From: a virus
IMG/VR virus record: IMGVR_UViG_3300009285_005282
Location: 55,737 to 119,736 of that record
Reading direction: 5' to 3' (one strand)
DNA: 64,000 bases
Shown here: positions 1 through 64,000 of the stretch, one piece after another
How the letters are laid out: every line of letters starts with the position of its first letter
How positions within the stretch are numbered: position 1 is the stretch's first letter
Made by a program: the position numbers and the translations under genes
Notes under the pieces: generated by a model
Seen by the model: only the letters and a program-made list of their open reading frames with translations
Told to the model about the DNA's origin: nothing
Database searches by the model: none

Positions 1-1
1 C

Positions 2-193
2 GAGACCGACAGCGTTGGTGGTACGCAGCCCGGCGGTGGCGTGACCTTTTCTGGTAACCGCCTAATAAATTTAGCGACGGGGCACCTCCCGGGGCCAGGA
101 CATCTCCCGAGCATTGTGTTTGGTGGTGCGGTGACCGGACCTGCCGGGTGGGACCCAGCGCTTGGTGACTACGCTCAAGCGTACTTTGTGTAG
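2..193 (+). CDS. C-terminal end of a truncated upstream gene
   Basis: An open frame enters from the left edge of the window and ends at a TAG at 191-193, giving 63 residues. The segment is rich in Gly, Thr and Pro (for example GGTQPGGGVTFSG) and has no Cys or obvious catalytic motif. Its composition and its place in front of small membrane proteins and a fibre-like gene suggest the end of a tail or fibre protein, but this is inference. The next gene starts 10 bp downstream, with its ribosome site overlapping this stop. Confidence 0.5.
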   Translation, partial: ETDSVGGTQPGGGVTFSGNRLINLATGHLPGPGHLPSIVFGGAVTGPAGWDPALGDYAQAYFV

Positions 194-203
194 GAGGAGA
201 GCG

Positions 204-596
204 ATGAACGAACTTGGAGCGGTGTTTACAGCCTGGCCGATCATCCTGATTGGCGTAGCGGTCTACCTGTGCATGTACCTGTTCCTGTGGTGCGGCGCGT
301 GGCTGTGGGCGCGGGACAAGCTATGGCTCCGCAAGATGCTCAAGACGCTCAACGTCATCGCGCCGTGGCTGCCCTGGCTGTTTGGTGGTCTGTTGGGTGC
401 GCTACCGTTCTGGCCGCGGCCGGAGCTGGTAATGCTGCTGCCAACCCAGTACCAGGGTTGGGGCATGGTCCTGCTGGGAGTCTTCTCCGGTGCGCTGTAT
501 GAGCGCATCTGGAAGGGGTTTCGGCAGCATCTGGACGCGCAGGGCATTGACCTGGACATTGACCTGCCGCCGAGCCGCCAGGGTAGTCGAAGGTAG
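204..596 (+). CDS. small integral membrane protein
   Basis: A 130-residue protein. The ATG at 204 is chosen because AGGAGGA lies just upstream at 192-198. Hydrophobic segments lie at about residues 8-30, 47-65 and 80-95, so two or three membrane passes are likely, and the C-terminus is charged (GIDLDIDLPPSRQGSRR). No family was recognised. The size, the membrane segments and the next two genes (also membrane proteins) make a role in the envelope, such as a holin or lysis accessory protein, possible. No endolysin is visible nearby to support that. Confidence 0.6.
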   Translation: MNELGAVFTAWPIILIGVAVYLCMYLFLWCGAWLWARDKLWLRKMLKTLNVIAPWLPWLFGGLLGALPFWPRPELVMLLPTQYQGWGMVLLGVFSGALYERIWKGFRQHLDAQGIDLDIDLPPSRQGSRR

Positions 597-655
597 CCGC
601 CCGGTGGGGGAGTGAGCGCGGTGCGTGAGTAGCAGGCGCACCTAAGGAGGAAGTG

Positions 656-1219
656 ATGAGTGAACTGGCCGAGAAGGTGCTGCTCGCGCGGCGCAGTGGT
701 AACGGTGCTCCCGTGGAGCTTACACGGAGGCCGCCTTTCGACGACTATACCAACGACGATTGGGAGAGGCAGGAGTACGCGCGGCAGACCAGGGGTTTGG
801 AGGCTCCTGCTGGAATGCGTCTTGGTACCTACGACGAATGGGAGGGTCCTGAAGGAGTCGGAAGTCAGTATTGGACCCCCCGCGGGACCGCCGTCAGTGT
901 GCTACCGCTGGACCCGCACGAGCGGCGGGCGGAGTATCTGCGTGCCACACGCGGCCATCCGACGGCGCTTGGCGTCGCAATGGGTGTGGGTGGTGGGCTC
1001 GTGGGATCGGTCTTTGGCCCACGGGCGGCGGCGACTGGCGCGCTTATCGGGGCCGGAGTTGGGCTCGGCGGTGGCTACCTGGTGCGACATCGGGTAGGAC
1101 GGGGTATCCACCAATGTGCGCTAGAGGAGCAAGCGCAACGCGAATCCACGCCATCGGTGAAGACCGCGTGCTGGCGGGGGTTCACCACCGAGTTGCTACG
1201 GATGTCGAGGCCCGCGTGA
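656..1219 (+). CDS. glycine-zipper membrane-hairpin protein
   Basis: A 187-residue protein from the ATG at 656, preceded by AAGGAGG. The N-terminal two thirds are soluble and charged with many acidic and aromatic residues (DDYTNDDWERQEYARQ). Residues ~105-145 form a Gly/Ala-rich hydrophobic hairpin with GVGGGLVGS and GAGVGLGGGY motifs, typical of glycine-zipper membrane inserts. The C-terminal part has SVKTA, an instance of a Lys-x-Ala motif that recurs in this phage's virion-region proteins. The stop overlaps the GTG of the next gene (GTGA). Function unknown; similar hairpin proteins recur at 23, 35, 49, 54, 60 and 63 kb. Confidence 0.65.
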   Translation: MSELAEKVLLARRSGNGAPVELTRRPPFDDYTNDDWERQEYARQTRGLEAPAGMRLGTYDEWEGPEGVGSQYWTPRGTAVSVLPLDPHERRAEYLRATRGHPTALGVAMGVGGGLVGSVFGPRAAATGALIGAGVGLGGGYLVRHRVGRGIHQCALEEQAQRESTPSVKTACWRGFTTELLRMSRPA

Positions 1220-1542
1220 CCTGGTGGGGGCGCTGGAAGTCGTGGTGGGCGGCCAACTGGAAGTGGGTGGTGTTCCCTGTCGGGGTAGCCTCAGCTATCA
1301 TAGGGGTCGTAGCGGCCGTACTCCGGCCGAGACCGGTGTCGAGACCACCTGAGCCGGAGAGGGTCCGGTCGGTGTTGGAGCAGCTCCGCACCGCCGACGC
1401 CGAACGGCGCAGCAAGGTTGAGGAGCTGGAACGGGAGCACGCTGAACAGTTGCGAACCATGTCTGAGGAACAGCTGGTGCAGTTGGAGCAGCTCCAGGAT
1501 AAGTCATTGGAAGAGGTTGTTGAGTGGTTCAACAACCTGTAG
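1216..1542 (+). CDS. membrane-anchored coiled-coil protein
   Basis: A 108-residue protein with a GTG start that overlaps the previous stop as GTGA, implying translational coupling. An N-terminal Trp-rich stretch (WWGRWKSWWAANWKW) leads into a single transmembrane helix at about residues 19-37. A Pro/Arg linker follows, then a long Glu/Leu-rich coiled coil to the C-terminus (VLEQLRTADAERRSKVEEL and onward). This one-helix-plus-coil shape resembles i-spanin (Rz-like) proteins, but it is also common in other small phage membrane proteins. No outer-membrane spanin partner is evident, so the lysis role is only a suggestion. Confidence 0.65.
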   Translation: MTWWGRWKSWWAANWKWVVFPVGVASAIIGVVAAVLRPRPVSRPPEPERVRSVLEQLRTADAERRSKVEELEREHAEQLRTMSEEQLVQLEQLQDKSLEEVVEWFNNL

Positions 1543-1592
1543 CCCGCCGCCCAGTACGGGTGCGCGCTGGATCGAGATGAGAGGAGAGAACC

Positions 1593-4205
1593 ATGGGCGA
1601 CACGTTTTTTGTCCCGTATGAGCGAGCGAAGATCGCTCACCTGATTCAGGGCGGCGGCAAGGGCGGCGAGATCCGTGACTTGCGTGAGGACCTGGAGCGC
1701 GCTTTCGGCCGGGTGGGCTCGGCGTTCGACGCGCTCAACGAGAAGGCGCCGGTGCGCCTTTGCACAGCGGCGGCGCTCAACCTCTACACCGTGGCCGGGT
1801 CGGGTGACGGGAAAACCCTGACGCAGAGCGTCGCCGCGGTCGAGAACATCGACGGGGTGGCCCCGGTAGTTGGAAACCGTGTCCTTGTCAACAACGCCGG
1901 GACCGCGACCGCTGCCGACCGCGGCATCTACACTGTCACGACCGTAGGCACGGTGGCTGTCCGGCAGGTACTGACTCGGGCAACCGACGCCGACGATAAT
2001 GCGGACGTGACCTCGGGCATGGGTGTACGGGTGCTGGCGGGATCGACGCTGGCGGGTCACCACTTCTACCTCTCGACCGCCAACCCCATCGTGGTGGACA
2101 CCGACGGTCTCTCCTTCACCGAGGATGACCCGGGGTTTCACGCCTCGCGGCACATCTTCGGCGGCCTGGATGTGGTAGACGGCGACCGACTGGTCATCAC
2201 CTGGACCCCCACTACCTTCACCAGGACGCTGGACATTGGCGGGCTCGCTGGCGACCTGACCGCGCTAACCGCGCATCTCAACGGCATCGACCTCTACGCG
2301 GCCGGGTTGACCTCCAGCATCGCGCTGATCAACGCCACTTTGGCCGCACGGGATCGCAAGGAGAGCGCCCGGCTCTGCACCGCGGCAGCGCTCGGCCTCT
2401 ATACCGCCTCCGGTGGTCCGGGTCTCGGGCGTACGCTGACTCAGAACGGTGCGGGGGTGCAAGAGGACATCGACGGCACTGCGGTAGTGGTTGGGGATCG
2501 TATCCTCGTCAATGACACAGGTACCGCGACCGCTGCCGACCGCGGTATCTACACCGTGGACACGGTGGGCGCCCCCGGGGTGCCCCAGGTGCTGGTCAGG
2601 GCTACCGACGCCGACGACGATGTAGAGGTCACTTCGGGCATGTTCCTTCGGGTCACTGAAGGCGCGACCTTGGCGGATACGGTGTGGCACCTGACCACCA
2701 ACGATCCTATCGTGGTGGACACCGACGGTCTTTCCTTCTCCAGTCTGCCCAACGCGCACGCTGCCACCCACACGGTCGGAAGCACCGACGTCGTGGATGG
2801 TGACGAGGTGGACATCACCTGGACCCCCACTACCTTCACCCGTACCGTAGACGTCGGGGGGCTGGCCTCGGGGCTAACCTCGCTGACCGCACATCTCAAT
2901 GGCATCGACCTCTACGCCGGCAGTCTGGCCTCCAGCATTGCGCTGATCAACGCGACCCTGGCAGCGCGGGATCGTAAGGAGAGCGCGCGGCTTTGCACCG
3001 CGGCGGCGCTCAACGCCTACACCGCTTCTGGCGGCCCGGGGCTTGGGCACACCCTGACTCAGGACGGTGCTGGGGCGCAGGAGGACATCGACGGCACCGC
3101 GGTGGTCGCCGGTGACCGTATTCTGGTCAATGACACGGGCACCGTGACCGCCACCGACCGTGGTATCTACACCGTGACTGTAGCGGGCGCCTTCGGGATA
3201 CCCCAGGTGTTGGTCCGGGCTACCGACGCCGATGACGACGTAGAGGTTACCGCAGGCATGTTCCTCCGGGTCACCGAGGGAGCGACCTTGGCGGACACGG
3301 TGTGGTGCCTGACTACCGACGACCCTATCGTGGTGGACACCACCCCCCTCTCCTTCTCCAACCTGCCCAACGCGCACGCGGGTACCCACACGGTTGGGAG
3401 CACTGACGTCGTGGACGGCGACGAGGTGGAGATCACCTGGACTCCGGCCAACTCTACCCCCACGGTGGACCTTGGTGGGTTGGCCTCAGGGGTGACCTCA
3501 CTAACGGCGCACCTCAATGGAGTCGACCTGCAGCTCGGGTTGCAGGCAGCGGATATCCTGACCAACGCTGCGGGTATCGCCGCGCTCAACGCGCACTCCG
3601 CCTTCCCGGAGATTTGGGGTGTCCGGCCAGACGTGGCTCCCACCTTGGCGGTGGACGGCAGCGCGAACTTCAGGCTGATCGGCGCTGCGTTCCTGCAGGG
3701 GCAGAGCTTCTCCCATTTGGCTATCGGTGGCCTCGACATCATCGCCGAGGAACCGGGGGTAGGCGGGGACAGTATCTCGGTCGAGGTGGTGGACACCGGA
3801 ATAGGTGGTCTGGCGATCACCTACGTAGGCGGAACTTTGTCCATCGACCAGGGCGGCTCCGGTTCCAATGAGGACGCGGTTGCCGTCGCAATCAACGTCG
3901 GCGCAGCGCTGTGGACGGGGGTGTTGCGCGCCAACAGTCTCGGTGGCGGCGCAGTCCCGGTCACGGCGCTCACCCCCCTGGCTGGTGGTCTGGGTACGGG
4001 GCTGTCCGTTTACTGCGGTGGCGTGCTTGGGGCTCCGACCGGAGAGGCCGGCGGTCTGGCGCTCTCTACCGCCTCCTACACCGATACGCTGCTGCTGGTC
4101 AACCCAGCGAGCATGGCTGGAGACCTGGCTGCCAACGACACCGCAACGATCCGGGTGGTCAGCAACGACATGACCTCCCTTCCCGTCACCGTGCTGCTGG
4201 CGTAG
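1593..4205 (+). CDS. repeat-built phage fibre / appendage protein
   Basis: An 870-residue protein, ATG at 1593 after GAGAGGAGAG. Residues ~55-670 are three copies of a ~205-residue unit beginning RLCTAAAL. Each contains a beta-rich module of the type GDRxLVNxxGTxTAxDRGIYTV followed by a RATDADD stretch, then a DVVDGDxxxITWTPTTFTRT linker and an LTAHLNGIDLYA helix. Modules with this GIYTV/TRATDAD pattern are known from phage tail and head fibre proteins. The short N-terminal region may attach to the virion, and the unique C-terminal ~200 residues (Gly/Val/Asp-rich, ending in TSLPVTVLLA) would be the distal tip. The next gene begins directly after the stop. Exact role (tail fibre or capsid fibre) is unresolved. 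Confidence 0.75.
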   Translation: MGDTFFVPYERAKIAHLIQGGGKGGEIRDLREDLERAFGRVGSAFDALNEKAPVRLCTAAALNLYTVAGSGDGKTLTQSVAAVENIDGVAPVVGNRVLVNNAGTATAADRGIYTVTTVGTVAVRQVLTRATDADDNADVTSGMGVRVLAGSTLAGHHFYLSTANPIVVDTDGLSFTEDDPGFHASRHIFGGLDVVDGDRLVITWTPTTFTRTLDIGGLAGDLTALTAHLNGIDLYAAGLTSSIALINATLAARDRKESARLCTAAALGLYTASGGPGLGRTLTQNGAGVQEDIDGTAVVVGDRILVNDTGTATAADRGIYTVDTVGAPGVPQVLVRATDADDDVEVTSGMFLRVTEGATLADTVWHLTTNDPIVVDTDGLSFSSLPNAHAATHTVGSTDVVDGDEVDITWTPTTFTRTVDVGGLASGLTSLTAHLNGIDLYAGSLASSIALINATLAARDRKESARLCTAAALNAYTASGGPGLGHTLTQDGAGAQEDIDGTAVVAGDRILVNDTGTVTATDRGIYTVTVAGAFGIPQVLVRATDADDDVEVTAGMFLRVTEGATLADTVWCLTTDDPIVVDTTPLSFSNLPNAHAGTHTVGSTDVVDGDEVEITWTPANSTPTVDLGGLASGVTSLTAHLNGVDLQLGLQAADILTNAAGIAALNAHSAFPEIWGVRPDVAPTLAVDGSANFRLIGAAFLQGQSFSHLAIGGLDIIAEEPGVGGDSISVEVVDTGIGGLAITYVGGTLSIDQGGSGSNEDAVAVAINVGAALWTGVLRANSLGGGAVPVTALTPLAGGLGTGLSVYCGGVLGAPTGEAGGLALSTASYTDTLLLVNPASMAGDLAANDTATIRVVSNDMTSLPVTVLLA
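1755..3605 (+). repeat. three in-frame direct repeats of about 615-618 bp
   Basis: The codon for the Arg of RLCTAAAL recurs at 1755, 2370 and 2988, spacings of 615 and 618 bp. Copies two and three are clearly closer to each other in DNA sequence than to copy one. The third copy ends near 3605, where the LTAHLNGVDL segment runs into the unique C-terminal region. The array probably grew by unequal recombination. Confidence 0.8.
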
Positions 4206-4727
4206 ATGATGCGCGTCCTCCTTGCCGTACTGGCGCTGCTCTACCCCGGCCATGTTTGGGCGGAGTCCTGCACACCGCAGGACTACACCTCCACCACTGC
4301 ACCGAATTTCGAGTGCCCCAGCCCCGAGGAGGAGGCGCTCACCCCTAACCTCTCCCCACCTCCAGCCATCCCTGTTCACACCGGTGAATGCTCCCCTGCT
4401 CCGTGGGACGGGGCGCTGGTCCACCGGGACCGTTTGGTGCTGTTGGGGCTGAAGCTCCAAGCTGTGCGTCGACTACGCTGGTCGGATACTCTGCGGTTCC
4501 GTGCGTTGTACACGGTCGAGCTCAACCACGCTCGCAGGGAGGAGGAGCTGGTCACCCGAGCGCTGGAGGAACAGGTGGTGACGTACCGTGAGCGCGCCTT
4601 GCAGGCGGAACAGCGTACAGGGAACGCGACGGCGTGGTACCGCTCCTGGTGGTTTGGCTTTGTGCTGGGTGTGGTCTCCGCTGGTGGGTTGGTGGCACTC
4701 GCCGCCTACGTCGTCACTGCGCTCTGA
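4206..4727 (+). CDS. secreted or membrane protein with signal peptide and C-terminal helix
   Basis: A 173-residue protein beginning with two successive ATG codons (4206 and 4209) immediately after the stop of the fibre gene. Residues 1-20 look like a signal peptide (MMRVLLAVLALLYPGHVWA) followed by ESC. The middle is Pro-rich with four Cys, residues ~100-145 are a charged helix likely to coil, and residues ~150-172 form a transmembrane segment. The topology is periplasmic or extracellular with a C-terminal anchor. No enzyme motif was seen. Together with the three preceding membrane proteins it forms a small envelope-directed cluster, which may concern lysis or adsorption. Confidence 0.6.
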   Translation: MMRVLLAVLALLYPGHVWAESCTPQDYTSTTAPNFECPSPEEEALTPNLSPPPAIPVHTGECSPAPWDGALVHRDRLVLLGLKLQAVRRLRWSDTLRFRALYTVELNHARREEELVTRALEEQVVTYRERALQAEQRTGNATAWYRSWWFGFVLGVVSAGGLVALAAYVVTAL

Positions 4728-4776
4728 CTAAGCGCCCCAACCGGCGCTCAACGTCGGGCTCATCCTCAACTAAAAA

Positions 4777-4809
4777 GGTGCTGCCAGGGGGATTACCCCC
4801 GGCAGCACC
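4777..4809 (-). terminator. hairpin terminator at a convergent junction
   Basis: Perfect arms GGTGCTGCC and GGCAGCACC are extended by GGGGG/CCCCC around an ATTA loop, with one unpaired A. On the leftward strand the hairpin is followed by TTTTTAG, so it is best oriented for the leftward operon that ends at 4922. It may also stop rightward transcription from the fibre cluster. The whole interval 4728-4921 holds little else. A 38-codon leftward GTG frame with GGAGG in front (about 4904-4791) runs into the hairpin and is doubtful. Confidence 0.75.
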
Positions 4810-4921
4810 GTAGCACGTCCGGCAAAGCTCTACCACCCGGCAGGGGAGTTCCAGGCACCGCCGCGGCAGGAGCGGCGGGGGCATTAGTCCCCCGCAAGCT
4901 GCTGGACACGCTCTGTCCTCC

Positions 4922-5110
4922 TTATACCAATTCCGGGGTCTCCCACGTCCCCATTTCGCTGTCCTCGACGTCGTCCCAGTTGCTGTCGTCGTTGGACTCC
5001 ACCGTGTCTAGGAACTGAAGAAATGCTTCGGAGCACTCCTCCGCGGTCTCGCCAGAGAGGCGCTTGTACCGATGCACGCTCCGGCTCTGAACGAACATCA
5101 CGGACACCAT
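4922..5110 (-). CDS. small acidic protein, last gene of the leftward operon
   Basis: A 62-residue protein. The ATG at 5110 is preferred over an upstream one because TGAGGA sits four bases before it. It begins MVSVMFVQSRSVHRYKRL and has a strongly acidic C-terminal half (NDDSNWDDVEDSEMG). No family recognised. It follows the small gene at 5118-5273 with almost no gap and ends just before the convergent terminator. Confidence 0.5.
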   Translation of the reverse strand: MVSVMFVQSRSVHRYKRLSGETAEECSEAFLQFLDTVESNDDSNWDDVEDSEMGTWETPELV

Positions 5111-5117
5111 GTTGTCC

Positions 5118-5273
5118 TCAGAAGCGCGCAACCTCTTTACTGCTGAGTTGCAGCACGTACAGGTTGTGCTCAGGGTTGACGCTTACCGGAAGTCCAGCTG
5201 ACCGGCAGTGCTGAACGAGCTCCGCGTTCGTAGCGGGAAGCTCGATGGTGAGGTACTGCCCGCTGTCCCGCAA
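5118..5273 (-). CDS. small hypothetical protein with TTG start
   Basis: The frame between the 231-residue gene and the last gene of the operon stays open for about 55 codons and reads like a real protein (for example QYLTIELPATNAELVQHC and NLYVLQLSSKEVARF). The only plausible start is TTG at 5273 and the ribosome site is weak, so start and reality are uncertain. It lies in the same frame directly behind the stop of the preceding gene. Its stop TGA forms part of the next gene's ribosome-binding region. Confidence 0.4.
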   Translation of the reverse strand: MRDSGQYLTIELPATNAELVQHCRSAGLPVSVNPEHNLYVLQLSSKEVARF

Positions 5274-5288
5274 CGGAGCCGGTGTTGC

Positions 5289-5984
5289 TCACTTTGGGCT
5301 ATCGGCAAGCCCGACCTTCCGCAGGATGGCGGCGAACCCCGCCAGTGGCTTGTCGAGCCCGCGTGCAAACGCCAACGCCCCCGCGTTGACCGCCAGGTCG
5401 ACCAGCGACTGGAGTTGGTCGTTTACGGTGAGCAGCACGTTACCCTGGGCGACCTGCGTTTGTTCTAGGCGGTCCAGCCGCTGGTTGATGTCCTCCAGCA
5501 ATTTGGTCACAAGGACCAATCCGCCGGGGTCGGGGGTTGGGTCCGGGGTGAGCGGCGTGTGCCGGGGTTCATCGGCGGGTAGAATATGGTCGAGCCCCAA
5601 CCTCCGAAGCGCCTCCTCTGGGTCCTCTTCTGCGCTCTCCTCTAGGTCCTCTTCTGGGTCCACGGTCCCGGGAAGTTCCTTCTGCACGGGGGTCTGCGTC
5701 TGCGTCTTACGAGCAGCGCGTTTCTTGGCAGGCGCAGGGGTTGTCGCTGCGGGAGCCGGCGTTGGCGGTGCGTCCGGGGGGTTCTGTACGGGGGTAGTAG
5801 CCGGTGCTGACGCGTGGTCTTCGTCCCACTTCGACAGCAGTAGGGCGATGAGCTGGTCCTTGCCCCCGTCACGCAGGGCCTGTTGCCACACCTCCGTGGG
5901 TAGCTGCGCCTTGGCGGCGCGCCATCGTAGAGCGCGCTCGCTGGTCTCCACGAGCTCCTCTCTGTACGCTGTTCTCTCATCCAT
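5289..5984 (-). CDS. hypothetical protein with Pro/Ala linker and C-terminal coiled coil
   Basis: A 231-residue protein, ATG at 5984 with AGGAG seven bases upstream and an 8-bp overlap with the preceding gene. Residues 1-50 are helical and basic-acidic mixed. Residues ~55-100 are a Pro/Ala/Thr linker with a basic patch (AKKRAARKTQ). An acidic stretch follows (DPEEDLEESAEEDPEE). The last ~85 residues contain a likely coiled coil (LLEDINQRLDRLEQTQ) and a hydrophobic end. No known domain. Its operon position suggests an accessory role in DNA metabolism. Confidence 0.6.
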   Translation of the reverse strand: MDERTAYREELVETSERALRWRAAKAQLPTEVWQQALRDGGKDQLIALLLSKWDEDHASAPATTPVQNPPDAPPTPAPAATTPAPAKKRAARKTQTQTPVQKELPGTVDPEEDLEESAEEDPEEALRRLGLDHILPADEPRHTPLTPDPTPDPGGLVLVTKLLEDINQRLDRLEQTQVAQGNVLLTVNDQLQSLVDLAVNAGALAFARGLDKPLAGFAAILRKVGLADSPK

Positions 5985-6378
5985 GCTCTCTCTCCTGTTC
6001 TATACGGCGTCGATTCAGCTCATAAATTATGAGCACCTCGACGTCGTGTTTTGCGAAATACTGCGGGTTACCCGCGTCGATCATCTGGTCACGTAGCTTC
6101 TTTTGGAACTTTGTCACGAAGTCGTACAGGCGGTTGCGTAACTCGTCGATAGGGTTATGGACCTGAACAGACTCCCCCTGTAACCGGCGCAGCAGTAGCT
6201 CCTGTAGGGTAGCGGTGTCCTGGCCTCTCCAAGCGCGAACGTCCAGCAGGCGCAATAGCTCTACCAATTCGGAGTCGTTTAGCCACGGGATAGCCTCAAT
6301 GTCAAAACGCACTCTTCCTCGCCGGATGAGCCGTTCGTGGTTTAGCTTTGGCCAGGCCCATTTAGTGTGCCGTCCCAT
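5977..6378 (-). CDS. hypothetical protein, helical and basic
   Basis: A 133-residue protein. The ATG at 6378 (MGRHTKWAWPKL) is favoured; a GTG four codons upstream would overlap the RusA gene more. The protein is mostly helical, with a Leu-rich segment (ELVELLRLLDVRAW) and a charged C-terminus. No catalytic motif or known family was seen. It lies between the RusA-like resolvase and the linker protein in a tight operon, which suggests a part in recombination or DNA packaging preparation without proving it. Confidence 0.55.
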   Translation of the reverse strand: MGRHTKWAWPKLNHERLIRRGRVRFDIEAIPWLNDSELVELLRLLDVRAWRGQDTATLQELLLRRLQGESVQVHNPIDELRNRLYDFVTKFQKKLRDQMIDAGNPQYFAKHDVEVLIIYELNRRRIEQEREHG

Positions 6379-6380
6379 CG

Positions 6381-6788
6381 TCAGCACCACTGGGGCAGGG
6401 GTTCGATGTCGAACTCTACCCGGGGGTGCGCGGCGTCCATGTACTTCAAGAGCTGAAGGTTCATGATGCAGCTGTCGTCGATCCCCAACGCGTCCATGAC
6501 CGCGTCTATGAGTAGCTTTTGGCGGTTTGCCACGTCTAGCTTGAGAAAACGGCGGCCCGCCCCGCTCCGTTTCCAGTTCAGCTGTTCCATACGGTCAAAG
6601 TAGATCATGATGATGACCCGATACGGAACATCCTGACAAAACGGGATTGAAGAACGTATGGCCTGTTCCGCGACCGCCGCACGGACAAGGTTGACGTACC
6701 GTTCCGCCTCACTGGTTTTGACCCGGCGGCGCTTCACGGTGAAGTAGACGTGGTTGTCCGACGGGGGTAGAGGCAGAGTGACTCGCAT
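6381..6788 (-). CDS. rusA: RusA-like Holliday junction resolvase
   Basis: A 135-residue protein, the usual RusA length. It begins MRVTLPLPPSDNHVY, matching the PPS-N-x-Y start of RusA. The signature KLDVANRQKLLIDAVMD-ALGIDD contains the conserved Asp, Asn, Lys and the following Asp pair that bind metal in the family. RusA enzymes cleave four-way junctions symmetrically. In phages they debranch replication and recombination intermediates before packaging. It is flanked by recombination and nuclease genes in the same operon. Confidence 0.85.
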   Translation of the reverse strand: MRVTLPLPPSDNHVYFTVKRRRVKTSEAERYVNLVRAAVAEQAIRSSIPFCQDVPYRVIIMIYFDRMEQLNWKRSGAGRRFLKLDVANRQKLLIDAVMDALGIDDSCIMNLQLLKYMDAAHPRVEFDIEPLPQWC

Positions 6789-6789
6789 G

Positions 6790-7344
6790 CTATATCCTCA
6801 CTGGACGTCGGCGGTTGCCAACGTTGTGCTCACGTAGGGAATCAGTGAGCTCTGCCTCCCGCAGCCCAACATAGCGCGAAGCTGGTTTTCTGAGTGCCTC
6901 AAGCCCGTCCCAGTGCGCCTGGAGCTTCGTAACCACGAGTTCGCACTCCAGGAGCTGCGCGGATAGCTCTATAACCCGCGGGTCAATGTTTACCTTGTCC
7001 TCCTTTTGGTTAGCGGCGCAAGTAAGCCGCTCCTTGATGCTCGACCGTAGTACCTTCATCCGGTACATCAGTCCGGACTGTTGCATTTTAGCGTCGGCCA
7101 GCACGCCACCAACGTAGGCCATCCACGCTCCAGCAGCCCCCTGTACGTCCATCAGCGCGTCGTTGGGCATACTGCTCAGACTCTGGGTGAGTATCGGGCT
7201 GGCGAGTGTTGGGGCGGTCATGTCTGGGATTCCTAACCGTCTAAGCGCTGTCTGCGCCGCCACTTCGGCCTGGGTGAACCGGTCGTCCACGTCGTCCCAT
7301 TCGGTGAGCAACAGGTTGAAGTTGGGCACTGTTGCACGGGTCAC
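6790..7344 (-). CDS. hypothetical protein between nuclease and resolvase
   Basis: A 184-residue protein. The GTG at 7344 is chosen because AAAGGAGGA precedes it and it overlaps the upstream stop (GTGA). The sequence is helical: an N-terminal segment NFNLLLTEWDDVDDRFT, a central Met/Ala-rich part and a long C-terminal helix (VIELSAQLLECELVVTKL). No family recognised. By position between a Cas4-like exonuclease and RusA it could be a recombination accessory factor. The helical architecture would also fit a structural role. Confidence 0.55.
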   Translation of the reverse strand: MTRATVPNFNLLLTEWDDVDDRFTQAEVAAQTALRRLGIPDMTAPTLASPILTQSLSSMPNDALMDVQGAAGAWMAYVGGVLADAKMQQSGLMYRMKVLRSSIKERLTCAANQKEDKVNIDPRVIELSAQLLECELVVTKLQAHWDGLEALRKPASRYVGLREAELTDSLREHNVGNRRRPVRI

Positions 7345-8135
7345 GAGTCCTCCTTTCCGGCGAGTTTGCGGGGCTGGCATACGGCGTTGTAGCGACACCA
7401 GTGGCAGCTTCTCCCGATCCGGCGGGGGGGAATCTGGTACTGGTCCATCTGCGCTTGTATCCGCTCCAGCCGTTGTTGGATTGGCGTCCACACCCCGTAG
7501 TCGAACGGGACGTAGAGCGCCCGCATGTTGCTGTTGTCCTTGTTGAAGTACAGGATGCACCCCATCGGCACATCCAGTGCCTTTAGGTACCCGTGGAGCT
7601 GTTTTACGTAGCTGCTTCCAGGGGTATTCCCCAGCTTGTTGAAGGTGGTGGAGTTGCAGCTTTTGTAATCCAGCACCATCCGAAACCGCAGTTGTTGCCC
7701 ACCAATAGCGACAACAGCTGCGAGAAGACCGTCAGCGTGCCCGGTCATTTCCAACGCGTCGTGCCGTACGCGCACCTCCGCGTGGTAGTCGTGCCCCTCC
7801 AGGCGCGCCCAGGTTCCCATGTAGTATTGCAGCAGTTCGTGTATTACGGTGCCAGTGTCGAAAATACGGCGCTGCTCTACACGCTCCTTCCGTTCTTCCT
7901 TCTCCCCTACCAGTTGAAACGCCAGAAAGGCGTCGCAGGGGTTGCTGTACTCCGACGGGTGGAACGCCCCCTTTTGGCGGTGTGCCCCCCACTGGAACGT
8001 AGACGTCCACGGCTCGGGCTGCCGAATCAGCCGTGCAACGTGATCCTCCAGCACCTGAACCAGAGGCCAGGACGTGAGCAGCTTGGCCGCAGTTGGACTT
8101 CGTTCCAGGTCCTCGATGTGCTCCAGCGTCAACAT
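7341..8135 (-). CDS. Cas4/AddB-like PD-(D/E)XK exonuclease with Fe-S cysteines
   Basis: A 264-residue protein from the ATG at 8135, preceded by CCGGAGGAGC. The nuclease core shows GTVIHELLQ, then GHADGLL with the catalytic Asp, and LDYKS with the DxK pair. One Cys in SNPCD near the N-terminus and three in SCHWCRYNAVC at the C-terminus match the four-Cys iron-sulphur arrangement of Cas4 and AddB nucleases. Such phage proteins usually act as RecB-like exonucleases that resect ends for a single-strand annealing or RecA-type recombinase. A RecA-like gene is two genes upstream in the operon. Confidence 0.8.
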   Translation of the reverse strand: MLTLEHIEDLERSPTAAKLLTSWPLVQVLEDHVARLIRQPEPWTSTFQWGAHRQKGAFHPSEYSNPCDAFLAFQLVGEKEERKERVEQRRIFDTGTVIHELLQYYMGTWARLEGHDYHAEVRVRHDALEMTGHADGLLAAVVAIGGQQLRFRMVLDYKSCNSTTFNKLGNTPGSSYVKQLHGYLKALDVPMGCILYFNKDNSNMRALYVPFDYGVWTPIQQRLERIQAQMDQYQIPPRRIGRSCHWCRYNAVCQPRKLAGKEDS

Positions 8136-8668
8136 TGCTCCTCCGGTTGGAGATGCTCCAAAGCAGTGTTCCAAGCCAACACCGCGACCTTGGTGCCGTC
8201 CCCAAGGGTAATCCGTAGTACCGCTTCCCGGCCCGTCGCCGCCGCCTGGTGTAGGGCCTTTCTGAACGTCGTGGCCGTGAGTCGGTAACTCTGGTGTACG
8301 GTAAACTTATCCTCGATCATCCACTGGTGGTTGCGCGCATCCCCCTTGACGACCCCGCCGCCTGACCGTGGAGTTGTGGTGCCCGCAATCTGTTCGGCGG
8401 CTTTGCGTTCGCTACGCTGTGACCGCTTGACGGAAGCACGACGTGCGGAACGACCATCCCCAAGTACGTCCCGCGGGCGTAACGCCTCCTTCACCTTTGG
8501 CGTCAGCCCTACCAGAGCGCACGTGGGGCAGACAGTCGCCTGGTTGTGACGGCAGGTGCCATCTACCGTTTCGACGGTTAGGAGCAGGACCAGTAGGTCA
8601 CCGACGTAGCCGCAGGAGGGACACTGCCCAAAACTGCGTGCCGTCTCTACACGAGCCTGTGCAGGCAT
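8129..8668 (-). CDS. zinc-ribbon plus PD-(D/E)XK-type (recombination) nuclease
   Basis: A 179-residue protein, ATG at 8668 after GCGGAGGTG. Residues ~16-50 carry paired CxxC motifs (CPSCGY and CPTCA) forming a zinc ribbon. A basic Ser/Arg linker follows. The C-terminal ~75 residues contain GDARNHQWMIEDKFT, with Asp and ExK spaced as in PD-(D/E)XK enzymes, followed by SYRLTATTFRKALHQA and a LGDGTKVAVL strand. This C-terminal pattern occurs in phage Holliday-junction-resolvase-like or replication-associated nucleases. Substrate is not determined. The stop overlaps the start of the Cas4-like gene. Confidence 0.65.
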   Translation of the reverse strand: MPAQARVETARSFGQCPSCGYVGDLLVLLLTVETVDGTCRHNQATVCPTCALVGLTPKVKEALRPRDVLGDGRSARRASVKRSQRSERKAAEQIAGTTTPRSGGGVVKGDARNHQWMIEDKFTVHQSYRLTATTFRKALHQAAATGREAVLRITLGDGTKVAVLAWNTALEHLQPEEQC

Positions 8669-9927
8669 GACACCTCCGCCTTCTGCAGGCAGGCGTAGTA
8701 GAGTGACCAGTACAACGTGCTGTCCTGGCGTAGCAACATTTTGAGCTCCGACCCGCGGTCACCCCAAGGCGCGTCTGCAAGCAGCACTTCCTCCTGGGCG
8801 TCGAGGATCATCGCATGTGGCGTTTTCGGTTGGTGTAGGATCAGCCCCGAAGCGCTCGCCGTGGTGAACAGGTCCTGCACGGGGTCGAACCCCGAATCAA
8901 ACAAGTACCGCAGCTCCCCGCTTCCTCCTTCGTGACACCCCGCCTTTCCTTTGACAACCTGCCAGTTGATGGTCTTGCCCACACGGGCGCCTCCCTCCTC
9001 GATGCGTTCCCCACGGGTGAGCAGTAGGTCGAGTAGCTTCCCGTGTCGAATTGCGTAGGGACCGGTCACCTCAAACTCCCGTGCTCGGGGGTTTTTGTGA
9101 CTCTTACGGTTGGCACGCGCCTGGTTGGTAGCAACCACGGTAGTCAGGTTTACCCGACCCCGTTCCGGTGCGGAGAAGAACGGCCAGAGCTTACGCATGA
9201 ACTCTGACAGCAGGTAGGCAGAGGCTGATTGACGGGGGTCGTCGTCGAGGGAGGTATCCGTGCGGTACTTGGTGGATACGGCTGCGAGGCTGTCCACCAC
9301 CACCATCTGGCAGTAGTTTTGCCGGACCAGCTCGGCCACTCCCTCCAGGCGTTGCTCGTGGCTCCCTACGTCGAAGATGAGGAACTCGCCAACGCCGGTT
9401 TGATGATAGGCCCGCTCCTCCTCAGTTAGGGCTGGGCGCCCTTCTCTAGCGCGGCGTTCGTCGAGAAACTGCAGATCCAGTTCGGACGACGGGACTGCGC
9501 ACCCTTGAACGCGTAGGAACTCCTTGTCCAGTGTGTGCTCTAGGCAGCACCATGCTATTCGTGCGCCCGCGCCGTAAATGTACTGACACATTGCTCCGGC
9601 GCGGGCGGTCAGGGCGTCCTTGCCCACCCCGTCCGGCCCACCGATTTGCGTTACACCCCCGGCTGCCATGCCACCACCGCAGGCGCAGTCGAGCGATGCC
9701 AGCCCAAAAGGCCGCCGCAGCTGGAAGGGGTTGGCGCTCTCGTCCGCACGCCGCAGCGCAGTGGTTCGCGCCTCCCCCTTCTTCCTCCCCTCGTTGACCC
9801 TGGCGTTGACGAAGTTTACCACCTCGTCAGCTGTCAACGCGGGCACCTCCTTGTCGAAGAAGGACAGGTCACCCTGTTCGTACTGGTCAGGGTCGCGGGG
9901 CGCAGCCGTGTTCTTTTTTCTTGGCAT
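8647..9927 (-). CDS. RecA/Sak4-like recombinase ATPase
   Basis: A 426-residue protein; the ATG at 9927 shares bases with the stop of the small zinc-ribbon gene. A RecA-type core begins at about residue 75 (FGLASLDCACGGGMAAGG) and has a Walker A loop GGPDGVGKDAL near residue 97. There the usual Thr/Ser after the Lys is Asp. Walker B is MVVVDSLAAVS near residue 220, and a TTVVATNQ segment resembles the RecA sensor strand. RecA-family phage recombinases form filaments on single-stranded DNA and pair homologous strands. The neighbouring nucleases and polymerase support that role. The atypical Walker A leaves ATP hydrolysis in question. Confidence 0.75.
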   Translation of the reverse strand: MPRKKNTAAPRDPDQYEQGDLSFFDKEVPALTADEVVNFVNARVNEGRKKGEARTTALRRADESANPFQLRRPFGLASLDCACGGGMAAGGVTQIGGPDGVGKDALTARAGAMCQYIYGAGARIAWCCLEHTLDKEFLRVQGCAVPSSELDLQFLDERRAREGRPALTEEERAYHQTGVGEFLIFDVGSHEQRLEGVAELVRQNYCQMVVVDSLAAVSTKYRTDTSLDDDPRQSASAYLLSEFMRKLWPFFSAPERGRVNLTTVVATNQARANRKSHKNPRAREFEVTGPYAIRHGKLLDLLLTRGERIEEGGARVGKTINWQVVKGKAGCHEGGSGELRYLFDSGFDPVQDLFTTASASGLILHQPKTPHAMILDAQEEVLLADAPWGDRGSELKMLLRQDSTLYWSLYYACLQKAEVSCLHRLV

Positions 9928-10088
9928 CACTGTTTCTCCTTGTGCGGCTCAAACGGGAGGGAACCGCATCGGGGACAGACTGGCGGCTGGCCCACCAGCT
10001 GACGACCGCACACGGGGCACTTTTCCCGCTCGACAGCCGTCTTGACCGATGGCTGGTCAGGCTCTGGTTCATAACCGTACTTGTCCAT
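9927..10088 (-). CDS. small zinc-ribbon protein
   Basis: A 53-residue protein from the ATG at 10088, with AAGGAG just upstream; its TGA overlaps the next ATG (TGATG). Two CxxC pairs (KCPVCGRQ and VCPRCGS) separated by about 12 residues make a compact zinc ribbon. The N-terminal half is acidic and includes SVKTA. Such tiny zinc ribbons in phage replication operons often bind DNA or a polymerase partner. Here it sits exactly between DNA polymerase and the RecA-like gene. Function otherwise unknown. Confidence 0.7.
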   Translation of the reverse strand: MDKYGYEPEPDQPSVKTAVEREKCPVCGRQLVGQPPVCPRCGSLPFEPHKEKQ

Positions 10089-10111
10089 GTTTTCTCCTTG
10101 CCGTGGGTCGG

Positions 10112-12154
10112 CTACTTGGTCTCCGCCCAGCTGTGCCCCACCTTAGGGGTGGCGCGCAGGGGCACTCTTAGCGTGATACCGGGGTGCTCCATGTGCCCCT
10201 GAATGATCGGGCACGCCTCCGCCGCGGACTCCTCAGGAGCCTCGAACACCAGTTCGTCATGTACCTGCAGTAGCATGCGCACCCCGAGTGTGCGAAGTCT
10301 GGAGTCACGACGGCATCGGTTCATTGCCAGCCGGACAATATCCGCTGCCGTGCCTTGAATCCAGAGGTTTGTCGCTGCCCGCTGGGCGTCCCTGGTGAGC
10401 TTGCAGGCGTTACACCAACAGATCTTGGACCGGCGGCCCTGTTGGGCGACAGCCGCTTGATGGGATTGGTAGACGGGCCAGTCCATCGCCTCCAAGAACC
10501 ACCGGCGGTTTCCGAGGTAGGAGGAGGCGTACTTGTGGTCGCTGAGGAACTCGTGTGTCCACTGGATGAAATCTCGTGCTTCCGGAATGGCGGCGAAGAA
10601 CTCCTCGGTCTTCTCCTGTGCCATCCTGGTGGCCTCATCCTGCACGGCCTGGTCTGACCAGTTTGGATACTCTGCACGTACCGCGGCGGGGTAGCCGAGA
10701 TCAATCCCGAGTGTCCGCGCCGCTTTGCCATAAATGAGCCCAAACCCGATTGCCTTCACCGGGTTGCGTAACCCCTTGAGCATTTTCTGGTGATCAGTTG
10801 GGTTCTTGGCGTTTTTGGCCTCGATGAGCTCTTCGTAGGAGTAGCCGTAGACCTTCGCTGCGTTAGCGGTGTGTAAGTCCTTTCCCGCAATGGCGGCCTC
10901 GACCAGGCTCTTGGCGTTGGAAAAGTGCGCCAAGATGTACAGCTCCAACTGGTCGTAGTCAGCTCCTATGAGCACCGTTCCCGGTGGAGCAACGAAAGCC
11001 CGTCGAATGTCCAGCAGCGCGGCGGTGCCACTCCTCAGCTGATTTTGTAAATTGGGCTCGGATGACGACAATCTTCCAGTGTCGGCTACGTGCTGGTTGA
11101 ACGTAGTATGCACCCGCCCGTGGTCGTCCACCCAGGACAGGATACCGTCGATGTAGGTGCCCACCAGCTTGGTGAGCGACCGGTACTCCTTGATGAGCCT
11201 GGGTACCTCGTTTCCCTCCTCGGCCAGGACGTCCAGGACATCTGCATCGGTAGAGGGCCGCGGCGCGCTCGTGGTGCCACCGGGGGTGTTCTTGACAACT
11301 GGCAGCCCCAGGTCCTCGAACAGCAGCTTGGCCAGCTGCGGGCCGCTGTTCAGGTTCACGAAGTAGCCGGCCGTCTGGTTGATCGAACGTTCGATTTCGG
11401 TCTGTCGTTGCTGAATTCGGGGCTTAGCTTGCTGCAGGTAGTTGACATCTAGTTGGATACCCGCCCGTTCCATCTCGAACAGGGTCCTGGTTGTGGGCAC
11501 CTCGTAGAGCATGAACAGATCAAACAATGTACCGTTGCCCGTTCGGTCAGGAATTTGTTGTAGTTTCTCAGCCAGCCTGTGGAACAGCCGCAGGACCCCG
11601 TAGGCGTCAAAGCTGGCGTAGTCCACCACGCGGTCGTACTCGCGCTCAAACGCCTCCAACTCGATCTCGTACAAGGTCTTCTTCGGCGGGCGCTTCCGGT
11701 GCCCTTTGGCGTTGGCGGGGTAGAACGTATCACCAAAGGGCATCATGATCTCCCCGAACTCACGGTAGTAGGCGTCCTTGAGACCGTGTGGCTGCGCCGG
11801 GTTCAGCAGACGGTCCATGGTCAGCGTGCAGTACATGTCCCCCTGGAGGTGCACGCCACTGTTGGCCAACATGTTAGCATCATACTTGATCTGGCTCCCC
11901 ACCCATGTCTTGGTGGGGTCCTCCAACACGTTCTTGAATCTGTGGAGCCGGTCCCGCTCCAGAAAGAACCGGTTGTCCCCGGTGGACACCGACCAGAACA
12001 CCACGAAGTCCCGTTGGATGTTCAGGCCGGTGGTCTCCGTGTCGACGGCGATCAAGTCCGTGTCGTAGAGCAGCTCTTCGAGCTGTTGTTCCTGCTCGGC
12101 CGTCCGCACGTGGACTGCCACCGGCCGGTCGATGGACCATTCTACAAGTTTCAT
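10112..12154 (-). CDS. polA: family A DNA polymerase with 3'-5' exonuclease
   Basis: A 680-residue replicative polymerase, ATG at 12154 with GGAGGG upstream. The exonuclease domain shows LIAVDTETTGL (Exo I, ~residue 34) and YASFDAYGVLRLFHRL (Exo III). Polymerase motif A is IGADYDQLELYILAHF (~393), where the family's usual DYSQIELR is changed to DYDQLELY. Motif B is AIGFGLIYGKAARTL (~466) and motif C is QVHDELVFE (~630). No 5'-3' exonuclease domain is present, as in other phage PolA enzymes. A Cys pair (CWCNACKL) lies between motifs B and C. It copies the phage genome together with the primase, helicase and binding protein encoded upstream. Confidence 0.95.
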   Translation of the reverse strand: MKLVEWSIDRPVAVHVRTAEQEQQLEELLYDTDLIAVDTETTGLNIQRDFVVFWSVSTGDNRFFLERDRLHRFKNVLEDPTKTWVGSQIKYDANMLANSGVHLQGDMYCTLTMDRLLNPAQPHGLKDAYYREFGEIMMPFGDTFYPANAKGHRKRPPKKTLYEIELEAFEREYDRVVDYASFDAYGVLRLFHRLAEKLQQIPDRTGNGTLFDLFMLYEVPTTRTLFEMERAGIQLDVNYLQQAKPRIQQRQTEIERSINQTAGYFVNLNSGPQLAKLLFEDLGLPVVKNTPGGTTSAPRPSTDADVLDVLAEEGNEVPRLIKEYRSLTKLVGTYIDGILSWVDDHGRVHTTFNQHVADTGRLSSSEPNLQNQLRSGTAALLDIRRAFVAPPGTVLIGADYDQLELYILAHFSNAKSLVEAAIAGKDLHTANAAKVYGYSYEELIEAKNAKNPTDHQKMLKGLRNPVKAIGFGLIYGKAARTLGIDLGYPAAVRAEYPNWSDQAVQDEATRMAQEKTEEFFAAIPEARDFIQWTHEFLSDHKYASSYLGNRRWFLEAMDWPVYQSHQAAVAQQGRRSKICWCNACKLTRDAQRAATNLWIQGTAADIVRLAMNRCRRDSRLRTLGVRMLLQVHDELVFEAPEESAAEACPIIQGHMEHPGITLRVPLRATPKVGHSWAETK

Positions 12155-12173
12155 TAGCCCTCCAACGGGGAGA

Positions 12174-12206
12174 ATGGGGGCGGGGACTCACGGTCCCCGC
12201 CCCCAT
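12174..12206. other. strong hairpin between polymerase and ssDNA-binding genes
   Basis: Perfect 14-bp arms ATGGGGGCGGGGAC and GTCCCCGCCCCCAT enclose a five-base loop in the 65-bp gap between the stop at 12220 and the polymerase start at 12154. There is no T-tract on either strand, so it is not a standard intrinsic terminator. In leftward mRNA it would lie just upstream of the polymerase ribosome site. It may attenuate or stabilise the transcript, setting polymerase level relative to the upstream gene. Confidence 0.6.
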
Positions 12207-12219
12207 CGCAGTGTAGCCG

Positions 12220-13326
12220 CTAGACTTTGCGCGTCCGCGGCCCCGAGTTCACGTCGTCATCGTCCCAGGTGGAGCTGCCCTCCGTACGACGAGCAGGGCG
12301 CCCTGTGCCCCCAAAGGGGTTGTCGACGCCCATGTCCTTGGCCTGGTCCTCCAAGGACTTCGGGGCGAATATCCGCTCCAGCTCCAGCGGAGTCATGTGC
12401 TCCTTGACCTTCGCCAGGTCCTCCGGGGTCGCCACCCGGTGCGCGATTTGGAGAGCGGAGTCCTTGTTCTCCCCAACGCGGTGCAGGTCTAGCACCACGT
12501 TCCAAAGGTCCAACGGCGTGGGGGTGCTGCACCGGTCGCATTCGTGGACCGGGGTGAAGAACCCCACGGTTCCGCAGGAGCTGCACTCCATCTCCTCCTC
12601 CTCCAACGAGGAGATCTGGTTGTCCGTGAGTTGTTGGACATCCAGGAAGTGGTCGCACTTGCTTGAGGAGCAGCCAAACCCTACCAGGTCCAACCCACCC
12701 CCGCAGGTGCAGAGTTTGCTCAGCACGGTGCGCTCAAACGCCTCCAGCTGCCCGATGTACCGGAACCCGAACCCGACGTGTACGGGCCGTCCGAAAGTTA
12801 CCGGCTGCTCCTGCCTGCAAAGTCCGCAGCGGCGTCCCGTGCAATCCTTGTACTCTACGATCTTCACCTTTTCCCCGGGGCGCTTCTTGGAGTCCACTTC
12901 CCGCTCGACGGGGTGGAAGTTCCCCATGAGCACTCCGTTGAAGACGATCTGCTTGGACGCTGCCCGCACGTTTCGCGCCCCTATGCTAGCGAAGTGACAA
13001 GGCACGCAGCTCCGGTCACCGATGTCCAGAACGTGAGAGCCGTCTGGCTCCTCGTACTCCGCCAGCCCGGCGCTGCAAGTGAGGCTCACCCCCTTGCCCT
13101 CTTTCCCCGCCCCCATAACGAAGTGGCTGAACGTGATGTAGTACGGGTTGGTGATCTTCTTGGTCTCCCCCTCGGCCAAGGAGATCTCCTGGACGTACTT
13201 ACCCGGAAACAGGAGTATTTGGCTGACACCGGGCTCCCCGACCTTGGGGATTTTCCACCACTGTCCACCGCCACCACCACGCTTGCGTCCTTTTTGGTCG
13301 CGACGCAGGTTCCTCGAAAGTGCCAT
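12220..13326 (-). CDS. candidate gp32-like ssDNA-binding protein with zinc-binding Cys
   Basis: A 368-residue protein whose ATG overlaps the primase stop (TAATG). The N-terminus is basic and Gly-rich, followed by WWKIPKVGEPGVSQILLFP, similar to the start of the core of T4 gp32-like binding proteins. At least five CxxC-type pairs occur between residues ~105 and 270 (CVPC, CGLC, CTC, CSSCG, CDRC), pointing to several zinc sites. The C-terminus carries a short acidic run (STWDDDD) like the partner-binding tails of SSB proteins. Its place between primase and polymerase fits a replication binding protein. The assignment rests on context and pattern, not on a clear family match. Confidence 0.5.
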   Translation of the reverse strand: MALSRNLRRDQKGRKRGGGGGQWWKIPKVGEPGVSQILLFPGKYVQEISLAEGETKKITNPYYITFSHFVMGAGKEGKGVSLTCSAGLAEYEEPDGSHVLDIGDRSCVPCHFASIGARNVRAASKQIVFNGVLMGNFHPVEREVDSKKRPGEKVKIVEYKDCTGRRCGLCRQEQPVTFGRPVHVGFGFRYIGQLEAFERTVLSKLCTCGGGLDLVGFGCSSSKCDHFLDVQQLTDNQISSLEEEEMECSSCGTVGFFTPVHECDRCSTPTPLDLWNVVLDLHRVGENKDSALQIAHRVATPEDLAKVKEHMTPLELERIFAPKSLEDQAKDMGVDNPFGGTGRPARRTEGSSTWDDDDVNSGPRTRKV

Positions 13327-14312
13327 TACCGATACCTTTCTGCCTCAGCGAGGCTTTGCCGAATCTCTTCCGCGTTCAGATCGTCCGGCTGAACGCGCTC
13401 CTCATCAGGATACTGCACCACCCGGACAACTTTGGTCCGGGCGAGCCAGCCACCGATCTTTTCCGTTCCTAGACAGCCAGCTTGGTCACCGTCCAGCATC
13501 AGGTACAGCACGTCCGGCGCGAGGATGTGCAAGAGCTGGTGCTGCTCCCGACTCATGTACGAGCCGAGCAGCGCGACCGTCGCGGGCCACCCGTTCTGAA
13601 CTAGCCAGATGCACGCCTTGTACCCCTCCACGACGATGAAGGGGGTGCGTTCCTCCGGGGGCAGCGTCCTTATCCGGTGGCCATTCCACAGGTGGCTGTG
13701 AGGCTCCGGTTGATACTTGGGGAAGAGTTTATCGAACTCCTCCCCGTAGTCTCCCGGAGACCCGTCCGTACCGCCGCGGTACACCCGGTACTTGGGGTGC
13801 TCCCCGGGGATGGTAGCCTTCCCGGCGTAACCGATCAGGTTCCCCATCGCATCACGCAACGGAAACATGATGCGATCGGTGCGCAGGTCGTACCCCACAC
13901 CGAGCTCCCGGAGCAGGTAGGGGTCGAACCCGGCGTTTACCAGGTCAATGGGCTTGCGGTAGTAGACGCCGGTCAGGCTTTCGGGAAGGATGTGCTGCCC
14001 TACAAGAGGGTTTCGTCGAGTGCGGCGCGCACGCAGTAGTTGTTCGTGCCGTTGCTGCCGCTCCTGCTGCTCTCGGACGAACGACTCTACGAACTGCCGT
14101 CTCTGCGGGGAGAGGCCCAACTTGTGAAGCAGCTGCCCCAACGTTCCGCCCTGGTGGCACCCGAAACAGTTCCACAACCCGGTTTCGACGTTGATCGAGA
14201 ACGACGGGGTGGAGTCGTCGTGGTCTGGTAAGGGGCAACAGGCCCACAACTCAGGACCTTTACGGTAGGAGCGCTCCAGGTAGGGGTCTAGCAGCTGCTC
14301 AAGTTGGTTCAT
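13326..14312 (-). CDS. dnaG: DnaG-type DNA primase
   Basis: A 328-residue protein. The N-terminal zinc-binding domain has C-x-L-P-D-H (CCPLPDHDDSTPSFSIN) and CFGCHQGGT, the CHC2 pattern. A middle region contains ELGVGYDLRTDRIMFPLRD and GYAGKATIPGEHPKY, the DnaG catalytic core. The Toprim motifs are VVEGYKACIW (EGxxx) and LMLDGDQAG (DxDxxG). It is much shorter than bacterial DnaG and lacks a helicase-binding C-terminal domain, as expected for phage primases. It overlaps the helicase gene by 14 bp and should work with it to make primers at the fork. Confidence 0.9.
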   Translation of the reverse strand: MNQLEQLLDPYLERSYRKGPELWACCPLPDHDDSTPSFSINVETGLWNCFGCHQGGTLGQLLHKLGLSPQRRQFVESFVREQQERQQRHEQLLRARRTRRNPLVGQHILPESLTGVYYRKPIDLVNAGFDPYLLRELGVGYDLRTDRIMFPLRDAMGNLIGYAGKATIPGEHPKYRVYRGGTDGSPGDYGEEFDKLFPKYQPEPHSHLWNGHRIRTLPPEERTPFIVVEGYKACIWLVQNGWPATVALLGSYMSREQHQLLHILAPDVLYLMLDGDQAGCLGTEKIGGWLARTKVVRVVQYPDEERVQPDDLNAEEIRQSLAEAERYR

Positions 14313-15804
14313 CCTCCGGCTCCTCTGGCACTAACGCACCGTAGTGCTGCTGAAGGTCCTCGTGGTCCGTTTTCTGTATCGGCTTCCTCCTTCCACCCCC
14401 ACGCGCTTTGCGCTCCTCAAGTACCTCCCGCCCCGTCCGAATAGGGTTCAGCTGGGGGTCCTCTGGTACCACCTGTCCTGACTCGTCCAGTAGCCGCCCC
14501 TCCTCGTCCGTCCAGCCTTTCCAGTGCCAATGTTGGCAGAGCCGCACGCTGAGCAAAAACCCGGCAACCTGCAGCTCCCGCGCCCCGGCGATGTTTACCC
14601 GTAGGCGTGTGGACACGCCGTCACTATCACGTCCCTCCTTTTTGACACGCCACACCATATCCGCTTCCTGTCCCAAAGCGTCGGCGAACGAGATGTCCTC
14701 CAGGTGTTCGTCACCCTCTGGACCACCCTTTTTGGTTCTGGATCGTTGGGTCACCCCAATGACCGGTACGTGCAACTGCTGTGTAGTACCCTTCAGGTCC
14801 TGGGCAATGTTTGCCTGCACCGTCCACTTCAGGTCGTGCTTGCCGGTCCGGTCGTCCAGCATTCGGTACAGAGCATCTACGATGATAAGGTCCGGCTCGA
14901 ACTCCTCGGCGACAGCCTGCAGGTGGGATACCCCACCCCCGCCCGGCACGTCGGCGCTCGAAACGAACTTTAGCGCCCTGGACCGCCCGGTTGACGTGAG
15001 GCGGTTCTCCAGTTGGGGGATCAGCCGCAAGATGGTCTGGAAGTCCTCCCATTCCTTGGGGGTACTGTGCCCTTCGCGGAAACGGGTGTAGTCGATGGTT
15101 GCTAGGGAGCACGCCACACGTTGCTCCAGCTGATTAGTGGGCATTTCACAGCTGTAGATCAGCACCCTTGCCTGAGAATCCATGTAGGCGGAGCACGCCA
15201 GCTCCATCGCGAGCCAGGTCTTCATGCTCTTTGGACGGGCGAAGATGACCAGGAAGTCCTCGGTCTGGAGGCCCTGGGTTTTCTGATTGAGCTGGCGCCA
15301 CGGGAACGGAAGGCCCTGTACCAGGTCGCGGTTGCGTCGCTGCTCCGCCTCGAAAATGATGTTCTCTACGTCGTCACTCAGTACTCGCACGCTTCCTTGG
15401 GGGGTGGCGTGCTGCCACTGTGCGACCCGTTGGCGCAGCAACTGAAACGCCCCGTCACCGTTGAACTGGTCTACGAGGTCACACACCTCTAGGACGGCAT
15501 CGTTGATCTGCCGGCAAAGTGCCCGCTCGCGTATGTCACGGCAGACCTCGGCCAAGGTGGCGTTCACCTGGATCGGTGGTAACGTTCCAGGATATCGCTC
15601 CTCCATCCACTCCAGGGAGGGGATGCACCCGTGGTGCTCCTGGTGCTTGTAGTAGCTCACGATCTCAATGAACTGCGCTCGGCGAATTGGTTGCACCAGG
15701 AGGTCCGGCGTTACCCCGTGTGTGAGCACGTGTCTCAGGTCTTTGGTTGTCAGAATGAGCCAAATCAGGGCGTGCTCTCGATCTATACCTCCGGCGCCCG
15801 ACAT
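14299..15804 (-). CDS. dnaB: DnaB-like replicative DNA helicase
   Basis: A 501-residue protein beginning MSGAGGIDREHALIWLIL, similar to the DnaB N-terminal helical domain. The RecA-like ATPase domain starts near residue 180 with IFARPKSMKTWLA. This is a Walker A form seen in phage DnaB-type helicases, in which the glycine before Lys-Thr is replaced (here by Met). Walker B is LIIVDALYRM, followed by a GVTQRSR sensor segment. The C-terminal ~90 residues are charged and may contact the primase. Start and stop are tightly coupled with the neighbouring genes, so helicase and primase are co-produced. Confidence 0.9.
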   Translation of the reverse strand: MSGAGGIDREHALIWLILTTKDLRHVLTHGVTPDLLVQPIRRAQFIEIVSYYKHQEHHGCIPSLEWMEERYPGTLPPIQVNATLAEVCRDIRERALCRQINDAVLEVCDLVDQFNGDGAFQLLRQRVAQWQHATPQGSVRVLSDDVENIIFEAEQRRNRDLVQGLPFPWRQLNQKTQGLQTEDFLVIFARPKSMKTWLAMELACSAYMDSQARVLIYSCEMPTNQLEQRVACSLATIDYTRFREGHSTPKEWEDFQTILRLIPQLENRLTSTGRSRALKFVSSADVPGGGGVSHLQAVAEEFEPDLIIVDALYRMLDDRTGKHDLKWTVQANIAQDLKGTTQQLHVPVIGVTQRSRTKKGGPEGDEHLEDISFADALGQEADMVWRVKKEGRDSDGVSTRLRVNIAGARELQVAGFLLSVRLCQHWHWKGWTDEEGRLLDESGQVVPEDPQLNPIRTGREVLEERKARGGGRRKPIQKTDHEDLQQHYGALVPEEPEDEPT

Positions 15805-15807
15805 CGG

Positions 15808-16065
15808 TTACTCCAGCGACATCGAGACGAGGTGCGCCTTGTTGATTACGGTATCCTCCCCGTTATGGGGGCGAAGCGTAATCGTGTACTTACTTACGCA
15901 CAGCAGATCCCCCGTGTACACGCCGTCTGTCAGCACCACCCGAACGTCCTGTCCGATCCAGCGCTGATAGGCGGACTCCTGCTCCGCGAGCTTCTTCAGC
16001 GTTTTGGCGTGTTTTTGGCTGCGCTGCTCCAGCAGCGCTACCCGTTTGATGATCTCCTCGCTCAC
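15808..16065 (-). CDS. possible Sm/Hfq-like protein with N-terminal coil
   Basis: An 85-residue protein with a GTG start overlapping the upstream stop (GTGA). Residues 1-35 are a charged helix (IIKRVALLEQRSQKHAKTL). Residues 37-84 read DVRVVLTDGVYTGDLLCVSKYTITL then INKAHLVSMSL. Alternating strands with an aspartate-glycine turn and a closing K-A-x-V-S segment resemble the Sm1/Sm2 pattern of Hfq and LSm proteins. If correct, it could bind RNA or act as a small replication-fork adaptor, as it lies three bases before the helicase gene. The call is from pattern only. Confidence 0.45.
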   Translation of the reverse strand: MSEEIIKRVALLEQRSQKHAKTLKKLAEQESAYQRWIGQDVRVVLTDGVYTGDLLCVSKYTITLRPHNGEDTVINKAHLVSMSLE

Positions 16066-16349
16066 GGTTTGTTCCTTTCTTGGTTTGGGCAGTCCGCTGT
16101 TGGTCGCTCATGACACATGCAGTGCGGTTCCCCGGTTTCTGCCTGTAATCGGAGTGTTCGTGCACAACAGCGGTAAGTTTCCGCCTTTCGGTCTCCTACG
16201 GACTGTCCCGGTGTGCTCAGGTCGATTCCGTGATCTCGATCCCAGGCGGCCATTTCCTCCGCCTCGTTCGCAAGGCGCTCCCAGTGTTCCGCGCCTTCGA
16301 TCCAGTATTTCCTTTCCTCCATGGCACTTCCGCTCGTGTCGTTGCTCAT
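16062..16349 (-). CDS. small Cys/His protein, paralogue of the gene at 18087-18317
   Basis: A 95-residue protein starting at the ATG at 16349, which overlaps the preceding stop (ATGA). An N-terminal helical part (KYWIEGAEHWERLANEAEEM) is followed by RTLRLQAETGEPHCMCHER and a final Cys-Pro. The block T-G-E-P-H-C-x-C-H then C-P recurs in the 76-residue protein encoded at 18087-18317, so the two are paralogues. The Cys/His set looks able to bind a metal. Function unknown. Confidence 0.6.
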   Translation of the reverse strand: MSNDTSGSAMEERKYWIEGAEHWERLANEAEEMAAWDRDHGIDLSTPGQSVGDRKAETYRCCARTLRLQAETGEPHCMCHERPTADCPNQERNKP

Positions 16350-16651
16350 ACCTGCTCCGTTTCCAGCACCAGCCCGTCAAGCTCTACCTGCGTCTCTAGT
16401 GGCACGTCCTGGAAGTAGAGGGGGCGTACCTCCGCGGTCAGCGCGGTCAGCAGCTGCTGCACGGCGTCTCGCACAGCTTGGCCCATGCGCAGAGAGTTCT
16501 CCGACGCTGTCGTTTGCGCCAACGTCACCTGACCATGACGCAGGTCCACCCACACTTTTATCGTGGGGGATAACGGTGGCGTAACGTCCCAGTACGCACT
16601 CGACACCTCCACTCGAACCAGCCGGAGGTTGTCAATCTTGCTAACCGTCAT
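16346..16651 (-). CDS. hypothetical protein, beta-rich
   Basis: A 101-residue protein whose start overlaps the preceding gene by 11 bp. The N-terminal half is predicted beta-rich (LRLVRVEVSSAYWDV and TIKVWVDLRHGQVTLAQTT), then a helix (MGQAVRDAVQQLLTAL). No Cys, signal peptide or known motif. It belongs to a run of four short unknown genes between the glycosylase-like and helicase genes. Confidence 0.55.
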   Translation of the reverse strand: MTVSKIDNLRLVRVEVSSAYWDVTPPLSPTIKVWVDLRHGQVTLAQTTASENSLRMGQAVRDAVQQLLTALTAEVRPLYFQDVPLETQVELDGLVLETEQV

Positions 16652-16982
16652 TGTGCAACTCCTCCGCCATTTTGTTGACGAGGACGCGCATACGCTGGTC
16701 GTCAGCCTGCATGACTTGCTCCGCGAGACGGATGCACGCCGCGGAGGCGGCCAAGATGGTCTCCTCGTCCTGGTTGCAGCGGACGCTCACCGAGCAAAGC
16801 CCGTCCACCGCGAACTCGGAGTAGGGAAGGGCGTGGCGTACCCCCCGCGAACGGGTGACGTTAGCGTTGCCGTCCCCCAGGAGCACGTCGACCGTCACAA
16901 CGGCTGTGCTCTGGGCAGCCGTAGGATTCTTTTCTCGTTGCTTTTGTGTTCGTTGGTGGGTCACCGTGGCTTCGTTCTTCAT
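16641..16982 (-). CDS. hypothetical protein
   Basis: A 113-residue protein, ATG at 16982. It has a basic N-terminus (HQRTQKQREKNPTAAQ), a central beta-type region (STAVVTVDVLLGDGNANVT) and a C-terminal helix (IRLAEQVMQADDQRMRVLVNKM). No recognised family. It overlaps the next gene by 11 bp and is part of the same leftward operon. Confidence 0.55.
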   Translation of the reverse strand: MKNEATVTHQRTQKQREKNPTAAQSTAVVTVDVLLGDGNANVTRSRGVRHALPYSEFAVDGLCSVSVRCNQDEETILAASAACIRLAEQVMQADDQRMRVLVNKMAEELHNDG

Positions 16983-16985
16983 GCC

Positions 16986-17408
16986 TCACCCCAGTTGGAT
17001 AGCCGCGGGCTTGTTGAGCACGCGGGTCTGCTGCTTTACTTTTTCGACGACCGCCTTGGCCACCTCCTGCTCCAGCCGGCCGGTGTGCACTGCCTGGTCG
17101 AACTCGGCGGTCCTTACCTTGTACACGACCTCCACTAGCTCTTCCCGCATCGGGTCATCGAAGAGCAGGTCGTACAACCGCCTCCCGTTGAACTCCCGCA
17201 CCTGGGCGGTCGTTACCTTCATGCCAGCTGCTGCAATGCCGGTTTCGGCCACCAGGCCGACCAGCCGTTCACGGGAGGCTTCACGTGCGGCTACCAGGTC
17301 GCGGTAGCTGCTCATCACATCCGCGTGCTCCTCCTCGAATTCACGCAGCGCCGTATGCCGCTCTTGATACTCTCGGGCGGCTACCTGTACTCGTTCGGTG
17401 GTGTTCAC
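16986..17408 (-). CDS. coiled-coil hypothetical protein
   Basis: A 140-residue protein, GTG at 17408 with GAGGAGG upstream. Residues ~5-60 form a charged coiled coil (EYQERHTALREFEEEHADV). The middle has VTTAQVREFNGRRLYDLL and the end is again helical (LEQEVAKAVVEKVKQQTRV). The shape is reminiscent of Gam-like host-nuclease inhibitors, which are also long coils with a small C-terminal part, but no specific motif confirms that. Confidence 0.5.
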   Translation of the reverse strand: MNTTERVQVAAREYQERHTALREFEEEHADVMSSYRDLVAAREASRERLVGLVAETGIAAAGMKVTTAQVREFNGRRLYDLLFDDPMREELVEVVYKVRTAEFDQAVHTGRLEQEVAKAVVEKVKQQTRVLNKPAAIQLG

Positions 17409-17418
17409 TCAAACCTCC

Positions 17419-18090
17419 TCAGCTACCATACAGAGTCTTCAGGATCCGCAGGTACTTGTCTGCGGCAACCAGGTCCTGCTTGAACAAGGTCCTGGCGTGC
17501 CGGTCCTCGAACAGGTGCTGCTTACGTACCTCCTCCGGCGGGTAGGAGAACCCTGACCGAAGCAGGAAGGCAGGGTGATAGGTCGGTAGAACGGGGTACG
17601 AGACGTACTTGTACCAGCCCTCGACCTTGGCGAAGTACAGGCCACCCCGAGCCTCCCCAATGGGCTCGTCCACACCGGTCAGCCCGCGTAGAGCGGAGCG
17701 TCCCAGGGCGAGGATGAGGTAGGGGTCGACCGCGTAGATGGTACTGGCCAGCCTGGGCCAGCAGGTGCGCATCTCCGCTATCGAGGGTTTGCGCGTCCCG
17801 AGCTTGGTGTCCTCGACAACTACCGGCCAGCAGGCGACTACGTTGTCGATAAAGACCTCGTCGCGGGACCACCCCAGCTGCTTCAGGTAGTTGGTGAGCT
17901 CCCCGCCGCTCGCACCCTGCTCGTCGAAAGGGTTGCCCGTTGCGTCCTCAGTAGGACCTGGGCCTTCGCCGACGATCATGACGCGGGCGCACGGGGCACC
18001 CTTCCCCAGCACGACCGAGCTGCGGGTTTGGTGGAGCCCACAGCGGGTGCACCCCTCCCATTCTTTTCGGATGTCGTCAAGGGTGTTCAC
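17419..18090 (-). CDS. family 4-like uracil-DNA glycosylase
   Basis: A 223-residue protein, GTG at 18090 overlapping the previous stop. It opens with GCTRCGLHQTR, the Cys pair that begins the family 4 iron-sulphur site, followed by APCARVMIVGEGPGPTED and GNPFDEQG, the uracil-pocket motif GEGPG. Downstream are VVACWPV, with a further Cys, and LPTYHPAFLLR, the conserved HPA loop. Family 4 enzymes remove uracil from DNA; phage versions can also be polymerase-associated processivity or repair factors. It lies in the replication operon. The iron-sulphur ligands appear mostly present, so it may be active. Confidence 0.8.
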   Translation of the reverse strand: MNTLDDIRKEWEGCTRCGLHQTRSSVVLGKGAPCARVMIVGEGPGPTEDATGNPFDEQGASGGELTNYLKQLGWSRDEVFIDNVVACWPVVVEDTKLGTRKPSIAEMRTCWPRLASTIYAVDPYLILALGRSALRGLTGVDEPIGEARGGLYFAKVEGWYKYVSYPVLPTYHPAFLLRSGFSYPPEEVRKQHLFEDRHARTLFKQDLVAADKYLRILKTLYGS

Positions 18091-18317
18091 GCCCACTCCC
18101 AGTACGGACAATGGTGGCGTACTTGGGCGTGGCACTTACAGTGAGGCTCCCCCGTTGTGGCCTCCAGCCGGTACGCTCGCGCACGGGTCAGCATGGACTG
18201 TACGGTGAGCTGACCCTTCGGTTGTTCGTGGGCGGCTCCCCCGGCGCTCGCTTCGCGCGCGCGCTGCTCCCAGTATTCCGCCAACTCAAGACACTGTTCC
18301 GGGGGCTTCACGGTCAC
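18087..18317 (-). CDS. small Cys/His protein, paralogue of the gene at 16062-16349
   Basis: A 76-residue protein with a GTG start overlapping the previous stop (GTGA). The N-terminal helix CLELAEYWEQRAREASAG parallels that of the 95-residue paralogue, and the end reads RLEATTGEPHCKCHAQ followed by HCP. The conserved core is T-G-E-P-H-C-x-C-H. Probably a small metal-binding adaptor. The duplication within one operon suggests two variants of the same role. Confidence 0.6.
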   Translation of the reverse strand: MTVKPPEQCLELAEYWEQRAREASAGGAAHEQPKGQLTVQSMLTRARAYRLEATTGEPHCKCHAQVRHHCPYWEWA

Positions 18318-18715
18318 CCCCGAGGCGTTGGGCGGACGTGCAGCCCCAACTCCTGGAGTGTGCTAACCCCGCCGCTGTGCACGGGTTGCACCAGTTGCTC
18401 ACCGGATTGGACCTTGAGCGCCTCGATGGTCTTGTCGTACACCTCCTGGAACAGCCGTGCCGTTTCTTTCCCCTGGTCGTCGACGCTGTAGAAGTACTCG
18501 GGTGCCACCAACAGTCGACGGATGGGCTCTGCTACACACCAGTGCGTGGTGCCCAGCACTGGGACACTCATCGGCTGTCCGGTGTTCGGATTTGGCAGAT
18601 TTACCTGCGTGATCGGTAACGCGTTATACAGGCACAGGATGCCCTGGTCGTCTGTCTCACCATACTCCCCCAGAAACGTGGTGCTGCCAGCTCGGACCAC
18701 TGCCAACTTCGTCAT
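18314..18715 (-). CDS. hypothetical protein
   Basis: A 133-residue protein whose ATG overlaps the helicase stop (ATGA). The N-terminal ~75 residues are beta-rich (STTFLGEYGETDDQGILCLY and PVLGTTHWCVAEPIRRLLV), then a helix (ETARLFQEVYDKTIEALKV). No family was recognised. The tight coupling to the SF2 helicase gene upstream suggests a shared function. Confidence 0.55.
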   Translation of the reverse strand: MTKLAVVRAGSTTFLGEYGETDDQGILCLYNALPITQVNLPNPNTGQPMSVPVLGTTHWCVAEPIRRLLVAPEYFYSVDDQGKETARLFQEVYDKTIEALKVQSGEQLVQPVHSGGVSTLQELGLHVRPTPRG

Positions 18716-20085
18716 GCTGTCATCCCTCTCTTTCTCAAATGTCTTCTAAGTTTCTCCCCCATAGCGCGCAGCGGGGGAATCCTATCGTGCAGAACGAGCA
18801 CCACCTCTGGAGTTCTTTTCCCCTCGCAGAGGCGCTGCACCCGTCCCACAGCCTGTTGCAGGTTGTTATCGGAGCTGAACTCCGTAAGGATCATCAGACA
18901 ATCCAGCTTCCGTTTGTTCAATGCCTCCTTGGCCATATCGACCGTTGCGAACACCAACCGATGCTGGTGTAGCTGCGCCAGGCGGTCGGTGTCCACCACC
19001 TGGGCGTCGAGCACGCCAGACCCAGGAAAGCGTTCGTGTAGCAGCCGTGCGTGTGGCTTGGAGACGGTGATGGCCAACACTTCCCTGCCAGCCTGCACGC
19101 GCTGTTGGACAAGATCGGTCACGAAGTCGAGCTCCTCCGGCCGGGTGCCCACGTAGGCACAAAGTTTTCGGTGGTGCAACTCCGCCGAGATTGTTTCAAT
19201 CTCGGCACGGACCGTTGGACTGTTCAAGTCGATGTAGGTGGGCGAGCGCACAACGGTTACGGTGGGCACCAGGTCCTGGGTGAGGTTGCAATGGAACACC
19301 GGACCGATGTGCCAGAGGTACACCAGCTCCAGTCCGTCCGGGCGGTTGAGCGTTGCGGTAGCACCTAGCCGATCCCCCAGAAAGATATTGGCGGTTGCGG
19401 CGTAGCTCGGCGCCCCGAGGTGATGTAGCTCATCCCATACTACTATTCCGAAGTGGGCGGCCATCTCCGGGGTAATACTGTCGACGTACATGCTCAGAGT
19501 GCGCAGCGAGGCAAAGGTGATGGGGCACTCGCGCCACCGCCAGGTGTCGGGCTTACCCTGTATCCACCCCAACGGTCCTCCGAGTTCCAGCTTAGGGGGT
19601 GCTTCGTCGTCGCCGGTGATCTCTCCCGCCCACTGAAGTAGAATGTTGGTCTTGTCGTTGATGACCAACGCGGGAGCTCCCCGTTCGGCAATGGCGTGGA
19701 GGAGGATACAGGTCTTTCCCTTTCCGCAGCTCAGGTTCAGCACCCCCTGTTTGGCCTCACGTAGGTCGTCATAGGCGTCCCGTTGCTCGGTGCTGGTCGG
19801 GTCGAGCGCATCCAGTTCGATGAGGCTGTGCATGGGTGCCGCCTGATAACATTTGGGACGTAAGTCTACAACCTCGTAGGGTAGCTGGTCCAGCTTCAGG
19901 TGTCCACGAGGCACCGCAAAATGGTGTTCGGACTCCCGCCATAGAACGATTGACCGCTCCTCCGCGGCGGGGAACGTTAGGCTGTACCTGAGCACGTTGG
20001 GGTTCACCACGCTCTTTGGTAGCCACAACCAGCCGTCCAGGTAAGCACGATCAGGAAGGCGAACGGGGATAGTGTACCGGGCCAT
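18712..20085 (-). CDS. SF2 DNA helicase (UvsW/XPB-like)
   Basis: A 457-residue protein from the ATG at 20085 (MARYTIPVRLPD), which shares bases with the preceding stop (TAATG). Motif I is LSCGKGKTCILL (~residue 120). Motif II is VVWDELHHLG, a DELH form of the DExH box. Motif III is LGATATLNR, and motif VI is LQQAVGRVQR with the arginine finger. The order and spacing match superfamily 2 helicases such as T4 UvsW and XPB/Rad25-type enzymes. In phages these remodel branched DNA, displace R-loops and move junctions, consistent with the RusA, RecA-like and nuclease genes in this operon. Confidence 0.85.
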   Translation of the reverse strand: MARYTIPVRLPDRAYLDGWLWLPKSVVNPNVLRYSLTFPAAEERSIVLWRESEHHFAVPRGHLKLDQLPYEVVDLRPKCYQAAPMHSLIELDALDPTSTEQRDAYDDLREAKQGVLNLSCGKGKTCILLHAIAERGAPALVINDKTNILLQWAGEITGDDEAPPKLELGGPLGWIQGKPDTWRWRECPITFASLRTLSMYVDSITPEMAAHFGIVVWDELHHLGAPSYAATANIFLGDRLGATATLNRPDGLELVYLWHIGPVFHCNLTQDLVPTVTVVRSPTYIDLNSPTVRAEIETISAELHHRKLCAYVGTRPEELDFVTDLVQQRVQAGREVLAITVSKPHARLLHERFPGSGVLDAQVVDTDRLAQLHQHRLVFATVDMAKEALNKRKLDCLMILTEFSSDNNLQQAVGRVQRLCEGKRTPEVVLVLHDRIPPLRAMGEKLRRHLRKRGMTA

Positions 20086-20555
20086 TATCGTGCAAGCTCC
20101 TGTTCGAGGTCTGCAACTCGGCGCCGCCACTGGTGTACTCCGTCCTCCCAGAACTGCACCGCCTCTGTCGAAATTAGCCCGGTGGCGCGCAGATCCAGCA
20201 CGGCGTAAGCCGCGTGGAGAGCACGCTGCATCAGGTTGTACTCCTCCTCTGACTTCTTACGGCGTTCGCGTGCCTGATCCGCAGCTTCAGCGGCCGTGCG
20301 CTCTGGGCAGTCCACAGTGTGTAGCTCTGCTTTAGCGCGTCGTATGGTGTAGCCGGTCCACGCGGTGCGTTTTCCACAACGTGTGCACACCAGGGTAACG
20401 CGTGGGGGTCTCGTCTTGTACACTTGGCGGCTGACCCAAAAGGCATCCTCACGTTGCCACCGGCTACCGCCCGGTGGTCGTGCGCCGTATGGCTCATTCT
20501 CCTTCGTCCTCTCCGTCTCTGTCCTCGTCTTCGTCTTCGTCTTCTCGTTTGACAT
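20085..20555 (-). CDS. zinc-finger-like protein with basic repeat N-terminus
   Basis: A 156-residue protein. The ATG at 20555 is preceded by AAGGAG. The first ~20 residues are a Lys/Thr/Glu repeat (KTKTKTRTETERTKENE), encoded by DNA that also encodes the acidic tail of the upstream gene in another frame. Residues ~55-85 contain CTRCGKRTAW and a later Cys (VDCPE), a possible zinc knuckle. The C-terminal half is a long charged helix. No specific family. It precedes the SF2 helicase with overlapping stop and start. Confidence 0.55.
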   Translation of the reverse strand: MSNEKTKTKTRTETERTKENEPYGARPPGGSRWQREDAFWVSRQVYKTRPPRVTLVCTRCGKRTAWTGYTIRRAKAELHTVDCPERTAAEAADQARERRKKSEEEYNLMQRALHAAYAVLDLRATGLISTEAVQFWEDGVHQWRRRVADLEQELAR

Positions 20556-20958
20556 GCTGCTCCTTCTCCGGGGTGGGCATAATGTCGTGGTACGTCCAAA
20601 ATTCTCCGAATTCATGCCCGCCTGCGGCCATCATGGACGCCGCCATGTTTCGCAGGATTCTCACCACGGTACCCTCACCCTTTTGTGGGCTTGGTCGGCG
20701 CACGGGTGGTTGGACCCCTGGTTGTACCGTCGTACGGGGAGCCACTGCTGGTCCCTGGGCGACGGCATGCCCAGCGGTGGTTGCTAGGTTTCGCAGCTGG
20801 CGCAGCCGCATGGCACGCTGCTCTCGTCGCTCGTTCTCTACCACCTCCTCCTCGCAGACGCGGTTGTTAGGGCAGACCAGACACGCTCGGTCGGCAGGGT
20901 CGTAGTTACCCAACCCCCCGAGGTCACAGATGACGTCATATCGTCGAAAGTCGTTCAC
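20494..20958 (-). CDS. Cys-containing hypothetical protein with acidic tail, first gene of leftward operon
   Basis: A 154-residue protein. The GTG at 20958 is chosen for the AAGGAGCGGTACA in front of it and because it is the first start after the leftward promoter. A Cys cluster (ICDLGG, CLVCPNNRVC) near the N-terminus suggests metal binding, followed by a charged coil (EEEVVENERREQRAM), a Pro/Val linker and a very acidic end (REDEDEDEDRDGEDEGE). The last 62 bp overlap the next gene. As the promoter-proximal gene it may be an early regulator or DNA mimic, which is speculation. Confidence 0.5.
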   Translation of the reverse strand: MNDFRRYDVICDLGGLGNYDPADRACLVCPNNRVCEEEVVENERREQRAMRLRQLRNLATTAGHAVAQGPAVAPRTTVQPGVQPPVRRPSPQKGEGTVVRILRNMAASMMAAGGHEFGEFWTYHDIMPTPEKEQHVKREDEDEDEDRDGEDEGE

Positions 20959-21078
20959 TGTACCGCTCCTTCGGTGTACCACGCGGAATGTGTTCACGCG
21001 GGGAAACCTTATACCGTGCTCCTGGGGCTCTTTGCCCGGCGCTGAGTCGATGGTAAACTGACCGCAGGAGGCTTCTGC
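20959..21078. promoter_or_regulatory. divergent promoter region between replication and late modules
   Basis: Leftward promoter: -35 GGCAAA (complement of 21031-21036), 17-bp spacer, -10 TATAAG (complement of 21008-21013), followed by GG. Rightward promoter: -35 TTGCCC (21032-21037), 16-bp spacer, -10 TAAACT (21054-21059). The two -35 elements occupy the same bases, so polymerase binding to one should exclude the other. The rightward gene has AGGAGG before its ATG at 21079. A similar divergent layout occurs near 26.15-26.20 kb. Confidence 0.55.
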
Positions 21079-22245
21079 ATGACGTTGCCAGCCGGTCTGG
21101 TGCTCGACCCCTACGATGACAGGTTCGCGTCTCTTCGGCGTTTCTTCCACACGGTTCCCGCGCCGGACTTTATCAAGCGCGCTACGGTGCTCACCACGCA
21201 GCAGCTGTCTCAGCTGCCAGATCACGCCTTTGCCGGCGTGTTGATAGATGGGGAGCGCAGGTTGCGCAAGTACGCCAGTGTCGACCCAGCACACGCGGCG
21301 GTCAACGTACTTTACTTTATCGACGCGTCGCCACAGCTCCCGCCACCGGCACGGGTCAAGATTGCTGCCAATCTGATCCGGGTTTGCAGCCATTACGGTC
21401 TGCGCCCACCGCAGCAGCTCGGCAAGGTCGCCGAGTTGGCGCGTCGGCGGCTGGTAAAGACCGACGGCAACCCCGTTCTCATGCCGGCGCGCGACCCTCG
21501 GAAGGCGTTGAACGAGCCACTGAGCAAGACCGCGGGTTCCCATGTCATCGAGGACCCCTACATCCGGTTGGACGAGCCTTTCCGTGCGGAGCACCGGATG
21601 GAGAAGATTGCTGCGGTGTTTGACGACGGGCGGTGGCCCCTTCGGGGGCACACCGAGGTTCTGCAGGCTGCGGAACGTTATCACGCTGAGCACTCGGGTA
21701 TGCACCCCCGGGTACGCCACCAGATGTGCGTCAAGATCGCCGGTGCTGCCGACCAGCTCGGGGTAACCGTACCCCCATCGCTGCGTGAGTACCAGAGTGA
21801 CTCCTATTCGGAGCCTATGTTGAAGCTGGGCGCGGAGATCCGACAGCAGGTGTGGGCACAAGCTGACGCGTCGGGACGCGGTCCTGACCTGCTGAAGTTG
21901 CTCATGCAGAAGCGCGCCAACGGTCTCTCACCGCACCGCTTCGCCGAGGACCTGGCGTTGATCGACACCGCAACGGGTGTTGACCATCTGTGGGGGCGGG
22001 CCATCACGGACCCCTGGCTCACCACGTTCGGCGGGCAGGTCAAGCACGCCGAGTGGCAATGGGCCGAGAACGGGTCAACCCTGACCGAGACGGAGCTGCG
22101 GCAGCTTCTGGAGCAAGGTCAGGAGCGCCTGCGTGCAGTGTTTGGTGCAGAGCTGGCCAACGGGCTGCAGGAGAACCCCACGGTGGTCTTCGACTCCCTG
22201 CCCACGGACACCAAGCTCGCGCTGGCGCGGTTGGCCCATGCCTGA
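21079..22245 (+). CDS. unknown late-type protein
   Basis: A 388-residue protein, ATG at 21079 with GCAGGAGG upstream, first gene of the rightward module. It is mainly helical with no transmembrane segment. Two Lys-x-Ala motifs occur (EPLSKTAGS and RMEKIAAVF). Residues ~185-235 (FDDGRWPLRGHTEVLQAAE onward to KIAGAADQLGV) look like a conserved helical module. No enzyme motif or known family was recognised. Position before the portal gene suggests a virion or assembly protein. Confidence 0.6.
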   Translation: MTLPAGLVLDPYDDRFASLRRFFHTVPAPDFIKRATVLTTQQLSQLPDHAFAGVLIDGERRLRKYASVDPAHAAVNVLYFIDASPQLPPPARVKIAANLIRVCSHYGLRPPQQLGKVAELARRRLVKTDGNPVLMPARDPRKALNEPLSKTAGSHVIEDPYIRLDEPFRAEHRMEKIAAVFDDGRWPLRGHTEVLQAAERYHAEHSGMHPRVRHQMCVKIAGAADQLGVTVPPSLREYQSDSYSEPMLKLGAEIRQQVWAQADASGRGPDLLKLLMQKRANGLSPHRFAEDLALIDTATGVDHLWGRAITDPWLTTFGGQVKHAEWQWAENGSTLTETELRQLLEQGQERLRAVFGAELANGLQENPTVVFDSLPTDTKLALARLAHA

Positions 22246-23170
22246 CACCTCGGCGGAACAGCGCTTTTTCAGACAGCTCGGGGGTACCGCGGAGCCCCAG
22301 CTCTCCGACAGTGCCTTGCAGGAGCTGGCTGAGGCAGAGGCCGAGAACGACGACGTTCAGCCTGTGGTGGAGTCCCGAGTGGACCCGGAGCCGAAGCCGG
22401 ACAGCGCCCCGGAGGACACCACGCCCTTCGTCCCCCAACGGATGCTGTCAAGCCATGACACCCACCCCCTCGTTCTGGACGCCTTGTTACTACGAGTTTT
22501 CGGACCGGATTGGCTAGGCTGGGAGCCCGAGGCGTTGGCGCAAGAGCTTCGGAGGGTTACCCGGCAGGAGCTCAGCGGAATCAACTGGCAGCAGATCCAG
22601 GCGGTCAAGACTTGCCACCTGGTGGACTCCCCCTGGCGTACTTGGGAGGTGTTCGCGGTGGTGTGTCAGGCGCTGAACAACTGCATCCCCAACTTTCGTA
22701 CGTTACAGGTCCCGACGGTGGCCCAGGTGTTGTGCGCGCTGGACATCATGGGGAGGATTGACAACCATCTGCTGTCCGACGAGGTGGAGCAGTTCATCGC
22801 CGCTACGTTTGTGGAGGAGGGAGTCCACTACCTTCCACCCCCCGCTGACGTCGCGCAGGAGTGGCTCTCCAGGCCGGTGTACCGGTGCACGGTTTGCGGT
22901 CGGGTGGACCGCGACGACTCCAACGACATGTGCGACAGCTGCGGCGCCCCGCAGGACAAGTTGCAACGGGAGCTCACCCGAGACCCGGAGCCGATCCGAA
23001 TTCGTTATGAGGAGTGCTTACAAGACCGGGCGGGGCACTCCGAGCTGCAAGAGACCCCCGTGGATATCCAGGCGGCGCGGCTCCTGGTAGCGCACGACTA
23101 CGTGGTGTTCCGGCGAGCGCAGCTGCAACAGCAAGTAAAGGAGCTGAACCGTGTCCAACTATTCGATTGA
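22238..23170 (+). CDS. unknown protein with zinc ribbon
   Basis: A 310-residue protein, ATG at 22238 overlapping the previous gene by 8 bp. An acidic, Pro-rich N-terminal ~65 residues precedes a helical core (LVLDALLLRVFGPDWLGWEP and WRTWEVFAVVCQALNN). Residues ~210-235 form a zinc ribbon (CTVCGRVDRDD and MCDSCGAP). The core contains DSPWRTWEVF and LCALDIMG, which may mark a conserved phage family, but no function can be assigned. It lies two genes upstream of the portal. Confidence 0.6.
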   Translation: MPDTSAEQRFFRQLGGTAEPQLSDSALQELAEAEAENDDVQPVVESRVDPEPKPDSAPEDTTPFVPQRMLSSHDTHPLVLDALLLRVFGPDWLGWEPEALAQELRRVTRQELSGINWQQIQAVKTCHLVDSPWRTWEVFAVVCQALNNCIPNFRTLQVPTVAQVLCALDIMGRIDNHLLSDEVEQFIAATFVEEGVHYLPPPADVAQEWLSRPVYRCTVCGRVDRDDSNDMCDSCGAPQDKLQRELTRDPEPIRIRYEECLQDRAGHSELQETPVDIQAARLLVAHDYVVFRRAQLQQQVKELNRVQLFD

Positions 23171-24017
23171 AATTGCTCGGGTGGAAGCACAGCTGCGCGA
23201 GATGGAGAAACACGCCGTTGACCCCGGATTGATGGCGCGGGCCGGGCAACGGTTTTGGGGTGCTAACCCGTGGTTGGGTCGCGGGCTAGGAATGGCAGGC
23301 GGCGCCGCTACGGGTGGGGGTGTGGGCTACGTTACCGCCAAGGATGAAGCGTCACGTCCCGCAAGTGTCATCCAAGGAGCGATGATCGGTGCTGGGGTAG
23401 GCGCGCTGGGCGGGCAGTTCGCTACCGCCCGGGGGGTAACCCAGGCGAAACACTTCGGGCAGCGCCAGCTCCACGGCGCGACAGGCTATCTCCCCGAGCA
23501 CGGACTGTTCGGGACCAAGAACATGCCCGCCAACGCCGTTGCGGCGCGAGCAACGCGCACCTCCGCGCTCAAGGACATGGGGTTTCACGTGCCCGAGGTA
23601 AAGTCAGTGGAGGAGTACCGCAAGAACCTGACGGCGCCGTGGCTGTTTGGGGGCGCGCGGGCCAAGCTGTACCGGGCGCGGGATCAGGCGCAGCGCACGC
23701 TGGTTGAGGAGAACATGACCAACCTGCCCGGGGTGGCTCGGGGCTACGTGGCACCACGCGAAGGTCTTCGGCGGCGCGATGTGCTTAAGGCCAATCTGCT
23801 GGCGCAGGGCGGTCTGGGGCTAGGGGCGGGTGCGTTGTTCGCCGCCCCTAGCGTGGTGAGTGCGGTACAGCAGCGCGACCCGAAAGAGGGTGTGCGCGCG
23901 CTTGTGGAGAACGCACCGTACATGCTGGCCTCTGCCATTCCGGTTGCGCCGATGATGGCCGCGGGCAGTCTTCTCTCCGCCGGGGTCGGTAGAGTGCTTC
24001 CTCGAAAGGAGCCGTAA
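23151..24017 (+). CDS. large glycine-zipper membrane-hairpin protein
   Basis: A 288-residue protein, GTG at 23151 with AAAGGAG upstream, overlapping the preceding gene by 20 bp. MEKHA near residue 20 is a variant of the recurring Lys-x-Ala motif. Two Gly/Ala-rich hairpins are present: residues ~40-90 (GLGMAGGAATGGGVGYVT and GAMIGAGVGALGG) and the C-terminal third (GGLGLGAGALFAAP and MMAAGSLLSAGVG). The remainder is helical and basic. Possibly an internal virion protein inserted into the host membrane during DNA entry, or an assembly-site membrane protein. This is inferred from the hairpins and the portal gene next door. Confidence 0.6.
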   Translation: MSNYSIEIARVEAQLREMEKHAVDPGLMARAGQRFWGANPWLGRGLGMAGGAATGGGVGYVTAKDEASRPASVIQGAMIGAGVGALGGQFATARGVTQAKHFGQRQLHGATGYLPEHGLFGTKNMPANAVAARATRTSALKDMGFHVPEVKSVEEYRKNLTAPWLFGGARAKLYRARDQAQRTLVEENMTNLPGVARGYVAPREGLRRRDVLKANLLAQGGLGLGAGALFAAPSVVSAVQQRDPKEGVRALVENAPYMLASAIPVAPMMAAGSLLSAGVGRVLPRKEP

Positions 24018-24018
24018 C

Positions 24019-25878
24019 GTGTTCGGGTCAACCCCAGCGCCAACGCCGACAACGACGAGTGCCCGTCTCGAAGGGCGTATCCGCGGTTCCCTCACGGGTG
24101 TGCGGTACCCCGACCCGTTCTTCGACCTGGCGCACACCTACCTGCCAACCTCGATCCTGGCGTTGTTTCGTTGGTGCAGGTACTACTACCTCACCTCCCC
24201 GCTCATCGCCGCGGCGGTGGACAAGCTCGCTGAGTACCCCATTACCGCGTTGGAGTTCACCGGTAGCAGCACGGAGGTGCACCGGCTGTGGGAGGCGTAC
24301 TTCGAGGACGACCTGCACCTTCGGGAGACGTTGGTCGATATCGGCGTGTTCTACAACTGCTATGGCAACACCATCGGCTCCTTGCACTTTCCAGCCACTA
24401 AGTGGTTGGTGTGTGAGAACTGCCACCACGAGGAACCAGCAACCGCAGCCAAGTACGACTACCGGGGCTGCAAGTTCCATCTGAAGTGCGCGCAGTGCGG
24501 GCACAACGGTCCCGCCGAGGTGCGTGAACGCGCGGTCAAGACCACCAAGGGAGCGCGACTGCTGCTGTGGAACCCGGAGGACATGGAGGTCCGCTACAAC
24601 GAGTTCACGGGTCACTCCACCTACTACTACCGTATCCCGGCCTACCTGCGCACCGCTGTGCGGCTCGGACGGCGGGACATCGTGGACCACTCCCCCCAGG
24701 TGTTCCTGGATGCAGTGCGGGAGGAGAAGGCGGTGGTGCTCAACCCGGAGAACGTGGTGCATCTCCGTCGTCCCTCGATCATGACCGGGCAGTTGAACCG
24801 CGGGTTGGGCATTCCGCTGGTGCTCCCGGTGCTCAAGAATAACTTCTACCTCCAGATTATGCGCAAGGCGCAGGAAGCTGTGCTTGCCGAGCGGTTGGTG
24901 CCCCTCAACATCCTGTTTCCAACCCAGTCCGCGCCGGGCGTGAACCCCTACGAGCTCATGGACCTGAGCCGTTGGCGGGACCAGGTCAACGAGGAAGTCA
25001 ACCACTGGCGCCGTGATCCTAATTACATACCAGTATTACCACTACCAGTTGGCCACCAAATGATCGGCGGGGATGGCCGGGCGCTACTGCTCTACAACGA
25101 GATGCGCTCCGAAGCGGAGACCATCTTGGTGGGAATGGGCATCCCGCCAGAGCTCGTTTTTGGGGGGTTGTCCTGGAGTGCTTCGAACGTCAGCCTGCGG
25201 ATGCTGGAGAACCGATTTCTGCGGTACATCGCCGGGCTGGAGCAGCTACTCAACAGTTTCGTCATCCCCCGTACCGCCGCCCACATGGGCTGGCCCGCGG
25301 TACGGGCGCGGTTCCGACCGTTCAAGATGGCTGACGATCTGCAGCGGTCGGCGTTCCTGTTCCAGCTCAACCAAGCCAAGCTGGTGAGTGACACCACCAT
25401 GCGGCGGGAGACCAACCTCGATCCGGACACCGAGGACGAGCGGCTCAAGAAGGAGGTCAAGTCCAGACTGCACGGGGTGGAAGAACAGCAGATGGCCGAG
25501 GCGCGTATCTCTGGGCAAGTTGGGGTGCTCACCGCCAAGTACCAGGCAAAGGCCCAACAGGTCATGGCGGAGGAGCAACGTCAGATGCAGTCGGGCACCT
25601 ACGGCGCTGCTCCAGGAGAGGAGGGGGCTGGGATGGGACAGGAGGCGGTGGCCCCCGTCGCTGCTCCGGCGGGCCCAGTGCCGCAGATCCTACAGCGGCT
25701 ACAGGGGCTGTCCCCGGAAGCGCAGCAGCAGGTGTTGCAACGGATAGGTCAACAAAACCCCGAGCTGGCCAGCAGCCTGGCGCAGCAGCTTCAACCGGCC
25801 TCCACACCTGCCAGTGACAGCGCGGGCGCTCCACTTCCGGAGCAGCTCCCGCCGAGACGGCAAGCGCAGCTCATCTGA
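24019..25878 (+). CDS. portal protein
   Basis: A 619-residue protein, GTG at 24019. The N-terminal region RYPDPFFDLAHTYLPTSI and the block SPLIAAAVDKLAEYPIT match the start of large-phage portal proteins. LPVGHQMIGGDGRALLL and LVGMGIPPELVFGG are the strongest portal motifs (~residues 345-390). A zinc-finger-like insertion (CENCHHEE and CAQCGH) lies at ~residues 134-160. The C-terminal ~120 residues are Gln-rich and disordered. The portal forms the dodecameric DNA-entry ring and binds terminase and scaffold. Residues ~333-347 are encoded by conspicuously AT-rich codons. Confidence 0.85.
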   Translation: MFGSTPAPTPTTTSARLEGRIRGSLTGVRYPDPFFDLAHTYLPTSILALFRWCRYYYLTSPLIAAAVDKLAEYPITALEFTGSSTEVHRLWEAYFEDDLHLRETLVDIGVFYNCYGNTIGSLHFPATKWLVCENCHHEEPATAAKYDYRGCKFHLKCAQCGHNGPAEVRERAVKTTKGARLLLWNPEDMEVRYNEFTGHSTYYYRIPAYLRTAVRLGRRDIVDHSPQVFLDAVREEKAVVLNPENVVHLRRPSIMTGQLNRGLGIPLVLPVLKNNFYLQIMRKAQEAVLAERLVPLNILFPTQSAPGVNPYELMDLSRWRDQVNEEVNHWRRDPNYIPVLPLPVGHQMIGGDGRALLLYNEMRSEAETILVGMGIPPELVFGGLSWSASNVSLRMLENRFLRYIAGLEQLLNSFVIPRTAAHMGWPAVRARFRPFKMADDLQRSAFLFQLNQAKLVSDTTMRRETNLDPDTEDERLKKEVKSRLHGVEEQQMAEARISGQVGVLTAKYQAKAQQVMAEEQRQMQSGTYGAAPGEEGAGMGQEAVAPVAAPAGPVPQILQRLQGLSPEAQQQVLQRIGQQNPELASSLAQQLQPASTPASDSAGAPLPEQLPPRRQAQLI

Positions 25879-25895
25879 TACCTGGCTAAAGAAGC

Positions 25896-25924
25896 GGGCG
25901 GGGAGGCCAAAGCGCTCCCCGCCC
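25896..25924. terminator. hairpin terminator after the portal gene
   Basis: Arms GGGCGGGGAG and CTCCCCGCCC enclose a nine-base loop 17 bp after the portal stop. On the leftward strand the hairpin is followed by GCTTCTTTAGCC, a weak U-tract. It sits where rightward transcription from the portal gene meets the tiny leftward unit at 25938-26101, so it probably serves both directions. Confidence 0.65.
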
Positions 25925-25937
25925 CAGTCGGTCTGCA

Positions 25938-26015
25938 CTAGCGCAGCCATTCTCCGGCGAGCTCAGCGATCCCCAACAGTAGGGTCGCGCCGAGCGCCAG
26001 GAGAAACAGCTCCAC
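25938..26015 (-). CDS. 25-residue transmembrane peptide
   Basis: A GTG at 26015 overlaps the stop of the upstream mini-gene (TAGTG), a coupling pattern used throughout this phage. The peptide VELFLLALGATLLLGIAEL followed by AGEWLR is one hydrophobic helix with a charged end. It stops 14 bp before the terminator hairpin. Very short genes are hard to prove. Support comes from the leftward promoter, the coupled pair and the terminator together. Confidence 0.4.
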   Translation of the reverse strand: MELFLLALGATLLLGIAELAGEWLR

Positions 26016-26101
26016 TAGCAGCAGGCCAACTGTTCATCCACATCCCCCTCGATGTCTTCGAGGGGGTCGTCCCCGTAGGGACGGCCGCAGCAACTCAACA
26101 T
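26015..26101 (-). CDS. 28-residue Cys-rich acidic peptide
   Basis: The ATG at 26101 has GGAGGT a few bases upstream. The peptide begins MLSCCGRPYGDDPLEDIEG and ends LACC, with paired cysteines at both ends and an acidic middle. It is the first frame after a leftward promoter with -10 TATAAG and is coupled to the transmembrane peptide. Function unknown. Together they could form a tiny membrane-acting toxin, inhibitor or lysis-timing unit, but nothing in the sequence proves this. Confidence 0.4.
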   Translation of the reverse strand: MLSCCGRPYGDDPLEDIEGDVDEQLACC

Positions 26102-26143
26102 GGGACCTCCATACCGGCAGTGGTTGTTTCCGCCAGTTATGTC

Positions 26144-26196
26144 CTTATAGCAACCCCGGGTGCCAGTTTGTTCCGGTAGCGAGATGCTGTTATAGT
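26144..26196. promoter_or_regulatory. overlapping divergent promoters upstream of the RNA polymerase gene
   Basis: Rightward: -35 TTGTTC (26168-26173), 17-bp spacer, -10 TATAGT (26191-26196), driving the RNA polymerase gene. Leftward: -35 AACAAA (complement of 26167-26172), 17-bp spacer, -10 TATAAG (complement of 26144-26149), driving the mini-genes. The -35 elements share bases as they do near 21.03 kb. Host-type hexamers suggest the polymerase gene is first read by host RNA polymerase. Confidence 0.6.
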
Positions 26197-26253
26197 GGCC
26201 AAGCAGGCTCCGGAGACGGGCACTACGGTCCCCGTTCAGAGATGGAGACGGTC

Positions 26254-26301
26254 ATGAGCTACGGAATCCACGATCACGAGGTGTGCAATGGCGCGGCTTG
26301 A
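26254..26301 (+). CDS. possible 15-residue leader peptide overlapping the RNA polymerase start
   Basis: An ATG at 26254, preceded by GGAGACGGTC, opens a 15-codon frame (MSYGIHDHEVCNGAA) that ends 14 bp inside the polymerase coding sequence in another frame. The polymerase ATG itself has only a weak GAGG before it, so reading of the leader could deliver ribosomes to that start. This is a suggestion from layout only. Confidence 0.3.
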   Translation: MSYGIHDHEVCNGAA

Positions 26302-29300
26302 CCCTAAGGAGAGCTACGAGGCGCTCAAGGATGGGGTGAAGGAGGCTATCTCCAAGACGTTCCCGCACGTGGGGAAGGTCAACACGTTGGAGTTGGAGGG
26401 CATCGACATCCCCGACGAGCTTTCCAGCAGCGACTACGCGGCGCAGAAGCAGGCCAAGCTCAACGAGCGCACCTTCGGTATCCCGGTTCAGGCCACGATG
26501 GTGCTCCGGGAGAACGCTACCGGCAAAGTGCTCGACCGGTCCGTGGTCAAGATCGCCACGTTGCCGAAGATCACCGACCGCTACTCGTACATCACCGCGG
26601 GTACGGAGTACCAGGTGGACAACCAGTGGCGGTTGCGCCCCGGGGTGTACACCAAGGTCAAGCAGAACGGTGACCTGGACTCCTTCTTCAACATCAAGGG
26701 GCGCCCGCTGCACGTCGGGTTCGACCCCAAGACCAGAAAGTTCGATTTTCAGATCGGCGGTGCCGCTCCGCCGCTGTACCCGCTCATGAAAGCGCTTGGT
26801 GTGAGCGACGACACTTTGGAGCGGCAGTGGGGCACGGACATCCTGGCCGCCAACCGAGTGGACACGCGGGGCAAGCCCCACAACCTGCAACGAACGGTTA
26901 TCGACATCGCGCAACGGCTCGATCCTCGGGCGGAGGTTGGGTCCTACGAGCAGGCGGCCTCGGTCATTCGAGCCAACCTAGAAAGCTCGGCGCTGCACCC
27001 GGAGGTCACCCAGCGGACGTTGGGGAAGTCCATCGACCGTATCACCCCCGAGGCGATGCTGCTCTCCACCGGACGGCTGTTGGGGATCGCGAAGGGGAAG
27101 GAGCGGGAGGACGTCCGTGACTCTCAGTTGTTCAAGGACCTGCACAGCACGGAGGACTTCGTCAAAGAGCGCATCACGGGACACGCCAGTGTTATCGCAC
27201 GGCGGGTGGGGAATAACCTGGACCGTAAGGGAAAGATCCGGGAGATCGTCGTCCCGGACGTCTATGACCGCCCCATCCGCGAGTTCTTCGGCAAGGTGTC
27301 GCTGGCCAACTCGGCCGCGCAAACCAACCCGTTACGAATGATCGGCGGGCAGATGCGCACCACCATCGCTGGCGAGGGTGGGGTGGCCGACGCCAACCGC
27401 ATCACCGAAGACGCCAAGTTGGTGGACCCTAGCCACTTCGGAGTGCTGGACCCGCTGCACACGCCGGAAAGTTCAGCCACTGGTGTGTCCTTACAGCTCG
27501 CGCTTGGCGCCCGCAAGCAGGGTAACCGCGTGGTCGTCCCTCTGATCGACGTCAAGGATGGAAAAACCAAGCTGGTGGACACCTCCGTGATGTACGACTC
27601 GACCGTCGCGTTACCGGACTCGGTCAAGAAGCAGGGCGACAAGTTCGTCCCCGTATCCGGGTCCAAGGTCGTGGCGAGTGTGCCCGGCAACGCCATGCTC
27701 CCGGTAGCGATGAAGGACGTGGACTACATCGTTCCGCGCAGCGGGCAGATGTTCTCGATGGCAACCAACCTGGTGCCCTTCATCAACAGCGACTCCCCGA
27801 ACCGGGCGACGATGGCTGGACGCCACATGGAGCAGGCCATCCCGGTGGTGAACAGTGAGCCCCCGCTGGTGCAAAGTATGTTGGGTTCGGTCTCCATGGA
27901 CACGGTCATCGGCCGCTTTGCCTCCACACGGGCGCCATTGGACGGGAAGGTCACGAAGATCACTGCGGATCACATCACCGTGGCCGACGCGGACGGAGTG
28001 GAGAAGCATATCCCCGTCTACAGTCACTTCCCGCTCAACGACAAGAAGGGCTATATCCACAGCACCCCGGTGGTCAAGGTCGGGGACACCGTGAAAAGCG
28101 GTCAGCTCCTGGCGGACAGCAACTTCACGAAGGGCGGCGTGTACGCACCAGGTACGAATCTTAGAACCGCGTATATGACGTGGGCCGGAAGGAATTTTGA
28201 GGATGGAGTAGTTCTTAGCGAAACAGCCGCCCAGAAGCTCGCCAGCGCGCACATGTACAAGAAGGGGCTGGCGACGCGAGACCTGGAGCTCCCTGGCAAG
28301 AAGAAGTATCACGCCTACTACCCGTTGCAGAAGGAGCAGCTGGAAAAGTTGGATGACACCGGCGTGGTCCGGGTCGGGCAGCGGGTCAAGCCCGGCGACA
28401 CCCTGGTGGCTGCGCTCGCAGAGCGAACGCTTACCACGGAGGAGCAGCGGCTCAAGCTGCTGCACAACAGCCTGGTCAAGCCCAAGAAGGATAAAGCAGT
28501 CACTTGGGACGAGGACTACGAGGGGGAAGTCGTCGAGGTGCATCGCACCCCCAAGCGTGTGCAAGTCCACGTAAAGACTGTGGAACCGATGGAGATAGGG
28601 GACAAGCTCTGCTACGACGAACAGACAGATGTCCTGACCCTAACTGGGTGGAAACCCGTGTCCGAGGTGACATGTGAGGACCTTGTGTGCTGCCTGGTTG
28701 GGGAGGAGGTTGTCTACCAGCACCCCATAGCGGTCTTCTCCTATCCCACCGGCGGCCGAATGTACGTGATCCGTTCCCAGCAGGTAGACCTGTTCGTTAC
28801 CGCGGCGCATCAGATGTACGTGCGCTTACGCGGGGCACAGCAGTATCAGTTACTGCCCGCAGAGTCTCTTTTCGGCAAGAGGGTGCGTTACCGCAAGGAC
28901 GGTGTGTGGCGGGGGGAACACCGGCAGAGCATCACGCTTCCAGCGGTGACGGTTCCGGATAGACGTTACAAACTCGGTCAGCGGGACACCGCGCCTCTAA
29001 CGCTGGACATGAGCACGTACCTGCTATTGCTTGGTGCGTTCTTGGCTGACGGAAACTGCGTGTGCATTCCAAACAGCGGAACCTACGGCATCGAGTTCAG
29101 CAAGGTACGGGAACCTAACCGAGCCGAGCTGCGTGCGGCGTTGACCACGGCGGGGATCTCGTGGACGCCAGCTAGCAACAACACGAAAACGCGGCTTCAT
29201 TCGGTTACGTTGCTTCACCATTTCCAGCAGTTTGGGCATGCTGCGGATAAGTTCATACCGGACGCCATGTTCGGTCTTCCCCCGGAGCAACTCGCGGTGC

Positions 29301-32300
29301 TGTTCCATTGGCTGTTCACGTGGGGGGATGGGCACACCAAAAACGGTAAACCTGTTTCTCAAAGTACGGTATCCCCTCGTTTAGCGGACGGTCTGCAGCG
29401 TTTGGCGCTGCACTTGGGAATGGCCGCGAACGTTACCGTGCTTCACGACGCGGGGTTGACGACCATCAAGGGGCAAGAGTGCCATGTTCAAAAAACCTAC
29501 GATGTGCGCATGGTCACAACGAAGCTGCACCCGCAGGTCAACCACGGGCACGTACATCAACAGCGTGCGCAAACTGAGGAGATCGTTGAGGACTACGACA
29601 AGCCAGTTTACTGCGTTATGGTACCAGAGCACGTCATCTACGTCCGTCGTAACGGCAAGCCGGTGTGGAGCGGGAACAGTGGTCGCCACGGCAACAAGGG
29701 AATCACGACCCAGATTCTCCCAGATGCGGAAATGCCCCATGATAGGGAGGGACGCCCAATGGAGATCCTGCTCAACCCCATCGGGTTGGCCGGCAGGATG
29801 AACGTGGGGCAGATTCTGGAGACCGCGGCGGGAAAGCTCGCCGAGAAGACGGGGCAGACCTACCAGGTCTCCAACTTCACCAGCACGGACAACCTGACCG
29901 ACGTGCAGAACGCGCTCAAGAAGGCCGGCATCTCGGACAAGGAGGACCTGATCGACCCCAATACCGGCAAGGTCATTCCTCAGATCCTGGTGGGGAAGCA
30001 GCAGATCATCAAGCTGGAGCACCAGGTAGACAAGAAGATGCTCTCCCGAAGTCGAGACGCCTACGACCACAACCTCGTACCCCGAGGTGGTGGAAAGCAC
30101 GGCGCGCAGTCCTATGGAGCATTGGGGCTGTACGCGCTGTTGGCGCACGGCTCCCGCGCCAACATCCGAGAAGCGCAGACGTGGCGGTCGGACCGGGCGC
30201 AGGGCGGCGACACCGACGAGCTCTGGGGAGCGCTGCAATCTGGCGAGCTCCTCCCACCCCCGCGAAAGACCTTCGCGTACCGGAAGTTCAACGCTTACCT
30301 GAACACCTTGGGGGTGAACACCGAGAAGGACGGAAACTCGCTGACCCTGGTGCCGATGACCGACAAGCAGGTTCTGGAGATGTCCAACGGCGAGCTCACC
30401 GACGCGGGGAGGGTGCTGCGGATGAAGAGCCTAACGCCGGAGCCAGGGGGGCTGTTCGACGAAAAGATCACCGGTGGCTTGTCTGGTCAGAAGTGGGCGC
30501 ACCTCACCCTTACCCACCCAGTCCCCAACCCGTTGTTCGAGAAGGCGGTCATGAGCCTGGCTGGAATCCGCGGTCCGCAGTTCGATTCGCTGATCCAAGG
30601 GCAGAACGGAGTGACCGAGCAGGGAGCGATCGTCGGTCCGGGGGTGCAGGGTGCGCTCTACGGCCCCCAGTCGATCGAACGTTTGCTGTCCAAGGTGAAC
30701 GTGGGCACGGAGTTGGAGCGGGAGACCGCACGACTGCCTCGGCTCAAGGGGCAGCTGCTCAATGAAACGGCGCGCAAGGTAAAGTACCTACGGGCGCTGC
30801 AGAAGGCCAACCTGACTCCGGTCGACGCCTATATGACGAAGCACGTTCCAGTGCTGCCCCCCGCCATGCGCCCGGTGTCGGTGATGGATGACGGGTCGTT
30901 GCAGACGGACGACCTCAACCAGATCTACAAGTCGCTGGCGTTGGTGAACCAGCAAGCTGGCGCCTTTCCCGAGGGGACGCCGTGGTCGCTCAAGGCGCCA
31001 GTCGCGGCGAGCGTGTACGACCACGTGAAGTCCCTAGCCGGTCTCGGGGGCTCGCTCAACCGCAAGCACCCGGGCATCCTGGACATCATCGCTGGGCGTA
31101 ACAGCCCGAAGGAGGGCTACGCGCAAGCGGTGCTCATCAAGCGCAAGCAGGACCTTACCGCACGCAGCACCATCGTTCCCGACCCGGGGCTGGCGTTGGA
31201 TGAGGCGGCGCTGCCCCGCAAGCTCGCCAAGGAGATGTACAAGCCCTTCATCGTGGCGGAGCTGCGGCGGGCGACCGGGCGCAGCCCCTTGGAGGCCAAG
31301 GAGCTGATTGACAAGGATGACCCGCTTGCAGTGAGCGCACTGGACCGGGTGGTACAGCAGCGGCCTGTCCTACTGAAGCGGGACCCCGTGCTGCACAAGT
31401 ACGGTGTGCAGGCGTTCAAGCCGCGACTCACCGACGGGCGAGCAATCCAGATACACCCGCTGGTGTGCAGCTCGTACAACGCTGATTTCGACGGGGACGC
31501 CCAGGTAGGAGCGGTGTTTGCTTTCCTCCCAAATGCGTTATATGATGCAGAATGTGGCTTCTGGTCACAGCGGGAGGTAGGGATGACGGCGCGATTTCAA
31601 GAGACAGTGAGCTATGACACCGAGGGTGGTCATATGGTCATATGTGACCTGAAAGACTTCCCCCACCTGGAAGCGAAGACCACTCGGGGGCATATCGACT
31701 ACCACCCGGTGCCCGTGGGGGTCAAGGTGGTAGCCCTCGACGAACGGGACGGGCCGGTGTTGGCGGAGGTGACCGGCTGGTCACTCCATCGGAAGCGGCG
31801 GGTAGAGATTGTAACATTGGGTAGCGGGCGGCAAATCGTCACCGACGACGACGAGCGTGCCGTGTACGGGGTTGACGCGTCCTCACTGGAATGGTGTCGC
31901 CGTCGCCCTCGGGAAGCGCGGGACCAGTTTGTCCCGGTCGTGGATCAGACACCCGTGTCAGACGTGGTCCAGTGGAAGACCTGGCCAGTAAGATCCAGTA
32001 GTCCTCGGCTGCACGCTCAAGTGCCGGGAAACTTCGACTTTGGCTATTTTCTCGGCGCCATCGTGGGCGACGGGTGGGCAGCCCGCGTAGACGGGGACCC
32101 ACATGACGTGTGCCTGGGTTCCTCGATTGCGGAAGTCAGCAAGCGCTGGACTGACGCGGCGCAGGTGCTGTTTCAAGAGCCAGTGGCCTCGTGCTGGATA
32201 TGGAGAGCACACGGGAAGCTAGGGGCCTCGGAGGGTAGCGGGTCGGTGACAATTTCGTGTCGGGACCTCGCACGCTTTGTGGATGACGTGGTCGGACACG

Positions 32301-35026
32301 GCGCGGAGAACAAGCACCTGCCCCCGTTCTTTCGTACTGCACCTCGGGAGTTTGTGGTTGGCCTGCTGAGCGGCTTGTGGGATACGGACGGGTCAGTGTC
32401 GTTCTCCGAAGCTAAGAACAAGCCGCAGTTCATGTGCAGCTACTCTTCCAACAGCCTACAGCTTGTTCAGGAGATTCAGAGTCTTCTACGGACGTGGGAG
32501 ATTAGCTCGACGGTCACCCCCACGAAAACTCCTAAGGGTACACCCGCGTGGGTGCTCGGCGTGTCCACCGTCGACCTTTTCAAGTCTGATTTGGAGCTAA
32601 GGCTAGCCCACCCCGACAAGGCGACGGTGCTCCGACGGTTCTTTGACGGACCTCTTCCGGACGACCGCATGGCCTACAGCCGCAACCGTTTGGTGCCGCT
32701 CCCCGCCGCCTTAGCCCGAGAGCTGCGAGTGCTGGTGGGGTGCCACGAGCGTACGAGCATGTACAGCACGCTGAGCAAGGCCGTACAACGACAGTACATA
32801 TCCAAAGTCATGGCCGAAGACGTGCTACGGGTGGTGCACAAGTGCTCCCATCCGTTGTTCGAGCGATGGCGACAGGTAGTGCAGTTGAAGGGTGTGCACT
32901 TTGAGAGAGTGGAAAGTGTCGTAACCACAACTGTCGAAGAAGACGGGTACGACCTTACTGTTCCCGGCTACGAGACGTTCATGAACGTCGACGGGGTTGT
33001 ACTGTCCAATACCATGTCCGCCTTCGTCCCTATATCGGCAGAGGCAGTCTCCGAAGCGCGCAACATGTTTCCCTCCTCCAGCCTTCTCAGCCCCTCTACC
33101 GGCAAGCTCGCCTTCGCTCCTTCCCATGAACAGCAGGTGGGGCTGTTCATGGCCAGTCAGGTAAACGCGGGGTCGGTGAAGCACTTCACGGACCGTGCAG
33201 CGCTGGACGTAGCGTTCAATGCGGGGAAGGCCAAGTTGAACGACGTCGTGACCGTCGGGTCCGTGAGAACGACCCTCGGACGGCTACGCATCAACGACCA
33301 CCTCCCAACCTCAATGCAGGGAGGGCGCATCCTGACCGATCTCGGGTATCACCTTACCAACAAGGAACAGTCAGGGCTGTTCGCCGAGCTGGTCAAGACG
33401 GACCCGAAAGGGTACGCCGTGGCGGTCAACAAGCTCAAGGATCTCGGCAACCACGTGGCCTCCACCGAAGGGTTCACTTTTGGGCTGGAGGACATCAAGG
33501 TCCACCGGGGTATTCGAGATCCCATCCTGCACGCCGCAGAACGGCAGACAGCGGGGCTGGACCTGACCAAGCCGAAGGACCTGCAGAAATACGTCGACGT
33601 CTACGGCAAGGCTATGACCCAGCTCGACACCGCATTGTTAGAACAGGCGCGGAGGGGCTCGGGGCAGCTCGACCGGTTGGAGGTCTCAGCGGGTATCAAG
33701 GGCAAGGCGTACCGACAGCTCACTGGAGCGCCAGTGCTGTTCGTGGACGGCAAGGGAGACGTGGTGCCCAACCCAGTCCGCCGTTCCTACTCCGAGGGGC
33801 TGACGACCACCGACTACTGGGCGGCCACCAGCGGCGGGCGGAAGGGCATCATCCAGAAGGTGCAGTCGGTAAGCGAGCCGGGGTACATGACCAAGATGAT
33901 GACCAACTCCACCATCGACCAGATCGTGGACACTGACGACTGCGGGACCGAACGGGGCATTGCCCTTTCGGTGACCGAGCCGGACATCATTGGGCGGTAC
34001 ACCACCGCTCCCATCAACATGGCGCCGGGTAAGTCGCTACCTGCGGGAACGCTGCTCACCCCCGATCTGGTCACGCGCATCCGCAACAACCGGGGCAACG
34101 CCAAGGTCGTCGTGCGCTCTCCGCTACGGTGTAACCACGCCACCGGACTCTGCGCTCGGTGTGCGGGGCTGAACGAACACGGTCAGCCGCACGATCTTGG
34201 CACCAACGTGGGGGTGCTCGCCTCTCAGGCCATAGGTGAGCGCGGCACGCAGCTCGCAATGCGGGCCTTTCACGCAGGTGGAGTCTTCGAGCCCGGCGGT
34301 GCTTCCTCCCTCACCGCGGGGGGTATGGACCGCGCACTTGACCTATTGTACCTCCCGCAGAAGGTCAAGGGCTCAGCCGTACTGGCACCTCTTTCAGGCA
34401 CGGTAACTCAGGTACGCAAGGACCCTGCTGGAGGGGTACGGGTTGCGGTCCGTTCCGGCGCGGCGGCAACCGAGGTGTACATCCCGCAAGACCGCGCCCC
34501 CTTGTCGACGCTGCGCGCTGGCGCCACGGTAAAGCGCGGCGACTTGCTCTCCTCCGGACCGGTCAACCCGCACGAGCTTTTACCACTAGCAGGGGTGAAC
34601 CGTACGCAGGGACACTTGGCAGAGGAGCTGCATGACCTGTATGGCAACTACGGCATCCGTCGGAGGCACTCCGAGCTCCTAGTGCGGGCGGTCACAGGGG
34701 TGACCAAGATCGAAGACCCGGGGGACCATCCGGGATTCCTGCGTGGTGACTACGCCAACGTGGCCGCGGTGCAGCAGTGGAACAAGCAGAACAAGACCGG
34801 ACGACCTGTCCAGCACGCGCCGGTGCTGCGTGGCGTCAAGCAGATTCCCTTGGACGTGCAGGAGGACTGGCTTGCACGGTTGAACCACAACCGTCTCCAG
34901 AGTACGCTGGTGGAAGCGGCGCAGCAGGGATGGTCGTCCGATCTGCACGGGACGCACCCCATCCCGGGGATTATTTACGGTGAGGAGTTCGGGAAAGGAA
35001 CTCCGGACAAACCATGGAGGTACTAG
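26288..35026 (+). CDS. fused beta-beta' multisubunit-type RNA polymerase with two inteins
   Basis: A single 2912-residue frame from the ATG at 26288. The first half is beta-like: FGVLDPLHTPESSATGV (~385), the block GTNLRTAYMTWAG with NFEDGVVLSE (~621-645), and GDKL joined after splicing to SGRHGNKG (~774/1131). The second half is beta'-like: YNADFDGD (1730-1737) with the three catalytic Asp, joined after splicing to TMSAFVPISAEA. A Cys set follows (RCNHATGLCARCAG, ~2614), then the trigger-loop region ASQAIGERGTQLAMRAFHAGG split over ~2644-2664. Removal of the inteins (356 and 504 residues) would leave about 2052 residues, shorter than bacterial beta plus beta'. No alpha, omega or sigma gene is recognised here. 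It lies among virion genes, so packaging in the capsid is possible. Fusion of the two subunits in one chain is the main oddity. Confidence 0.92.
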   Translation: MARLDPKESYEALKDGVKEAISKTFPHVGKVNTLELEGIDIPDELSSSDYAAQKQAKLNERTFGIPVQATMVLRENATGKVLDRSVVKIATLPKITDRYSYITAGTEYQVDNQWRLRPGVYTKVKQNGDLDSFFNIKGRPLHVGFDPKTRKFDFQIGGAAPPLYPLMKALGVSDDTLERQWGTDILAANRVDTRGKPHNLQRTVIDIAQRLDPRAEVGSYEQAASVIRANLESSALHPEVTQRTLGKSIDRITPEAMLLSTGRLLGIAKGKEREDVRDSQLFKDLHSTEDFVKERITGHASVIARRVGNNLDRKGKIREIVVPDVYDRPIREFFGKVSLANSAAQTNPLRMIGGQMRTTIAGEGGVADANRITEDAKLVDPSHFGVLDPLHTPESSATGVSLQLALGARKQGNRVVVPLIDVKDGKTKLVDTSVMYDSTVALPDSVKKQGDKFVPVSGSKVVASVPGNAMLPVAMKDVDYIVPRSGQMFSMATNLVPFINSDSPNRATMAGRHMEQAIPVVNSEPPLVQSMLGSVSMDTVIGRFASTRAPLDGKVTKITADHITVADADGVEKHIPVYSHFPLNDKKGYIHSTPVVKVGDTVKSGQLLADSNFTKGGVYAPGTNLRTAYMTWAGRNFEDGVVLSETAAQKLASAHMYKKGLATRDLELPGKKKYHAYYPLQKEQLEKLDDTGVVRVGQRVKPGDTLVAALAERTLTTEEQRLKLLHNSLVKPKKDKAVTWDEDYEGEVVEVHRTPKRVQVHVKTVEPMEIGDKLCYDEQTDVLTLTGWKPVSEVTCEDLVCCLVGEEVVYQHPIAVFSYPTGGRMYVIRSQQVDLFVTAAHQMYVRLRGAQQYQLLPAESLFGKRVRYRKDGVWRGEHRQSITLPAVTVPDRRYKLGQRDTAPLTLDMSTYLLLLGAFLADGNCVCIPNSGTYGIEFSKVREPNRAELRAALTTAGISWTPASNNTKTRLHSVTLLHHFQQFGHAADKFIPDAMFGLPPEQLAVLFHWLFTWGDGHTKNGKPVSQSTVSPRLADGLQRLALHLGMAANVTVLHDAGLTTIKGQECHVQKTYDVRMVTTKLHPQVNHGHVHQQRAQTEEIVEDYDKPVYCVMVPEHVIYVRRNGKPVWSGNSGRHGNKGITTQILPDAEMPHDREGRPMEILLNPIGLAGRMNVGQILETAAGKLAEKTGQTYQVSNFTSTDNLTDVQNALKKAGISDKEDLIDPNTGKVIPQILVGKQQIIKLEHQVDKKMLSRSRDAYDHNLVPRGGGKHGAQSYGALGLYALLAHGSRANIREAQTWRSDRAQGGDTDELWGALQSGELLPPPRKTFAYRKFNAYLNTLGVNTEKDGNSLTLVPMTDKQVLEMSNGELTDAGRVLRMKSLTPEPGGLFDEKITGGLSGQKWAHLTLTHPVPNPLFEKAVMSLAGIRGPQFDSLIQGQNGVTEQGAIVGPGVQGALYGPQSIERLLSKVNVGTELERETARLPRLKGQLLNETARKVKYLRALQKANLTPVDAYMTKHVPVLPPAMRPVSVMDDGSLQTDDLNQIYKSLALVNQQAGAFPEGTPWSLKAPVAASVYDHVKSLAGLGGSLNRKHPGILDIIAGRNSPKEGYAQAVLIKRKQDLTARSTIVPDPGLALDEAALPRKLAKEMYKPFIVAELRRATGRSPLEAKELIDKDDPLAVSALDRVVQQRPVLLKRDPVLHKYGVQAFKPRLTDGRAIQIHPLVCSSYNADFDGDAQVGAVFAFLPNALYDAECGFWSQREVGMTARFQETVSYDTEGGHMVICDLKDFPHLEAKTTRGHIDYHPVPVGVKVVALDERDGPVLAEVTGWSLHRKRRVEIVTLGSGRQIVTDDDERAVYGVDASSLEWCRRRPREARDQFVPVVDQTPVSDVVQWKTWPVRSSSPRLHAQVPGNFDFGYFLGAIVGDGWAARVDGDPHDVCLGSSIAEVSKRWTDAAQVLFQEPVASCWIWRAHGKLGASEGSGSVTISCRDLARFVDDVVGHGAENKHLPPFFRTAPREFVVGLLSGLWDTDGSVSFSEAKNKPQFMCSYSSNSLQLVQEIQSLLRTWEISSTVTPTKTPKGTPAWVLGVSTVDLFKSDLELRLAHPDKATVLRRFFDGPLPDDRMAYSRNRLVPLPAALARELRVLVGCHERTSMYSTLSKAVQRQYISKVMAEDVLRVVHKCSHPLFERWRQVVQLKGVHFERVESVVTTTVEEDGYDLTVPGYETFMNVDGVVLSNTMSAFVPISAEAVSEARNMFPSSSLLSPSTGKLAFAPSHEQQVGLFMASQVNAGSVKHFTDRAALDVAFNAGKAKLNDVVTVGSVRTTLGRLRINDHLPTSMQGGRILTDLGYHLTNKEQSGLFAELVKTDPKGYAVAVNKLKDLGNHVASTEGFTFGLEDIKVHRGIRDPILHAAERQTAGLDLTKPKDLQKYVDVYGKAMTQLDTALLEQARRGSGQLDRLEVSAGIKGKAYRQLTGAPVLFVDGKGDVVPNPVRRSYSEGLTTTDYWAATSGGRKGIIQKVQSVSEPGYMTKMMTNSTIDQIVDTDDCGTERGIALSVTEPDIIGRYTTAPINMAPGKSLPAGTLLTPDLVTRIRNNRGNAKVVVRSPLRCNHATGLCARCAGLNEHGQPHDLGTNVGVLASQAIGERGTQLAMRAFHAGGVFEPGGASSLTAGGMDRALDLLYLPQKVKGSAVLAPLSGTVTQVRKDPAGGVRVAVRSGAAATEVYIPQDRAPLSTLRAGATVKRGDLLSSGPVNPHELLPLAGVNRTQGHLAEELHDLYGNYGIRRRHSELLVRAVTGVTKIEDPGDHPGFLRGDYANVAAVQQWNKQNKTGRPVQHAPVLRGVKQIPLDVQEDWLARLNHNRLQSTLVEAAQQGWSSDLHGTHPIPGIIYGEEFGKGTPDKPWRY
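28610..29677 (+). other. intein 1 in RNA polymerase, at the GDK-GRHGNKG motif of the beta half
   Basis: A 356-residue in-frame insertion (protein residues 775-1130). It starts with Cys (CYDEQTDVLTLTGWKPVSEV, block A), has DLFVTAAHQMYV (block B with T-x-x-H), two LAGLIDADG-type motifs (LLGAFLADGN and LFTWGDGH) and ends PVYCVMVPEHVIYV then VWSGN. The next residue is Ser. The penultimate residue is Gly instead of the usual His. Excision joins GDKL to SGRHGNKG, rebuilding a catalytic beta motif. The second endonuclease motif is divergent, so homing activity is uncertain. Confidence 0.9.
31499..33010 (+). other. intein 2 in RNA polymerase, directly after NADFDGD
   Basis: A 504-residue insertion (protein residues 1738-2241) between NADFDGD and TMSAFVPIS. 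It has LAGLIDADG-type motifs FLGAIVGDGW and LLSGLWDTDGS. A C-terminal block GYDLTVPGYETFMNVDGVV ends LSN and is followed by Thr. The N-terminal boundary forced by the alignment gives Ala as residue one (AQVGAVFAFLPNALYDAECG), not Cys or Ser, and the block B-like segment reads IVTDDDERAVYG with Asp where His is expected. The first ~65 residues (to DLKDFPHLEAKT) look like an extra segment. The splicing route is therefore unusual or the intein is impaired. Confidence 0.8.
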
Positions 35027-35028
35027 CA

Positions 35029-35430
35029 ATGGATCGCGCTTCGGAGATCATGTACCGAGCGTTCTTCGACGAGTTGGGGCACATCGAACGACACCGGCTG
35101 TCCAAACTGGCGGTAGATGCAGCAGCGGCTGCACAGCTCCCCGGTTTCATGAGCCGTGTCGGGCAAGGGTTGGTCAACCTGGGACAGCACGGGGCCGGTG
35201 CGGCAGGTAAGGCGATTCGTGCTGGGTACACCAACGCCGCCCAAGGCTTTGCAAAAGCCAACCCCGACGTGGGCTGGGTAGGACGGAACTGGCAGGGCGT
35301 GAAGGGCGCGCTACGAACGCCCGAAGGGGCAGCTGCCGCTCTCGGCGCCGGTGTGCTCGGCACGACCGCAGTCGGTGCTGGTGGGCTGGGCTACTTGCAC
35401 GGACGCAGCACAGCGGCCCCGCGGTACTGA
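35029..35430 (+). CDS. small glycine-zipper virion-type protein
   Basis: A 133-residue protein. The ATG at 35029 is preferred because GGAGGT lies seven bases before it, overlapping the end of the RNA polymerase gene. Near the N-terminus is RHRLSKLAVDAAAAA, an example of the recurring Lys-x-Ala motif. The C-terminal third has a Gly/Ala hairpin (AALGAGVLGTTAVGAGGLGY). Basic overall. Co-transcribed with the polymerase and the spike gene, so it is probably a virion component. Confidence 0.6.
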   Translation: MDRASEIMYRAFFDELGHIERHRLSKLAVDAAAAAQLPGFMSRVGQGLVNLGQHGAGAAGKAIRAGYTNAAQGFAKANPDVGWVGRNWQGVKGALRTPEGAAAALGAGVLGTTAVGAGGLGYLHGRSTAAPRY

Positions 35431-36557
35431 TGCCCCGCTCCCGCGCCATGTCCCCCACGCAGCGGGGGACCCAGACCGTTGCCATCGAGCAAGGTCAGGT
35501 CATCAATGTCGATGTAGCGCGCTTCACCGTGGACGTGCGGACGAGCCGTACCCATCGGCTATTGCTCGACTTGAAGGTCGGAGCACCCTATCTGCACTAC
35601 AACGCCGGTGAGGGGTTCTCGGTCATGCCCGAAGTAGGAGCGCTGGTGCAGGTCTGCCTGCCGAGTGACGACGTCCCCTTCATTCTCTGCTTCGTGACCG
35701 CGTTCGAGCGTGCGGACACGGACACCTCCAGCGAGCAGTCCCAGGCGACTTTTCGTGCTGGCCGCCCCGACATGGAACAGGGGGACATGCTGCTCCGTAC
35801 CAGGGATGGCAACCAACTCTGGCTGCACCGGGGCGGGGTCGTGGAGATCGGGGCCACTCGGTTGGCGCAGCGAGTGTACGTCCCACTTACGAACCTTATC
35901 CGGGACGTGTTCGAGAACTACGAAGCCCTCTCTACCGCCGGGGAGATGTACTGGACCACCACCAGGTCCGACAGCGACCCGGATGATACGGCACGGGCGG
36001 TGTTCACGGTTGGGGTGCGGGACGCCGCGCAGGACTCCGCGAGCTCGGTGATGGTCAAGCTCGGCCACGTCGACGACACCATACGTGTTCGCTGCGTGGT
36101 AGCTCCCAACAGTATCGACAGCCGAACCGGCGAGGTGGACGGTGACGCCGTGTACGAGCTGACCATCAACGAGGACGGCGACGTTGCGGTCACTACGGCC
36201 GGCGACGTCACCGCCGACGTGGACGGCGAGTTGGAGCTCACTGTCTCCGGTGAGGCCAACGTCACCACCGGGAACCGCACCGACACCGTCAACGGTAACC
36301 TCAGTGTGCAGGTGAGCGGCGAACACGAGCTGCGCGCTGCTACGAGTCGAGAGACGGTGAGCGGGTCAAAGGTGCTGGACAGCCCGTTGGTTTTGCTTGG
36401 CGGTCCCGGCGCCCATGATGCGATGATGCTGGTGACAAGCTCGGTCATTGCCTTCATGGCGGCCCACACGCACGACGTGCTGGGCTCGGCCACTGGCCCC
36501 CCGAGCCCTTCGGTCACCCCGGCGCAGATGTCCGCACGTCGTGTAAAGGGGGTGTGA
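35430..36557 (+). CDS. baseplate central spike (gpV/gp45-like)
   Basis: A 375-residue protein whose ATG overlaps the previous stop (TGATG). Residues ~20-95 form a beta-barrel-like domain (INVDVARFTVDVRTSRTH) resembling the OB fold of spike proteins. A middle Asp/Thr/Val-rich repeat region (VTTAGDVTADVDGELELTV and so on) is typical of the triple-stranded beta-helix needle. The C-terminal AAHTHDVLGSATGPPSPS carries the H-x-H motif and G-x-P-P-S end found in membrane-puncturing spikes, where His residues bind iron at the tip. Indicates a contractile-type or long tail with a piercing device. Confidence 0.75.
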   Translation: MPRSRAMSPTQRGTQTVAIEQGQVINVDVARFTVDVRTSRTHRLLLDLKVGAPYLHYNAGEGFSVMPEVGALVQVCLPSDDVPFILCFVTAFERADTDTSSEQSQATFRAGRPDMEQGDMLLRTRDGNQLWLHRGGVVEIGATRLAQRVYVPLTNLIRDVFENYEALSTAGEMYWTTTRSDSDPDDTARAVFTVGVRDAAQDSASSVMVKLGHVDDTIRVRCVVAPNSIDSRTGEVDGDAVYELTINEDGDVAVTTAGDVTADVDGELELTVSGEANVTTGNRTDTVNGNLSVQVSGEHELRAATSRETVSGSKVLDSPLVLLGGPGAHDAMMLVTSSVIAFMAAHTHDVLGSATGPPSPSVTPAQMSARRVKGV

Positions 36558-36841
36558 CCATGCTGAACGCTACCGCACTGGAGACGCAGATTTTGGAGCT
36601 CTATGCTCAGGAGCTGGCGGGGGCCTTTCCTGACGTGCTCAAAGGTGTTGAAATAGAGCGAGTGTCTCGTGAGGACGGCACCGAGCAGATAACCGTTGTG
36701 GAACGTCGTGGGCCGATCGAGGTAGACGCAAACAAACTGCGACCGTTGGCAAGAGCCATCGCGCAGGCGGTCGTGCAACACCTGGTCACGCACGGGGAAG
36801 CGGTAGACCCTGCGGGCGTGGCAAACTGGAGGTTGAGATGA
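36554..36841 (+). CDS. small hypothetical protein
   Basis: A 95-residue protein, GTG at 36554 overlapping the spike stop (GTGA); an ATG two codons further is an alternative start. Mixed helix and strand (LETQILELYAQELAG and EQITVVERRGPIEV), no Cys and no membrane segment. It ends in an ATGA overlap with the next large gene. Likely a structural accessory protein of the baseplate region, by position only. Confidence 0.55.
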   Translation: MTMLNATALETQILELYAQELAGAFPDVLKGVEIERVSREDGTEQITVVERRGPIEVDANKLRPLARAIAQAVVQHLVTHGEAVDPAGVANWRLR

Positions 36842-38808
36842 ACTTATACGTGGAACCTGCACCGTTGCAGAAGGTTGCGGGTGAGACCCCACTGGACTCC
36901 TCCTCCGACGTTTGGCCGGAGCAGGTGCACCAGGAGCTGATCAGACAACACCCGTACCTGGGGACGTACACCGTCACCCCGGTGATGACCCGCACCGACG
37001 GCGAGCAAGGCTACGGGTTGGGGTTCTTGCGCGTCAGCAACAGGTCCCAGATGCAGGACACCGGTCCCGCGGCTGAGTCGCTTATGGCAGCTCGCGGAGT
37101 GCGCGCGGTGCGCGTACCAATCGTCATCCGGCACAGCAAGCTCCAACCGCTGGATATTTTCATAGACGATAAGGGAAAGACGTGGCCCCTGACCGACTTG
37201 CGGGTGCGCGCTGCGCTCTTTCGCCCAGAGCTTTTCGACAGCACTGGCACCGCCCCGGCCAGTGCGGGGCTGGCTGAGCAGCTGTACCCACCCGGCGCCC
37301 GGATGGAGCACAGCGGGCTCATCGGCAAATACAGCTCCGAGCAGGCTATGCTGGCCCGGGTTGCGCCAACGATAAGCGCCGCCTCGTTGCACAAGCTGGC
37401 GACCGAGCTGCGGCAGGAAACGGTGTACCAGGCGGTCGCAGGACGTCCCGTTGCCGGGCTGATCGACGTGTTGGCCAACGTGCAGCCTGTCACCAGGGAG
37501 GACATTGCCAAGGTAGCCGGGATGACCCCCCGGGCACCAGACGTGGTACAGGTAGAGCGGATGGGGGAGACCTACCTGATCAAAACCGCCAACAGCGAGG
37601 ACTTCGCCCCCGAGGTGGTCGAAGCGGACCGGTTCACCGCTCAAGAGGTTGCCGGGAACGACCTGGTCACCGAAGCCGACGCCTCCGGGGTAGCGACGGT
37701 ATCCGCCAACCCGACAGTCCGCCAGGGCAGCATGGAGGATGAGAAGATCTCCCCCATCTCCGACTTCGGAGAGTACCGCGTGAAGACCACCGAGGGCCAC
37801 GAGCTGCTGGGGTGGGTCTTTCCTCACGTCATCGACTTCAATGGAGTCGAGCTCCCCATGACGCTCTTCACCAATGGCTCGGTGTCGGCGGTGCAGTCCA
37901 CCATCGTAGGCTCGTTGGTGGGGCGTAGCACCAACGTCATTCGTGGCCGACCAGAGGGCTACGGGTTCTTCTACCGGGTCACCTCCACTGGCGGCGCCGT
38001 GGCTGTCCAACCGGTGGAGCTGCGCGAACGGTTCGAGGATGAACGGGGCGTTGTCCTTCGGGGCACGACGCTGTTAGGGGAGCCGTTGGAGCTGCGCTTC
38101 AGCCCCGACGTGCAACTCCCGACTGCTATCGACGAGGGCGTGTACTTGCTGCCGGCGGACGTACGTTGGGCACCGCTTGGCAAGCGGGTGGAGACCGGGT
38201 TACTGGACAACCCTGAAGCCTTCGCCAAGCTCGCTTCGCTGCAACGCGCCCCGGCGCATCTTCGGGTAACCTCCGACGGGCGGGCCTGGTCGCTGTCCGG
38301 CCCCGCAGTTGAAAAGGTTGCCCACCGTTGGCGGGAAGCTCTGGGACCCGGTGACGCGCTGTTCATGACCGGGGTGGTCGGCATGACGCCCAGCCACGGC
38401 GCGAGGATGCTGGTCAAGGCGGCCCGAGAAGGGCGGGTGGACGTCTACGGTTGTCGAGCGCCGACCCCGGCGGGGAGTCGTCTGGCTGCAGCTCGGGGGG
38501 ACATGGAGAAATGGGCCGCGCAGGTCCCCCCCGCTCCGTGGTTGCTCAAGGAGGCCGCAGCGCTGGAGGACGTCGAGGTCGCCGACAAGGTACTCTCCTT
38601 GGGGTTCCTGAACCCCTCGAACGTGCATCTTTTTGTTAGCTGGTTACCAGAACTAGAGGAGGCGCTCAGTAAGCTGGCGGGGCTGCTGTTAGCAGTGCGG
38701 CTTGGCCTGGACGACGTCTCCGAGCACGCGGTCAAGACGGCGATGACCAGTGTAGACGAGACCCTGGTCGGGCTGAAGAAGCTGGTGTTCCACCAACCGG
38801 CGGCGTGA
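36838..38808 (+). CDS. large unknown virion-type protein
   Basis: A 656-residue protein, ATG at 36838 (ATGA overlap). The N-terminus has APLQKVAGETP, an instance of the Lys-x-Ala motif at residue ~12. The body mixes beta-rich stretches (DEKISPISDFGEYRVKTTEG) and helices, with EEALSKLAGLLLAVRLGL near the C-terminus. No catalytic motif, membrane segment or known fold was recognised. The segment HLFVSWLPELEE is encoded by unusually AT-rich codons. Its size and position between the spike and the terminase suggest a tail or baseplate component. Confidence 0.6.
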   Translation: MNLYVEPAPLQKVAGETPLDSSSDVWPEQVHQELIRQHPYLGTYTVTPVMTRTDGEQGYGLGFLRVSNRSQMQDTGPAAESLMAARGVRAVRVPIVIRHSKLQPLDIFIDDKGKTWPLTDLRVRAALFRPELFDSTGTAPASAGLAEQLYPPGARMEHSGLIGKYSSEQAMLARVAPTISAASLHKLATELRQETVYQAVAGRPVAGLIDVLANVQPVTREDIAKVAGMTPRAPDVVQVERMGETYLIKTANSEDFAPEVVEADRFTAQEVAGNDLVTEADASGVATVSANPTVRQGSMEDEKISPISDFGEYRVKTTEGHELLGWVFPHVIDFNGVELPMTLFTNGSVSAVQSTIVGSLVGRSTNVIRGRPEGYGFFYRVTSTGGAVAVQPVELRERFEDERGVVLRGTTLLGEPLELRFSPDVQLPTAIDEGVYLLPADVRWAPLGKRVETGLLDNPEAFAKLASLQRAPAHLRVTSDGRAWSLSGPAVEKVAHRWREALGPGDALFMTGVVGMTPSHGARMLVKAAREGRVDVYGCRAPTPAGSRLAAARGDMEKWAAQVPPAPWLLKEAAALEDVEVADKVLSLGFLNPSNVHLFVSWLPELEEALSKLAGLLLAVRLGLDDVSEHAVKTAMTSVDETLVGLKKLVFHQPAA

Positions 38809-38812
38809 CCCC

Positions 38813-39688
38813 GTGATACGTCACCCCGCTAAGTTCTGGGTCAAGTACCTGCTCGCACTGCGAGCCTACTCCGCCGACCAGATCAAGGCCATGCTGCTGT
38901 TTCGCGATCTGCCCGGTCTGGAGGTGGAGGACATCCAAGCGATCCAGGAGGAGATGGCGTTCCCGGTGTTGCTCCAGGTACGGAACAAGCAGCACGCCGC
39001 CAGCGTCAACTTCGTGCGAAGAGAGCAGATCGTCGCCGCCTGTCACGATACGCAAGAGTGGCGGCTGGCTCTGACGGTCTTGGAGGACGGTCGTCTGCGG
39101 CAAAACGTCGAGACGCTCATCCTCTCCCCCATCCGCGCCGAGTTCGTCGTTCGCAAGTTGCAGCAGAAGTTGGGGTGTCACCAGCTCACCGCCGAGGCGT
39201 TCGAGTGCTACCAACACTACTTCTGGAACCGGTCGAGCCTGACCGGCCCTGAGTGGGGCGCGTTGGCGTTGCGACGTAAGGAGCTCAATGCGGAGTGGGC
39301 ACGGCTGGCGCTCGACGTGCGTGGTCCGTCAGGCGTCGAGCTGTTGCTCTGGCACATGGGCCTGGCGGACCTGCAACGGCAAAACGCGTCGGCGCGGTTC
39401 AACCGGTCGAGGGATGCTGCCTTCATGTTCCTGGGGCGGATCGAGCACGACTTGCCCTCTCGTGACCATTCCCAGATGTTCCTCAACTACGCCAAGGCTG
39501 CGGCACTGATGCAGCGTGCCGCAGACGAGGTGGAGCAAGAGGATACCGACATGGTCAGCGCCTACCGTGCCTTCCACTTGAAGGTCGAGCAAATCGACAA
39601 CCCGTCGATCCTGGAGCTCACCGAGGGCAATTTCTCACCGGCTGAAGGACTGTCCGCCGGTGGGGGGTCTGAGGAGATGGACTATTGA
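38813..39688 (+). CDS. helical hypothetical protein upstream of terminase
   Basis: A 291-residue protein with a GTG start at 38813, four bases after the previous stop. It is almost wholly helical and charged (LTVLEDGRLRQNVETLIL; AEWARLALDVRG; MFLNYAKAAALMQRAADE). No known motif. No small terminase subunit was recognised elsewhere. This helical protein, encoded about 2.3 kb before the large subunit, is one candidate but nothing specific supports it. It ends with a TTGA overlap with the next gene. Confidence 0.55.
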   Translation: MIRHPAKFWVKYLLALRAYSADQIKAMLLFRDLPGLEVEDIQAIQEEMAFPVLLQVRNKQHAASVNFVRREQIVAACHDTQEWRLALTVLEDGRLRQNVETLILSPIRAEFVVRKLQQKLGCHQLTAEAFECYQHYFWNRSSLTGPEWGALALRRKELNAEWARLALDVRGPSGVELLLWHMGLADLQRQNASARFNRSRDAAFMFLGRIEHDLPSRDHSQMFLNYAKAAALMQRAADEVEQEDTDMVSAYRAFHLKVEQIDNPSILELTEGNFSPAEGLSAGGGSEEMDY

Positions 39689-40068
39689 GCATCCTAGTTC
39701 GATCGGAGCTTCCTGCGCCTGGAGTGGTAAGCGCCGGGGAACCTCCGACGCCCCTACCCATGGGGACCTTCGACGCAGAGTACGTCATCCGCGATGGTGA
39801 CCTGATCGTCCACCTGTACCGGCGGGACGGAGATGAGAAGTTCTTCTGGTTCAAGGACGACCCGGTGACCCTGCGGCAGGCGTTCCTGATGATTTTCCGG
39901 CTGGACGGACGGGAGGAGCAGTTGCAGGTGGAGCTCGTGCCCGAGCTCTACAGCTGGTGCGTTATCGTTCGACAGGTGGCTGGTCTGCACCTACCGAGTC
40001 GAGATACAATTTGGCGTACGCTCGACCTGTTTGAGCGAGCGCGCACGTCGCGTGGAGGACCAGAATGA
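39685..40068 (+). CDS. hypothetical protein with TTG start
   Basis: A 127-residue protein with a TTG start at 39685, overlapping the previous stop as TTGA. It is beta-rich with DAEYVIRDGDLIVHLYRR and EKFFWFKDDPVTLRQAFLM, and a helical end (DTIWRTLDLFERART). No known family. The stop overlaps the start of the next frame (ATGA at 40065). Confidence 0.5.
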   Translation: MSILVRSELPAPGVVSAGEPPTPLPMGTFDAEYVIRDGDLIVHLYRRDGDEKFFWFKDDPVTLRQAFLMIFRLDGREEQLQVELVPELYSWCVIVRQVAGLHLPSRDTIWRTLDLFERARTSRGGPE

Positions 40069-40172
40069 ACTTCCAGGGGTTTGCTGACGAGTTGTTCAAA
40101 ATTGCAGCGAGGTCTCTCGCCAAGGACTTTGCGGCTGGGATAGACCCAACAGGAGCAGTTACGTACGACTAG
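40065..40172 (+). CDS. 35-codon frame with amber stop, probable N-terminus of the gene at 40263-40796
   Basis: ATG at 40065 after GGAGGACCAGA. The product MNFQGFADELFKIAARSLAK continues to a TAG at 40170-40172. FKIAA is a textbook copy of the N-terminal Lys-x-Ala motif of this phage's virion proteins. The same frame stays open after the TAG through 40796, and the downstream part has no ribosome site of its own. Either the two parts are one gene with a read-through or error codon, or the 35-residue peptide stands alone. Confidence 0.5.
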   Translation: MNFQGFADELFKIAARSLAKDFAAGIDPTGAVTYD

Positions 40173-40262
40173 GGTGGCGGACGCCGATTCCCCAGGAGGG
40201 CGCGCCCGTCACGCGGTCGCTACCGCAGGCGGATTGGTGGGGGTGCCGCCGCACTTCCCTCT

Positions 40263-40796
40263 GTGATCTCCGGGATCGTGGGTGCAGGGCAGGCTGCGGC
40301 CAAAGCTCCTGGTGGGGTGCGCTCGCGGTTGGCGGCAATACCGGGAGGACTTCTTTACGGGGCCAAGCGCCCATTTACACAGCTTTACCACGGTGGACGC
40401 GCAGCCGCTGTTTTGAGTAAAGCTCAACGGGTAGGCGCACAGGGGCTATCCGACGCGGATGTGGGTGCCCTTCGTAAGTTTTGGCATGTTGCTGTGCCTG
40501 ACGACCTTGAACGTACCGTAGCCCCCCACCTAACCCCCGGGATGCGCGCTATGGCCGCAGACCCCGCGACAGCCCGTAGCATACTTGGGTCGCTTCCTCC
40601 CGAACAGATGAAAGCGCTTCACTCGTCTGTCCGAGGGGAGGTTGGTGCAGCAGCTACCGGGCTTGGACTGTCCGGGGCTATTGGGGGCGGCAGCTCTTGG
40701 CTCCAGTACAGACGGGGTCGAGAGGCGGGTGCCCAGCAGCAAGAAGAGCTCCGACGGGCGCGGCTGTCCCCATCCACCGTCACCAATGGAAGTTAG
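40263..40796 (+). CDS. glycine-rich virion-type protein, continuation of an amber-interrupted frame
   Basis: The open frame runs on from the TAG at 40170 without interruption. Its first start-like codon, GTG at 40263, lacks a ribosome site. The translated part (177 residues from 40263) has Gly/Ala-rich segments (GIVGAGQAAAKAPGGV and AAATGLGLSGAIGGG), a basic middle and a charged end. Between the TAG and 40263 the frame encodes an Arg-rich stretch (RRFPRRARPSRGRYRRR). The shape is like the other short glycine-zipper proteins. Read-through, a sequencing error or a decayed gene are the options. Confidence 0.5.
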   Translation: MISGIVGAGQAAAKAPGGVRSRLAAIPGGLLYGAKRPFTQLYHGGRAAAVLSKAQRVGAQGLSDADVGALRKFWHVAVPDDLERTVAPHLTPGMRAMAADPATARSILGSLPPEQMKALHSSVRGEVGAAATGLGLSGAIGGGSSWLQYRRGREAGAQQQEELRRARLSPSTVTNGS

Positions 40797-40838
40797 CCCT
40801 ATCGAGCTGGCTGGGTTGTACGAATGGTGCTGACGCCC

Positions 40839-40890
40839 CCCCACGCAAGTCTGTCTACGCGGTTATTCCTAGCTAAATGGATGCGTGGGG
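40839..40890. terminator. inverted repeat at a convergent junction
   Basis: CCCCACGCA (40839-40847) pairs with TGCGTGGGG (40882-40890) around a 34-base loop that contains AGCTAAAT. It lies between the last rightward gene (stop 40796) and the end of the leftward gene at 40928. The loop is long and no clear U-tract follows, so termination is plausible from position but weakly supported. The interval 40797-40927 holds no other signal. Confidence 0.4.
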
Positions 40891-40927
40891 TGACCAGCCG
40901 TCCTCCCGCGCGTCCACCTTCTACCAG

Positions 40928-41278
40928 CTAGGTCCCCCTGCAGAACGACGCCAGGTGCCGCGTTACACGCTGTCGCGTCTCCGGCGTCATCGCCGCCAAC
41001 TCCTTGTCAGGGACGTGGCGGACGCGTTCCTCCCACGTCTGCTGGTACACTGACCAGTAGGTCACCGTACCATCCTGGTGACACGTCGCGTGTAACTTCT
41101 CTTCTTCCGTTTTCATTTCCTCCTCCTTCAGCTGACGCGGTGCAAACACCACGTCCCACTTCGGCTCCCGCAGGCAGTGACAAAAGTCGTACCCGCCTCG
41201 CTCCTCTGGTCGGTCGGTCGGCTCTTGTACGAGTCGGTCAGTAAACATCCGATTGAAGGTATCCTGTGTGGACGACAT
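40928..41278 (-). CDS. hypothetical protein
   Basis: A 116-residue protein from the ATG at 41278. Charged and mostly helical, with GGYDFCHCLREPKWDVVF and ATCHQDGTVTYWSVYQQ and five Cys. Possible metal binding but no clear ribbon. It is the last gene of a three-gene leftward island placed between virion modules. Function unknown. Confidence 0.5.
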   Translation of the reverse strand: MSSTQDTFNRMFTDRLVQEPTDRPEERGGYDFCHCLREPKWDVVFAPRQLKEEEMKTEEEKLHATCHQDGTVTYWSVYQQTWEERVRHVPDKELAAMTPETRQRVTRHLASFCRGT

Positions 41279-41308
41279 GCCTCTCCCTTTCGAACAAGGC
41301 GACGGACA

Positions 41309-41662
41309 TCACGGTTGCAGAAAGACCTCGATCAGCGCCTCCCGCTCACCAACGAACCTCCAGTCCGCAAAGTCGCGTTTCCCTTTGGTACGGGTCCGCA
41401 CTACCCGCTCCCCGTTTCGTTCGACCTCGTCACGGATGAGCTGCATGAGCTCGACCCCCTGCTGGTAGGGCAGTTGCACGAACCGGTCGGGGACGTGCCG
41501 GTGAAACCTTACGGGGTAGGTGCACCGCACGCAGAGTCCGTGTTTGGGGTGCTCGGCCTCGAGTACCTTCTCCCCAACTTCAACCGCGAACAGGTCGCCG
41601 TACGCTCCCGCTACTCGCTGCATGAGGGCGTCGAGCCACCCGATTCGGATATCATCAGCCAC
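41309..41662 (-). CDS. hypothetical protein
   Basis: A 117-residue protein. The GTG at 41662 is supported by GGAGGTAAAGAA just upstream and is the best start, since earlier codons lie inside the preceding gene. It includes GLCVRCTYPVRFHRH, with a Cys pair and two His, and a basic C-terminal half (RTRTKGKRDFADWRFV). Family not recognised. It overlaps the upstream gene by 52 bp. Confidence 0.5.
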   Translation of the reverse strand: MADDIRIGWLDALMQRVAGAYGDLFAVEVGEKVLEAEHPKHGLCVRCTYPVRFHRHVPDRFVQLPYQQGVELMQLIRDEVERNGERVVRTRTKGKRDFADWRFVGEREALIEVFLQP

Positions 41663-41940
41663 TTCTTTACCTCCGTGTCCAAAGTCTCCAAGGGGTTGAG
41701 CCCCACACCGCTGATAACCTGGTACAACCGTCGACGAACGTCGTCGGCCAGTTGCTCCCGAGCTGTCGCCGGACAAACGAACCGTCCCTCCTGGTCAACG
41801 CCGCAGGTCAGCACCACACCTTCTGCTCCTACTACCTGACCAACGTTGTTTGAGCCGTCCCAAACGAGCACGTAGTGGTGCACGGGGCACCACCCCTTCA
41901 CGTCACGAAGTCTCCGGCAGAGACACGATCCCAACCTCAT
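41611..41940 (-). CDS. small Cys/His protein, first gene of a leftward island
   Basis: A 109-residue protein, ATG at 41940 with AAGGAGGT in front. The N-terminus MRLGSCLCRRLRDVKGWCPVHH has three Cys and two His that could bind zinc, followed by a beta-rich segment (YVLVWDGSNNVGQVVGA) and a helix. The promoter for this island overlaps the terminase promoter region. Function unknown. Confidence 0.5.
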   Translation of the reverse strand: MRLGSCLCRRLRDVKGWCPVHHYVLVWDGSNNVGQVVGAEGVVLTCGVDQEGRFVCPATAREQLADDVRRRLYQVISGVGLNPLETLDTEVKKWLMISESGGSTPSCSE

Positions 41941-41953
41941 CTTACCTCCTTGG

Positions 41954-41990
41954 GGAGGTACTTATACCGGAATAGAGTATACTGCGACCA
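41954..41990. promoter_or_regulatory. back-to-back promoters for leftward island and terminase
   Basis: The leftward -10 TATAAG is the complement of 41961-41966, placing the start about 14 bp before the ATG at 41940. The rightward -10 TATACT (41978-41983) would start transcription near 41990, directly at the terminase ATG (41991). There is no ribosome site before that ATG, so terminase mRNA may be leaderless. Neither -35 is well conserved. Confidence 0.4.
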
Positions 41991-44900
41991 ATGTCCACGC
42001 AGGACCTAGAACAGTACCAACGCGCCATCAGCGCCCTTCACTCCCAGGAGCTCGACCAGACGCTGGAAGACCAGATCGACGCCGAGATGGCTCGGTTGAA
42101 CGAAGAGGACTTCAGCGACGCCGCGATGGAGGAGGCGGTCTTTCCGCAGCTTGTCTCAGCTCGTGCAGAGGCGGAACAGGTTCACGTGCTCCCCTCGGAG
42201 TTTACAGAGTTCGCTCAGCGCATCCCGGTTGGCGGAGAGATCACCAGGTTCAGCTTCGAGGGGAGGCGTTACCTCAAGCAGCCGTACGATACCAGCGCGA
42301 ATCGTATCCTACTAAAATTTTCTCGTCAAAGTGAGAAAAGTCTAGTAGAGCACTCCATGGTCCTTCTTGCTGACGGCAGCGAGACGCCAATCTCGGAGGT
42401 GCGGGTTGGCGACTGGGTGGTGACCATGCTCCCCGACGGAGCACACACCAGCGTCAGCCGAGTGACGTGGAAGTCCGAACGTTACCGGAAACCCTGTGTG
42501 CGTATCCGTACCCAGCGATGCCTGTCCGCCGACGCGGCGGTGACGCACCCCTTTCGCCGATGGGGGCGCTGGACACCCGCGGGGGAGCTCAAGATTGGGG
42601 ATCGTGTTGCCACGGTGCGCCGTGCTGGTCTTTTCACGTCCGAAGCACCAGCACTAGCTGACAACCACATCAAGTTCGTTGCGTACATGATCGGGGATGG
42701 TTGCTGCGGCTGCTCGAACAATTTTTCCTTTACCCAGCAACCTGGTTTGGTGCTGGACGACTTCCTCACCATTGCGCACCAAGAGCAGTGGCCAGTCCGA
42801 ATAGCCGATAAGAGCGGGACACGCGCCAAGCAGGTACACGTTGGCAAGATTACAACCGCACGCACATGGCTGAAGGAGGGGGGCTTGTGGTTGTGCCGGT
42901 CTGCCGATAAGGCTCTTCCGGCGTGGGTGTGGGACCTGCCCCGAACGCAGGCCGCGCTCTTTCTGAATCGGCTATGGTCCACAGACGGGAGCGTTCTTCT
43001 GCACGGTCACCAGTATGAAATTGTCTACTCCTCCATTTCTCGCACGTTGGTCAGGGGGGTGCAGCGTCTGCTGTGGAAGTTTGGCATCCCGTCACGGATA
43101 CGCGAGCTACACCCACAAGTGTACCGAGGGTCGAATAAATGTGCGTACATTCTTGCAGTACAAACACAACCGGGGATAGTGCAGTTTCTCACCGAGGTGG
43201 GGGCACTTGGTAAGTCGGAAGATATTCCACTTCCCTCGATGGCACCAAACAACAACCAAGACACGTTCCCGGTGGAGATCACACAGGACCTACACGCTGT
43301 CAACGCCAGTGGTGGCAGCGGGGGCCGCGGACGCAACGCCACGTACTCGTTGAGCTCGGCGGGTTTGACCGCGACACCAAGTTACCCACCGTCACGTAGG
43401 CGGTTGCAGGAGTATGTTGATTTCTTTCGTGGTCACCCGCGTTACGACCAGAACCTGGTGGACCAGCTTGCCGCGCATCTTGACACGGACCTGTACTGGG
43501 ATCGGGTTATTGGCGTGGAGGACATTGGGGAGCAGTGGTGTTACGACATCGCGATTGAAGAGGATGAGAGCTTTGTCACGGACGGGCTGGTAACACACAA
43601 TTCAACCCTACTAGGTAACAAATTACTGGCTTACGCGGCGATCATCCCCGCGTTCGCCGGGCTGTACGTTTCCTCCTCGGCCACCCAAGCGCAGGTGTTC
43701 TCGGTTGACCGGTTGAAGGACCCCATCGAGCTGTCGCCCGAGCTTGGGCGGTTGGTCCACAACAACCTGTCGCAGAACGTTCTGTTCAAGCAGTTCCGCA
43801 ACCGTTCCCAGATCCGTATCCGGTACGCTTTCCTACATGCCGACCGCACCCGCGGTATCCGGGCGGACGCGGTGACGGTTGACGAGATCCAGGACATCCT
43901 TTTCCACAACATCCCCGTTATCGAGCAGTGCGCCAGCCACTCCGAACTGAAACTGTTTTGCTACAGCGGCACCCCTAAGAGCCTGGACAACACCATCGAA
44001 GTGTACTGGGCCAACCACTCCACTCAGAACGAGTGGGCAGTGCCCTGTGAACGTCACGGCGTCCCTGGGAGACCGAGCTCATGGCACTGGAACATCCTGG
44101 GCAGGGCTAACGTTGGCAGGACCGGACCTATCTGCGCCAAGTGCGGTGCGCCGATTGACCCCATGCACCCCCGGGCACAGTGGGTCAGCCTGCAACCACG
44201 GACGGACGTCAATCAGGACCGGGTGACATTCGAGGGCTACCACGTCAGTCAGCTCATGGTGCCGTGGGTGGTTGCCAACGCCGCGACCTGGCATGAGTCG
44301 ATCATCTTTCCGTTGGAGACCTATGAAGTTGCTCGGGTCAACAACGAGGTGTTCGGGCTGTCCTACGACTCAGGCACACGCCCCGTCACCCGTAAGCACT
44401 TGGAAGCGTGCTGCCGCGACGAGATCAGCATGGACCGCGTGCGGGAGCTCGCGCAGGAGGCGCAGCAGTACGGTGGGGTCGCGGCGGGTATCGACTGGGG
44501 TGGGGGCGGTGACCAGGGGGCTTCGTACACCGTGCTCTCGCTGGGCGGGTACTTGGGGCATGAGTTTCAGATCTTCTTTCTACATCGGTTTATCGGTGAG
44601 GACCTGGACCCCCATCGGCAGCTGCTCAAGATCGCCCAGCTGCTCAACGATGTGCAGTTCCGTATCTGCGGCTGCGACTACGGCGGGGGCTTTCACCCCA
44701 ACGCGTGGCTAGAACGTAACTTTCCCCGCAAGGTGCTGCGGTACCAGTACGCGGGCAACCCCAAGGCGAAGGTCAAGTGGGAACCCGCGCTGGGTAGGTT
44801 CATCCTGCACCGCACCGAGGTGATGAGCGATGTGTTCAACGCGCTGCGCAGCCGCCGGATCTGGTTGCCCCGAGTTGCGGAGTGCCGCTCCCCGTACTTG

Positions 44901-45089
44901 GAGGACGTCCTCAACATCTTCTCCGAGTACTCCCGGCTTACTAACATGACCCAGTACAAAATCAGCCCCGGCAAGTCCGACGACACATTGCACTCCATCC
45001 TGTACTGCCTTCTTGCCTCATTCGTCATCCGACGTCGGCTCGACCTGATCGTCCCGCTCAGCCCGTTGGATGTGCAGCTGCCTCAGTAA
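41991..45089 (+). CDS. large terminase subunit with intein in Walker A
   Basis: A 1032-residue frame from the ATG at 41991; about 611 residues after intein removal. The N-terminal ATPase shows RQSEK joined after splicing to STLLGNKLL (Walker A). ADAVTVDEIQDIL is Walker B with its acidic pair, and KLFCYSGTPKS is the coupling motif. A zinc-knuckle-like CAKCGAP lies between the domains. The nuclease domain has AAGIDWGGGGDQG, RICGCDYGGGFHPN and KSDDTLHSILYCLL with the metal-binding Asp residues. The enzyme cuts concatemeric DNA and pumps it through the portal. No small subunit is adjacent. The promoter appears to abut the ATG. Confidence 0.92.
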   Translation: MSTQDLEQYQRAISALHSQELDQTLEDQIDAEMARLNEEDFSDAAMEEAVFPQLVSARAEAEQVHVLPSEFTEFAQRIPVGGEITRFSFEGRRYLKQPYDTSANRILLKFSRQSEKSLVEHSMVLLADGSETPISEVRVGDWVVTMLPDGAHTSVSRVTWKSERYRKPCVRIRTQRCLSADAAVTHPFRRWGRWTPAGELKIGDRVATVRRAGLFTSEAPALADNHIKFVAYMIGDGCCGCSNNFSFTQQPGLVLDDFLTIAHQEQWPVRIADKSGTRAKQVHVGKITTARTWLKEGGLWLCRSADKALPAWVWDLPRTQAALFLNRLWSTDGSVLLHGHQYEIVYSSISRTLVRGVQRLLWKFGIPSRIRELHPQVYRGSNKCAYILAVQTQPGIVQFLTEVGALGKSEDIPLPSMAPNNNQDTFPVEITQDLHAVNASGGSGGRGRNATYSLSSAGLTATPSYPPSRRRLQEYVDFFRGHPRYDQNLVDQLAAHLDTDLYWDRVIGVEDIGEQWCYDIAIEEDESFVTDGLVTHNSTLLGNKLLAYAAIIPAFAGLYVSSSATQAQVFSVDRLKDPIELSPELGRLVHNNLSQNVLFKQFRNRSQIRIRYAFLHADRTRGIRADAVTVDEIQDILFHNIPVIEQCASHSELKLFCYSGTPKSLDNTIEVYWANHSTQNEWAVPCERHGVPGRPSSWHWNILGRANVGRTGPICAKCGAPIDPMHPRAQWVSLQPRTDVNQDRVTFEGYHVSQLMVPWVVANAATWHESIIFPLETYEVARVNNEVFGLSYDSGTRPVTRKHLEACCRDEISMDRVRELAQEAQQYGGVAAGIDWGGGGDQGASYTVLSLGGYLGHEFQIFFLHRFIGEDLDPHRQLLKIAQLLNDVQFRICGCDYGGGFHPNAWLERNFPRKVLRYQYAGNPKAKVKWEPALGRFILHRTEVMSDVFNALRSRRIWLPRVAECRSPYLEDVLNIFSEYSRLTNMTQYKISPGKSDDTLHSILYCLLASFVIRRRLDLIVPLSPLDVQLPQ
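42339..43601 (+). other. intein inside the Walker A motif of the large terminase
   Basis: A 421-residue insertion (protein residues 117-537). It begins with Ser (SLVEHSMVLLADGSETPI, block A), has a block B-like AAVTHPFRRW and two LAGLIDADG-type motifs (VAYMIGDGCC and FLNRLWSTDGS), and ends CYDIAIEEDESFV then GLVTHN followed by Ser. Excision joins RQSEK to STLLGNK, restoring the P-loop, so unspliced protein could not bind ATP normally. Both sides of the insertion are written in AT-rich codons unlike the rest of the gene. Confidence 0.92.
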
Positions 45090-45107
45090 TACCCAGCTAA
45101 AAACGTG

Positions 45108-45151
45108 GGGCACCGCGTCCAGCAGCCGGAGCTGTTAGACGCGGTGCCCCC
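45108..45151. terminator. strong hairpin terminator between terminase and leftward island
   Basis: Perfect 13-bp arms GGGGCACCGCGTC and GACGCGGTGCCCC with an 18-base loop that itself can pair (CAGC/GCTG). On the leftward strand it is followed by CACGTTTTTAGCTGG, a good U-tract. It separates the terminase stop (45089) from the leftward gene ending at 45159 and likely serves both. Confidence 0.8.
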
Positions 45152-45158
45152 CGGCGGG

Positions 45159-45374
45159 CTAGGGGACGGGGAGAGCGTCGACGTTGATTTCCACCGACGA
45201 GGGCTCGGTGGCGATGATCGCCACCTCCACCCCCCCTCCCGCCAGGGTCCCACCACCAACAAACCACCAGGGGTTGACCCCCGGCGCTATGAGCTCACCG
45301 GCGAGTTTGCCGATGAGTGCCCCAAAAGCACTCGAACGCGCCACCCTCAGAATTTTGTATCCGATGTGTTCCAC
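45159..45374 (-). CDS. small glycine-rich hydrophobic protein
   Basis: A 71-residue protein. The GTG at 45374 is chosen over one four codons upstream because GGAGGTTACC directly precedes it. It contains FGALIGKLAGELIAPG and FVGGGTLAGGGVEVAIIA, a likely short membrane hairpin. It follows the first pentapeptide-repeat gene closely and is the last gene before the terminator. Unknown function. Confidence 0.5.
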   Translation of the reverse strand: MEHIGYKILRVARSSAFGALIGKLAGELIAPGVNPWWFVGGGTLAGGGVEVAIIATEPSSVEINVDALPVP

Positions 45375-45391
45375 GGTAACCTCCACAATTC

Positions 45392-46357
45392 TTATCCCGT
45401 TTCCCCCTTCGGTTTTTCACGCCACCCCGGACATTTTTCGTCCAGGACCATCTCAGCCAGGCGAAGTGCGGATTTTGCCGGACCGGGAGACCACAATGCG
45501 GTCCGCTGCTGAAAGTTGGCCGAGCGCGTCCAACAGACCGCGGAGTACGGGCAGGGACCATCCTTAGCCCACGTGCTGAACGCCCTTCCACCTTTGGGGT
45601 GCGAGGCGGCGTCGTACCGCATCAGTTCCACGCAGAGATCGTCCGACACTACCTCCCAATCGGCCATCAACACCATCTGAGGTGAGGGCAGCGCCGTAGC
45701 ACCTAACTTTGCGTAGTTGAGGTCCGCCTCAAGCAGGTTAGTCTCCTGCAGGTCAGCCTCGCGCAAGTCGGCTCTGGTCAAGCGCGCGAGTCGCAGGTCG
45801 GCCCCGCGCAGGTTGGCCCCCCGCAGGTCTGCCCTACGTAGGTCTGCTCGCTGTAGGTTCGCGCCACACAGTAGGGCTTTCACCAAGCGCGCTTCGGTCA
45901 AGTCGGCCCTGCGTAGGTCAGCCTCACGTAGATCGGCCCCATGTAGGTCAGCCCCATATAGGTTGGCCTCGCGAAGACTGGCCCCGCTGAGGCGAACCCA
46001 GTGTAGATCGGCTTCGTATAGGTTGGCCCCGCGTAGATTGGCCGCGTATAGATCGGCCTCGCGTAGATTGGCCCCGCGTAGACCGGCCCGGTGTAGGCTA
46101 GCCTCGCGAAGGTCGGCCCCGTGTAGGTCAGCCCCGCATAGGTCAGCCCAACGTAGGTTGGCCCCAAGTAGGTTTGCCCCGCTCAGGTCAGCCCCGCGTA
46201 AGTTGGCCTTGTAGAGGACAGCCTCGCACAAGCCGGCCCCGTGTAGGTTGGCTTCTTGGAGGTTTCGCGTCGCCCAGTTTGGAATTCCCTGATCGAGCTC
46301 CTCACGTTCCAGCCCTGTGAGCTCTCTCAATCCTTGCCCTGTCTGCTGTTCTGGCAT
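45392..46357 (-). CDS. pentapeptide-repeat protein A with conserved C-terminal domain
   Basis: A 321-residue protein. After ~35 N-terminal residues come about 35 tandem A(D/N)LxX pentapeptides (for example ANLRGADLSGANLLGANL), which fold into a right-handed square beta helix. Residues ~225-321 form a distinct domain (SDDLCVELMRYDAASHP, then LWSPGPAKSALRLAEMVL and CPGWREK) shared with the next gene. Some pentapeptide proteins (MfpA, Qnr) mimic DNA and bind gyrase; whether this one does is unknown. Same length as its neighbour, so a tandem duplication. Leftward, in an accessory island beside the terminase gene. Confidence 0.85.
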   Translation of the reverse strand: MPEQQTGQGLRELTGLEREELDQGIPNWATRNLQEANLHGAGLCEAVLYKANLRGADLSGANLLGANLRWADLCGADLHGADLREASLHRAGLRGANLREADLYAANLRGANLYEADLHWVRLSGASLREANLYGADLHGADLREADLRRADLTEARLVKALLCGANLQRADLRRADLRGANLRGADLRLARLTRADLREADLQETNLLEADLNYAKLGATALPSPQMVLMADWEVVSDDLCVELMRYDAASHPKGGRAFSTWAKDGPCPYSAVCWTRSANFQQRTALWSPGPAKSALRLAEMVLDEKCPGWREKPKGETG

Positions 46358-46375
46358 CTCGACCTTCCTCCTCCC

Positions 46376-46409
46376 GGTCTAACAACGGCCGGCTGGATCT
46401 TACAACCAA
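46376..46409 (-). promoter_or_regulatory. duplicated upstream element of pentapeptide gene A
   Basis: A 34-bp segment matches 47411-47444 at 32 of 34 positions. On the leftward strand it holds the -10-like TTGTAAGATC, then CCAGCCGGCCGTTG, a GC palindrome candidate for an operator. Relative to the copy upstream of gene B (TTATAAGGTC) the -10 here is weaker, so gene A may be read mainly by run-through or expressed at a lower level. Confidence 0.5.
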
Positions 46410-46421
46410 CATTGGCAATTC

Positions 46422-47387
46422 CTACTCCGTTTCCTTCTCTGCTTTTTCACGCCACCCCGGACACTTCTCGTCCAGGACCATCTCAGCCAGGCGAAGTGCG
46501 GATTTTGCTGGCCCTGGAGACCACAGCTCTGCCCGTTGCTCGAAGTTGGCCGCCCGTTCCCATCGAGTGTCGCTGTACGGGCACCAACCACCAGCGACCC
46601 ATACGTTGAACGCCGTCGCACCTTCCGGATGTGAGGCGGCGTCGTAGCGCATCAACTCCGTGCAGAGGTCGTCCGACACCTGATACCAGCCTGCTAGCAG
46701 CACCATCGGCGGGGAGGGCAGCCTCGCGAGGCGCAGGTTCGCACCGTGGAGGTGCGCCCGATACAGGTTTGCCCCACACAGATCAGCGCTCTGGAGGTTT
46801 GCCCCGTTCAGGTCTGCCCCGTTCAGGTTTGCCCCACACAGATCAGCGCTCTGGAGGTCTGCCCCGTTCAGGTCTGCCCCGCTCAGGTCAGCTTCGTGCA
46901 GGTCTGCCCTACACAGCTTGGTGTTCAGGAATTCCGCTCGGTGTAGGTTCGCCATACGCAGCGTGGTTTCCACCAAGCGGGCCCTGTTCAGATGTGCCCA
47001 GCATAAGGCAGCACCGTATAGACTCGCTTCGCGTAGGTCGGTTCTGGCTAGGTGGGACCACCGTAGATCGGCGTGGTCTAAGTTGGCTTTTCGCAGGTTA
47101 GCCCCGTACAGGTCAACCTCGCGCAGGTTTGCTCTCTGCAGGTCTGCCCACCGCAAGTTGGCGTTGCGTAGGTTGGCACGGTGCAGGTTTGCCTCGCTCA
47201 GGAGGGCCCCACGCAAGTCAGCCTCACGCAGGTTAGCCCCACGCAGGTCAGCCCCGCACAGGTTTGCCTCGTGCAAATCCGCTCGGGTCAAGCATCGTCC
47301 CTGCCACCTCGGAGCGCCCCTGGTACGCTCTTCAAGCTCCTGCGCTGTCAGCTCTCTCGACCTCTTCAACTTCTTTAGCGTTCTCAT
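46422..47387 (-). CDS. pentapeptide-repeat protein B, tandem paralogue
   Basis: Also 321 residues, start at 47387. N-terminal ~35 residues (KKLKRSRELTAQELEERT) lead into about 35 pentapeptides (ADLSGADLNGADLQSADL and so on), then the same C-terminal domain (SDDLCTELMRYDAASHP, LWSPGPAKSALRLAEM, CPGWREK). The last ~100 bp of the two genes are nearly identical in DNA, while the repeat regions have drifted. The upstream sequence is also duplicated. Two versions may bind two targets or form a pair. Confidence 0.85.
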   Translation of the reverse strand: MRTLKKLKRSRELTAQELEERTRGAPRWQGRCLTRADLHEANLCGADLRGANLREADLRGALLSEANLHRANLRNANLRWADLQRANLREVDLYGANLRKANLDHADLRWSHLARTDLREASLYGAALCWAHLNRARLVETTLRMANLHRAEFLNTKLCRADLHEADLSGADLNGADLQSADLCGANLNGADLNGANLQSADLCGANLYRAHLHGANLRLARLPSPPMVLLAGWYQVSDDLCTELMRYDAASHPEGATAFNVWVAGGWCPYSDTRWERAANFEQRAELWSPGPAKSALRLAEMVLDEKCPGWREKAEKETE

Positions 47388-47410
47388 TCGTCACTTCTCC
47401 TTTCGACCTT

Positions 47411-47444
47411 GGTCTAACAACGGCCGGCTGGACCTTATAACCAA
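47411..47444 (-). promoter_or_regulatory. promoter/operator element of pentapeptide gene B
   Basis: On the leftward strand GGTTATAAGGTCC gives a -10 TATAAG (complement of 47434-47439) like the other leftward promoters of this phage, followed by CCAGCCGGCCGTTGTTAG. The start codon of gene B is about 45 bp downstream. The same element, with two changes, precedes gene A, so both genes probably share a regulator. Confidence 0.55.
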
Positions 47445-47475
47445 TTAGGATGAGCTAGCAGCAGAACGGTCCGCG

Positions 47476-48219
47476 CTAACCAAGAAGAGGGAGGTGGCCG
47501 CGTCGAGGGCCACAAAGTTGCTTGGCAAGCTCGTCGAACGCATCAACGTCTTGCGCCGCCATTACGGCGAGGAGCTCACGGCTCGGCCCGAGCAGAGCCT
47601 TTTGCTCTATAAACATTATAGCGATTGTTTGCAGGTTCTTGCGCGCCATCCAGAGCAGGTCGTGCAGTTGCTGCACCCTCAGCTCGGTTTTCAACGTTTC
47701 CTGCCGTCCTACGAAGCGGGTCAGCTTCAGGCAGAGCTGGTAGAAGGGCAGCCAGCCGTTGGTCAGCCCCAACAGGTCGTTGAGTCGGTCGACGTCGATC
47801 TCGCTGAGGCGAATGAACACCTCGGCCAGGCTGAGCATTCGTTCCATGGTCCACGTTGTGTTGCCGCACTCCTGCACGACGTTGCGGTAGATCTGCGCCA
47901 GCTCGATGTCGCTGAGCCCGACAAAGCGGGAGGCACTGAGACCGTTCACTTCGTAGAGCAGCTCCAGGGAGCTCTTGAGCCGACTCACCTCCCGCTCCAG
48001 CAGCAGTACCTTACGCACCAGCGCGCCTGGGCGCATCATTCCGGCGAGGTTCAGCTGATGTATCTCGACCAGGTCCTCTTGCTGTACCTCCCATCCGCCG
48101 GTGTCGGTAGAGCGTCGGCGAAGGAGACCCTCGTCACAAAGTTGCTCCACGCGCTCCGTGGTCACGCCGAGCAGCTCCGAAGCGTGCTCTGGAGATACGA
48201 ATTTGGGTTGACTTTCCAT
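47476..48219 (-). CDS. MerR/excisionase-like HTH regulator
   Basis: A 247-residue protein. Residues ~8-60 (FVSPEHASELLGVTTERVEQ, continuing with GLLRRRSTDTGGW and VQQEDLVEIHQ) match the winged-helix DNA-binding domain of MerR and Xis/helix-turn-helix 17 proteins. A coil follows (VRKVLLLEREVSRLKSSL), then a helical C-terminal domain of ~130 residues without a known ligand motif. It is transcribed divergently from the capsid-region operon starting at 48294 and upstream of the pentapeptide genes, so it may control either. Targets are not shown by sequence. Confidence 0.65.
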   Translation of the reverse strand: MESQPKFVSPEHASELLGVTTERVEQLCDEGLLRRRSTDTGGWEVQQEDLVEIHQLNLAGMMRPGALVRKVLLLEREVSRLKSSLELLYEVNGLSASRFVGLSDIELAQIYRNVVQECGNTTWTMERMLSLAEVFIRLSEIDVDRLNDLLGLTNGWLPFYQLCLKLTRFVGRQETLKTELRVQQLHDLLWMARKNLQTIAIMFIEQKALLGPSRELLAVMAAQDVDAFDELAKQLCGPRRGHLPLLG

Positions 48220-48243
48220 AATGCTCCTTCATGTGTTAGGTTA

Positions 48244-48268
48244 GCTTATAGCAGCTGCTTGGTATAGT
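48244..48268. promoter_or_regulatory. divergent promoters between HTH regulator and virion operon
   Basis: The leftward -10 TATAAG (complement of 48245-48250) faces the regulator start at 48219. The rightward -10 TATAGT (48263-48268), overlapping TATACG, faces the gene at 48294. The gap of 12 bp between them means the two promoters interfere. The regulator could bind here and control itself, as MerR-like proteins often do; this is inference. Confidence 0.45.
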
Positions 48269-48293
48269 ATACGGGCAGCAAAGGGGCCGGACA

Positions 48294-49133
48294 GTGGTAA
48301 CTGCAACCATGAACGGACACGGTGTCGACCCCGATTACCTGCGCCTGTTGGGTAAGCGGGCCAGCGCCGAGCACGTACAACACGGTACGGGTCTTACCGA
48401 CGCCGTGACGTCCGTGCTACGCACCGAACCGGGGCTGACTCCGGAGCATGTCGCACGGGTAACGGAGTTTGCCAACCACGCGACCTTTGACACGCTGTTT
48501 GACAAGAGCGCCGGGCACAAGGTCGTCGACTTCACGGGCGGACCAGCCGATCGTGAACAGGTGCTGCGCGCCCTACGTGGTAGTCTCACGCCAGACGTCG
48601 AGAAGGCGGCGAGCTACACGCTGTTGCCGGAAGAGCAGTTTCTCCCGGGTGCGGAAGCACTGCGGTGGACTTCACCCCAACGGGTCAAGGTCGCACACGA
48701 GGACGTACGAACGGACACCCGTGGTGAACACCCCTTGCGGGTGATGTTCCAGCTCAAGGAAGCACGAGATGTGCTGTACGACCGCCTGCGGAAGCAGCAG
48801 CACCTCTATGAGAAGACCTCGGACGTGCTGCGCAAGGAGGCGCGGGCAGCGATCATGTCGGGCCACTCCCCGACAGAGATCTACCGCGTCTTCGACCTGC
48901 GGTCGCCACACCCTGTTCTGACCAAGCTCGCGCTGCAGGTTGCCGCATCGGGTGTGGAGGACCTGCCGGCAGTCCTGGAGAAGCGAGCGGAGCAGCGAAC
49001 GCCAAACGACGAGCATCCGCTCTGTGTGTCCTTCGACGACTTTGTGAAGATTGCCGCTGCGCAGTTCCAACTGATCGCCGCGGTGGACAGTGTAGACACG
49101 CAGATTCAGCACTGTAGGAGGAGCGCATGTTGA
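48294..49133 (+). CDS. unknown virion-type protein, first of the capsid-region operon
   Basis: A 279-residue protein, GTG at 48294 (AAGGGG upstream); an ATG at 48309 is an alternative. Mostly helical. Near the N-terminus is LRLLGKRASAEH and near the C-terminus FVKIAAAQF, both of the Lys-x-Ala type. Contains YTLLPEEQFLPGAEAL and VMFQLKEARDVLYDRL. No family recognised. As the operon's first gene ahead of protease and capsid it is likely an assembly or inner-capsid protein. Confidence 0.55.
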   Translation: MVTATMNGHGVDPDYLRLLGKRASAEHVQHGTGLTDAVTSVLRTEPGLTPEHVARVTEFANHATFDTLFDKSAGHKVVDFTGGPADREQVLRALRGSLTPDVEKAASYTLLPEEQFLPGAEALRWTSPQRVKVAHEDVRTDTRGEHPLRVMFQLKEARDVLYDRLRKQQHLYEKTSDVLRKEARAAIMSGHSPTEIYRVFDLRSPHPVLTKLALQVAASGVEDLPAVLEKRAEQRTPNDEHPLCVSFDDFVKIAAAQFQLIAAVDSVDTQIQHCRRSAC

Positions 49134-49525
49134 CCTCACACGGTTTGCTGCAAGCAGCAGAGATGGTTCGCCGTACGCTGGAGAAGCAAGCGGCCCTGGC
49201 GGATGCTACGGTCAACGCCGGCCGCGCCACTGGTGGTGCGATGGGGGCGTTGTACAACCTCGCCGGCACGGCAACGAAGGAAATCGGCGGGGGTACGCAG
49301 CACGTGCTCCGCCACATTCCCTACGTCGGTCCGGCTATTGGGTGGGGTGCGAACGCCGCTATCCGTGCGGTACCCTGGGCAGCCGGTGCTTACGGCGCGG
49401 TCAAGGCGGATGACGCCGCGGGACAGCCTGTCCGCGGAGCAGCGCGTCAGCTGTGGTTGGCGCATAAACTTCGACAGGCGCAGCGGGGGGCGACGTTCGA
49501 CCCGAACATGGGGGTGATGTACTGA
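49127..49525 (+). CDS. small glycine-zipper virion-type protein
   Basis: A 132-residue protein, ATG at 49127 with AGGAGGAG before it, overlapping the previous gene by 7 bp. The N-terminal helix contains RRTLEKQAALADATV, the recurring Lys-x-Ala motif. Gly/Ala-rich segments (GRATGGAMGALYNLAG and AIGWGANAAIRAVPWAAGAYG) form a likely hairpin. Basic end. Similar in build to the proteins at 35029 and 40065. Confidence 0.6.
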   Translation: MLTSHGLLQAAEMVRRTLEKQAALADATVNAGRATGGAMGALYNLAGTATKEIGGGTQHVLRHIPYVGPAIGWGANAAIRAVPWAAGAYGAVKADDAAGQPVRGAARQLWLAHKLRQAQRGATFDPNMGVMY

Positions 49526-50322
49526 TGAACCCCATCGACCGCTTCCTCAGTAACGAACCGGAAGAGCAAGTCAAGACGGCGGGCTTCTGGGGCTCCTTGG
49601 GAAAGTTCGTCGAGAAGAACCAGGGCGTTACCGCTGCGGCGCTCACTGTCGCCGCCCCGGCCGTTGTCCTGGGTGTCCAACACGGTCTTGGGCAGCTCAA
49701 ACAGGTGGTGGACCGCAGCCGTGGCTTCAAGGCCATGATGGCTTCGGGCGGGCAGGAACTTCAGGACATGCCTGCTGCACGGGCGAAGTCGTTGTACAAC
49801 ACGTTGCACGTGGTAGCACCCACCCTGGCGCAGGACCCCAACATCGCCAAGTCATGGGTCAAACGTATGGCGTACCAAGAGGAGTACGTCGACCCAAAAA
49901 CCCTCAGCGACTTGGCAACCGCTGAGAGCCGCCTTGCCAAGGGGCTTGAGTATCCTGGTGCCCAGGTGGGACTGGCGCTTGGACAGCAGGTGGGTGCCTA
50001 CGACTTCACGCGTGCCCCCCGTGAGCAACGGGCAGCTCAGGAGCACGGGTGGAAGGGTCAGCAGGAGGTTCGGCAAGCAACTGAGCATGGGTGGAAGGGT
50101 AATCTAGAAGCTCGACAAGCGACTGAGCACGGGTGGAAGGGTCAGCAGGAAAGTCGGCAAGCAACTGAGCATGGGTGGAAAAACACGATAGTGGACCACG
50201 AGCACGCGCTGACCCGTATGCAGTACGACCAGATGCTGGACAAGCTGCGGTATGGTGCGCCCACCGAGCAAAATCCGAAGCCCGGGTACTTTCCAGACCC
50301 TGGCTACAACCGCACTCCATGA
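49525..50322 (+). CDS. virion-type protein with EHGWKG tandem repeats
   Basis: A 265-residue protein, ATG at 49525 overlapping the previous stop. It starts PIDRFLSNEPEEQVKTAG (Lys-x-Ala motif) followed by a hydrophobic segment (AAALTVAAPAVVLGVQHGL). The middle is helical. The C-terminal ~95 residues contain four copies of a 14-residue unit (E-H-G-W-K then a Gln/Arg-rich spacer). It ends with an ATGA overlap into the prohead protease gene, suggesting that it works in prohead assembly. Confidence 0.6.
   Translation: MNPIDRFLSNEPEEQVKTAGFWGSLGKFVEKNQGVTAAALTVAAPAVVLGVQHGLGQLKQVVDRSRGFKAMMASGGQELQDMPAARAKSLYNTLHVVAPTLAQDPNIAKSWVKRMAYQEEYVDPKTLSDLATAESRLAKGLEYPGAQVGLALGQQVGAYDFTRAPREQRAAQEHGWKGQQEVRQATEHGWKGNLEARQATEHGWKGQQESRQATEHGWKNTIVDHEHALTRMQYDQMLDKLRYGAPTEQNPKPGYFPDPGYNRTP
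50041..50181 (+). repeat. 42-bp in-frame tandem repeat, four copies
   Basis: The codon for Glu of E-H-G-W-K recurs at 50041, 50083, 50125 and 50167, an exact 42-bp period; the fourth unit is partial. The copies differ by several substitutions, so the array is not brand new. A natural site for length variation between related phages. Confidence 0.8.
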
Positions 50323-53300
50323 TCGTCAAGCAATGCCAGTTCGCGGGGCGGGATGACACTGGGGAGCATATCCACCTTCTTCACCCCGGGTATGACAATT
50401 TCGAGCTCATGAAAACTGCCTCCGAGGAGGTCTCCCCACCGCAGCTCGAACGGGTGCGGGCGTTGATGCGCGATCTACCTCGGGAGACTGGGCGACTGTA
50501 CGCGCTGATCAGCGCCTTGGGAGCTTCCGAGTACTGGGGCTCGAATTCAAACGCTGATGACTTCGACACGGAGGCATTGGTGCGTGTACCGCCCGGTTGG
50601 TGGGAGCTACCCTACGAACAGCAGGTGCAGCTTGGAAAGAGGTGGGAGTGGGGATTCCCGACCTTTTACAACGCACATCTTTTCGCACACCACTGCTTTG
50701 TTGGGGGCACGCCAATCGTTATGGGGGACCGCACGCGCATCCCTATTGACCGGGTTCGTGCCGGTGACCTTGTGGCTACGCGAACAGGTCCCAAGAAGGT
50801 CACCCGCACTACTTCAAGAAAGTACGTCGGTGTTGGCACAGCGCTGACATTACAAGGGGTAGACACCCCGTTAGTTGGGACGCCGGACCACCCTGTTCTG
50901 GTACTGCGCCGTAAACAGGTTCATTGTCGCCACAAGTACAATAAGCTCGCGGCGTCAGAGCACCTAGCGCAGTGTGTGCAGGCACGAGAACCGATAGGTG
51001 CCCCTCAATGGGTGCCATTGGGAGAGGTACAGTTGGGAGATTACCTCCTAACGCCCGGTCCTATAACCGGAATCGAGACGCTTGAGCCTGAGTTTGCAGA
51101 GCTAGTAGGCTGGGTGGCCGCGGACGGGTATCTCGGCAAGAGGGGAACTATTCAATTTTCGTTTTCTTCAACGGGGGAAAAGCTAACATTGGTTGAACAG
51201 TGCCTTCGACGGAACAAATTACACGTAGGTGTGACCCCCCGTCTGCAGTACGGCGTGACGATGCTCAGCGCGTGCAGCGCAGCGCTCTCAAAACGCGTGC
51301 GTTGCTACGTAGTTGGGACAACTTCCGAGAAGCGACTAACCGCTGAAGTTCTCAAGTGGGACGTCGAAGCAAGACTGCAGTTGATTGGCGCCTATAGTGA
51401 CGGAGACGGATGTGTAACACCGGCAGAACTGCCTAACCGGGGGCAACTTCGGATTCGTAGCGCGTCCTCTCAAATGCTCTTTCTTCTTGCGGACTTAGCC
51501 CGTTCTCTGGGGGTGGCCGGAAGTATAAATTGGGATAGTCCCAGCGGTCCGATGATTTCTCCAACAAACGGGAAACAGTATTGGGGCGGTCCTTCCGGCT
51601 GTCTGGCGGTTGGGGCTAGCGGCGCAGCGGACCTGCTCAAGACCTGTCAGCGACTCAAGCCCGTAGCTCCGTATAGAAATTGCAGAGTTTACCCGTTTGA
51701 AGGCAGCATGTTCCTGGTGAAGGTGGTAGACAGCGATCCGGTTGAATTGAACGAGAACGTGTTCAACCTGGAGGTTGAAGATGAGCATGAGTATATCGCC
51801 AACGAAGTAGTCGTTCATAACTGTAACAAAGATCCCAATCGAGCGTTCGGGGACATTATCCATTCCGATTGGGACTCCCGAATGCACCGGGTGCTGCTCG
51901 TTGGCGCGTTTGACCACGATCGCGCACGTCGGTTTGGCGGACAGTCCGCGGTCGAACGTCTGGAGAACGGGGAATACCTTTCGGTCTCGATGGGTACAAA
52001 AGTTCCTTTCGATCTTTGCAGCTACTGTGTGGACTACGCTCGGGTGCTTCCACTACGCCCCCACCCCCAGCAAATTTTAGCTGAGCATCGCCAGAACCCA
52101 ATACGCGGTCTGAACGTCACCATCCGTGACTACTGCGAACACCTACGTCGGGAGAAGAACCACATTTACCCCAACGGGGTACGGGTCAGTATGCTGAACT
52201 GGCATCCACGTTTCTTCGACCTGTCCTGCGTGTTTGTGGGTGCCGACAAAACCTCGTTCGTCCTGGCCAAACTTGCGCACGAGTGCCCAATCCGTCCGGG
52301 GGTCAAAGAGTGTGGTAACTGCCCCCACGAAGAGTGTGTTCCATCGGCCCACGTACACGAGGTCTGGAGCAGGGACATGCAGAAAACAGCGAGCCCCACT
52401 GTGGACCTGCTAGCGCAGCGCCTTCAAGAGGCACGGGCCAAAACCGCTACCGCCAACAAGTCGGCGTTCGACAAGCAGTCGGAGATCTACAAGGACGTTC
52501 CTCCCAACGTGGGTCAGGTGCTGGCGCCGGTCACGGACGCCGAGCCCGACCTTCCAGAGGAGGTTGTGCGGGAGATGGCCCAGGACCCGGAGAACACACT
52601 GGCCTCCGGGCTGTCGATGGGGGTCATCGCCAAACCTCACGAGTTCCAACGGGTGATGCTCCACTCTACCAGGCGCGGTGACCTGGCTGAGGACTTGGAG
52701 CAACGCGGGTTGACGTTCCGTACCGGCGCACCTCCAGAGGGGTTCTGCCTGGGACGGGAGCTCCTCCCGCGCATCCTGGAGCTGCTTCTACCGTTGGTGG
52801 CGGCGCGCAGTATGCTGTCGCGTCCGCTGGCCAAACGAATCATCGCCACCGGCGGGCGAACGGGGGACATGATCCACCTCCACCTACGCGCCGACGCTGA
52901 CACACCGGACGCGGCGTTGGAGATGGCCTTTCAGAAGTGGTTGGGCGCTCGTCGTGAAGCCAACCGTACCCGCACGGCGTTGGAGGACCCGCTCATGGAC
53001 AAGCTGAGCGCAGCGTACTCCGCCTACCGGCGCGACGCGGTTTACGCAGCACCGGAGCTGCTGCGTCGAGGACTGTTGGAGCACACCAAGCTAGCGGAAG
53101 CGCTGTGTGATAGCGACCTTTACACCCCCGGGCTTGCCAAGACGGCGGGGGACGTGCTTGAATTAGTTGGAATGGCGTCCGTCGCGTACCTCAACGGAGC
53201 ATATTTGAAGGAACCTGCTTCGCAGTATGTGGCGACGCACTGTAACCTGTCCGGCCTGGAAAAGGCAGCCGGACTAGCACGGCTGAGTGGGGTCGCGTAG
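50319..53300 (+). CDS. prohead protease (with intein) fused to long C-terminal region
   Basis: A 993-residue frame; the ATG at 50319 overlaps the previous stop (ATGA). The N-terminal extein ends FYNAHLFAHH. After intein removal it continues CNKDPNRAFGDIIHSDWDS, the His-His-x-N-K-D-P pattern of large-phage prohead core proteases, with EYLSVSMGTKVPFDLC carrying the probable catalytic Ser. Cys-rich ECGNCPHEEC lies further on. The C-terminal ~350 residues are helical with many Lys-x-Ala motifs (QKTAS, AKTAT, EKAAG) and may be scaffold-like. The protease would mature the capsid and process motif-bearing proteins. About 617 residues remain after splicing. Confidence 0.8.
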   Translation: MIVKQCQFAGRDDTGEHIHLLHPGYDNFELMKTASEEVSPPQLERVRALMRDLPRETGRLYALISALGASEYWGSNSNADDFDTEALVRVPPGWWELPYEQQVQLGKRWEWGFPTFYNAHLFAHHCFVGGTPIVMGDRTRIPIDRVRAGDLVATRTGPKKVTRTTSRKYVGVGTALTLQGVDTPLVGTPDHPVLVLRRKQVHCRHKYNKLAASEHLAQCVQAREPIGAPQWVPLGEVQLGDYLLTPGPITGIETLEPEFAELVGWVAADGYLGKRGTIQFSFSSTGEKLTLVEQCLRRNKLHVGVTPRLQYGVTMLSACSAALSKRVRCYVVGTTSEKRLTAEVLKWDVEARLQLIGAYSDGDGCVTPAELPNRGQLRIRSASSQMLFLLADLARSLGVAGSINWDSPSGPMISPTNGKQYWGGPSGCLAVGASGAADLLKTCQRLKPVAPYRNCRVYPFEGSMFLVKVVDSDPVELNENVFNLEVEDEHEYIANEVVVHNCNKDPNRAFGDIIHSDWDSRMHRVLLVGAFDHDRARRFGGQSAVERLENGEYLSVSMGTKVPFDLCSYCVDYARVLPLRPHPQQILAEHRQNPIRGLNVTIRDYCEHLRREKNHIYPNGVRVSMLNWHPRFFDLSCVFVGADKTSFVLAKLAHECPIRPGVKECGNCPHEECVPSAHVHEVWSRDMQKTASPTVDLLAQRLQEARAKTATANKSAFDKQSEIYKDVPPNVGQVLAPVTDAEPDLPEEVVREMAQDPENTLASGLSMGVIAKPHEFQRVMLHSTRRGDLAEDLEQRGLTFRTGAPPEGFCLGRELLPRILELLLPLVAARSMLSRPLAKRIIATGGRTGDMIHLHLRADADTPDAALEMAFQKWLGARREANRTRTALEDPLMDKLSAAYSAYRRDAVYAAPELLRRGLLEHTKLAEALCDSDLYTPGLAKTAGDVLELVGMASVAYLNGAYLKEPASQYVATHCNLSGLEKAAGLARLSGVA
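50694..51821 (+). other. intein in the prohead protease, beside the active-site His
   Basis: A 376-residue insertion (protein residues 126-501). It begins CFVGGTPIVMGDRTRIPIDR (block A), has LVGTPDHPVLVL (block B, T-x-x-H), LAGLIDADG motifs LVGWVAADGYL and LIGAYSDGDGC, and ends NVFNLEVEDEHEYI then VVVHN followed by Cys. All splicing residues look intact. Excision joins AHLFAHH to CNKDPNRAFG. Until splicing the protease active site is split, which would prevent premature cleavage of capsid precursors. Confidence 0.93.
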
Positions 53301-53351
53301 GATCGGACGATCCAGAGACCGCCAACCTGCTGGCCGGTAGGAGAGGATGAG

Positions 53352-54188
53352 ATGAACGAGTTTTTGGCGAATTACTACGGTACCGTAGCCCAAACGCAGG
53401 CCCCTTCCGCCAACGACGAGTTGGAGAAGATGGCCGAACTGACCCTGCTCGCGCAGGAGGCCCAAGCTCAGGGCCTGTCCCTGGAAGGCGTTCCCGAGGA
53501 CGAGCTGCTCAAGATCGCCCACGACCTGTACGGCGGCCCGGACGCCCAGATGGAGAAGGACGCCGAGGCCATGTTGAGGGAGTTCGAGCTCGGCGGGCAG
53601 ATCATGGCCCACGCCTTCACTCGGGAAATGCAAGAAATCGAGAAGGCCGCCGGGATCGGAGAGTGGGCAGGTCGAGCGGGGACTGCGATCAAGAACGCTC
53701 CCGGAACGGTCGCGGAGCATCTCGGTGCGCCTCTCATGGACAAGAGGACGGTAGCGCAGGCTATCGCAGAGTCGCGAGAGGCGGCACGTCAGACCGCCGG
53801 TGCCGCTTACGGCAGCTTGTCCCCCACGGCACAGCGGGAGTTCGATCAGCACGCGCACACGCTAGCCAGTCAGCGGCTGAGCGCGGCGGCACGCAAACGC
53901 GGGTACGCTGCGGCCGGAACCGCGACCGGAGTGGCGGGGCTGGGCGGTGGGGCGATTGCCCTACGCAACCGCGGCAACTCCGAAGAGATGCCCAAGGAGG
54001 GAGCGGCCTTCGATCAACTGGTCGCGCAGCGCGCCTACGAGCACCTGAAGACCGCCGGCTACGACGCCGACGCCTTCTTCGGTGTCGACCAGACGAAGAC
54101 CGCTGCGGATGAGCTGAACATGGCAGTCGACACCGCCGCCCTCCAGTTCTTGGAGGCTCACGGCGTGCCGGTGCAGTGGAATCGCTGA
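53352..54188 (+). CDS. virion or scaffold-type protein rich in Lys-x-Ala motifs
   Basis: A 278-residue protein, ATG at 53352 after GGAGAGGATGAG. It holds at least six Lys-x-Ala motifs (LEKMAE, LLKIAH, MEKDAE, IEKAAG, HLKTAG, QTKTAA), spread over the chain. The first ~100 residues are acidic and helical, and residues ~195-215 are a Gly/Ala-rich segment (GTATGVAGLGGGAIAL). Location directly after the protease and before the capsid gene is the classic place of a scaffold or inner-core protein. If the motif is a cleavage signal, this protein would be cut into many pieces, as scaffolds are. Confidence 0.55.
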   Translation: MNEFLANYYGTVAQTQAPSANDELEKMAELTLLAQEAQAQGLSLEGVPEDELLKIAHDLYGGPDAQMEKDAEAMLREFELGGQIMAHAFTREMQEIEKAAGIGEWAGRAGTAIKNAPGTVAEHLGAPLMDKRTVAQAIAESREAARQTAGAAYGSLSPTAQREFDQHAHTLASQRLSAAARKRGYAAAGTATGVAGLGGGAIALRNRGNSEEMPKEGAAFDQLVAQRAYEHLKTAGYDADAFFGVDQTKTAADELNMAVDTAALQFLEAHGVPVQWNR

Positions 54189-54195
54189 GCAGGAC

Positions 54196-54468
54196 ATGCT
54201 TCGGGTGGAGTATCTGGCAGCAATGATGCGTGAGTTGCTCAAGATGGCAGCTAGCCCCATCGGTGCGGTCAGAGCCCCAACGGTGCCTGGTGTACCGTTG
54301 GGGCGACTCACCCCGAAAGCTCCTGTACCGGTGACTCCGAACTTGGCGAAGGGCGCACCTGGAATGGTGCAACGGACAAATTACACCGCGGTCGCCGCTC
54401 GACCAGCGGCAGTGAATCACGAGCTCACCGCCGGGCAGAAGGCCATGCCGCTCCCAGTGGTGCAGTGA
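54196..54468 (+). CDS. small hypothetical virion-type protein
   Basis: A 90-residue protein, ATG at 54196. It begins MLRVEYLAAMMRELLKMAAS, placing the Lys-x-Ala motif near residue 16, and continues with a Pro/Ala/Thr-rich, probably unstructured chain (GRLTPKAPVPVTPNLAKG). No membrane segment. Possibly a short linker or internal peptide of the capsid. Confidence 0.5.
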   Translation: MLRVEYLAAMMRELLKMAASPIGAVRAPTVPGVPLGRLTPKAPVPVTPNLAKGAPGMVQRTNYTAVAARPAAVNHELTAGQKAMPLPVVQ

Positions 54469-54479
54469 GGAGGCAGGGA

Positions 54480-55907
54480 ATGTTGTCCCTCAACGATCTA
54501 ATCCAGCAAGCGCTGCTGGATGGCCGTCACGGGGCGCTCTCCAAGATCGCTGAGGAGACGTCCGGTGAGGCAAGCAGCGAGTCCTGTGTCGATTGTGGCC
54601 GACCCGCCATTCCGGGCCAACAGCTCTGTCAGGACTGTGCCCAGCGGCGACTCGGCTCGGAGCAGGCAGCCGCGGCCACCAGCGAAGTCGAGAAGACCTC
54701 TTCGGCGCGAGTGGAGCGGCTGGCGAGCGCGGTCGACTTTGCGCTGCGTAACCCGTCCTGGGTAAGCAGCTACGTGAAGCTGGCCGAGGGTGATGGCCCC
54801 GGTGAGGGCGCGGGGGCGCTCGACATGGACCTGACAGCGCCCACGGTCGGCCTTGGTCCGGCCTCTTACCAAGGGTCGAAGGTCAACGCTATCCCGCTGA
54901 CCCCCCCGATGGAGTCCGGCGTGGCTGGCGGGCCGGCCACGGCGATGGGCACGGATATGGACGATACCCCCGGCGGGACCGAGTCTGGTGTGACCAACAA
55001 CATGGGGTCTGCCAAGGTGGCAACGTCGGCTCTCGGTGGCGCTATAGCCGGTGGTCTGCTGGGTACGGGTGTAGGAGCCGGTGTTGGGGCGCTGAGCGCT
55101 CCGAAAGGGCAGCGAGCGGAGGGGGCACGTCGCGGGGCGTTGATCGGGAGCGCCACGGGACTCGTAGGTGGGGGTCTTACGGGGGCAGCTGCCGCGAGCC
55201 GTCTAGCACGTACGCCTGAGGAGGCGCGTACGCTGCAGGGGATGCGCGAGCTGGGGTTCAGAGCGGGCCGCGGCGACCAGGTAGCGCAGCAAACGCTGCA
55301 AGAAGCGCAAAAAATTCTCCGAACGCCGGCCCCGAGGGAACGCGGTGCGAGCATTGCGGGCGCCATCATCGGCGCGGGGGGTGCTATCGGCGGGGGTATC
55401 GCTGCTGGACGTACCGTTCGCAGGCCCGATGCGGAGCAGGTGTCCCCCAAGGTGGCAGCGATACATCGTGTGATGCTCAAACGGGCTCAGCCCGAGGCAG
55501 AAAGTGCTCTACCGGAGAACCGGCCAGATCCGATGGTGCGCCCGGCGGAGGCAACCAGCCAGATGAAGCTGCTCGCGACCAACGAGGCAGCGATCAACTT
55601 CACTCCTCGTGATGCGGCTGTGGTGCCGAAGAAGCAAATGGGCGAGATGCTCGACGAACCCATGCAGAGCGCCTTGGGGGATTCAGCCCTCAAGGATCAG
55701 CTCGGCGCGGCGCTCGTCAACGAAGCTGGGGCCAAGGTCGCCAGCGCGCGACAGACCGTAGCTTCGCTGCTGAAGGTTGCGGGTGAGGGTTGCTCTTGTG
55801 GCTCCCACGGAACCTGCACCTTCTGCAAGGTTGCTTCATTGGCCGAACGGAAGCGGGCTCGACAGGCCGGTGTCGGGAACGCAGTCGTTCCAACGCGGGG
55901 TCGGTAG
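54480..55907 (+). CDS. zinc-ribbon and glycine-zipper virion-type protein
   Basis: A 475-residue protein. The ATG at 54480 has GAGGAGGCAGGGA upstream and is preferred to a GTG five codons earlier. The N-terminal region has ALSKIAEET and a zinc ribbon (CVDCGRPA and CQDCAQ). The centre has a Gly/Ala hairpin (GGAIAGGLLGTGVGAGVG, GSATGLVGGGLTGAA) and a second one (GAIIGAGGAIGGGIAAG). The end has LLKVAGEGCSCGSHGTC, a second Cys cluster. Several Lys-x-Ala motifs. It may span or disturb a membrane, perhaps after ejection from the capsid. Confidence 0.6.
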   Translation: MLSLNDLIQQALLDGRHGALSKIAEETSGEASSESCVDCGRPAIPGQQLCQDCAQRRLGSEQAAAATSEVEKTSSARVERLASAVDFALRNPSWVSSYVKLAEGDGPGEGAGALDMDLTAPTVGLGPASYQGSKVNAIPLTPPMESGVAGGPATAMGTDMDDTPGGTESGVTNNMGSAKVATSALGGAIAGGLLGTGVGAGVGALSAPKGQRAEGARRGALIGSATGLVGGGLTGAAAASRLARTPEEARTLQGMRELGFRAGRGDQVAQQTLQEAQKILRTPAPRERGASIAGAIIGAGGAIGGGIAAGRTVRRPDAEQVSPKVAAIHRVMLKRAQPEAESALPENRPDPMVRPAEATSQMKLLATNEAAINFTPRDAAVVPKKQMGEMLDEPMQSALGDSALKDQLGAALVNEAGAKVASARQTVASLLKVAGEGCSCGSHGTCTFCKVASLAERKRARQAGVGNAVVPTRGR

Positions 55908-55916
55908 GAGAACGAC

Positions 55917-56276
55917 ATGGAAAAGGTTTCAGCACAACAAGTCCTACGCGTGCTCCGAGAGGTGCCCCCTACCCTTCGTAAGCTCGCTGCCGAGCGTGAC
56001 CAGCTCGCCCAGGAGAACCATCAGCTCCGAACGAAGCTGAACCAAACTCTCCTGAACGACCGGGTCGAGAAGCTGGCGCACGAGCTGCACGCCAAACACC
56101 TGCATCAGGGACGCTCCATGGCTCAGACCAGGGAGATCCTGTTGCAGAAGGCGGCGAGTGGCGATCTGCGGGTGGTCGAGGAGGCGATGAAGATCGCTGC
56201 CTCCCCGTCCGTACTGGGATCGGTGGGTGAGGTGCCCTCCGGAGGGAACCGACTGGAGGAGTTCGTTCTCAGCTGA
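55917..56276 (+). CDS. coiled-coil protein upstream of capsid genes
   Basis: A 119-residue protein, ATG at 55917 with AGGAGAACGAC upstream. A coiled coil spans residues ~20-60 (LRKLAAERDQLAQENHQL) and the remainder is helical with Lys-x-Ala motifs (VEKLAH, LQKAAS, AMKIAAS). It may be a small scaffold or adaptor in head assembly. No specific family recognised. Confidence 0.55.
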   Translation: MEKVSAQQVLRVLREVPPTLRKLAAERDQLAQENHQLRTKLNQTLLNDRVEKLAHELHAKHLHQGRSMAQTREILLQKAASGDLRVVEEAMKIAASPSVLGSVGEVPSGGNRLEEFVLS

Positions 56277-56314
56277 CCCCTGGGTAACGACAGGATCACA
56301 AGGAGTGAGGTAAA

Positions 56315-56782
56315 ATGGCAGTCACGTTTCGTTTGGTGGGACCGTACACCCACCTGAGCCTCCCGGTGATGAATTTCGCCCCGGAGGACCCGACTCTGCT
56401 CAACTACAACAACGCGAACCCGTTGGAGCAGGGGGAGTTTCTGACCATCAACGCCAACTATCGTGTCGCGCGCGCTGCCAATCCTGGTGCGCGTCCCGGT
56501 CCCTACCCGCTCTTCACTGAGAAGGGAAGGTCGGATACCCAGGGTATTGCTGGCGGCAAGGTCGCCGTCATCGTGGGTGGCGGTTACATCGCCGAGTCGA
56601 AGATCATCAACGTGGCCGCAGCCCCCGCGCTGGGCGCCGCGTTGGAGGTCGCCAACATCACGTGGAGTGCGCTCACCAAGAGCGGGCTCCAAACTTTCGC
56701 CACCGGTGTCATCGTTGGCTATGTACTACGCCCCGCCGCCTCCAACGACGGCTGGCTGCAGTACATCTCGATGACGGTGTGA
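56315..56782 (+). CDS. probable capsid decoration / head-stabilising protein
   Basis: A 155-residue protein, ATG at 56315 after AAGGAGTGAGG. Beta-rich throughout (FLTINANYRVARAANPG, VAVIVGGGYIAESKII) with no Cys. It lacks the Lys-x-Ala motif of its neighbours. The gene directly precedes the major capsid gene, with 11 bp between them, the usual place of decoration proteins such as gpD-type or Psu-like stabilisers. The name rests on position, size and beta content, not on a family match. Confidence 0.5.
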   Translation: MAVTFRLVGPYTHLSLPVMNFAPEDPTLLNYNNANPLEQGEFLTINANYRVARAANPGARPGPYPLFTEKGRSDTQGIAGGKVAVIVGGGYIAESKIINVAAAPALGAALEVANITWSALTKSGLQTFATGVIVGYVLRPAASNDGWLQYISMTV

Positions 56783-56793
56783 GGAGAGATACC

Positions 56794-57927
56794 ATGAGCG
56801 CAATACCGAATGATGTGTTCAACCGTCTCTTCATGGACAAGCTCAGCACCACCGAGGGTCAAGAGAAGATCGCGGAGTACGGTGGCGAGTACATCCGTGA
56901 CCACCTGCGTGAGGCGCAGTTCTCCCGAGGGATCATCCCGCCGGAGAACATTTCCGCGAACGACCCGCGGGTTCAGATCTCCATGAATCACGACACCCTG
57001 GTCGTCTTGGAGATGCTGGAGCCGCAAAGTCGAGCCATGGCGCTCAACTTCCGTGGTGTCGCGGACGTGCAGCTCATCCGGGCGTCCCGCATGGAGATCC
57101 CGTTCTTCATGATCAGCAGCCTCCGGTTTGAGGCTTACGAGGAGGAGTTGCTGGTGTACCGCAACTTCAAACTCACCAAGATCCTGGAGGACAACCTCGG
57201 CAAGGACATCGGAGACGTCGAGGACCGTGAGTTCACGATCCACGTCGACGCCGCCGTCCAGGCCCTGCAACAGGAGGCGAATGGCGGGGTGGTGACGTCG
57301 CTGCACCAAACCACCATTGCGGCCGGCACCGTCGTGGAGACGGGGGTGCGCAAGGGTGAGCTCGCCCGAGTAGACGCCAACAACAACGCCGTGGTGTGGC
57401 CAATGCAACGGCCCGACGTCGTCAGCGGCCACAAGCTGCTCGACGGTACTCGGCGGCGGTGCGAGAAGGTCCTGCTCAGCGAATCGGACTTCGACGACAT
57501 CAACTCCTGGACCATCGACGACATGGGCTCGCCCAAAGAGTCGGAGTCTCTGATCGACGGGTTCAAGGGTCCGACCCTCATTGGACGCGGCTACGTGCGG
57601 ACCATCAAGACCGAGATCCTCAAGCCCGGCAACCTCTACTTCTTCACCGGGCCGGAGTGGCTGGGGCGGTTCTACATCCTGAACAACGTGAAGTTCTACA
57701 TCGACAAGGTGGGGAACAAACTCACGTTCTTCGCGTGGGAGGACATCGCCCTGTCACTGGTCAACATCGCCAGCGTGCGCAAGGTCGAGACCTACTCGGG
57801 TGACGCTACCGCGAACGACGCCAACGGCATTCGGGCAACGGTAAGCCCGGTCGCCGAGACGGCGCTTGGGGCGCAGTTCAACCGAGTGGACGACGGGGTG
57901 TTCTTCCCGCAGGTCAACTTCTTCTAG
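56794..57927 (+). CDS. major capsid protein (probable)
   Basis: A 377-residue protein, ATG at 56794 with GAGGAGAGATACC upstream. Near the N-terminus is EGQEKIAEYGGEYIRD, a possible protease site that would remove about 24 residues. The body (NISANDPRVQISMNHDTLVV; EPQSRAMALNFRGVADVQLI; VDAAVQALQQEANG) has the mixed alpha/beta make-up of HK97-fold capsid proteins of large phages. It follows the protease, scaffold-type and decoration-type genes and is followed by a strong terminator, as expected for the most highly expressed virion gene. No alternative capsid candidate is visible. Confidence 0.75.
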   Translation: MSAIPNDVFNRLFMDKLSTTEGQEKIAEYGGEYIRDHLREAQFSRGIIPPENISANDPRVQISMNHDTLVVLEMLEPQSRAMALNFRGVADVQLIRASRMEIPFFMISSLRFEAYEEELLVYRNFKLTKILEDNLGKDIGDVEDREFTIHVDAAVQALQQEANGGVVTSLHQTTIAAGTVVETGVRKGELARVDANNNAVVWPMQRPDVVSGHKLLDGTRRRCEKVLLSESDFDDINSWTIDDMGSPKESESLIDGFKGPTLIGRGYVRTIKTEILKPGNLYFFTGPEWLGRFYILNNVKFYIDKVGNKLTFFAWEDIALSLVNIASVRKVETYSGDATANDANGIRATVSPVAETALGAQFNRVDDGVFFPQVNFF

Positions 57928-57957
57928 GCCGTCCTGGGAGGAGAACGCGCTTTTACC

Positions 57958-57994
57958 GAGGCGCGGTGTCGTAACGGCGCCGCGCCTCTTTTTT
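57958..57994 (+). terminator. intrinsic terminator after the major capsid gene
   Basis: Arms GAGGCGCGG and CCGCGCCTC enclose a 13-base loop and are followed by TTTTTT on the rightward strand, a textbook intrinsic terminator. It lies 30 bp after the capsid stop. The next gene begins at 58006, so some read-through or a further promoter is needed; none was recognised in the 11 bp between. Confidence 0.9.
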
Positions 57995-58005
57995 CGGAGG
58001 TAACT

Positions 58006-58542
58006 GTGTCAATCCAGCCTGATTACTTTCTGGTAAGCACCGTTCGTGGTCCCCGTACGCGCACTCAACGGGCAGGAGCCCCTGCTCGTGTGCGTAGAGT
58101 GCAGACTGTCTGTGGCGGTCGTTACCTGCGGTATCAACGCCCGCTGTGCATCACGGAGGCAGAACTACACCAATACGAAATTGAGCTGCACGACCTGTAC
58201 CGCCGTGGGGTACTTCAGGTGCGTCATGGCTCGCCCGTGGGAAAGCTGTACAGCTTCGCACCAGCAGCTCCTTCCTACACGGAGTCCGTCGCCGTGCAGA
58301 CCGAGACACCTCCCGAGCACGCCGAGGTTACACCGTCGGCAGAAGAGGCGACCCCCCCTAGCGGCACCGCGGTGTCCGCGCCGGAGAAGGACGTGCCGGA
58401 GGGGGAGCGCCCGCGTTTCACGGCCATGACCAAGCCCCAGCTGATCGAGTACCTGGGGGCGCTGGGACAACTGGAAGACGGGCTCCAGGACCTGAAACGG
58501 TCCGAGCTCGTCAAGATGGCCAGCAATGCTACAGCTGCATAA
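58006..58542 (+). CDS. hypothetical protein with SAP-like C-terminus
   Basis: A 178-residue protein, GTG at 58006 with CGGAGGTAACT in front. The N-terminal ~85 residues mix strand and helix (RYLRYQRPLCITEAELHQYE). A Pro/Glu/Thr linker of ~45 residues follows. The C-terminal ~40 residues (MTKPQLIEYLGALG to LKRSELVKMA) look like a short SAP-type helix pair that could bind DNA or protein. It overlaps the next gene by 17 bp. Possibly a neck-region component. Confidence 0.5.
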   Translation: MSIQPDYFLVSTVRGPRTRTQRAGAPARVRRVQTVCGGRYLRYQRPLCITEAELHQYEIELHDLYRRGVLQVRHGSPVGKLYSFAPAAPSYTESVAVQTETPPEHAEVTPSAEEATPPSGTAVSAPEKDVPEGERPRFTAMTKPQLIEYLGALGQLEDGLQDLKRSELVKMASNATAA

Positions 58543-58762
58543 TCTGACCCATCGCACTGGCCGTCCGCGGACACTCGTGCTCTACGGGCGGGAGGTACCA
58601 GCCGGGGGGATGGTGATGATCGAGGACACGGTGGAGCTCCGACATATCTCCGGGCTGCTTCGACGTGGCGAGGTCTGGCTGGGGGAGCTGCCCGAGTGCT
58701 ATACTGCGCAGGAGACGCCTGAGCCGCCAAAACGACGCGGGCGTAAGCCCAGGAGATCCTGA
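58526..58762 (+). CDS. small hypothetical protein
   Basis: A 78-residue protein, ATG at 58526, overlapping the previous gene. Beta-rich first half (RTLVLYGREVPAGGMVMIED) and a basic end (PPKRRGRKPRRS) with an AT-hook-like RGRKP. It ends one base into the next ATG (TGATG). Position suggests a head-completion accessory. No family recognised. Confidence 0.5.
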   Translation: MLQLHNLTHRTGRPRTLVLYGREVPAGGMVMIEDTVELRHISGLLRRGEVWLGELPECYTAQETPEPPKRRGRKPRRS

Positions 58763-59289
58763 TGACGGCTCTACAAGGTCTTGACCGCCCTGGACTTCCT
58801 GGAGCTTCAGCACAGTTCAACCACTTCATAGCGCAGGTGCGCCTATTCATCCGTGACTTCCCTGAGCTCAACCGGTTGGTGGCTGGTACCGAGAGTCACG
58901 ATCGGATGATCGCCTTTGCGGTGTGTGACGCGCTCAGCGACTTCAACGCCACTCCTCCGCTTATCGGCGCCTACGGCTTCGACTACTTTGCGGAGCAGGG
59001 GTGGTTACACCCGCTCAAGCTCAAGACGGTCGCGGTACTGCTGGAGTCGGTCGGCATCTTGCAGACCCGTAACCACCTTCCCTTCTCGGATGGTGGGCTC
59101 AACGTCTCCACCAGCGACAAGACCCCGTTGCTCCAGTCCTGGATTCAGCTCTTCGACGGGCGGTGGGAGAACTGGAAGCGCCAGGTCAAGATGTCGCTCA
59201 ACATCGGGCAGTTGCTGGGGCAGGCTTCGGGCATCCCTAGTGAGATGTCCTACATCAACGGCTTCTGGGACCTGACCTCCGAGGTGTAA
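58762..59289 (+). CDS. head-tail connector / adaptor-like protein
   Basis: A 175-residue protein, ATG at 58762 overlapping the previous stop. The segment FIRDFPELNRLVAGTESHDR followed by LSDFNATPPLIG resembles the start of head-completion adaptor proteins of large phages. The rest is helical (VAVLLESVGILQTRNH; WENWKRQVKMSLNIGQLLG). It lies in the usual place for neck proteins after the capsid gene. The specific gp15-like assignment is not certain. Confidence 0.55.
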   Translation: MTALQGLDRPGLPGASAQFNHFIAQVRLFIRDFPELNRLVAGTESHDRMIAFAVCDALSDFNATPPLIGAYGFDYFAEQGWLHPLKLKTVAVLLESVGILQTRNHLPFSDGGLNVSTSDKTPLLQSWIQLFDGRWENWKRQVKMSLNIGQLLGQASGIPSEMSYINGFWDLTSEV

Positions 59290-59292
59290 GCA

Positions 59293-59772
59293 ATGGCTCA
59301 TTGGACGGTACATAGCTTCATTGGAACCGCTGCGATGGCGGATTGGCTGAACGGCTCCCTCATTGGGACGGTGGACCTGGCACCGACCGGGGCGGACGTG
59401 GACACCAAGACGCTGGTCATCGACGACGGCGGTGGTGACCAGACCGTGACTTTCGCACCGGCTCTCGGGCGCAACTGGACCGTGGATGAGATCGCCGCAG
59501 CGATCAACGCCGTCCCAGCGCTGGCTGGGGTGGCCACGGTCTTGATTCGTCGAGGTCTCTACGCTGGTGCCCCGGTCCAGAAGTTCCTGCGTATCATGGG
59601 CGACCCAGCGCACACGATCCGCGCTGATGGTACCGCCAACTCTGACCTCGGGTACGTCGCTGGCGTCTCCCCGGCGGACGATACGGTGCAGGTAATTATC
59701 AACATCACTGAGTGTCACTTTCAGGACTGGCTCCAGCCCAACGAGCAATGGACCGTCCTACGGTACGCGTGA
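59293..59772 (+). CDS. beta-rich virion-type protein
   Basis: A 159-residue protein, ATG at 59293 four bases after the previous stop. The segments TKTLVIDDGGGDQTVTFAP and WTVDEIAAAINAVPALAG followed by FLRIMGDPAHTIRADG have the DGG-TVTF and I-x-A-I-N pattern common in phage fibre or tail modules. A similar segment (VAINVGAALWTGVLRA) occurs in the C-terminal part of the fibre-like protein at 1593-4205. Probably a tail or neck structural protein. Confidence 0.55.
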   Translation: MAHWTVHSFIGTAAMADWLNGSLIGTVDLAPTGADVDTKTLVIDDGGGDQTVTFAPALGRNWTVDEIAAAINAVPALAGVATVLIRRGLYAGAPVQKFLRIMGDPAHTIRADGTANSDLGYVAGVSPADDTVQVIINITECHFQDWLQPNEQWTVLRYA

Positions 59773-59781
59773 GGTGAGCCG

Positions 59782-61476
59782 ATGTTAGACGACTACGTGA
59801 CCGGTACGCACGGAGAAATCCCTTGGGTGGCCGCTGCGGAGTTTTACGCACGGGTTACCCGTCCGGCGGTGCCTGAGGCGAGGATGACCAAACAAGCCAC
59901 GCTCGGCCTGCTCAAACTCGCAGCGCTGAACAAGAAGTGCGAGGACGCTTTACCGCCGCAGGTTGCCGCACTTCAGGCGCAGGCCATGACCGATCCTGAC
60001 GTCGTAGCAGCGTTGGACTGGCAAGAGGCGCAGGCGGAACGACAGGCGCTGCAGGGTACGGTGCAGACGTTAGAGTACCAAGTCTCCGACCTGCAGCAGC
60101 AACAGCAGCAGGTAGTGCAGCAAGCGCAACAGCAAGCTGCCGTCAACCAGCAGCTGCAGGCACAGGTGCAGCAGGCAGTTACCGACCGGCAGGCTGCTAC
60201 TGAGCAAGCTCTGGCAGCGCGGGACAGTGCGCTGCAGGAGCAGGTCGTTGCGCAGCAGAACCGGCAGCAGCTCATGGCAGCAGCGGACCAGCTCGCGCTC
60301 CAACTCAAGCAAGTTGCGGCTCAACCGACCGCCGCGGAGCAAACCGCCATGGCAGGAGCTCAGCCTTCACCTGACGCAGTGGCACCACCCGAAGCGCAAG
60401 GAGTGCCCCTTTCGGCACGCGCTGCACAGGAGACACAGCAAGCGCAAAAAGCGCAGGAGCAGGCGCAGATTCAGGCACAGCAGGCAGCCCAGGCGCAGGC
60501 CGAGGACCAGGCCAAGATGGGCAGCGACCGTGTGGCTGAGCTACGTCGCAGGTTGGCGTTAGCTAAGACCGCCGGAGTCGCGTCCTGGGCCGTGCCGCTT
60601 GTGGCTGGTACGGGTGCGGGTGCCGCGCTCGGTGCCGGCGGAGCGGCCATGGCGGCGCCAGAGGGACGTCGAGCTGCAGCGGCTAAAAGGGGTGCGCTAG
60701 TGGGTGCAGGATTGGGTCTAGCCAGCGGCGGGCTGCACGGGGCAGCTAAGCACACACAACGCGCGGCGGACCTACAGGTGGCCCGCATGCTCGACGAGGA
60801 AAAACAACTCAAAAATTTCATCGAGTTTGCCCCCCGTGGGCTCTCCTTGCACAAGTTAGACATACACGAGTTGCACCCCCATAGGCTCTCCTTCCTCGAT
60901 GAGGAAACGGTGTCGGGGATGAGGAACCGCATCGCGGTTCGAGATGCCGCGGCACGCCGGGTGGTGGGGTTGGGTCTAGCCTCCACGGCTGTCGGTTTGA
61001 CGGCGCTTCCGGCCGGGGTGGGAGTTGGCTTGCACGATCGGTACCGCGCTGCACAGGAGAAGACCGCTGGGGGCAAGTTGACGGCGGGGATGGCGCTTGG
61101 GGGAGCGGCTTTGGGCGCTGGATATGGGGGCGTGTCCGCCATCCGACAGGGACGGCAGGGGCGGGACAAGCCCAACGACCGCGAGCTCGACCTGGCGAAC
61201 CGGATTCAGGTCGCCAAAGCTAAGGCCGAGCGTAGCCCTTCCTACCGGGCCGATGTGCGCATCGCACGGATGCAGTTCCTCAAGGACGTTGCTGAGTCAG
61301 ACCGTAAACATCCTGGAGGGGAAGTGCTCCACAATGCAGTCTCGGGTGCCCTGGCAGGGGCTCTAACCGCGGTCGTAGCTGGGGCAGCGCGGAACAAGTG
61401 GCGAGAGATGGCCAACTTCAACTCCAAGGCGGTAATCGACCGAGCCTTGCAGCAGGTCAGAAAGGCACAGCCATGA
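59782..61476 (+). CDS. long Gln-rich coiled-coil, glycine-zipper protein
   Basis: A 564-residue protein, ATG at 59782 with GAGGTGAGCCG upstream. Near the N-terminus is LGLLKLAALNKKC (Lys-x-Ala). Residues ~75-250 are an extreme Gln/Ala-rich coiled coil (SDLQQQQQQVVQQAQQQA). Further motifs ALAKTAG and QEKTAGG precede two Gly/Ala hairpins (AGTGAGAALGAGGAAMAAP; GMALGGAALGAGYGG). A further hydrophobic hairpin lies near the end (GALAGALTAVVAGAA). This could be an internal virion or membrane-penetrating protein. It is not a clear tape measure, which should be longer. Confidence 0.6.
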   Translation: MLDDYVTGTHGEIPWVAAAEFYARVTRPAVPEARMTKQATLGLLKLAALNKKCEDALPPQVAALQAQAMTDPDVVAALDWQEAQAERQALQGTVQTLEYQVSDLQQQQQQVVQQAQQQAAVNQQLQAQVQQAVTDRQAATEQALAARDSALQEQVVAQQNRQQLMAAADQLALQLKQVAAQPTAAEQTAMAGAQPSPDAVAPPEAQGVPLSARAAQETQQAQKAQEQAQIQAQQAAQAQAEDQAKMGSDRVAELRRRLALAKTAGVASWAVPLVAGTGAGAALGAGGAAMAAPEGRRAAAAKRGALVGAGLGLASGGLHGAAKHTQRAADLQVARMLDEEKQLKNFIEFAPRGLSLHKLDIHELHPHRLSFLDEETVSGMRNRIAVRDAAARRVVGLGLASTAVGLTALPAGVGVGLHDRYRAAQEKTAGGKLTAGMALGGAALGAGYGGVSAIRQGRQGRDKPNDRELDLANRIQVAKAKAERSPSYRADVRIARMQFLKDVAESDRKHPGGEVLHNAVSGALAGALTAVVAGAARNKWREMANFNSKAVIDRALQQVRKAQP

Positions 61477-61790
61477 GCTCGGACGTTTTCGAGAAAGCCT
61501 TTGCTTCTGAAGTACCCATCGGCAGCGCCGCCACTCAGCTGCGCAAGCTGGCAGAGAGCATCGAGGTGCATGGGCGTCGAAGTGAGGAGAGCACGGATCT
61601 TGCCAAAGCGCTGGAGCGGGTCACGGCGAAGAAGAGCGGCTCGGTCACTCGGTTGACCAGCGGCGACGACCGCGAAACCCGTCAGCCCGAGAGGCACCCG
61701 TTGGAGGCGCTTATGATCACCCCCTGCGATGGGCGAACGCGGGTGTGGCCCACATCGCCGCTGGAGCGGCCTCCAACGCGTTCTATGTGA
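61473..61790 (+). CDS. small hypothetical protein
   Basis: A 105-residue protein whose ATG overlaps the previous stop (ATGA). It begins MSSDVFEKAFASEV and has TQLRKLAESIEVHG, two Lys-x-Ala-type motifs. Helical first half, Arg/Pro-rich end without predicted structure (DGRTRVWPTSPLERPP). No known family. It belongs to the neck or tail operon by position. Confidence 0.5.
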   Translation: MSSDVFEKAFASEVPIGSAATQLRKLAESIEVHGRRSEESTDLAKALERVTAKKSGSVTRLTSGDDRETRQPERHPLEALMITPCDGRTRVWPTSPLERPPTRSM

Positions 61791-61799
61791 GCTGTTTGA

Positions 61800-62681
61800 A
61801 TGCTGCGTGTCACCAACCTAGCGGTCCGGTCTTTGGACGTTGACTACCTGGACCTGTTCTGGGAGGTAGAGAACACGTTCGAGGACCCGCTGGACTTCAC
61901 CTTCGTTGTGGAGCGCAGCGAGTCCCCGTTGGGTCCGTGGGACCCGGTGTCCGAGCCCTTCTCCGACCGCTACTTCTTTCGTGACGTCGTCATTCCGTCC
62001 TTCAACCGTTACCGAAAACTGTGGTACCGCATCCGGGTCACCCGCATTCTGGATGACAAGGTAGCCTACTCCGAGATTGACACGCGTGGCCCGGAGCCGG
62101 ATCTCATTGCCTTGGAGGTACGCAGGCAGGAGTTACTGCTCTTTCAGGAGCACATTGGGCGACAGGTGTGGATCTTTCCGATCCGCACGTTTGGCCAGCG
62201 TTGCCCGGCCTGCTACGACCGGGTCCAGCGCGTACGGCTCAAGTCGGCGTGCCTCACCTGCTACAACACGGGGTTCACTCGCGGGTTCATGGACCCTATC
62301 GTGTCCTGGGTGCAGATCGACCCTGCGGTAGAGGTCACTCAGCCCGGACCGTTGATGCAGGACCAGACCCAGAACGCCACTGCTAGATTGCCCTGGTTCC
62401 CGCCGCTCAAGACCGGTGACGTAATCGTGGAGGCGGAGAACGTTCGCTGGGCGGTCAACCCCGTGACCACCACCCAACGGCTGCGAGCGCCACTGCACCA
62501 AGAGGTCACCATACACCACATCCCGGAGTCCGATATTGAATACCGGCTCCCGATCAACATCGACAGCTTGCGGGAACTGCAGCCCAACCCCAAACGGGTC
62601 TTCACCAACCCTCACCATCTGCGTTCGGGGACCTACGTGGACCTGCGAACCGACGAACTCAAAGGATACGACTATGAATAA
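61800..62681 (+). CDS. virion-type protein with zinc-binding Cys and fibronectin-like start
   Basis: A 293-residue protein, ATG at 61800. The first ~95 residues form a fibronectin-like or beta-sandwich domain (LDLFWEVENTFEDPLDF; LWYRIRVTRILDDKVAYS). Residues ~135-165 carry paired Cys (CPACYDRVQRVRL and CLTCYNTGF), a zinc knuckle. The C-terminal part is beta-rich with RLPINIDSLRELQPNP. The pattern resembles structural proteins of large-phage heads or necks whose exact job is not known. It overlaps the next gene by 8 bp. Confidence 0.6.
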   Translation: MLRVTNLAVRSLDVDYLDLFWEVENTFEDPLDFTFVVERSESPLGPWDPVSEPFSDRYFFRDVVIPSFNRYRKLWYRIRVTRILDDKVAYSEIDTRGPEPDLIALEVRRQELLLFQEHIGRQVWIFPIRTFGQRCPACYDRVQRVRLKSACLTCYNTGFTRGFMDPIVSWVQIDPAVEVTQPGPLMQDQTQNATARLPWFPPLKTGDVIVEAENVRWAVNPVTTTQRLRAPLHQEVTIHHIPESDIEYRLPINIDSLRELQPNPKRVFTNPHHLRSGTYVDLRTDELKGYDYE

Positions 62682-63390
62682 CCTACAAGCCCGCGCTTTC
62701 GTTATTGAGCTAGCAGAGCTGGAAAAGTTGGGGCGGACAGGCTCGATCCGACGTGTCTGGGCAAGGCACGCTCCTGCTATCGTAGCCGGGACTGGTGCCG
62801 TACTGGGAGGAGTAAGCGGGGCGCTACACACCGACAACGAAACCCCAAATCCGACAGTGGCGCAGCGAGTACGCAACGCCGCGCTATCGGGTGTGGTGGT
62901 TGGGTCATTGGCAGGGCTAAGTGTGCACGGCATCCGTAGGTTGAAGCGAGCTATGGCGTACGCCCCCAATGCTCAGCTTCGTGCGGCACGGGCTGTTCGG
63001 GAGAACAAGCTGTCGCCGTCGCTCGAGCGCATGATTGACGATTTTGACTTGGCGCAGGCCAAGAAACGCGCCCTGGCGAAGACCGCTACAGAGCAAGTGC
63101 AGCCGCAGCGGCGGGGGACGAACAGCGAAGAGTTCAAGCAGTTTCTCAAGAACACTGGCTACATAGCTCTCGGAACGGGAGTTGGTGTTGGAGGGATGAC
63201 GCTGCTTCGCCCAGTTGCCGAGAAGTACCTGCCCCGAGTCCCCAAGAATATACTGACCCCGGCGGTGGCGCTCACTACTACGGCTGCTGGGGTTGGCGCC
63301 GCCGAGCTCCTACGGCGGTTGGCAGAGCGTAAACGGCAAACGCTCGACGAGGCGTACGAGCGCGGCGAAAGGATGCGGCGTGGCGAGTAA
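62674..63390 (+). CDS. glycine-zipper membrane-hairpin virion-type protein
   Basis: A 238-residue protein. The ATG at 62674 is supported by AAAGGATACGACT and by the 8-bp overlap with the previous gene; earlier codons lie inside that gene. N-terminal FVIELAELEKLGRTG is a relative of the Lys-x-Ala motif, and LAKTATEQV lies in the middle. Hairpins: IVAGTGAVLGGVSGAL with VVVGSLAGLSV, and IALGTGVGVGGMTLL with VALTTTAAGVGAAELL. Basic C-terminus. Another member of the hairpin family of this phage. Confidence 0.6.
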   Translation: MNNLQARAFVIELAELEKLGRTGSIRRVWARHAPAIVAGTGAVLGGVSGALHTDNETPNPTVAQRVRNAALSGVVVGSLAGLSVHGIRRLKRAMAYAPNAQLRAARAVRENKLSPSLERMIDDFDLAQAKKRALAKTATEQVQPQRRGTNSEEFKQFLKNTGYIALGTGVGVGGMTLLRPVAEKYLPRVPKNILTPAVALTTTAAGVGAAELLRRLAERKRQTLDEAYERGERMRRGE

Positions 63391-63835
63391 GGTCAAGGTC
63401 TCGACGCCTATCCGGCATCCGATCAGCAGCTGGTCGGAGAGCCCGTTGCGCCACTTGATGCGCATCACCATCCTCTTCTTGCAACAGCTCTTCCACGCCG
63501 CCCCCACCGGGTGCTTCCACTGGGAGGAGGACGACGAGCAGACCGAGGTAATCATCACCCGCGAGGTCCCGGTAGCGATGGAGGTGCTGCACAAGCGTCC
63601 GTGCATCGTGCTGGTCCGCTCCCCCACCGGCTGGTCCGGGTTGCTCTTGTTGACCAGAGAGACCGCCAGGGTGAGCTGGTCGCCCTTGACCTCGGCGCCC
63701 AAGGAGTCCACCTCCAGGGCCATCCCCTCTTGCAGTTCCTCGATGCTCAGGCCGCTTTTGGCCTCTTCCCAGAGGTTGTCGGTGGTCAGTTCCTTTTGCA
63801 CCAGCAGTTGGTCCTTGTACACCACCATCAGGTGA
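63380..63835 (+). CDS. phage structural-type protein, C-terminus replaced or lost
   Basis: GTG at 63380 overlaps the previous gene by 11 bp. Residues 1 to ~85 read like a phage tail or neck protein (KVSTPIRHPISSWSESPL; ITILFLQQLFHAAPTG; ITREVPVAMEVLHKRPC). After about 63620 the same frame becomes Ser/Leu-rich low-quality sequence while the opposite strand reads as a good protein. The frame ends at 63835 by chance. The real gene is therefore probably broken near 63.6 kb, by assembly error or recombination. Confidence 0.5.
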   Translation: MASKVKVSTPIRHPISSWSESPLRHLMRITILFLQQLFHAAPTGCFHWEEDDEQTEVIITREVPVAMEVLHKRPCIVLVRSPTGWSGLLLLTRETARVSWSPLTSAPKESTSRAIPSCSSSMLRPLLASSQRLSVVSSFCTSSWSLYTTIR

Positions 63836-63999
63836 ACCCAGGTTCCGCGCACGACCGCCGCGTCCTCCAGCCGCGCCCAGGCCGTTCCCCCGGATTTGGC
63901 CTGGAACACGGGGACGTTCCCCTCGAAACCCAAACTGAAGGCCGGGTCCTCGCCCTTGGACAGGATGAGCTCCTCGCCCTCGGCGGGCGGCTCGCCCAT
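63610..63999 (-). CDS. LamG-like domain protein, partial
   Basis: On the leftward strand, from the right edge to about 63610, a frame with strong G/C third-position bias reads LILSKGEDPAFSLGFEGN, then VRGTWVHLMVVYKDQLLVQ, the strand pattern of LamG/concanavalin-like domains. It then continues QLTLAVSLVNKSNPDQPVGE. An ATG lies at 63999 but the gene may begin beyond the window. Its downstream end enters the rightward gene at 63380 and turns into nonsense, so the true C-terminus is missing. The bases and codon style suit a cell-surface or fibre protein of another genome region. Confidence 0.5.
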
Positions 64000-64000
64000 C

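Follow-up and report, generated by a model that had tools for sequence, protein, structure and literature searches.

A single-chain bacterial-type beta-beta' RNA polymerase in the virion gene cluster of a phage family with a co-occurring sigma-70-family gene

To our knowledge, the RNA polymerases (RNAPs) carried in phage virions are either made of many chains without a recognised sigma factor (phiKZ) or are divergent single chains (crAss, P23-45, N4). Taken separately, packaged RNAPs, phage RNAPs in a single chain and phage homologues of beta/beta' are all known already. The phiKZ/AR9-type phages encode beta and beta' homologues, with a virion-packaged form, and an SNF2-type helicase linked to, and correlated with, the RNAP genes; several proteins together make up beta, and several others beta', and a sigma factor has not been reported for the group (PMC7824862). 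The crAss-like phi14:2 gp66 and the Thermus phage P23-45 gp64/gp96, of which gp96 is a virion enzyme, are two-barrel polymerases in a single chain, very divergent and grouped with RNA-interference polymerases (PMC10770324). The mReC phages (Weinheimer and Aylward 2020) are Caudovirales whose bacterial-type beta/beta' homologues stand apart from those of cells; they were described as subunits, and the main text of that paper does not use the words "sigma", "alpha" or "intein" and uses "fused/fusion" only of crAssphage (PMC7481178).

Salmonella phage Arash (PMC10585845) has orthologues of the polymerase (gp206 and gp216), portal, capsid, terminase and sigma (gp10) proteins described below. Beta and the N-terminal part of beta' (beta'N) form one chain of 1525 aa in gp206, and the C-terminal part (beta'C) is a separate protein, encoded by a gene of 606 aa about 4.8 kb away, unlike in the single-chain members studied here, where beta'C is also in the chain. 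The Arash polymerase is about 30% identical to ours, no inteins were seen in it, and its genes are annotated only as "subunit beta". The Vibrio phages D69, D148 and D181 have homologues over nearly the whole length, adjoining a portal homologue and annotated as hypothetical; beta'C is again separate, with beta fused to beta'N in D69, and in D181, which has a sigma match, the beta part is further broken by a homing endonuclease gene. Judging by profile matches, the beta' break in Arash and D69 falls after NADFDGD, near the cyanobacterial rpoC1/rpoC2 junction. In the open-licence part of PubMed Central, subscription papers and preprints being outside the search, we came across no account of phages with a complete bacterial-type beta-beta' fusion and a sigma factor.

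The window analysed here is a stretch of 64,000 nucleotides, positions 55,737 to 119,736 of the IMG/VR virus record IMGVR_UViG_3300009285_005282 (119,736 bases, C1 in Table 1). An earlier note, made from the letters alone, had read one 2912-codon frame in it as a bacterial-type beta-beta' polymerase in a single mature chain of about 2050 residues, lying in a virion gene cluster, and this reading was borne out. The frame is open throughout without internal stop, and the frame break that would have spoken against the fusion was looked for and not found. Pfam domains of RNA polymerase follow each other in the order beta then beta' (Rpb2_6, 1e-52; Rpb1_5, 6e-25; Rpb1_2, 4e-21; Rpb2_3), with LAGLIDADG matches within the inserts. 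All the motifs that had been listed (HTPESS, NFEDGVVLSE, GDKL/SGRHGNKG, NADFDGD, the cysteines and ASQAIGERGTQLAMRAFHAGG) are in their places, and removal of both inteins leaves a chain of 2052 aa.

Table 1. Features of the polymerase locus and of the possible partner genes. Positions are those of the window, except where prefixed with C1 (whole record) or L076.
Feature	Position	Strand	Remarks
TGGTATAAG box	4921..4929	-	Sole copy in the window; other four contig copies left of it
Portal protein	24019..25878	+	Directly upstream of polymerase; weak PHROG match; Arash gp204 orthologue
Single-chain beta-beta' RNAP gene, two inteins	26288..35026	+	Frame, Pfam, motifs
Beta part, N-terminal extein (aa 1-774)	26288..28609	+	NCBIfam rpoB matches
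HTPESS motif	27458	+	
NFEDGVVLSE motif	28193	+	
GDKL / SGRHGNKG motif	28598 / 29678	+	Split by intein 1
Intein 1 (aa 775-1130, 356 aa)	28610..29677	+	Cys1; ends GN before Ser
Beta part, C-terminal extein	29678..30355	+	Ends ...LNTLGVNTEKDGNSLTLVP; border read from alignment
Beta' from N-terminus MTDKQVLEMSNGEL through NADFDGD	30356..31498	+	N-terminal zinc domain missing
Beta' clamp-helix region	30848..31048	+	Aligned to solved beta' chain 8i23_D
NADFDGD catalytic metal-binding loop	31478..31498	+	Invariant across family alignments
Intein 2 (aa 1738-2241, 504 aa)	31499..33010	+	LAGLIDADG; directly after NADFDGD
Beta' C-terminal extein	33011..35026	+	Bridge helix, zinc cluster, trigger-loop region
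Zinc cluster cysteines	33938-34162	+	
Trigger-loop region	34220-34282	+	ASQAIGERGTQLAMRAFHAGG at 34220
Baseplate-hub/tail-lysozyme-like virion gene	35430..36557	+	Downstream of polymerase
Conserved module gene, 656 aa	36838..38808	+	No function assigned; 115 of 119 relatives
Large terminase with intein	41991..45089	+	
Major capsid protein	56662..57927	+	Arash gp226 orthologue
SNF2-type helicase, 1461 aa	C1:28223-32608 (L076:8223-12608)		Arash gp217 homologue; two genes before sigma
Sigma-70-family ORF, 252 aa	C1:33372-34130		Outside the window, about 22 kb to its left

The chain has the beta and beta' barrels with NADFDGD of a bacterial two-barrel RNAP and is recognisably bacterial; it does not have the layout of separate beta and beta' chains on an alpha dimer, being a single frame for which no alpha was found. 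The beta part (...LNTLGVNTEKDGNSLTLVP) runs straight into beta' (MTDKQVLEMSNGEL) without a linker, a border that we read from a weak alignment match. The family profile aligns to bacterial beta' chains of solved structure, starting at the clamp and reaching close to the C-terminus; the catalytic loop, the clamp-helix region, the bridge helix, zinc 2 and the trigger-loop region are kept, four of the five extein cysteines forming the zinc 2 site, and there is no zinc 1 (the N-terminal beta' zinc domain). In bacterial RNAP, the clamp helices are the docking site of sigma region 2. The structure model of a relative (L016, residues 330-1500, covering both barrels and the junction; mean pLDDT 86, pTM 0.76) has a pair of long helices where the clamp is expected, and its top PDB matches are bacterial beta chains. 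Among predicted viral proteins, its top matches were giant-virus and phage RNA polymerase subunits of at most 1463 residues, and no comparable full fusion was found among the matches listed. The same relative scored 493 bits with the NCBIfam bacterial rpoC model, 74 bits with archaeal rpoA1 and 372 bits with rpoB. Catalytic activity is inferred, without biochemical data.

Intein 1 splits the GDKL/SGRHGNKG motif in the beta barrel, a site at which two relatives (L007 and L008) also carry inserts. Intein 2 has Ala as its first residue and ends with SN before Thr; since position 1 has no Cys, Ser or Thr, its splicing appears uncertain from the sequence, and splicing in the polymerase is in any case inferred. 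Inteins lying right after NADFDGD or NADFDGN were also observed in six relatives (L065, L007, L012, L067, L057 and L230); their first residue is Gln in L065 and Ser or Cys in the others, and several of the inteins at this site terminate in Asp, not Asn. Intein-like domains are present as well in the terminase and in a virion-cluster gene (50175-53300, plus strand), so that the inteins of the window phage probably number four or more.

The fused chain is no singleton but the norm across a large family of tailed phages. Searches of viral contigs yielded 67 loci by protein and at least 80 loci by alignment, two sets that overlap, and a complete closed single frame is present in at least 122 IMG/VR loci corresponding to at least 87 distinct sequences. 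Among the matches listed, 79 of the 87 distinct frames are without insert and measure 2048-2235 aa, the other eight having inserts; in one locus at a contig end (L048), the frame is broken within beta. The genes around the polymerase are conserved too: of 123 relatives, 117 have a portal homologue upstream, and of 119 relatives, 116 have a baseplate-hub-like gene downstream, these counts being loci rather than independent lineages and including some duplicate contigs. The earlier placement of the gene between the portal and the spike was right for the portal, whose Arash orthologue gp204 was detected in virions, and loose for the "spike", which is baseplate-hub or tail-lysozyme-like. In BLASTP searches, the portal, polymerase, terminase and capsid proteins of the window are each homologous, as best match, to those of Arash; orthologues of portal, capsid, terminase and sigma are shared with Arash, and of portal and sigma with the Vibrio phages. 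Elsewhere in the window, two adjacent pentapeptide-repeat proteins of 321 aa (45392-46357 and 46422-47387, minus strand) are 56% identical, apparently through tandem duplication.

We inferred a careful tree from 38 rows and 1635 columns, with 15 of the rows bacterial, among them the naturally fused Helicobacter anseris, leaving out AR9 because of its long branch. The family, Arash and Vibrio D69 were united on one branch with 100/100 support, and all 15 bacterial rows, fused Helicobacter included, were set off by another branch; a quick tree with 66 rows agreed. The polymerase is therefore not placed inside a host clade, which the earlier note had named as a possible refutation. Whether Arash and the Vibrio phages branch inside or outside the single-chain group was unresolved (83/44), so we make no claim about the direction of beta'C splitting. 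The trees did not include phiKZ-type or crAss-type enzymes or archaea, and the root and age of the clade were outside their scope.

Compared with the phiKZ/AR9-type enzymes, the window polymerase is one chain instead of several proteins, and its family has a sigma gene. It shares two barrels in a single chain with the crAss and P23-45 enzymes, but not their high divergence without bacterial similarity: most of bacterial beta/beta' is kept at the profile level, and a sigma-family gene co-occurs. T7-type RNAP (PF00940) gave no match in 17 records, and none in the control genomes either. Like the mReC phages, the family has beta/beta' homologues apart from cells, with the NADxDGD motif. The capsid hallmark of mReC, PF07068 (gp23-type MCP), was found in none of 15 family records including that of the window and in all five other RNAP-encoding phages tested, two of these matches falling short of the family cut-off. 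An overlap with mReC is nevertheless not excluded, because MCPs are known for only 8 of the 97 mReC contigs (PMC7481178).

The earlier note had seen no alpha or sigma partner. As to alpha this still holds, since no match over cut-off was obtained in 23 records (controls matched in 13 of 14), although the use of host alpha by the polymerase is not excluded. As to sigma it holds for the window only, as a sigma-70-family gene lies on the same contig, outside the window. The encoded protein is 32% identical to Arash gp10 across most of its length; it matches the SigB/F/G model at 1e-8, below the model's own cut-off, and sigma region 3 above cut-off (9.5e-9), and the profile of its family matches SigA chains at up to 1.8e-19. 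Its structure model, folded from an alignment of window and fetched-locus sequences only (two rows from the phages collection were left out), matches PDB sigma factors with low TM-scores and flexible domains. We consider it a member of the sigma-70 family, regions 2 to 4 being homologous to known sigma factors. With a five-row profile, a sigma match was found in 31 of 32 family records (partial at contig ends in G011 and G006) and was missing only from G008. There is no Pfam sigma region-2 match above cut-off in this contig or in the family record G001, which leaves the gp10-like protein as the only sigma seen in these two. Core-sigma binding and sigma-directed initiation are inferred, without assay or complex model. 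The gene for the SNF2-type helicase has relatives next to polymerase genes: Arash gp217 directly follows the beta'C gene, and a gp217 homologue directly follows the polymerase in L221. Residues 944-1348 of the helicase weakly match an ATP-dependent DNA ligase profile.

By exploring the data we found a box, TGGTATAAG, of which Arash has 18 copies, this contig 5 and the part of G001 that was read 8, for expected numbers of about 1.1, 0.16 and 0.02, respectively. All 18 Arash boxes are on the minus strand and 14 of them precede an annotated gene start by 10-62 nt; the printed P of 1e-14 is only approximate, as the gene starts close to boxes were entered by hand from annotation tables and the background rate is an estimate. 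A ribosome site plus start follows within 85 nt in 17 of 18 boxes in Arash, 5 of 5 in this contig and 7 of 8 in G001 (29 of 31 in total), against 32-37% of random positions, and the base after TGGTATAA is G in 18/24, 5/5 and 8/9 cases in the three phages. Over 32 family records, the box occurs 70 times and the reversed word 16 times; over seven other RNAP phages the counts are 7 and 24. The exact form is not family-wide, being missing or nearly so in many of the 32 records, and the gene calls give no clear gene start after the single box of the window. Short-word counts in 86 upstream regions revealed no clear promoter motif alone. That the box is a promoter remains a hypothesis, its use as such and its reading by the sigma protein being inferred.

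Two kinds of repeat were also observed. Six near-identical intergenic elements lie on the minus strand left of the window (C1:10258, 18884, 20166, 26635, 27364 and 27867), each with the layout GCCGC-loop-GCGGC followed by AATTCCTTAG; two of them just precede TGGTATAAG boxes. This hairpin-like element, to which the short-word counts had led, was set aside as a promoter candidate because relatives lack it: it was not found in the relatives searched or, as an extended exact pattern, in viral contigs. In Arash, a repeat of some 150 bases occurs five times (near 26628, 66375, 100131, 138478 and 173252), seen as repeated 13-mers and bounded by inverted AAACGTTGTAACC.

Starting from the observed fused frame, its family, the tree placement, the homology and co-occurrence of sigma and the enrichment of the box, we consider it likely, short of certain, that the phage has a holoenzyme that is packaged in the virion, lacks alpha and consists of one core chain and a phage sigma, with TGGTATAAG-box promoters of its own and no need of host RNAP. 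The two inteins would be spliced out to give a 2052-residue chain forming both catalytic barrels; its partner would probably be the phage sigma-70-family protein, without detectable alpha, and the SNF2-type helicase may work with this core. Core and sigma would probably be made alongside the virion proteins, packaged and delivered with the DNA, after which the enzyme would transcribe phage genes from the box promoters without the host enzyme. The suggestion of the earlier note that the polymerase may be packaged receives strong, though indirect, support from proteomics of purified Arash particles, in which gp206 is the most-detected protein, gp216 is the fifth and sigma gp10 is present (PMC10585845). 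For the window phage itself packaging can only be inferred by homology, no proteomics being available for any single-chain member.

The Arash data also leave room for the strongest rival, in which the phage RNAP is active but not packaged and serves middle or late genes after being made during infection, its detection in particles being carry-over of an abundant protein. The Arash authors themselves raised carry-over for the enzymes in their particles, where 116 proteins were reported, metabolic enzymes among them (PMC10585845). We relied on unique peptides, because some spectrum counts in this uneven table do not fit the peptide counts (the primase, for example, has 2 unique peptides and 932 spectra). 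By this measure, gp206 (128), gp216 (40), helicase gp217 (38) and sigma gp10 (24) rank with the portal (32) and the MCP (30), whereas the count is 2 for each of primase, DNA ligase and two other helicases (PMC10585845); in addition, the polymerase gene stands in the portal-to-baseplate cluster family-wide. We thus regard carry-over as unlikely, if still a serious alternative. We give decidedly less credit to a phage core that uses host sigma or host alpha, the gp10-like protein having another role. Such a division of labour would fit a sigma gene that does not adjoin the polymerase gene and a protein that does not conserve SigA's region 2.3 tryptophan pair, but not the near-constant presence of sigma in family records, its detection in Arash particles, or its being the only sigma found in this contig and G001. 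The final base also differs, TGGTATAAG ending in G where the host -10 consensus ends in T.

The enzyme could be inactive in the window phage if intein 2, interrupting the chain after NADFDGD, cannot splice; the Ala at its first position, like the Gln of L065, gives some ground for this. The reading frame is unbroken, however, the catalytic residues and the exteins on either side are intact, relatives have Ser1 or Cys1 inteins at the same site, and class 2 inteins, which have Ala1, are known to splice; we find this reading improbable. Recent capture of a host fused rpoBC would account for bacterial profiles scoring far above archaeal ones, and Helicobacter offers a natural fusion. Against it, all sampled bacteria including Helicobacter anseris lie across a 100/100 branch, and in a scan of one genome per species over 84,980 bacterial and archaeal species the best 80 matches were ordinary bacterial RpoB/RpoC of many phyla, about 27-31% identical. 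As the trees place the phage clade outside all sampled bacterial RpoB/RpoC, we rejected recent host capture, to which we attach almost no weight.

A packaged single-chain core with its own sigma thus remains our preferred reading for the window phage. Its extension to the whole lineage, every member packaging the fused chain and a dedicated sigma, possibly with the SNF2 helicase, and starting transcription at TGGTATAAG independently of host RNAP, seems to us an evenly balanced question. The predictions can be tested in Arash, a cultured relative. If true, this reading would explain how such phages could begin infection without the host enzyme, and it would provide a simple two-protein system in which to study the roles of alpha, of the zinc 1 domain and of subunit separation.

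Follow-up and report, generated by a model that had tools for sequence, protein, structure and literature searches.

The gene for a fused beta-beta' RNA polymerase on a viral contig raises the question why a stretch of 81 bp over its catalytic NFEDG motif is written in a codon style that differs from the sequence on either side. The window analysed here is a stretch of DNA of 64,000 nucleotides that represents bases 55737-119736 of a 119,736-base IMG/VR virus record, i.e. of a metagenomic contig of unknown completeness. The RNA polymerase gene (26288..35026, + strand) comprises beta and beta' in one reading frame of 2912 aa, with matches to the Pfam entries RNA_pol_Rpb2_6, Rpb1_5 and Rpb1_2, and contains two inteins. 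An earlier note, made from the letters of the DNA, had described a switch to AT-rich codons over a fully conserved protein motif and had suggested either the scar of a lost intein or recoding that protects the site from homing cleavage.

Codon usage and amino acid changes in the beta patch

An unbiased maximal-segment scan that was blind to the earlier finding placed the edges of the anomaly at 28145..28225 (+ strand), corresponding to residues 620-646 of beta, APGTNLRTAYMTWAGRNFEDGVVLSET. This segment obtained a score of 15.1 and ranked first in the curated genes. It consists of 27 codons with a GC3 of 0.37, compared with 0.84 for the whole beta region of the window phage, and across it GC-ending codons give way to AAT, CTT, AGA, TAT, GGA, AGG, TTT, GAT, GTA, GTT, GAA and ACA; the codon switch described in the earlier note was therefore confirmed by the scan. 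When 25-codon windows were compared with the window's own codon usage, the patch yielded the highest z value (6.26) among 14,675 extein windows, and a genome-wide maximum of this size was reached in one of 1000 synonymous simulations based on the codon frequencies of the phage itself (P ~0.001). The change of sequence style is local and sharply bounded, and the patch carries both synonymous and non-synonymous changes. These data indicate that the observation is real and unusual.

It is very improbable that the patch represents an extreme of ordinary codon variation or a metagenomic chimera in which two phages were joined at a conserved motif. The metagenomic origin of the contig and an overdispersed codon usage (sd 1.24 rather than 1) would suit such an artefact, but the simulated P value, the lack of anything near it in 43 relatives and the presence of several patches in one genome argue against it. 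Moreover, both flanks are typical of the phage, the reading frame is intact, and a chimera would require exact shared k-mers on either side of a stretch with differing codons.

The same stretch was examined in 43 dereplicated relatives with 32-63% identity, in which z did not exceed 1.4 and averaged -0.59, at the 2nd percentile along the gene, so that their codons at this point rank with the most typical. The maximum z of any beta window was 4.2 or less in every one of these relatives, whereas it was 6.83 in the window phage. Accordingly, the patch codons are private to the window phage. Rewriting should stand out better in a GC-rich recipient of this kind than in relatives richer in AT, but GC-rich relatives likewise lacked the patch. 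Since the codons are private, a conserved DNA or RNA element overlapping the gene is unlikely, and we give very little credence to an RNA structure, an internal promoter or programmed slow translation as the cause. The + strand folds somewhat better than shuffled sequences (z -2.1), which would favor such an element; the strongest stem (GGGCGGC/GCCGCCC), however, lies outside the patch in the ordinary flanks, and no promoter or terminator patterns were found when these were looked for.

The protein motif, which the earlier note had taken to be fully conserved, is in fact broken by the substitutions P631T, K633A and Y635R. The non-synonymous part of the patch comprises the codons of T631-W-A633-G-R635 (28178..28192, + strand), for which the relatives have P-x-K-G-Y, so that their near-invariant motif M-P-[WYF]-[KR]-G-Y-N-F-E-D-G reads M-T-W-A-G-R-N-F-E-D-G in the window phage. 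Among 109 distinct sequences, residue 631 is P in 100 and never T, residue 633 is K or R in 101 and never A, and residue 635 is Y, L or F in 102 and R in two. Cellular beta subunits with solved structures show M-P-W-x-G-x-N-Y-E-D at this motif in the two alignments that were inspected. Three amino acid changes within five residues (631-635) are notable. An excess of amino acid change in the patch over the rest of beta was considered as well and was not significant, with changes at two of 18 positions that are invariant in the four closest relatives, compared with 49 of 348 overall. At residue 631, which is Pro in nearly all relatives, the beta sequence of contig L059 has a Ser (GYMSWKG). A single contig, L052, stops exactly before the patch.

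A donor of the patch was not found by codon matching across all relatives, although the collections searched may lack close relatives: the best cases were AT-rich and unspecific, and in no relative did the agreement with the patch codons surpass what a mere preference for AT-rich codons predicts. A search of IMG/VR with a degenerate pattern for MTWAGRNFEDG gave no match. The shorter pattern GRNFEDG detected two relatives of the beta subunit (L072 and L075), which share R635 only and have overall identities of 37% and 32%.

Inteins of the RNA polymerase gene and the NFEDG site

The two resident inteins of the gene are located at 28610..29677 (+ strand; GDKL/C...SGN/SGRHGNKG, with slashes at the junctions) and at 31499..33010 (+ strand; NADFDGD/A...LSN/T), the latter with a LAGLIDADG_3 domain. 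The flanks of both are free of codon anomaly, with z values of 0.36 and 0.41. The beta' intein has an unusual N-terminal residue, Ala, directly after NADFDGD; its homologues at the allelic site start with Gln in L006, with Ser in L009, L010 and L059 and with Cys in L046 (after NADFDGN), and in some relatives the inteins at this site end in WD/T instead of HN/T. Homing elements of beta occur elsewhere in the family at GDKL/S (window phage and L025), PES/S (L059) and GIVT/C (L010). In Vibrio phage D181 (L067, 4504-5425), beta is split at residue 501/502 by about 930 bp of inserted DNA that include a homing endonuclease gene, a point at which Vibrio phage D69, 97-98% identical on both sides, is uninterrupted. 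The contigs L009, L010 and L059 are rich in inteins, with at least three in portal, beta and beta', and allied contigs add sites in TerL and a DnaB-like gene.

With respect to the NFEDG motif, 133 distinct sequences were compiled from the first 65 relatives, the best 80 of 291 and the best 80 of 217 IMG/VR matches, and 18 loci from bacterial genomes. None of them contained an intein, an intron or a homing endonuclease gene between residues 612 and 655, although the lower-ranking IMG/VR matches beyond these best 80 of each set could include a relative with an intein. The junction patterns HN/TWxGxNFEDG and N/(S or T)xxGxN(F or Y)EDG were without match in IMG/VR. In the window phage itself, the patch is devoid of an in-frame insert with splicing motifs; the open reading frame is continuous and shows no insert when aligned to all relatives. 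The earlier note had named two observations that would speak against its proposal, namely no intein at this site in relatives and wide conservation of the same codons; the former was seen in the sequences searched, whereas the codons turned out to be private.

These results bear on the strict form of the lost-intein proposal, according to which an intein resided in the motif, for instance at AYM/TW, and was precisely removed, leaving co-converted extein flanks behind. Residues T623, T631, S644 and T646 could each have served as the +1 residue, and T631 would supply a nucleophile exactly where the relatives have a near-invariant Pro; co-conversion of P to S is documented at the MCM-d site (PMC10643990), and the patches look like the extein sequence on either side of the TerL intein described below. 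Speculatively, P631T would have replaced a non-permissive Pro by a permissive +1 Thr, which would fit a former junction AYM/TW. In addition to the lack of any intein in the 133 sequences, however, precise loss would exchange the flanks for those of an intein-free allele, and most intein flanks in the family are not anomalous. This strict form of the proposal is therefore quite unlikely for NFEDG.

Further patches and their relation to homing sites

Several further patches were detected in the window; ranked by score, the beta segment is followed by the end of a helicase gene, the portal patch, the TerL intein junction and the PolA patch. The portal patch (25012..25050, + strand; scored segment 25015-25050) consists of 12 codons with a GC3 of 0.08, and the codon at 25012 corresponds to the +1 position of a portal intein (WR/C...HN/S) carried by the relative L009. 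The 12 codons upstream of this insertion point have a z of -0.75 and the 12 codons downstream a z of 5.71. The PolA patch over TGRLSSSEPNLQN (11044..11078, - strand) contains the site at which the relative L131 has a mini-intein in this motif, TGRLS/C...HN/C. This mini-intein, found in the PolA locus of genome G032 at the TGRLS/S motif, has about 155 aa and is too short for an endonuclease domain.

The TerL patch flanks a resident intein on both sides: its upstream part, the scored segment RILLKFSRQSEK (42300..42338, + strand), ends at the intein (42339..43601, + strand; SEK/S...THN/S, LAGLIDADG_3), which has an allelic counterpart in L083 and L081, and its downstream part, also scored, covers STLLGNKL (43602..43625, + strand). 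The flanks reach a z of 4.4. The TerL intein itself, at a GC3 of 0.67, is not rich in AT, whereas its 15 upstream extein codons have a GC3 of 0.27, which is a poor fit to joint import of both from one AT-rich donor. A fourth resident intein (50694..51821, + strand; HH/C...VVHN/CNKDP) has moderately anomalous flanks (z 2.6). The earlier remark that inteins of the window phage are flanked by the same codon style consequently holds for the TerL intein and moderately for the intein at 50.7 kb, but not for the two RNA polymerase inteins. The second-strongest anomaly in the window covers the 13 codons at the end of an SF2 helicase gene, KLRRHLRKRGMTA (18717-18751, - strand), and is not located at a conserved motif. 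Elsewhere in the window, two adjacent genes at 45392-47387 (- strand) encode pentapeptide-repeat-like proteins of 321 aa each with A-D/N-L-X-X repeats and probably represent a duplication.

As a held-out test, the scan was extended to the remaining half of the record, on which neither the earlier note nor the preceding analysis had drawn. Its top segment (record positions 28469-28576, score 14.0) covers the Walker A motif GLGSGKT of a helicase, QSGLVVAHGLGSGKTLASIAAADELAPGRAVALVPA. The question whether relatives carry an intein at this site was posed together with the search, before its result had been seen. The relative L366 (about 2103-3501) contains an intein exactly at the patch, GLGSGK/CVRGDT...LHN/T, while the other 33 of 34 distinct sequences are uninterrupted. 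The patch has a z of 6.0, compared with a mean of 0.18 at the same site in 36 relatives.

Four of the genome's six top segments include or adjoin an intein site, which is occupied in TerL and empty here in portal, PolA and the helicase (occupied in L009, L131 and L366, respectively). An overlap of four out of six had a P of 0.0001 when any position in the eight genes was allowed. Inteins also inhabit conserved motifs, and the coincidence is therefore much weaker when conservation is matched (P 0.026, and 0.096 without the resident TerL intein). An unbiased list of homing sites in the window's genes comprised 15 sites, four occupied and 11 occupied only in relatives, at which the mean z was 0.97 compared with -0.06 at conservation-matched positions (P 0.008); the 11 empty sites alone showed a weak enrichment when conservation was matched (P 0.06).

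Codon anomaly was absent from the intein sites of the relatives, where the mean z was 0.07 at 29 occupied and -0.14 at 481 empty sites. The notion that intein flanks are always anomalous was accordingly ruled out by these sites, and the two inteins of the window phage's RNA polymerase gene contradict it as well. Since the relatives' intein sites are ordinary, the patches are no general consequence of inteins in this family, and the effect is specific to the window phage. A codon scan of the relatives' genome pieces, intended as a null, was swamped by wrongly started open reading frames and was left out of the significance estimates. In genome G026, an otherwise ordinary one, a gene of 339 aa (L190, 4720-5739) holds an anomalous segment of 107 codons; the deduced protein reads like a ThyX-type thymidylate synthase, and the segment is possibly a recent import.

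A link of the patches with homing sites is likely but unproven, because inteins and patches may favor conserved motifs for separate reasons. Ordinary homeologous recombination, in which a short tract from a diverged, AT-richer phage would have entered with its ends in well-aligning conserved motifs and without any role of homing, ranks next after the reading preferred below and has an appreciable, albeit distinctly smaller, chance of being correct. All strong interior patches indeed lie in conserved motifs (segment conservation 0.74-0.89), and the patch GC3 of 0.37 would suit relatives with a GC3 near 0.45-0.5. On the other hand, recombination is left without a donor, as codon matching yielded none, and T631 and A633 are seen in no relative. 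Furthermore, the portal patch starts beside a known insertion point, the intein question at the helicase preceded the discovery of the intein, and in the relatives conserved motifs are not enriched for codon anomaly, the correlation between anomaly and conservation being -0.26.

A possible homing scar and comparison with known systems

The best single reading of the beta patch, to which we assign a probability of roughly 0.45, is that of a homing scar, in which part of a highly conserved motif became rewritten because an endonuclease had its target there. A homing endonuclease from a co-infecting phage bearing an intein or intron would have cut the empty site in the catalytic motif; a repair that copied a diverged template, or one prone to errors, would then have put differently coded sequence in place of about 80 bp while the protein stayed functional; and the rewritten site would have escaped recognition and remained empty. 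A homing scar does not require that an intein ever resided at NFEDG. Of the two proposals in the earlier note, the common element, a connection with homing in general, gains support from the patches elsewhere that lie on intein sites; these do not establish a past intein at NFEDG, where none was seen in the sequences compiled.

Selected recoding, in which mostly synonymous point mutations would have accumulated under selection because they abolish recognition by a homing endonuclease or, for example, by a CRISPR effector, is an unlikely cause, and the positions of the other patches do not separate it from a repair scar. Nearly all changeable codons of the patch are non-preferred, as if the low GC3 resulted from saturating change of codons that started at 0.84, and since these starting codons end in G or C, any recoding would look AT-rich; the non-synonymous changes, moreover, fall within the same few codons. 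The recognition site of a homing endonuclease nevertheless spans roughly 14-40 bp, which is far exceeded by the 81 bp of the patch, and a few changes would suffice to destroy it; moreover, an endonuclease for the NFEDG site is not known.

The homing scar can be extended to all patches, although the odds are against this generalization: codon-anomalous patches might be fossil target sites of survived endonuclease attack, and 'ghost' intein sites might be predictable from a single genome. If so, phage RNA polymerases are predicted to have an as yet undiscovered intein site in their catalytic NFEDG motif. The codon usage of one genome would then display past homing attacks, including those at sites now without an element, and both the cycle of intein gain and loss in phages and the escape of recipients would become testable. 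The helicase, at which the patch was found first and the relative's intein afterwards, would be a first example of such a prediction, and homing would be seen to mark even the most constrained residues of a polymerase.

The inteins RPB2-a, RPB2-b, RPB2-c, RPA2-a, RPC2-a and RPO-a were described in the second-largest RNA polymerase subunit by Goodwin et al. 2006 (PMC1635734); in this subunit, which corresponds to the phage beta, multiple insertion sites fall within active-site motifs, the most conserved ones. Unlike these sites, the phage NFEDG motif was without an intein in every sequence found. The fused beta-beta' RNA polymerases of Salmonella phage Arash, Vibrio phages D69 and D181 and many IMG/VR contigs are encoded by homologous genes that lack the codon patch, and the endonuclease insertion of D181 is located at residue 501/502 rather than at NFEDG.

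Sequence change beside homing sites has also been observed in yeast mitochondria, where Repar and Warnecke 2017 reported raised SNP density and polymorphism at the borders of mobile introns (PMC5378118). As in the patches, the excess of change is confined to a few tens of bases beside homing sites. The authors considered co-conversion from outside or mutagenic repair as causes and, as here, detected no donor. The yeast signal, however, is a population-level SNP density beside resident introns, whereas the phage carries fixed, dense patches at mostly empty sites.

The patches likewise resemble the co-conversion of exteins and exons that is seen when inteins and group I introns home, in which short flanks are rewritten around the insertion point of a highly conserved target. 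At the MCM-d inteins of haloarchaea, the +1 proline is co-converted to serine and becomes the nucleophile on arrival of the intein (PMC10643990). In contrast to the co-conversion cases, the strongest patch described here is free of an intein and three further patches lie in alleles that are empty in the window phage; moreover, the patches of the window phage were detected by codon usage, whereas the co-conversion cases were recognized by comparison of strains.

Follow-up and report, generated by a model that had tools for sequence, protein, structure and literature searches.

A Lys followed two residues later by an Ala (K-x-A, in full [ML]-x-K-[TILV]-A-[SAE]) recurs in head-side proteins encoded by the window, the whole 64,000-nucleotide stretch of DNA analysed here, which belongs to an uncultivated bacterial virus. 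It is best explained as the recognition and cleavage site of the prohead protease encoded at 50319-53300, a reading that we hold with high confidence. The original prediction had described the motif more loosely, as hydrophobic-x-Lys-x-Ala, and had proposed a protease cleavage site or a capsid-targeting tag. The Lys/Ala core was retained, but the remainder of that definition proved too broad. Both proposed functions gained support from the predicted fold of the protease, the sites flanking its catalytic domain, the conserved Lys and Ala of the capsid protein, a T4 control and a set of shared N-terminal tags.

In the 31 virion-side proteins (12,531 aa without inteins), [LIVMFY].K.A was observed 53 times against 13.7 expected (sd 3.6; 500 shuffles, maximum 28), compared with 8 against 5.3 in the 20 minus-strand proteins, confirming a real motif above chance. 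The stricter [LIVMFY].K[LIVMTAQDES]A was present in 17 of 31 virion-side and 5 of 20 minus-strand proteins, and nine of the 17 carried a copy inside the first 40 residues, in agreement with the earlier estimate of at least 15 motif proteins. These proteins had been placed between 21 and 63 kb; they indeed run from 21 kb and are densest at 48294-63390 (Table 1). The capsid protein contains EKIA within EGQEKIAEY as stated, and the reported copies in the protease itself and in a likely scaffold with six were also found, several of them in the protease gene. For the window's record, the head block gave 46 motifs against 8.6 expected and the tail block 9 against 4.5.

Table 1. Motif-bearing genes, predicted processing sites and control features in the window.
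Feature	Position	Strand	Basis
Virion-side protein, three strict motifs at 114, 148, 174	21079..22245	+	
Fused beta/beta-prime RNA polymerase, two probable inteins, internal control	26288..35026	+	Rpb1/Rpb2 domains
Small protein, N-terminal HRLSKLAVD	35014..35430	+	motif position
656-aa virion-side protein, nine motifs vs 0.3 expected, first at residue 10	36838..38808	+	
Head-side protein, five motifs	48309..49133	+	motif count
Small protein, N-terminal RTLEKQAAL, residue 18	49127..49525	+	motif position
Protein with N-terminal EEQVKTAGFW, variant with Gln two before Lys	49525..50322	+	sequence
Prohead (capsid maturation) protease, 617 aa + intein	50319..53300	+	relative's fold nearest T4 gp21; motifs on both sides of catalytic domain
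K32-T-A34 codons, predicted N-terminal auto-processing site	50412..50420	+	conserved column in protease alignments
Intein in protease gene, 376 aa, outside motif system (coordinates counted from alignment numbering)	50694..51821	+	Intein_splicing and Vint matches
Core/scaffold-like protein, six K-x-A sites	53352..54188	+	motif count
90-aa protein, tag-like N-terminus MLRVEYLAAMMRELLKMAAS	54196..54468	+	sequence
Head protein, K-x-A at 20, 98, 430, 448	54480..55907	+	motif positions
Short protein directly before capsid genes, motifs 20, 50, 76; layout resembles Arash gp225	55917..56276	+	
Major capsid protein, 377 aa	56794..57927	+	PHROG major head protein, weak match (4.7e-4)
K25-I-A27 codons, predicted maturation site	56866..56874	+	sequence; counted from start 56794
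Protein, motif at extreme C-terminus (SELVKMASN)	58099..58542	+	motif position
564-aa protein, motifs 35, 43, 260	59782..61476	+	motif positions
105-aa protein, N-terminal TQLRKLAES	61473..61790	+	motif position

One scan returned 454 relatives of the protease. Across 54 non-redundant relatives, the region surrounding the protease gene had K-x-A as its top over-represented residue pair (3359 versus 1743, z 38.7), and this pair exceeded expectation in all 54 loci, across many different genes; none of the 14 top pairs had Glu at +2. When the same test was applied to T4 (gp67, gp68, gp21, gp22, IPI and the N-termini of gp23 and gp24), the top two pairs were L+2E and I+2E, the known L/I-x-E motif of the prohead protease gp21. 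The excess followed the head genes in individual relatives: 52 versus 10.1 in the head block and 11 versus 8.5 in the tail block of G001, and 39 versus 12.6 and 4 versus 3.3, respectively, in G003. The replication block of G001 was also slightly elevated (10 versus 4.4, z 2.7), which counts against the cleavage-site reading. Among the head proteins of Bacillus phage G, K-x-A again ranked as the top pair (47 versus 24.2). Two further findings speak against the cleavage-site reading: the phage G capsid protein lacks K-x-A, and ten head-side proteins of Mycobacterium phage Pleione, which has a distant protease homologue, show no excess.

A number of the motif proteins appear helical or coiled-coil-like, and the helical spacing K+4A was mildly raised in the 54 relatives (1.24 of expectation), so that the motif might be a by-product of Ala/Lys-rich helices. 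The strong rise was however confined to the +2 spacing and to Lys and Ala; the observed/expected ratios were 0.84 for R+2A, 0.90 for A+2K, 0.84 for K+1A and 1.06 for K+3A, and K+2G fell below expectation. The protease and capsid sites, moreover, are conserved alignment columns. A helix or composition artefact was rejected on these spacing and residue controls, and we regard it as extremely improbable.

The distribution of the motif within the protease resembles that expected of an enzyme processing itself. K-x-A directly precedes the catalytic domain in 50 of the 54 relatives; across the relatives' proteases it is depleted in the catalytic part (2 versus 7.4) and enriched in the flanks (211 versus 27.3). 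K32 is invariant in one protease alignment (A2, 54 rows) and at least 90% conserved in another (A3, 51 rows). H125 and S181 (in SVSMG) are invariant in both, and we infer that they are the catalytic His and the Ser nucleophile. The predicted structure of residues 1-283 of a relative's protease (L060; pTM 0.82) matched T4 gp21 best (5jbl; Z 9.1, rmsd 2.8, 139 aligned), followed by the herpesvirus proteases, or assemblins (Z 5.0-5.6), suggesting a gp21/assemblin-type fold. Two results at the sequence level count against the cleavage-site reading: hhalign of the protease alignment against one T4 gp21 sequence gave no profile match (probability 0.3%, E 0.24), and four proteases tested had no match to Pfam protease families. 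A PDB sequence search with the protease of Vibrio phage D181 retrieved no credible relative. The T4 likeness lies in the nearest solved fold, in core proteins with many sites and capsid N-termini with few, in a protease gene located in the head operon ahead of the capsid gene, and in an equal statistical footprint of the motif in head proteins; the difference is a K-x-A motif in place of x-x-E and the lack of detectable sequence-profile similarity. The capsid gene also lies downstream of the protease in 49 of the 54 relatives' loci (after a length filter).

The capsid protein carries the motif near its N-terminus. K.A was found within the first 60 residues of the major capsid proteins of 49 out of 49 relatives, and K25 and A27 were invariant across 41 capsid sequences. 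In the AlphaFold model, pLDDT was 58-66 at residues 1-40 and 87 beyond. A comparison of the window capsid protein with the phage record collection yielded no match, and PDB sequence searches with this protein and with the D181 capsid protein gave no credible relative.

Within the motif, the cut would probably fall after the Ala rather than after the Lys. Position +3 in the relatives favours S, A, E and Q and avoids I, P and V, which fits a residue following the cut. Herpesvirus assemblins cleave between Ala and Ser, an Ala/Ser-type cut as proposed here on a related fold, although the fold match is distant only; a Lys three residues before the cut is not known to be a fixed feature of theirs. 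The predicted structure gave no register, as pLDDT is below 50 at residues 34-38, a loop beside the N-terminal site of the protease. The same enzyme and sites could instead be cut after the Lys of L-x-K, formally like L-x-E in T4. The hydrophobic residue two before the Lys would then parallel the hydrophobic P3 of T4, and Lys is the most conserved position, retained in the 3 of 54 proteases where Ser or Gly replaces the Ala. Such a cut would put T, I, L or V at +1 and make the Ala P2', while the small residues and the avoidance of I, P and V sit at +3; we consider it possible but rather unlikely.

The RNA polymerase served as an internal control. It contains one motif against 2.6 expected, and the RNA polymerases of 33 relatives contain 59 against 82.4; their R-analogues showed no depletion (58 versus 44.7). 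The homologue in Salmonella phage Arash was the most-detected protein of a particle preparation (PMC10585845). The prediction that most virion-region proteins bear the motif held mainly for the head side: long tail and baseplate proteins, like the RNA polymerase, are largely free of it, and the idea of a general virion tag was rejected.

Motif density in the relatives is higher in the first 40 residues than mid-protein (9.36 versus 5.40 per 1000). In G001, seven proteins begin with a 15-residue MID[FY] tag, every copy ending in K-I-A and thus, we infer, at a prohead-protease site. Among viral contigs the MIDF-type pattern was found in G001 and one other only, so the exact wording is lineage-specific. 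Carriers of the N-terminal element further include a sigma factor, a DnaJ-domain protein and a C92-family peptidase. Five of the seven tagged genes are clustered, as might be expected if copies had spread through recent gene duplication and the excess reflected ancestry, not function. The remainders of the tagged proteins, however, have no similarity to each other at E 0.01, the tags differ at synonymous positions, and the excess spans many different genes in every relative locus. Duplication was rejected on the dissimilar remainders and the synonymous differences, and we judge it very improbable.

Near-identical tags on unrelated proteins and the N-terminal density would also suit an element that is never cut and serves docking or targeting only, binding either the core or the protease while the head assembles. 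Arash offers a further point for such docking: the motif-bearing gp221, gp223 and gp224 are listed with 100% coverage, gp220 with 95.8% and the capsid protein with 86.6% (Table 2 of PMC10585845), at odds with complete propeptide loss, with the caveat that other proteins in that table reach 100% from 2 unique peptides and that a ribonucleotide reductase is listed. Many copies are nevertheless internal to core proteins, a binding motif need neither bracket and avoid the protease domain nor be depleted in the RNA polymerase, and the T4 control is a cleavage motif yielding this very pattern. Docking alone appears improbable.

The cleavage-site reading can accommodate targeting as well. In T4, the capsid-targeting sequences (CTS) of the internal proteins are N-terminal propeptides of 10-19 residues that terminate in a protease cleavage site, so that targeting tag and cleavage site form one element (PMC9026906). 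As with the T4 CTS, a short N-terminal element is common to different proteins; here its sequence is another, and its carriers include the sigma factor, DnaJ-domain protein and peptidase. By this analogy, the tag probably targets cargo into the head. In phiKZ (gp175) and SPN3US (gp245; family S80), large phages with RNA polymerase packed in the head, PMC5694885 and PMC10052503 describe N-terminal propeptides with several motifs, auto-cleavage of the protease, and identical N-terminal 15 residues in SPN3US gp53 and gp54; PMC10052503 also gives Ser as preferred at P1' of the SPN3US protease. The specificity of these proteases is A-x-E or S/A/G-x-E (PMC13282480); their sites end in Glu, unlike K-x-A.

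We propose that proteins building or filling the head would carry, as first synthesised, a short extension at the N-terminus, or in some cases at the C-terminus, with the motif at its end, and that core or scaffold proteins would carry several copies. Once the prohead is complete, the protease would free itself at the sites flanking its catalytic domain, cleave about 27 residues off the N-terminus of the capsid protein, and cut core proteins into pieces, leaving space for the DNA. The N-terminal element on the sigma factor and on small cargo proteins would probably also act as an address into the head core, comparable to the T4 CTS.

Arash and the Vibrio phages D181, D148 and D69, which are known outside metagenomes, have homologous terminase and RNA polymerase and, in a search with D181 as query, protease, although identity is low (26% for terminase, 31% for RNA polymerase). 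The head-side genes of the isolates Arash and D181 are rich in the same K-x-A motif. The main text of the Arash paper (PMC10585845) does not contain the words protease, prohead or cleav-. A literature search of titles and abstracts, with subscription papers mostly beyond its scope, found no description of a K-x-A prohead motif.

More broadly, we see an even chance that a big, mostly uncultivated clade of tailed phages uses a non-Glu prohead-protease code, [ML]-x-K-[TILV]-A cut before [SAE], that serves at the same time as a head-entry address, marks portable cargo and has come under selection to be avoided by the co-packaged RNA polymerase. The cargo named here comprises the sigma factor, the C92-family peptidase, the DnaJ-domain protein and arrays of small unknown proteins. 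In the literature consulted, descriptions of capsid-maturation cleavage cover few large phages, namely T4, phiKZ and SPN3US, and each of their motifs includes glutamate. With a non-Glu specificity that can be read from sequence, maturation sites could be assigned in hundreds of uncultivated phages. If true, sequence by itself would suffice to list the proteins that the head contains, and many unknown small genes would be accounted for as tagged head cargo, with the isolate Arash serving as a test system. The K-x-A code would also show how far specificity can drift among proteases of a single fold, those of herpesvirus maturation included.

The window comprises the final 64 kb of a virus record 119.7 kb long (G000:C1:55737-119736). 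Between 21 and 63 kb, where most genes lie on the plus strand, are genes for RNA polymerase, terminase, protease and capsid and a portal-like gene; the minus strand at 6–20.6 kb forms a replication block. The original prediction placed a hydrophobic-x-Lys-x-Ala motif in at least 15 proteins at 21–63 kb, and the strict form, [LIVMFY].K[LIVMTAQDES]A, was indeed present in 17 of 31 virion-side proteins. The location within the first 40 residues, predicted as frequent, held for nine of these. The proposed enrichment comparison with the replication side, using 500 composition-preserving shuffles per protein, gave 53 copies of [LIVMFY].K.A versus 13.7 expected in the 31 virion-side proteins and 8 versus 5.3 in 20 minus-strand proteins, which confirms the observation.

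The signature was also recovered without presupposing it, by ranking every residue pair at spacings 1–7 by z. In a set of 308 called proteins, taken from the window's plus strand and 16 capsid-protein relatives, K..A ranked second (738 versus 444.9), behind only C...C. Of 454 protease relatives found, 80 were kept, and the gene was called in 75; reduction at 85% identity left 54 loci encoding 972 distinct proteins (259,944 residues). Here K..A ranked first (3359 versus 1743.3, z 38.7) and exceeded expectation in 54/54 loci; the excess was lost or much reduced once spacing, Lys or Ala was altered, the next-highest K-A spacing being K+4A (1.24). In 2733 K-x-A contexts, M, L, F and I were preferred at -2, E or V at -1, and T, I, L and V at +1; at +3, S, A, E and Q were favoured and I, P and V avoided. 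In a T4 head-core set (gp67, gp68, gp21, gp22, IPI and the N-termini of gp23 and gp24; 907 residues), L..E ranked first (20 versus 8.6) and I..E second (18 versus 7.7). These pairs are the established cleavage motif of gp21, the T4 prohead protease. The ranking recovers it, and therefore a multi-copy, head-restricted short motif is a footprint actually left by a prohead protease.

In the window's own record and the related contigs G001 and G003, respectively, head blocks contained 46, 52 and 39 motifs (8.6, 10.1 and 12.6 expected), tail blocks 9, 11 and 4 (4.5, 8.5 and 3.3) and replication blocks 6, 10 and 6 (3.0, 4.4 and 6.0). The G001 replication block was the least clean (z 2.7); the remaining regions were close to expectation. 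Genes between the protease and capsid genes carry one to four strict sites per protein, and the probable scaffold has the six K-x-A copies anticipated. The capsid protein also bears the motif as predicted, within the first 60 residues in 49/49 relatives; K25 and A27 are invariant (41 sequences), and residues 1–40 are predicted with low confidence (pLDDT 58–66). The homologue of the fused RNA polymerase in Salmonella phage Arash is the most-detected protein of a particle preparation (PMC10585845). Across 33 non-redundant relatives this polymerase is depleted in the motif (59 versus 82.4) and not in its Arg analogue (58 versus 44.7); avoidance of the protease's site would be expected of a protein enclosed together with it.

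The window protease contains an intein, and an intein-free relative was folded together with 50 others. The predicted domain was confident (pTM 0.82), and its nearest solved structure was T4 gp21 (Z 9.1); herpesvirus proteases came next (Z 5.0–5.6). His125 and Ser181 are invariant in alignments of 54 and 51 rows. Lys32, in a leader variable apart from that residue, is invariant in the former and reaches at least 90% conservation in the latter. K-x-A immediately precedes the domain in 50/54 relatives; three others have K-x-S or K-x-G and one is a truncated gene call. The protease had itself been named as a motif bearer, and among relatives the strict motif occurs 211 times in the flanks (27.3 expected) and twice in the catalytic part (7.4 expected), the sequence pattern expected of a putative self-releasing protease.

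The favoured prediction places the cut directly after Ala, ahead of the small residue at +3. Two observations favour this: +3 resembles a P1' position (small or polar, without I, P or V), and SPN3US likewise prefers Ser at P1' (PMC10052503). A cut after Lys instead is possible. Pointing the other way from any cleavage at the motif, the Arash coverage table in PMC10585845 gives 100% for three motif proteins, which, read literally, argues against it.

The motif also occurs within a tag on unrelated proteins. Seven small G001 proteins start MID[FY][STA]AF-x-DE[LMF]-x-KIA; the tag copies differ at synonymous sites, and the remainders have no detectable similarity at E 0.01. Five clustered tagged genes possibly encode head-delivered cargo. 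In the own-record sigma factor (Sigma70_r3, PHROG sigma factor), the N-terminus is extended by a stretch that ends in E-L-E-K-L-A; Arash gp10 lacks this extension. The leaders of its relatives on other contigs are short; K-D-A or K-E-A is present in some of them, and R or Q takes the place of K in others. Elsewhere a similar N-terminus is seen on a DnaJ-domain protein and on a C92-family peptidase. In T4, such leaders (10–19 residues) direct proteins to the core, after which gp21 cuts them off (PMC9026906). Since Arash particle proteins detected include a sigma factor and DNA helicases (PMC10585845), the own-record sigma factor and helicase-like protein suggest a packaged transcription start kit.

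Two polymerase insertions (residues 776-1131 and 1762-2240) are not present in a relative and look like inteins, matching Hom_end, LAGLIDADG_3 and Intein_splicing; with one each in terminase and protease, this phage probably has four. The pentapeptide-repeat-like pair, closely alike in their C-terminal parts, lies between the terminase and head genes. The xI/xV proteins are probably low-complexity repeats.

Features of the window, its record and a related contig
Feature	Coordinates	Location	Details
RNA polymerase	26288-35026	window	beta/beta-prime fusion, single 2912-aa protein
Terminase large subunit	41991-45089	window	LAGLIDADG intein, ~ residues 126-537
Two adjoining pentapeptide-repeat-like proteins	45392-46357 and 46422-47387	window, minus strand	321 aa
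Protease	50319-53300	window	
Probable scaffold	53352-54188	window	
Capsid protein	56794-57927	window	
Sigma factor and helicase-like protein	L019:13372-14130 and L019:8223-12608	own record	close to tail genes
Predicted proteins of short xI/xV repeats	L018:18491-18814 and 1342-1653	own record	VAKIGVAKISVAK...
Five tagged small genes	L036:10298-12648	relative G001	cluster

In Arash and Vibrio phage D181, K-x-A occurs in head-side genes and is absent from the presumed sheath and tube genes. Bacillus phage G encodes a distant homologue of the protease; K..A heads the ranking in 15 head-side proteins (47 versus 24.2) and falls outside the 12 top pairs in 16 others, and the capsid protein is without K-x-A. 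No K..A excess was seen in the more distant Mycobacterium phage Pleione, and specificity apparently shifts across the protease family. T4 and phiKZ-type systems are glutamate-specific, unlike the K-x-A system of the window, and the class proposed for the window protease is limited to prohead proteases of gp21/assemblin fold with a K-x-A site set. Such a protease would assemble together with the core, release itself at sites flanking its catalytic domain, trim the capsid N-terminus and break the core into fragments.
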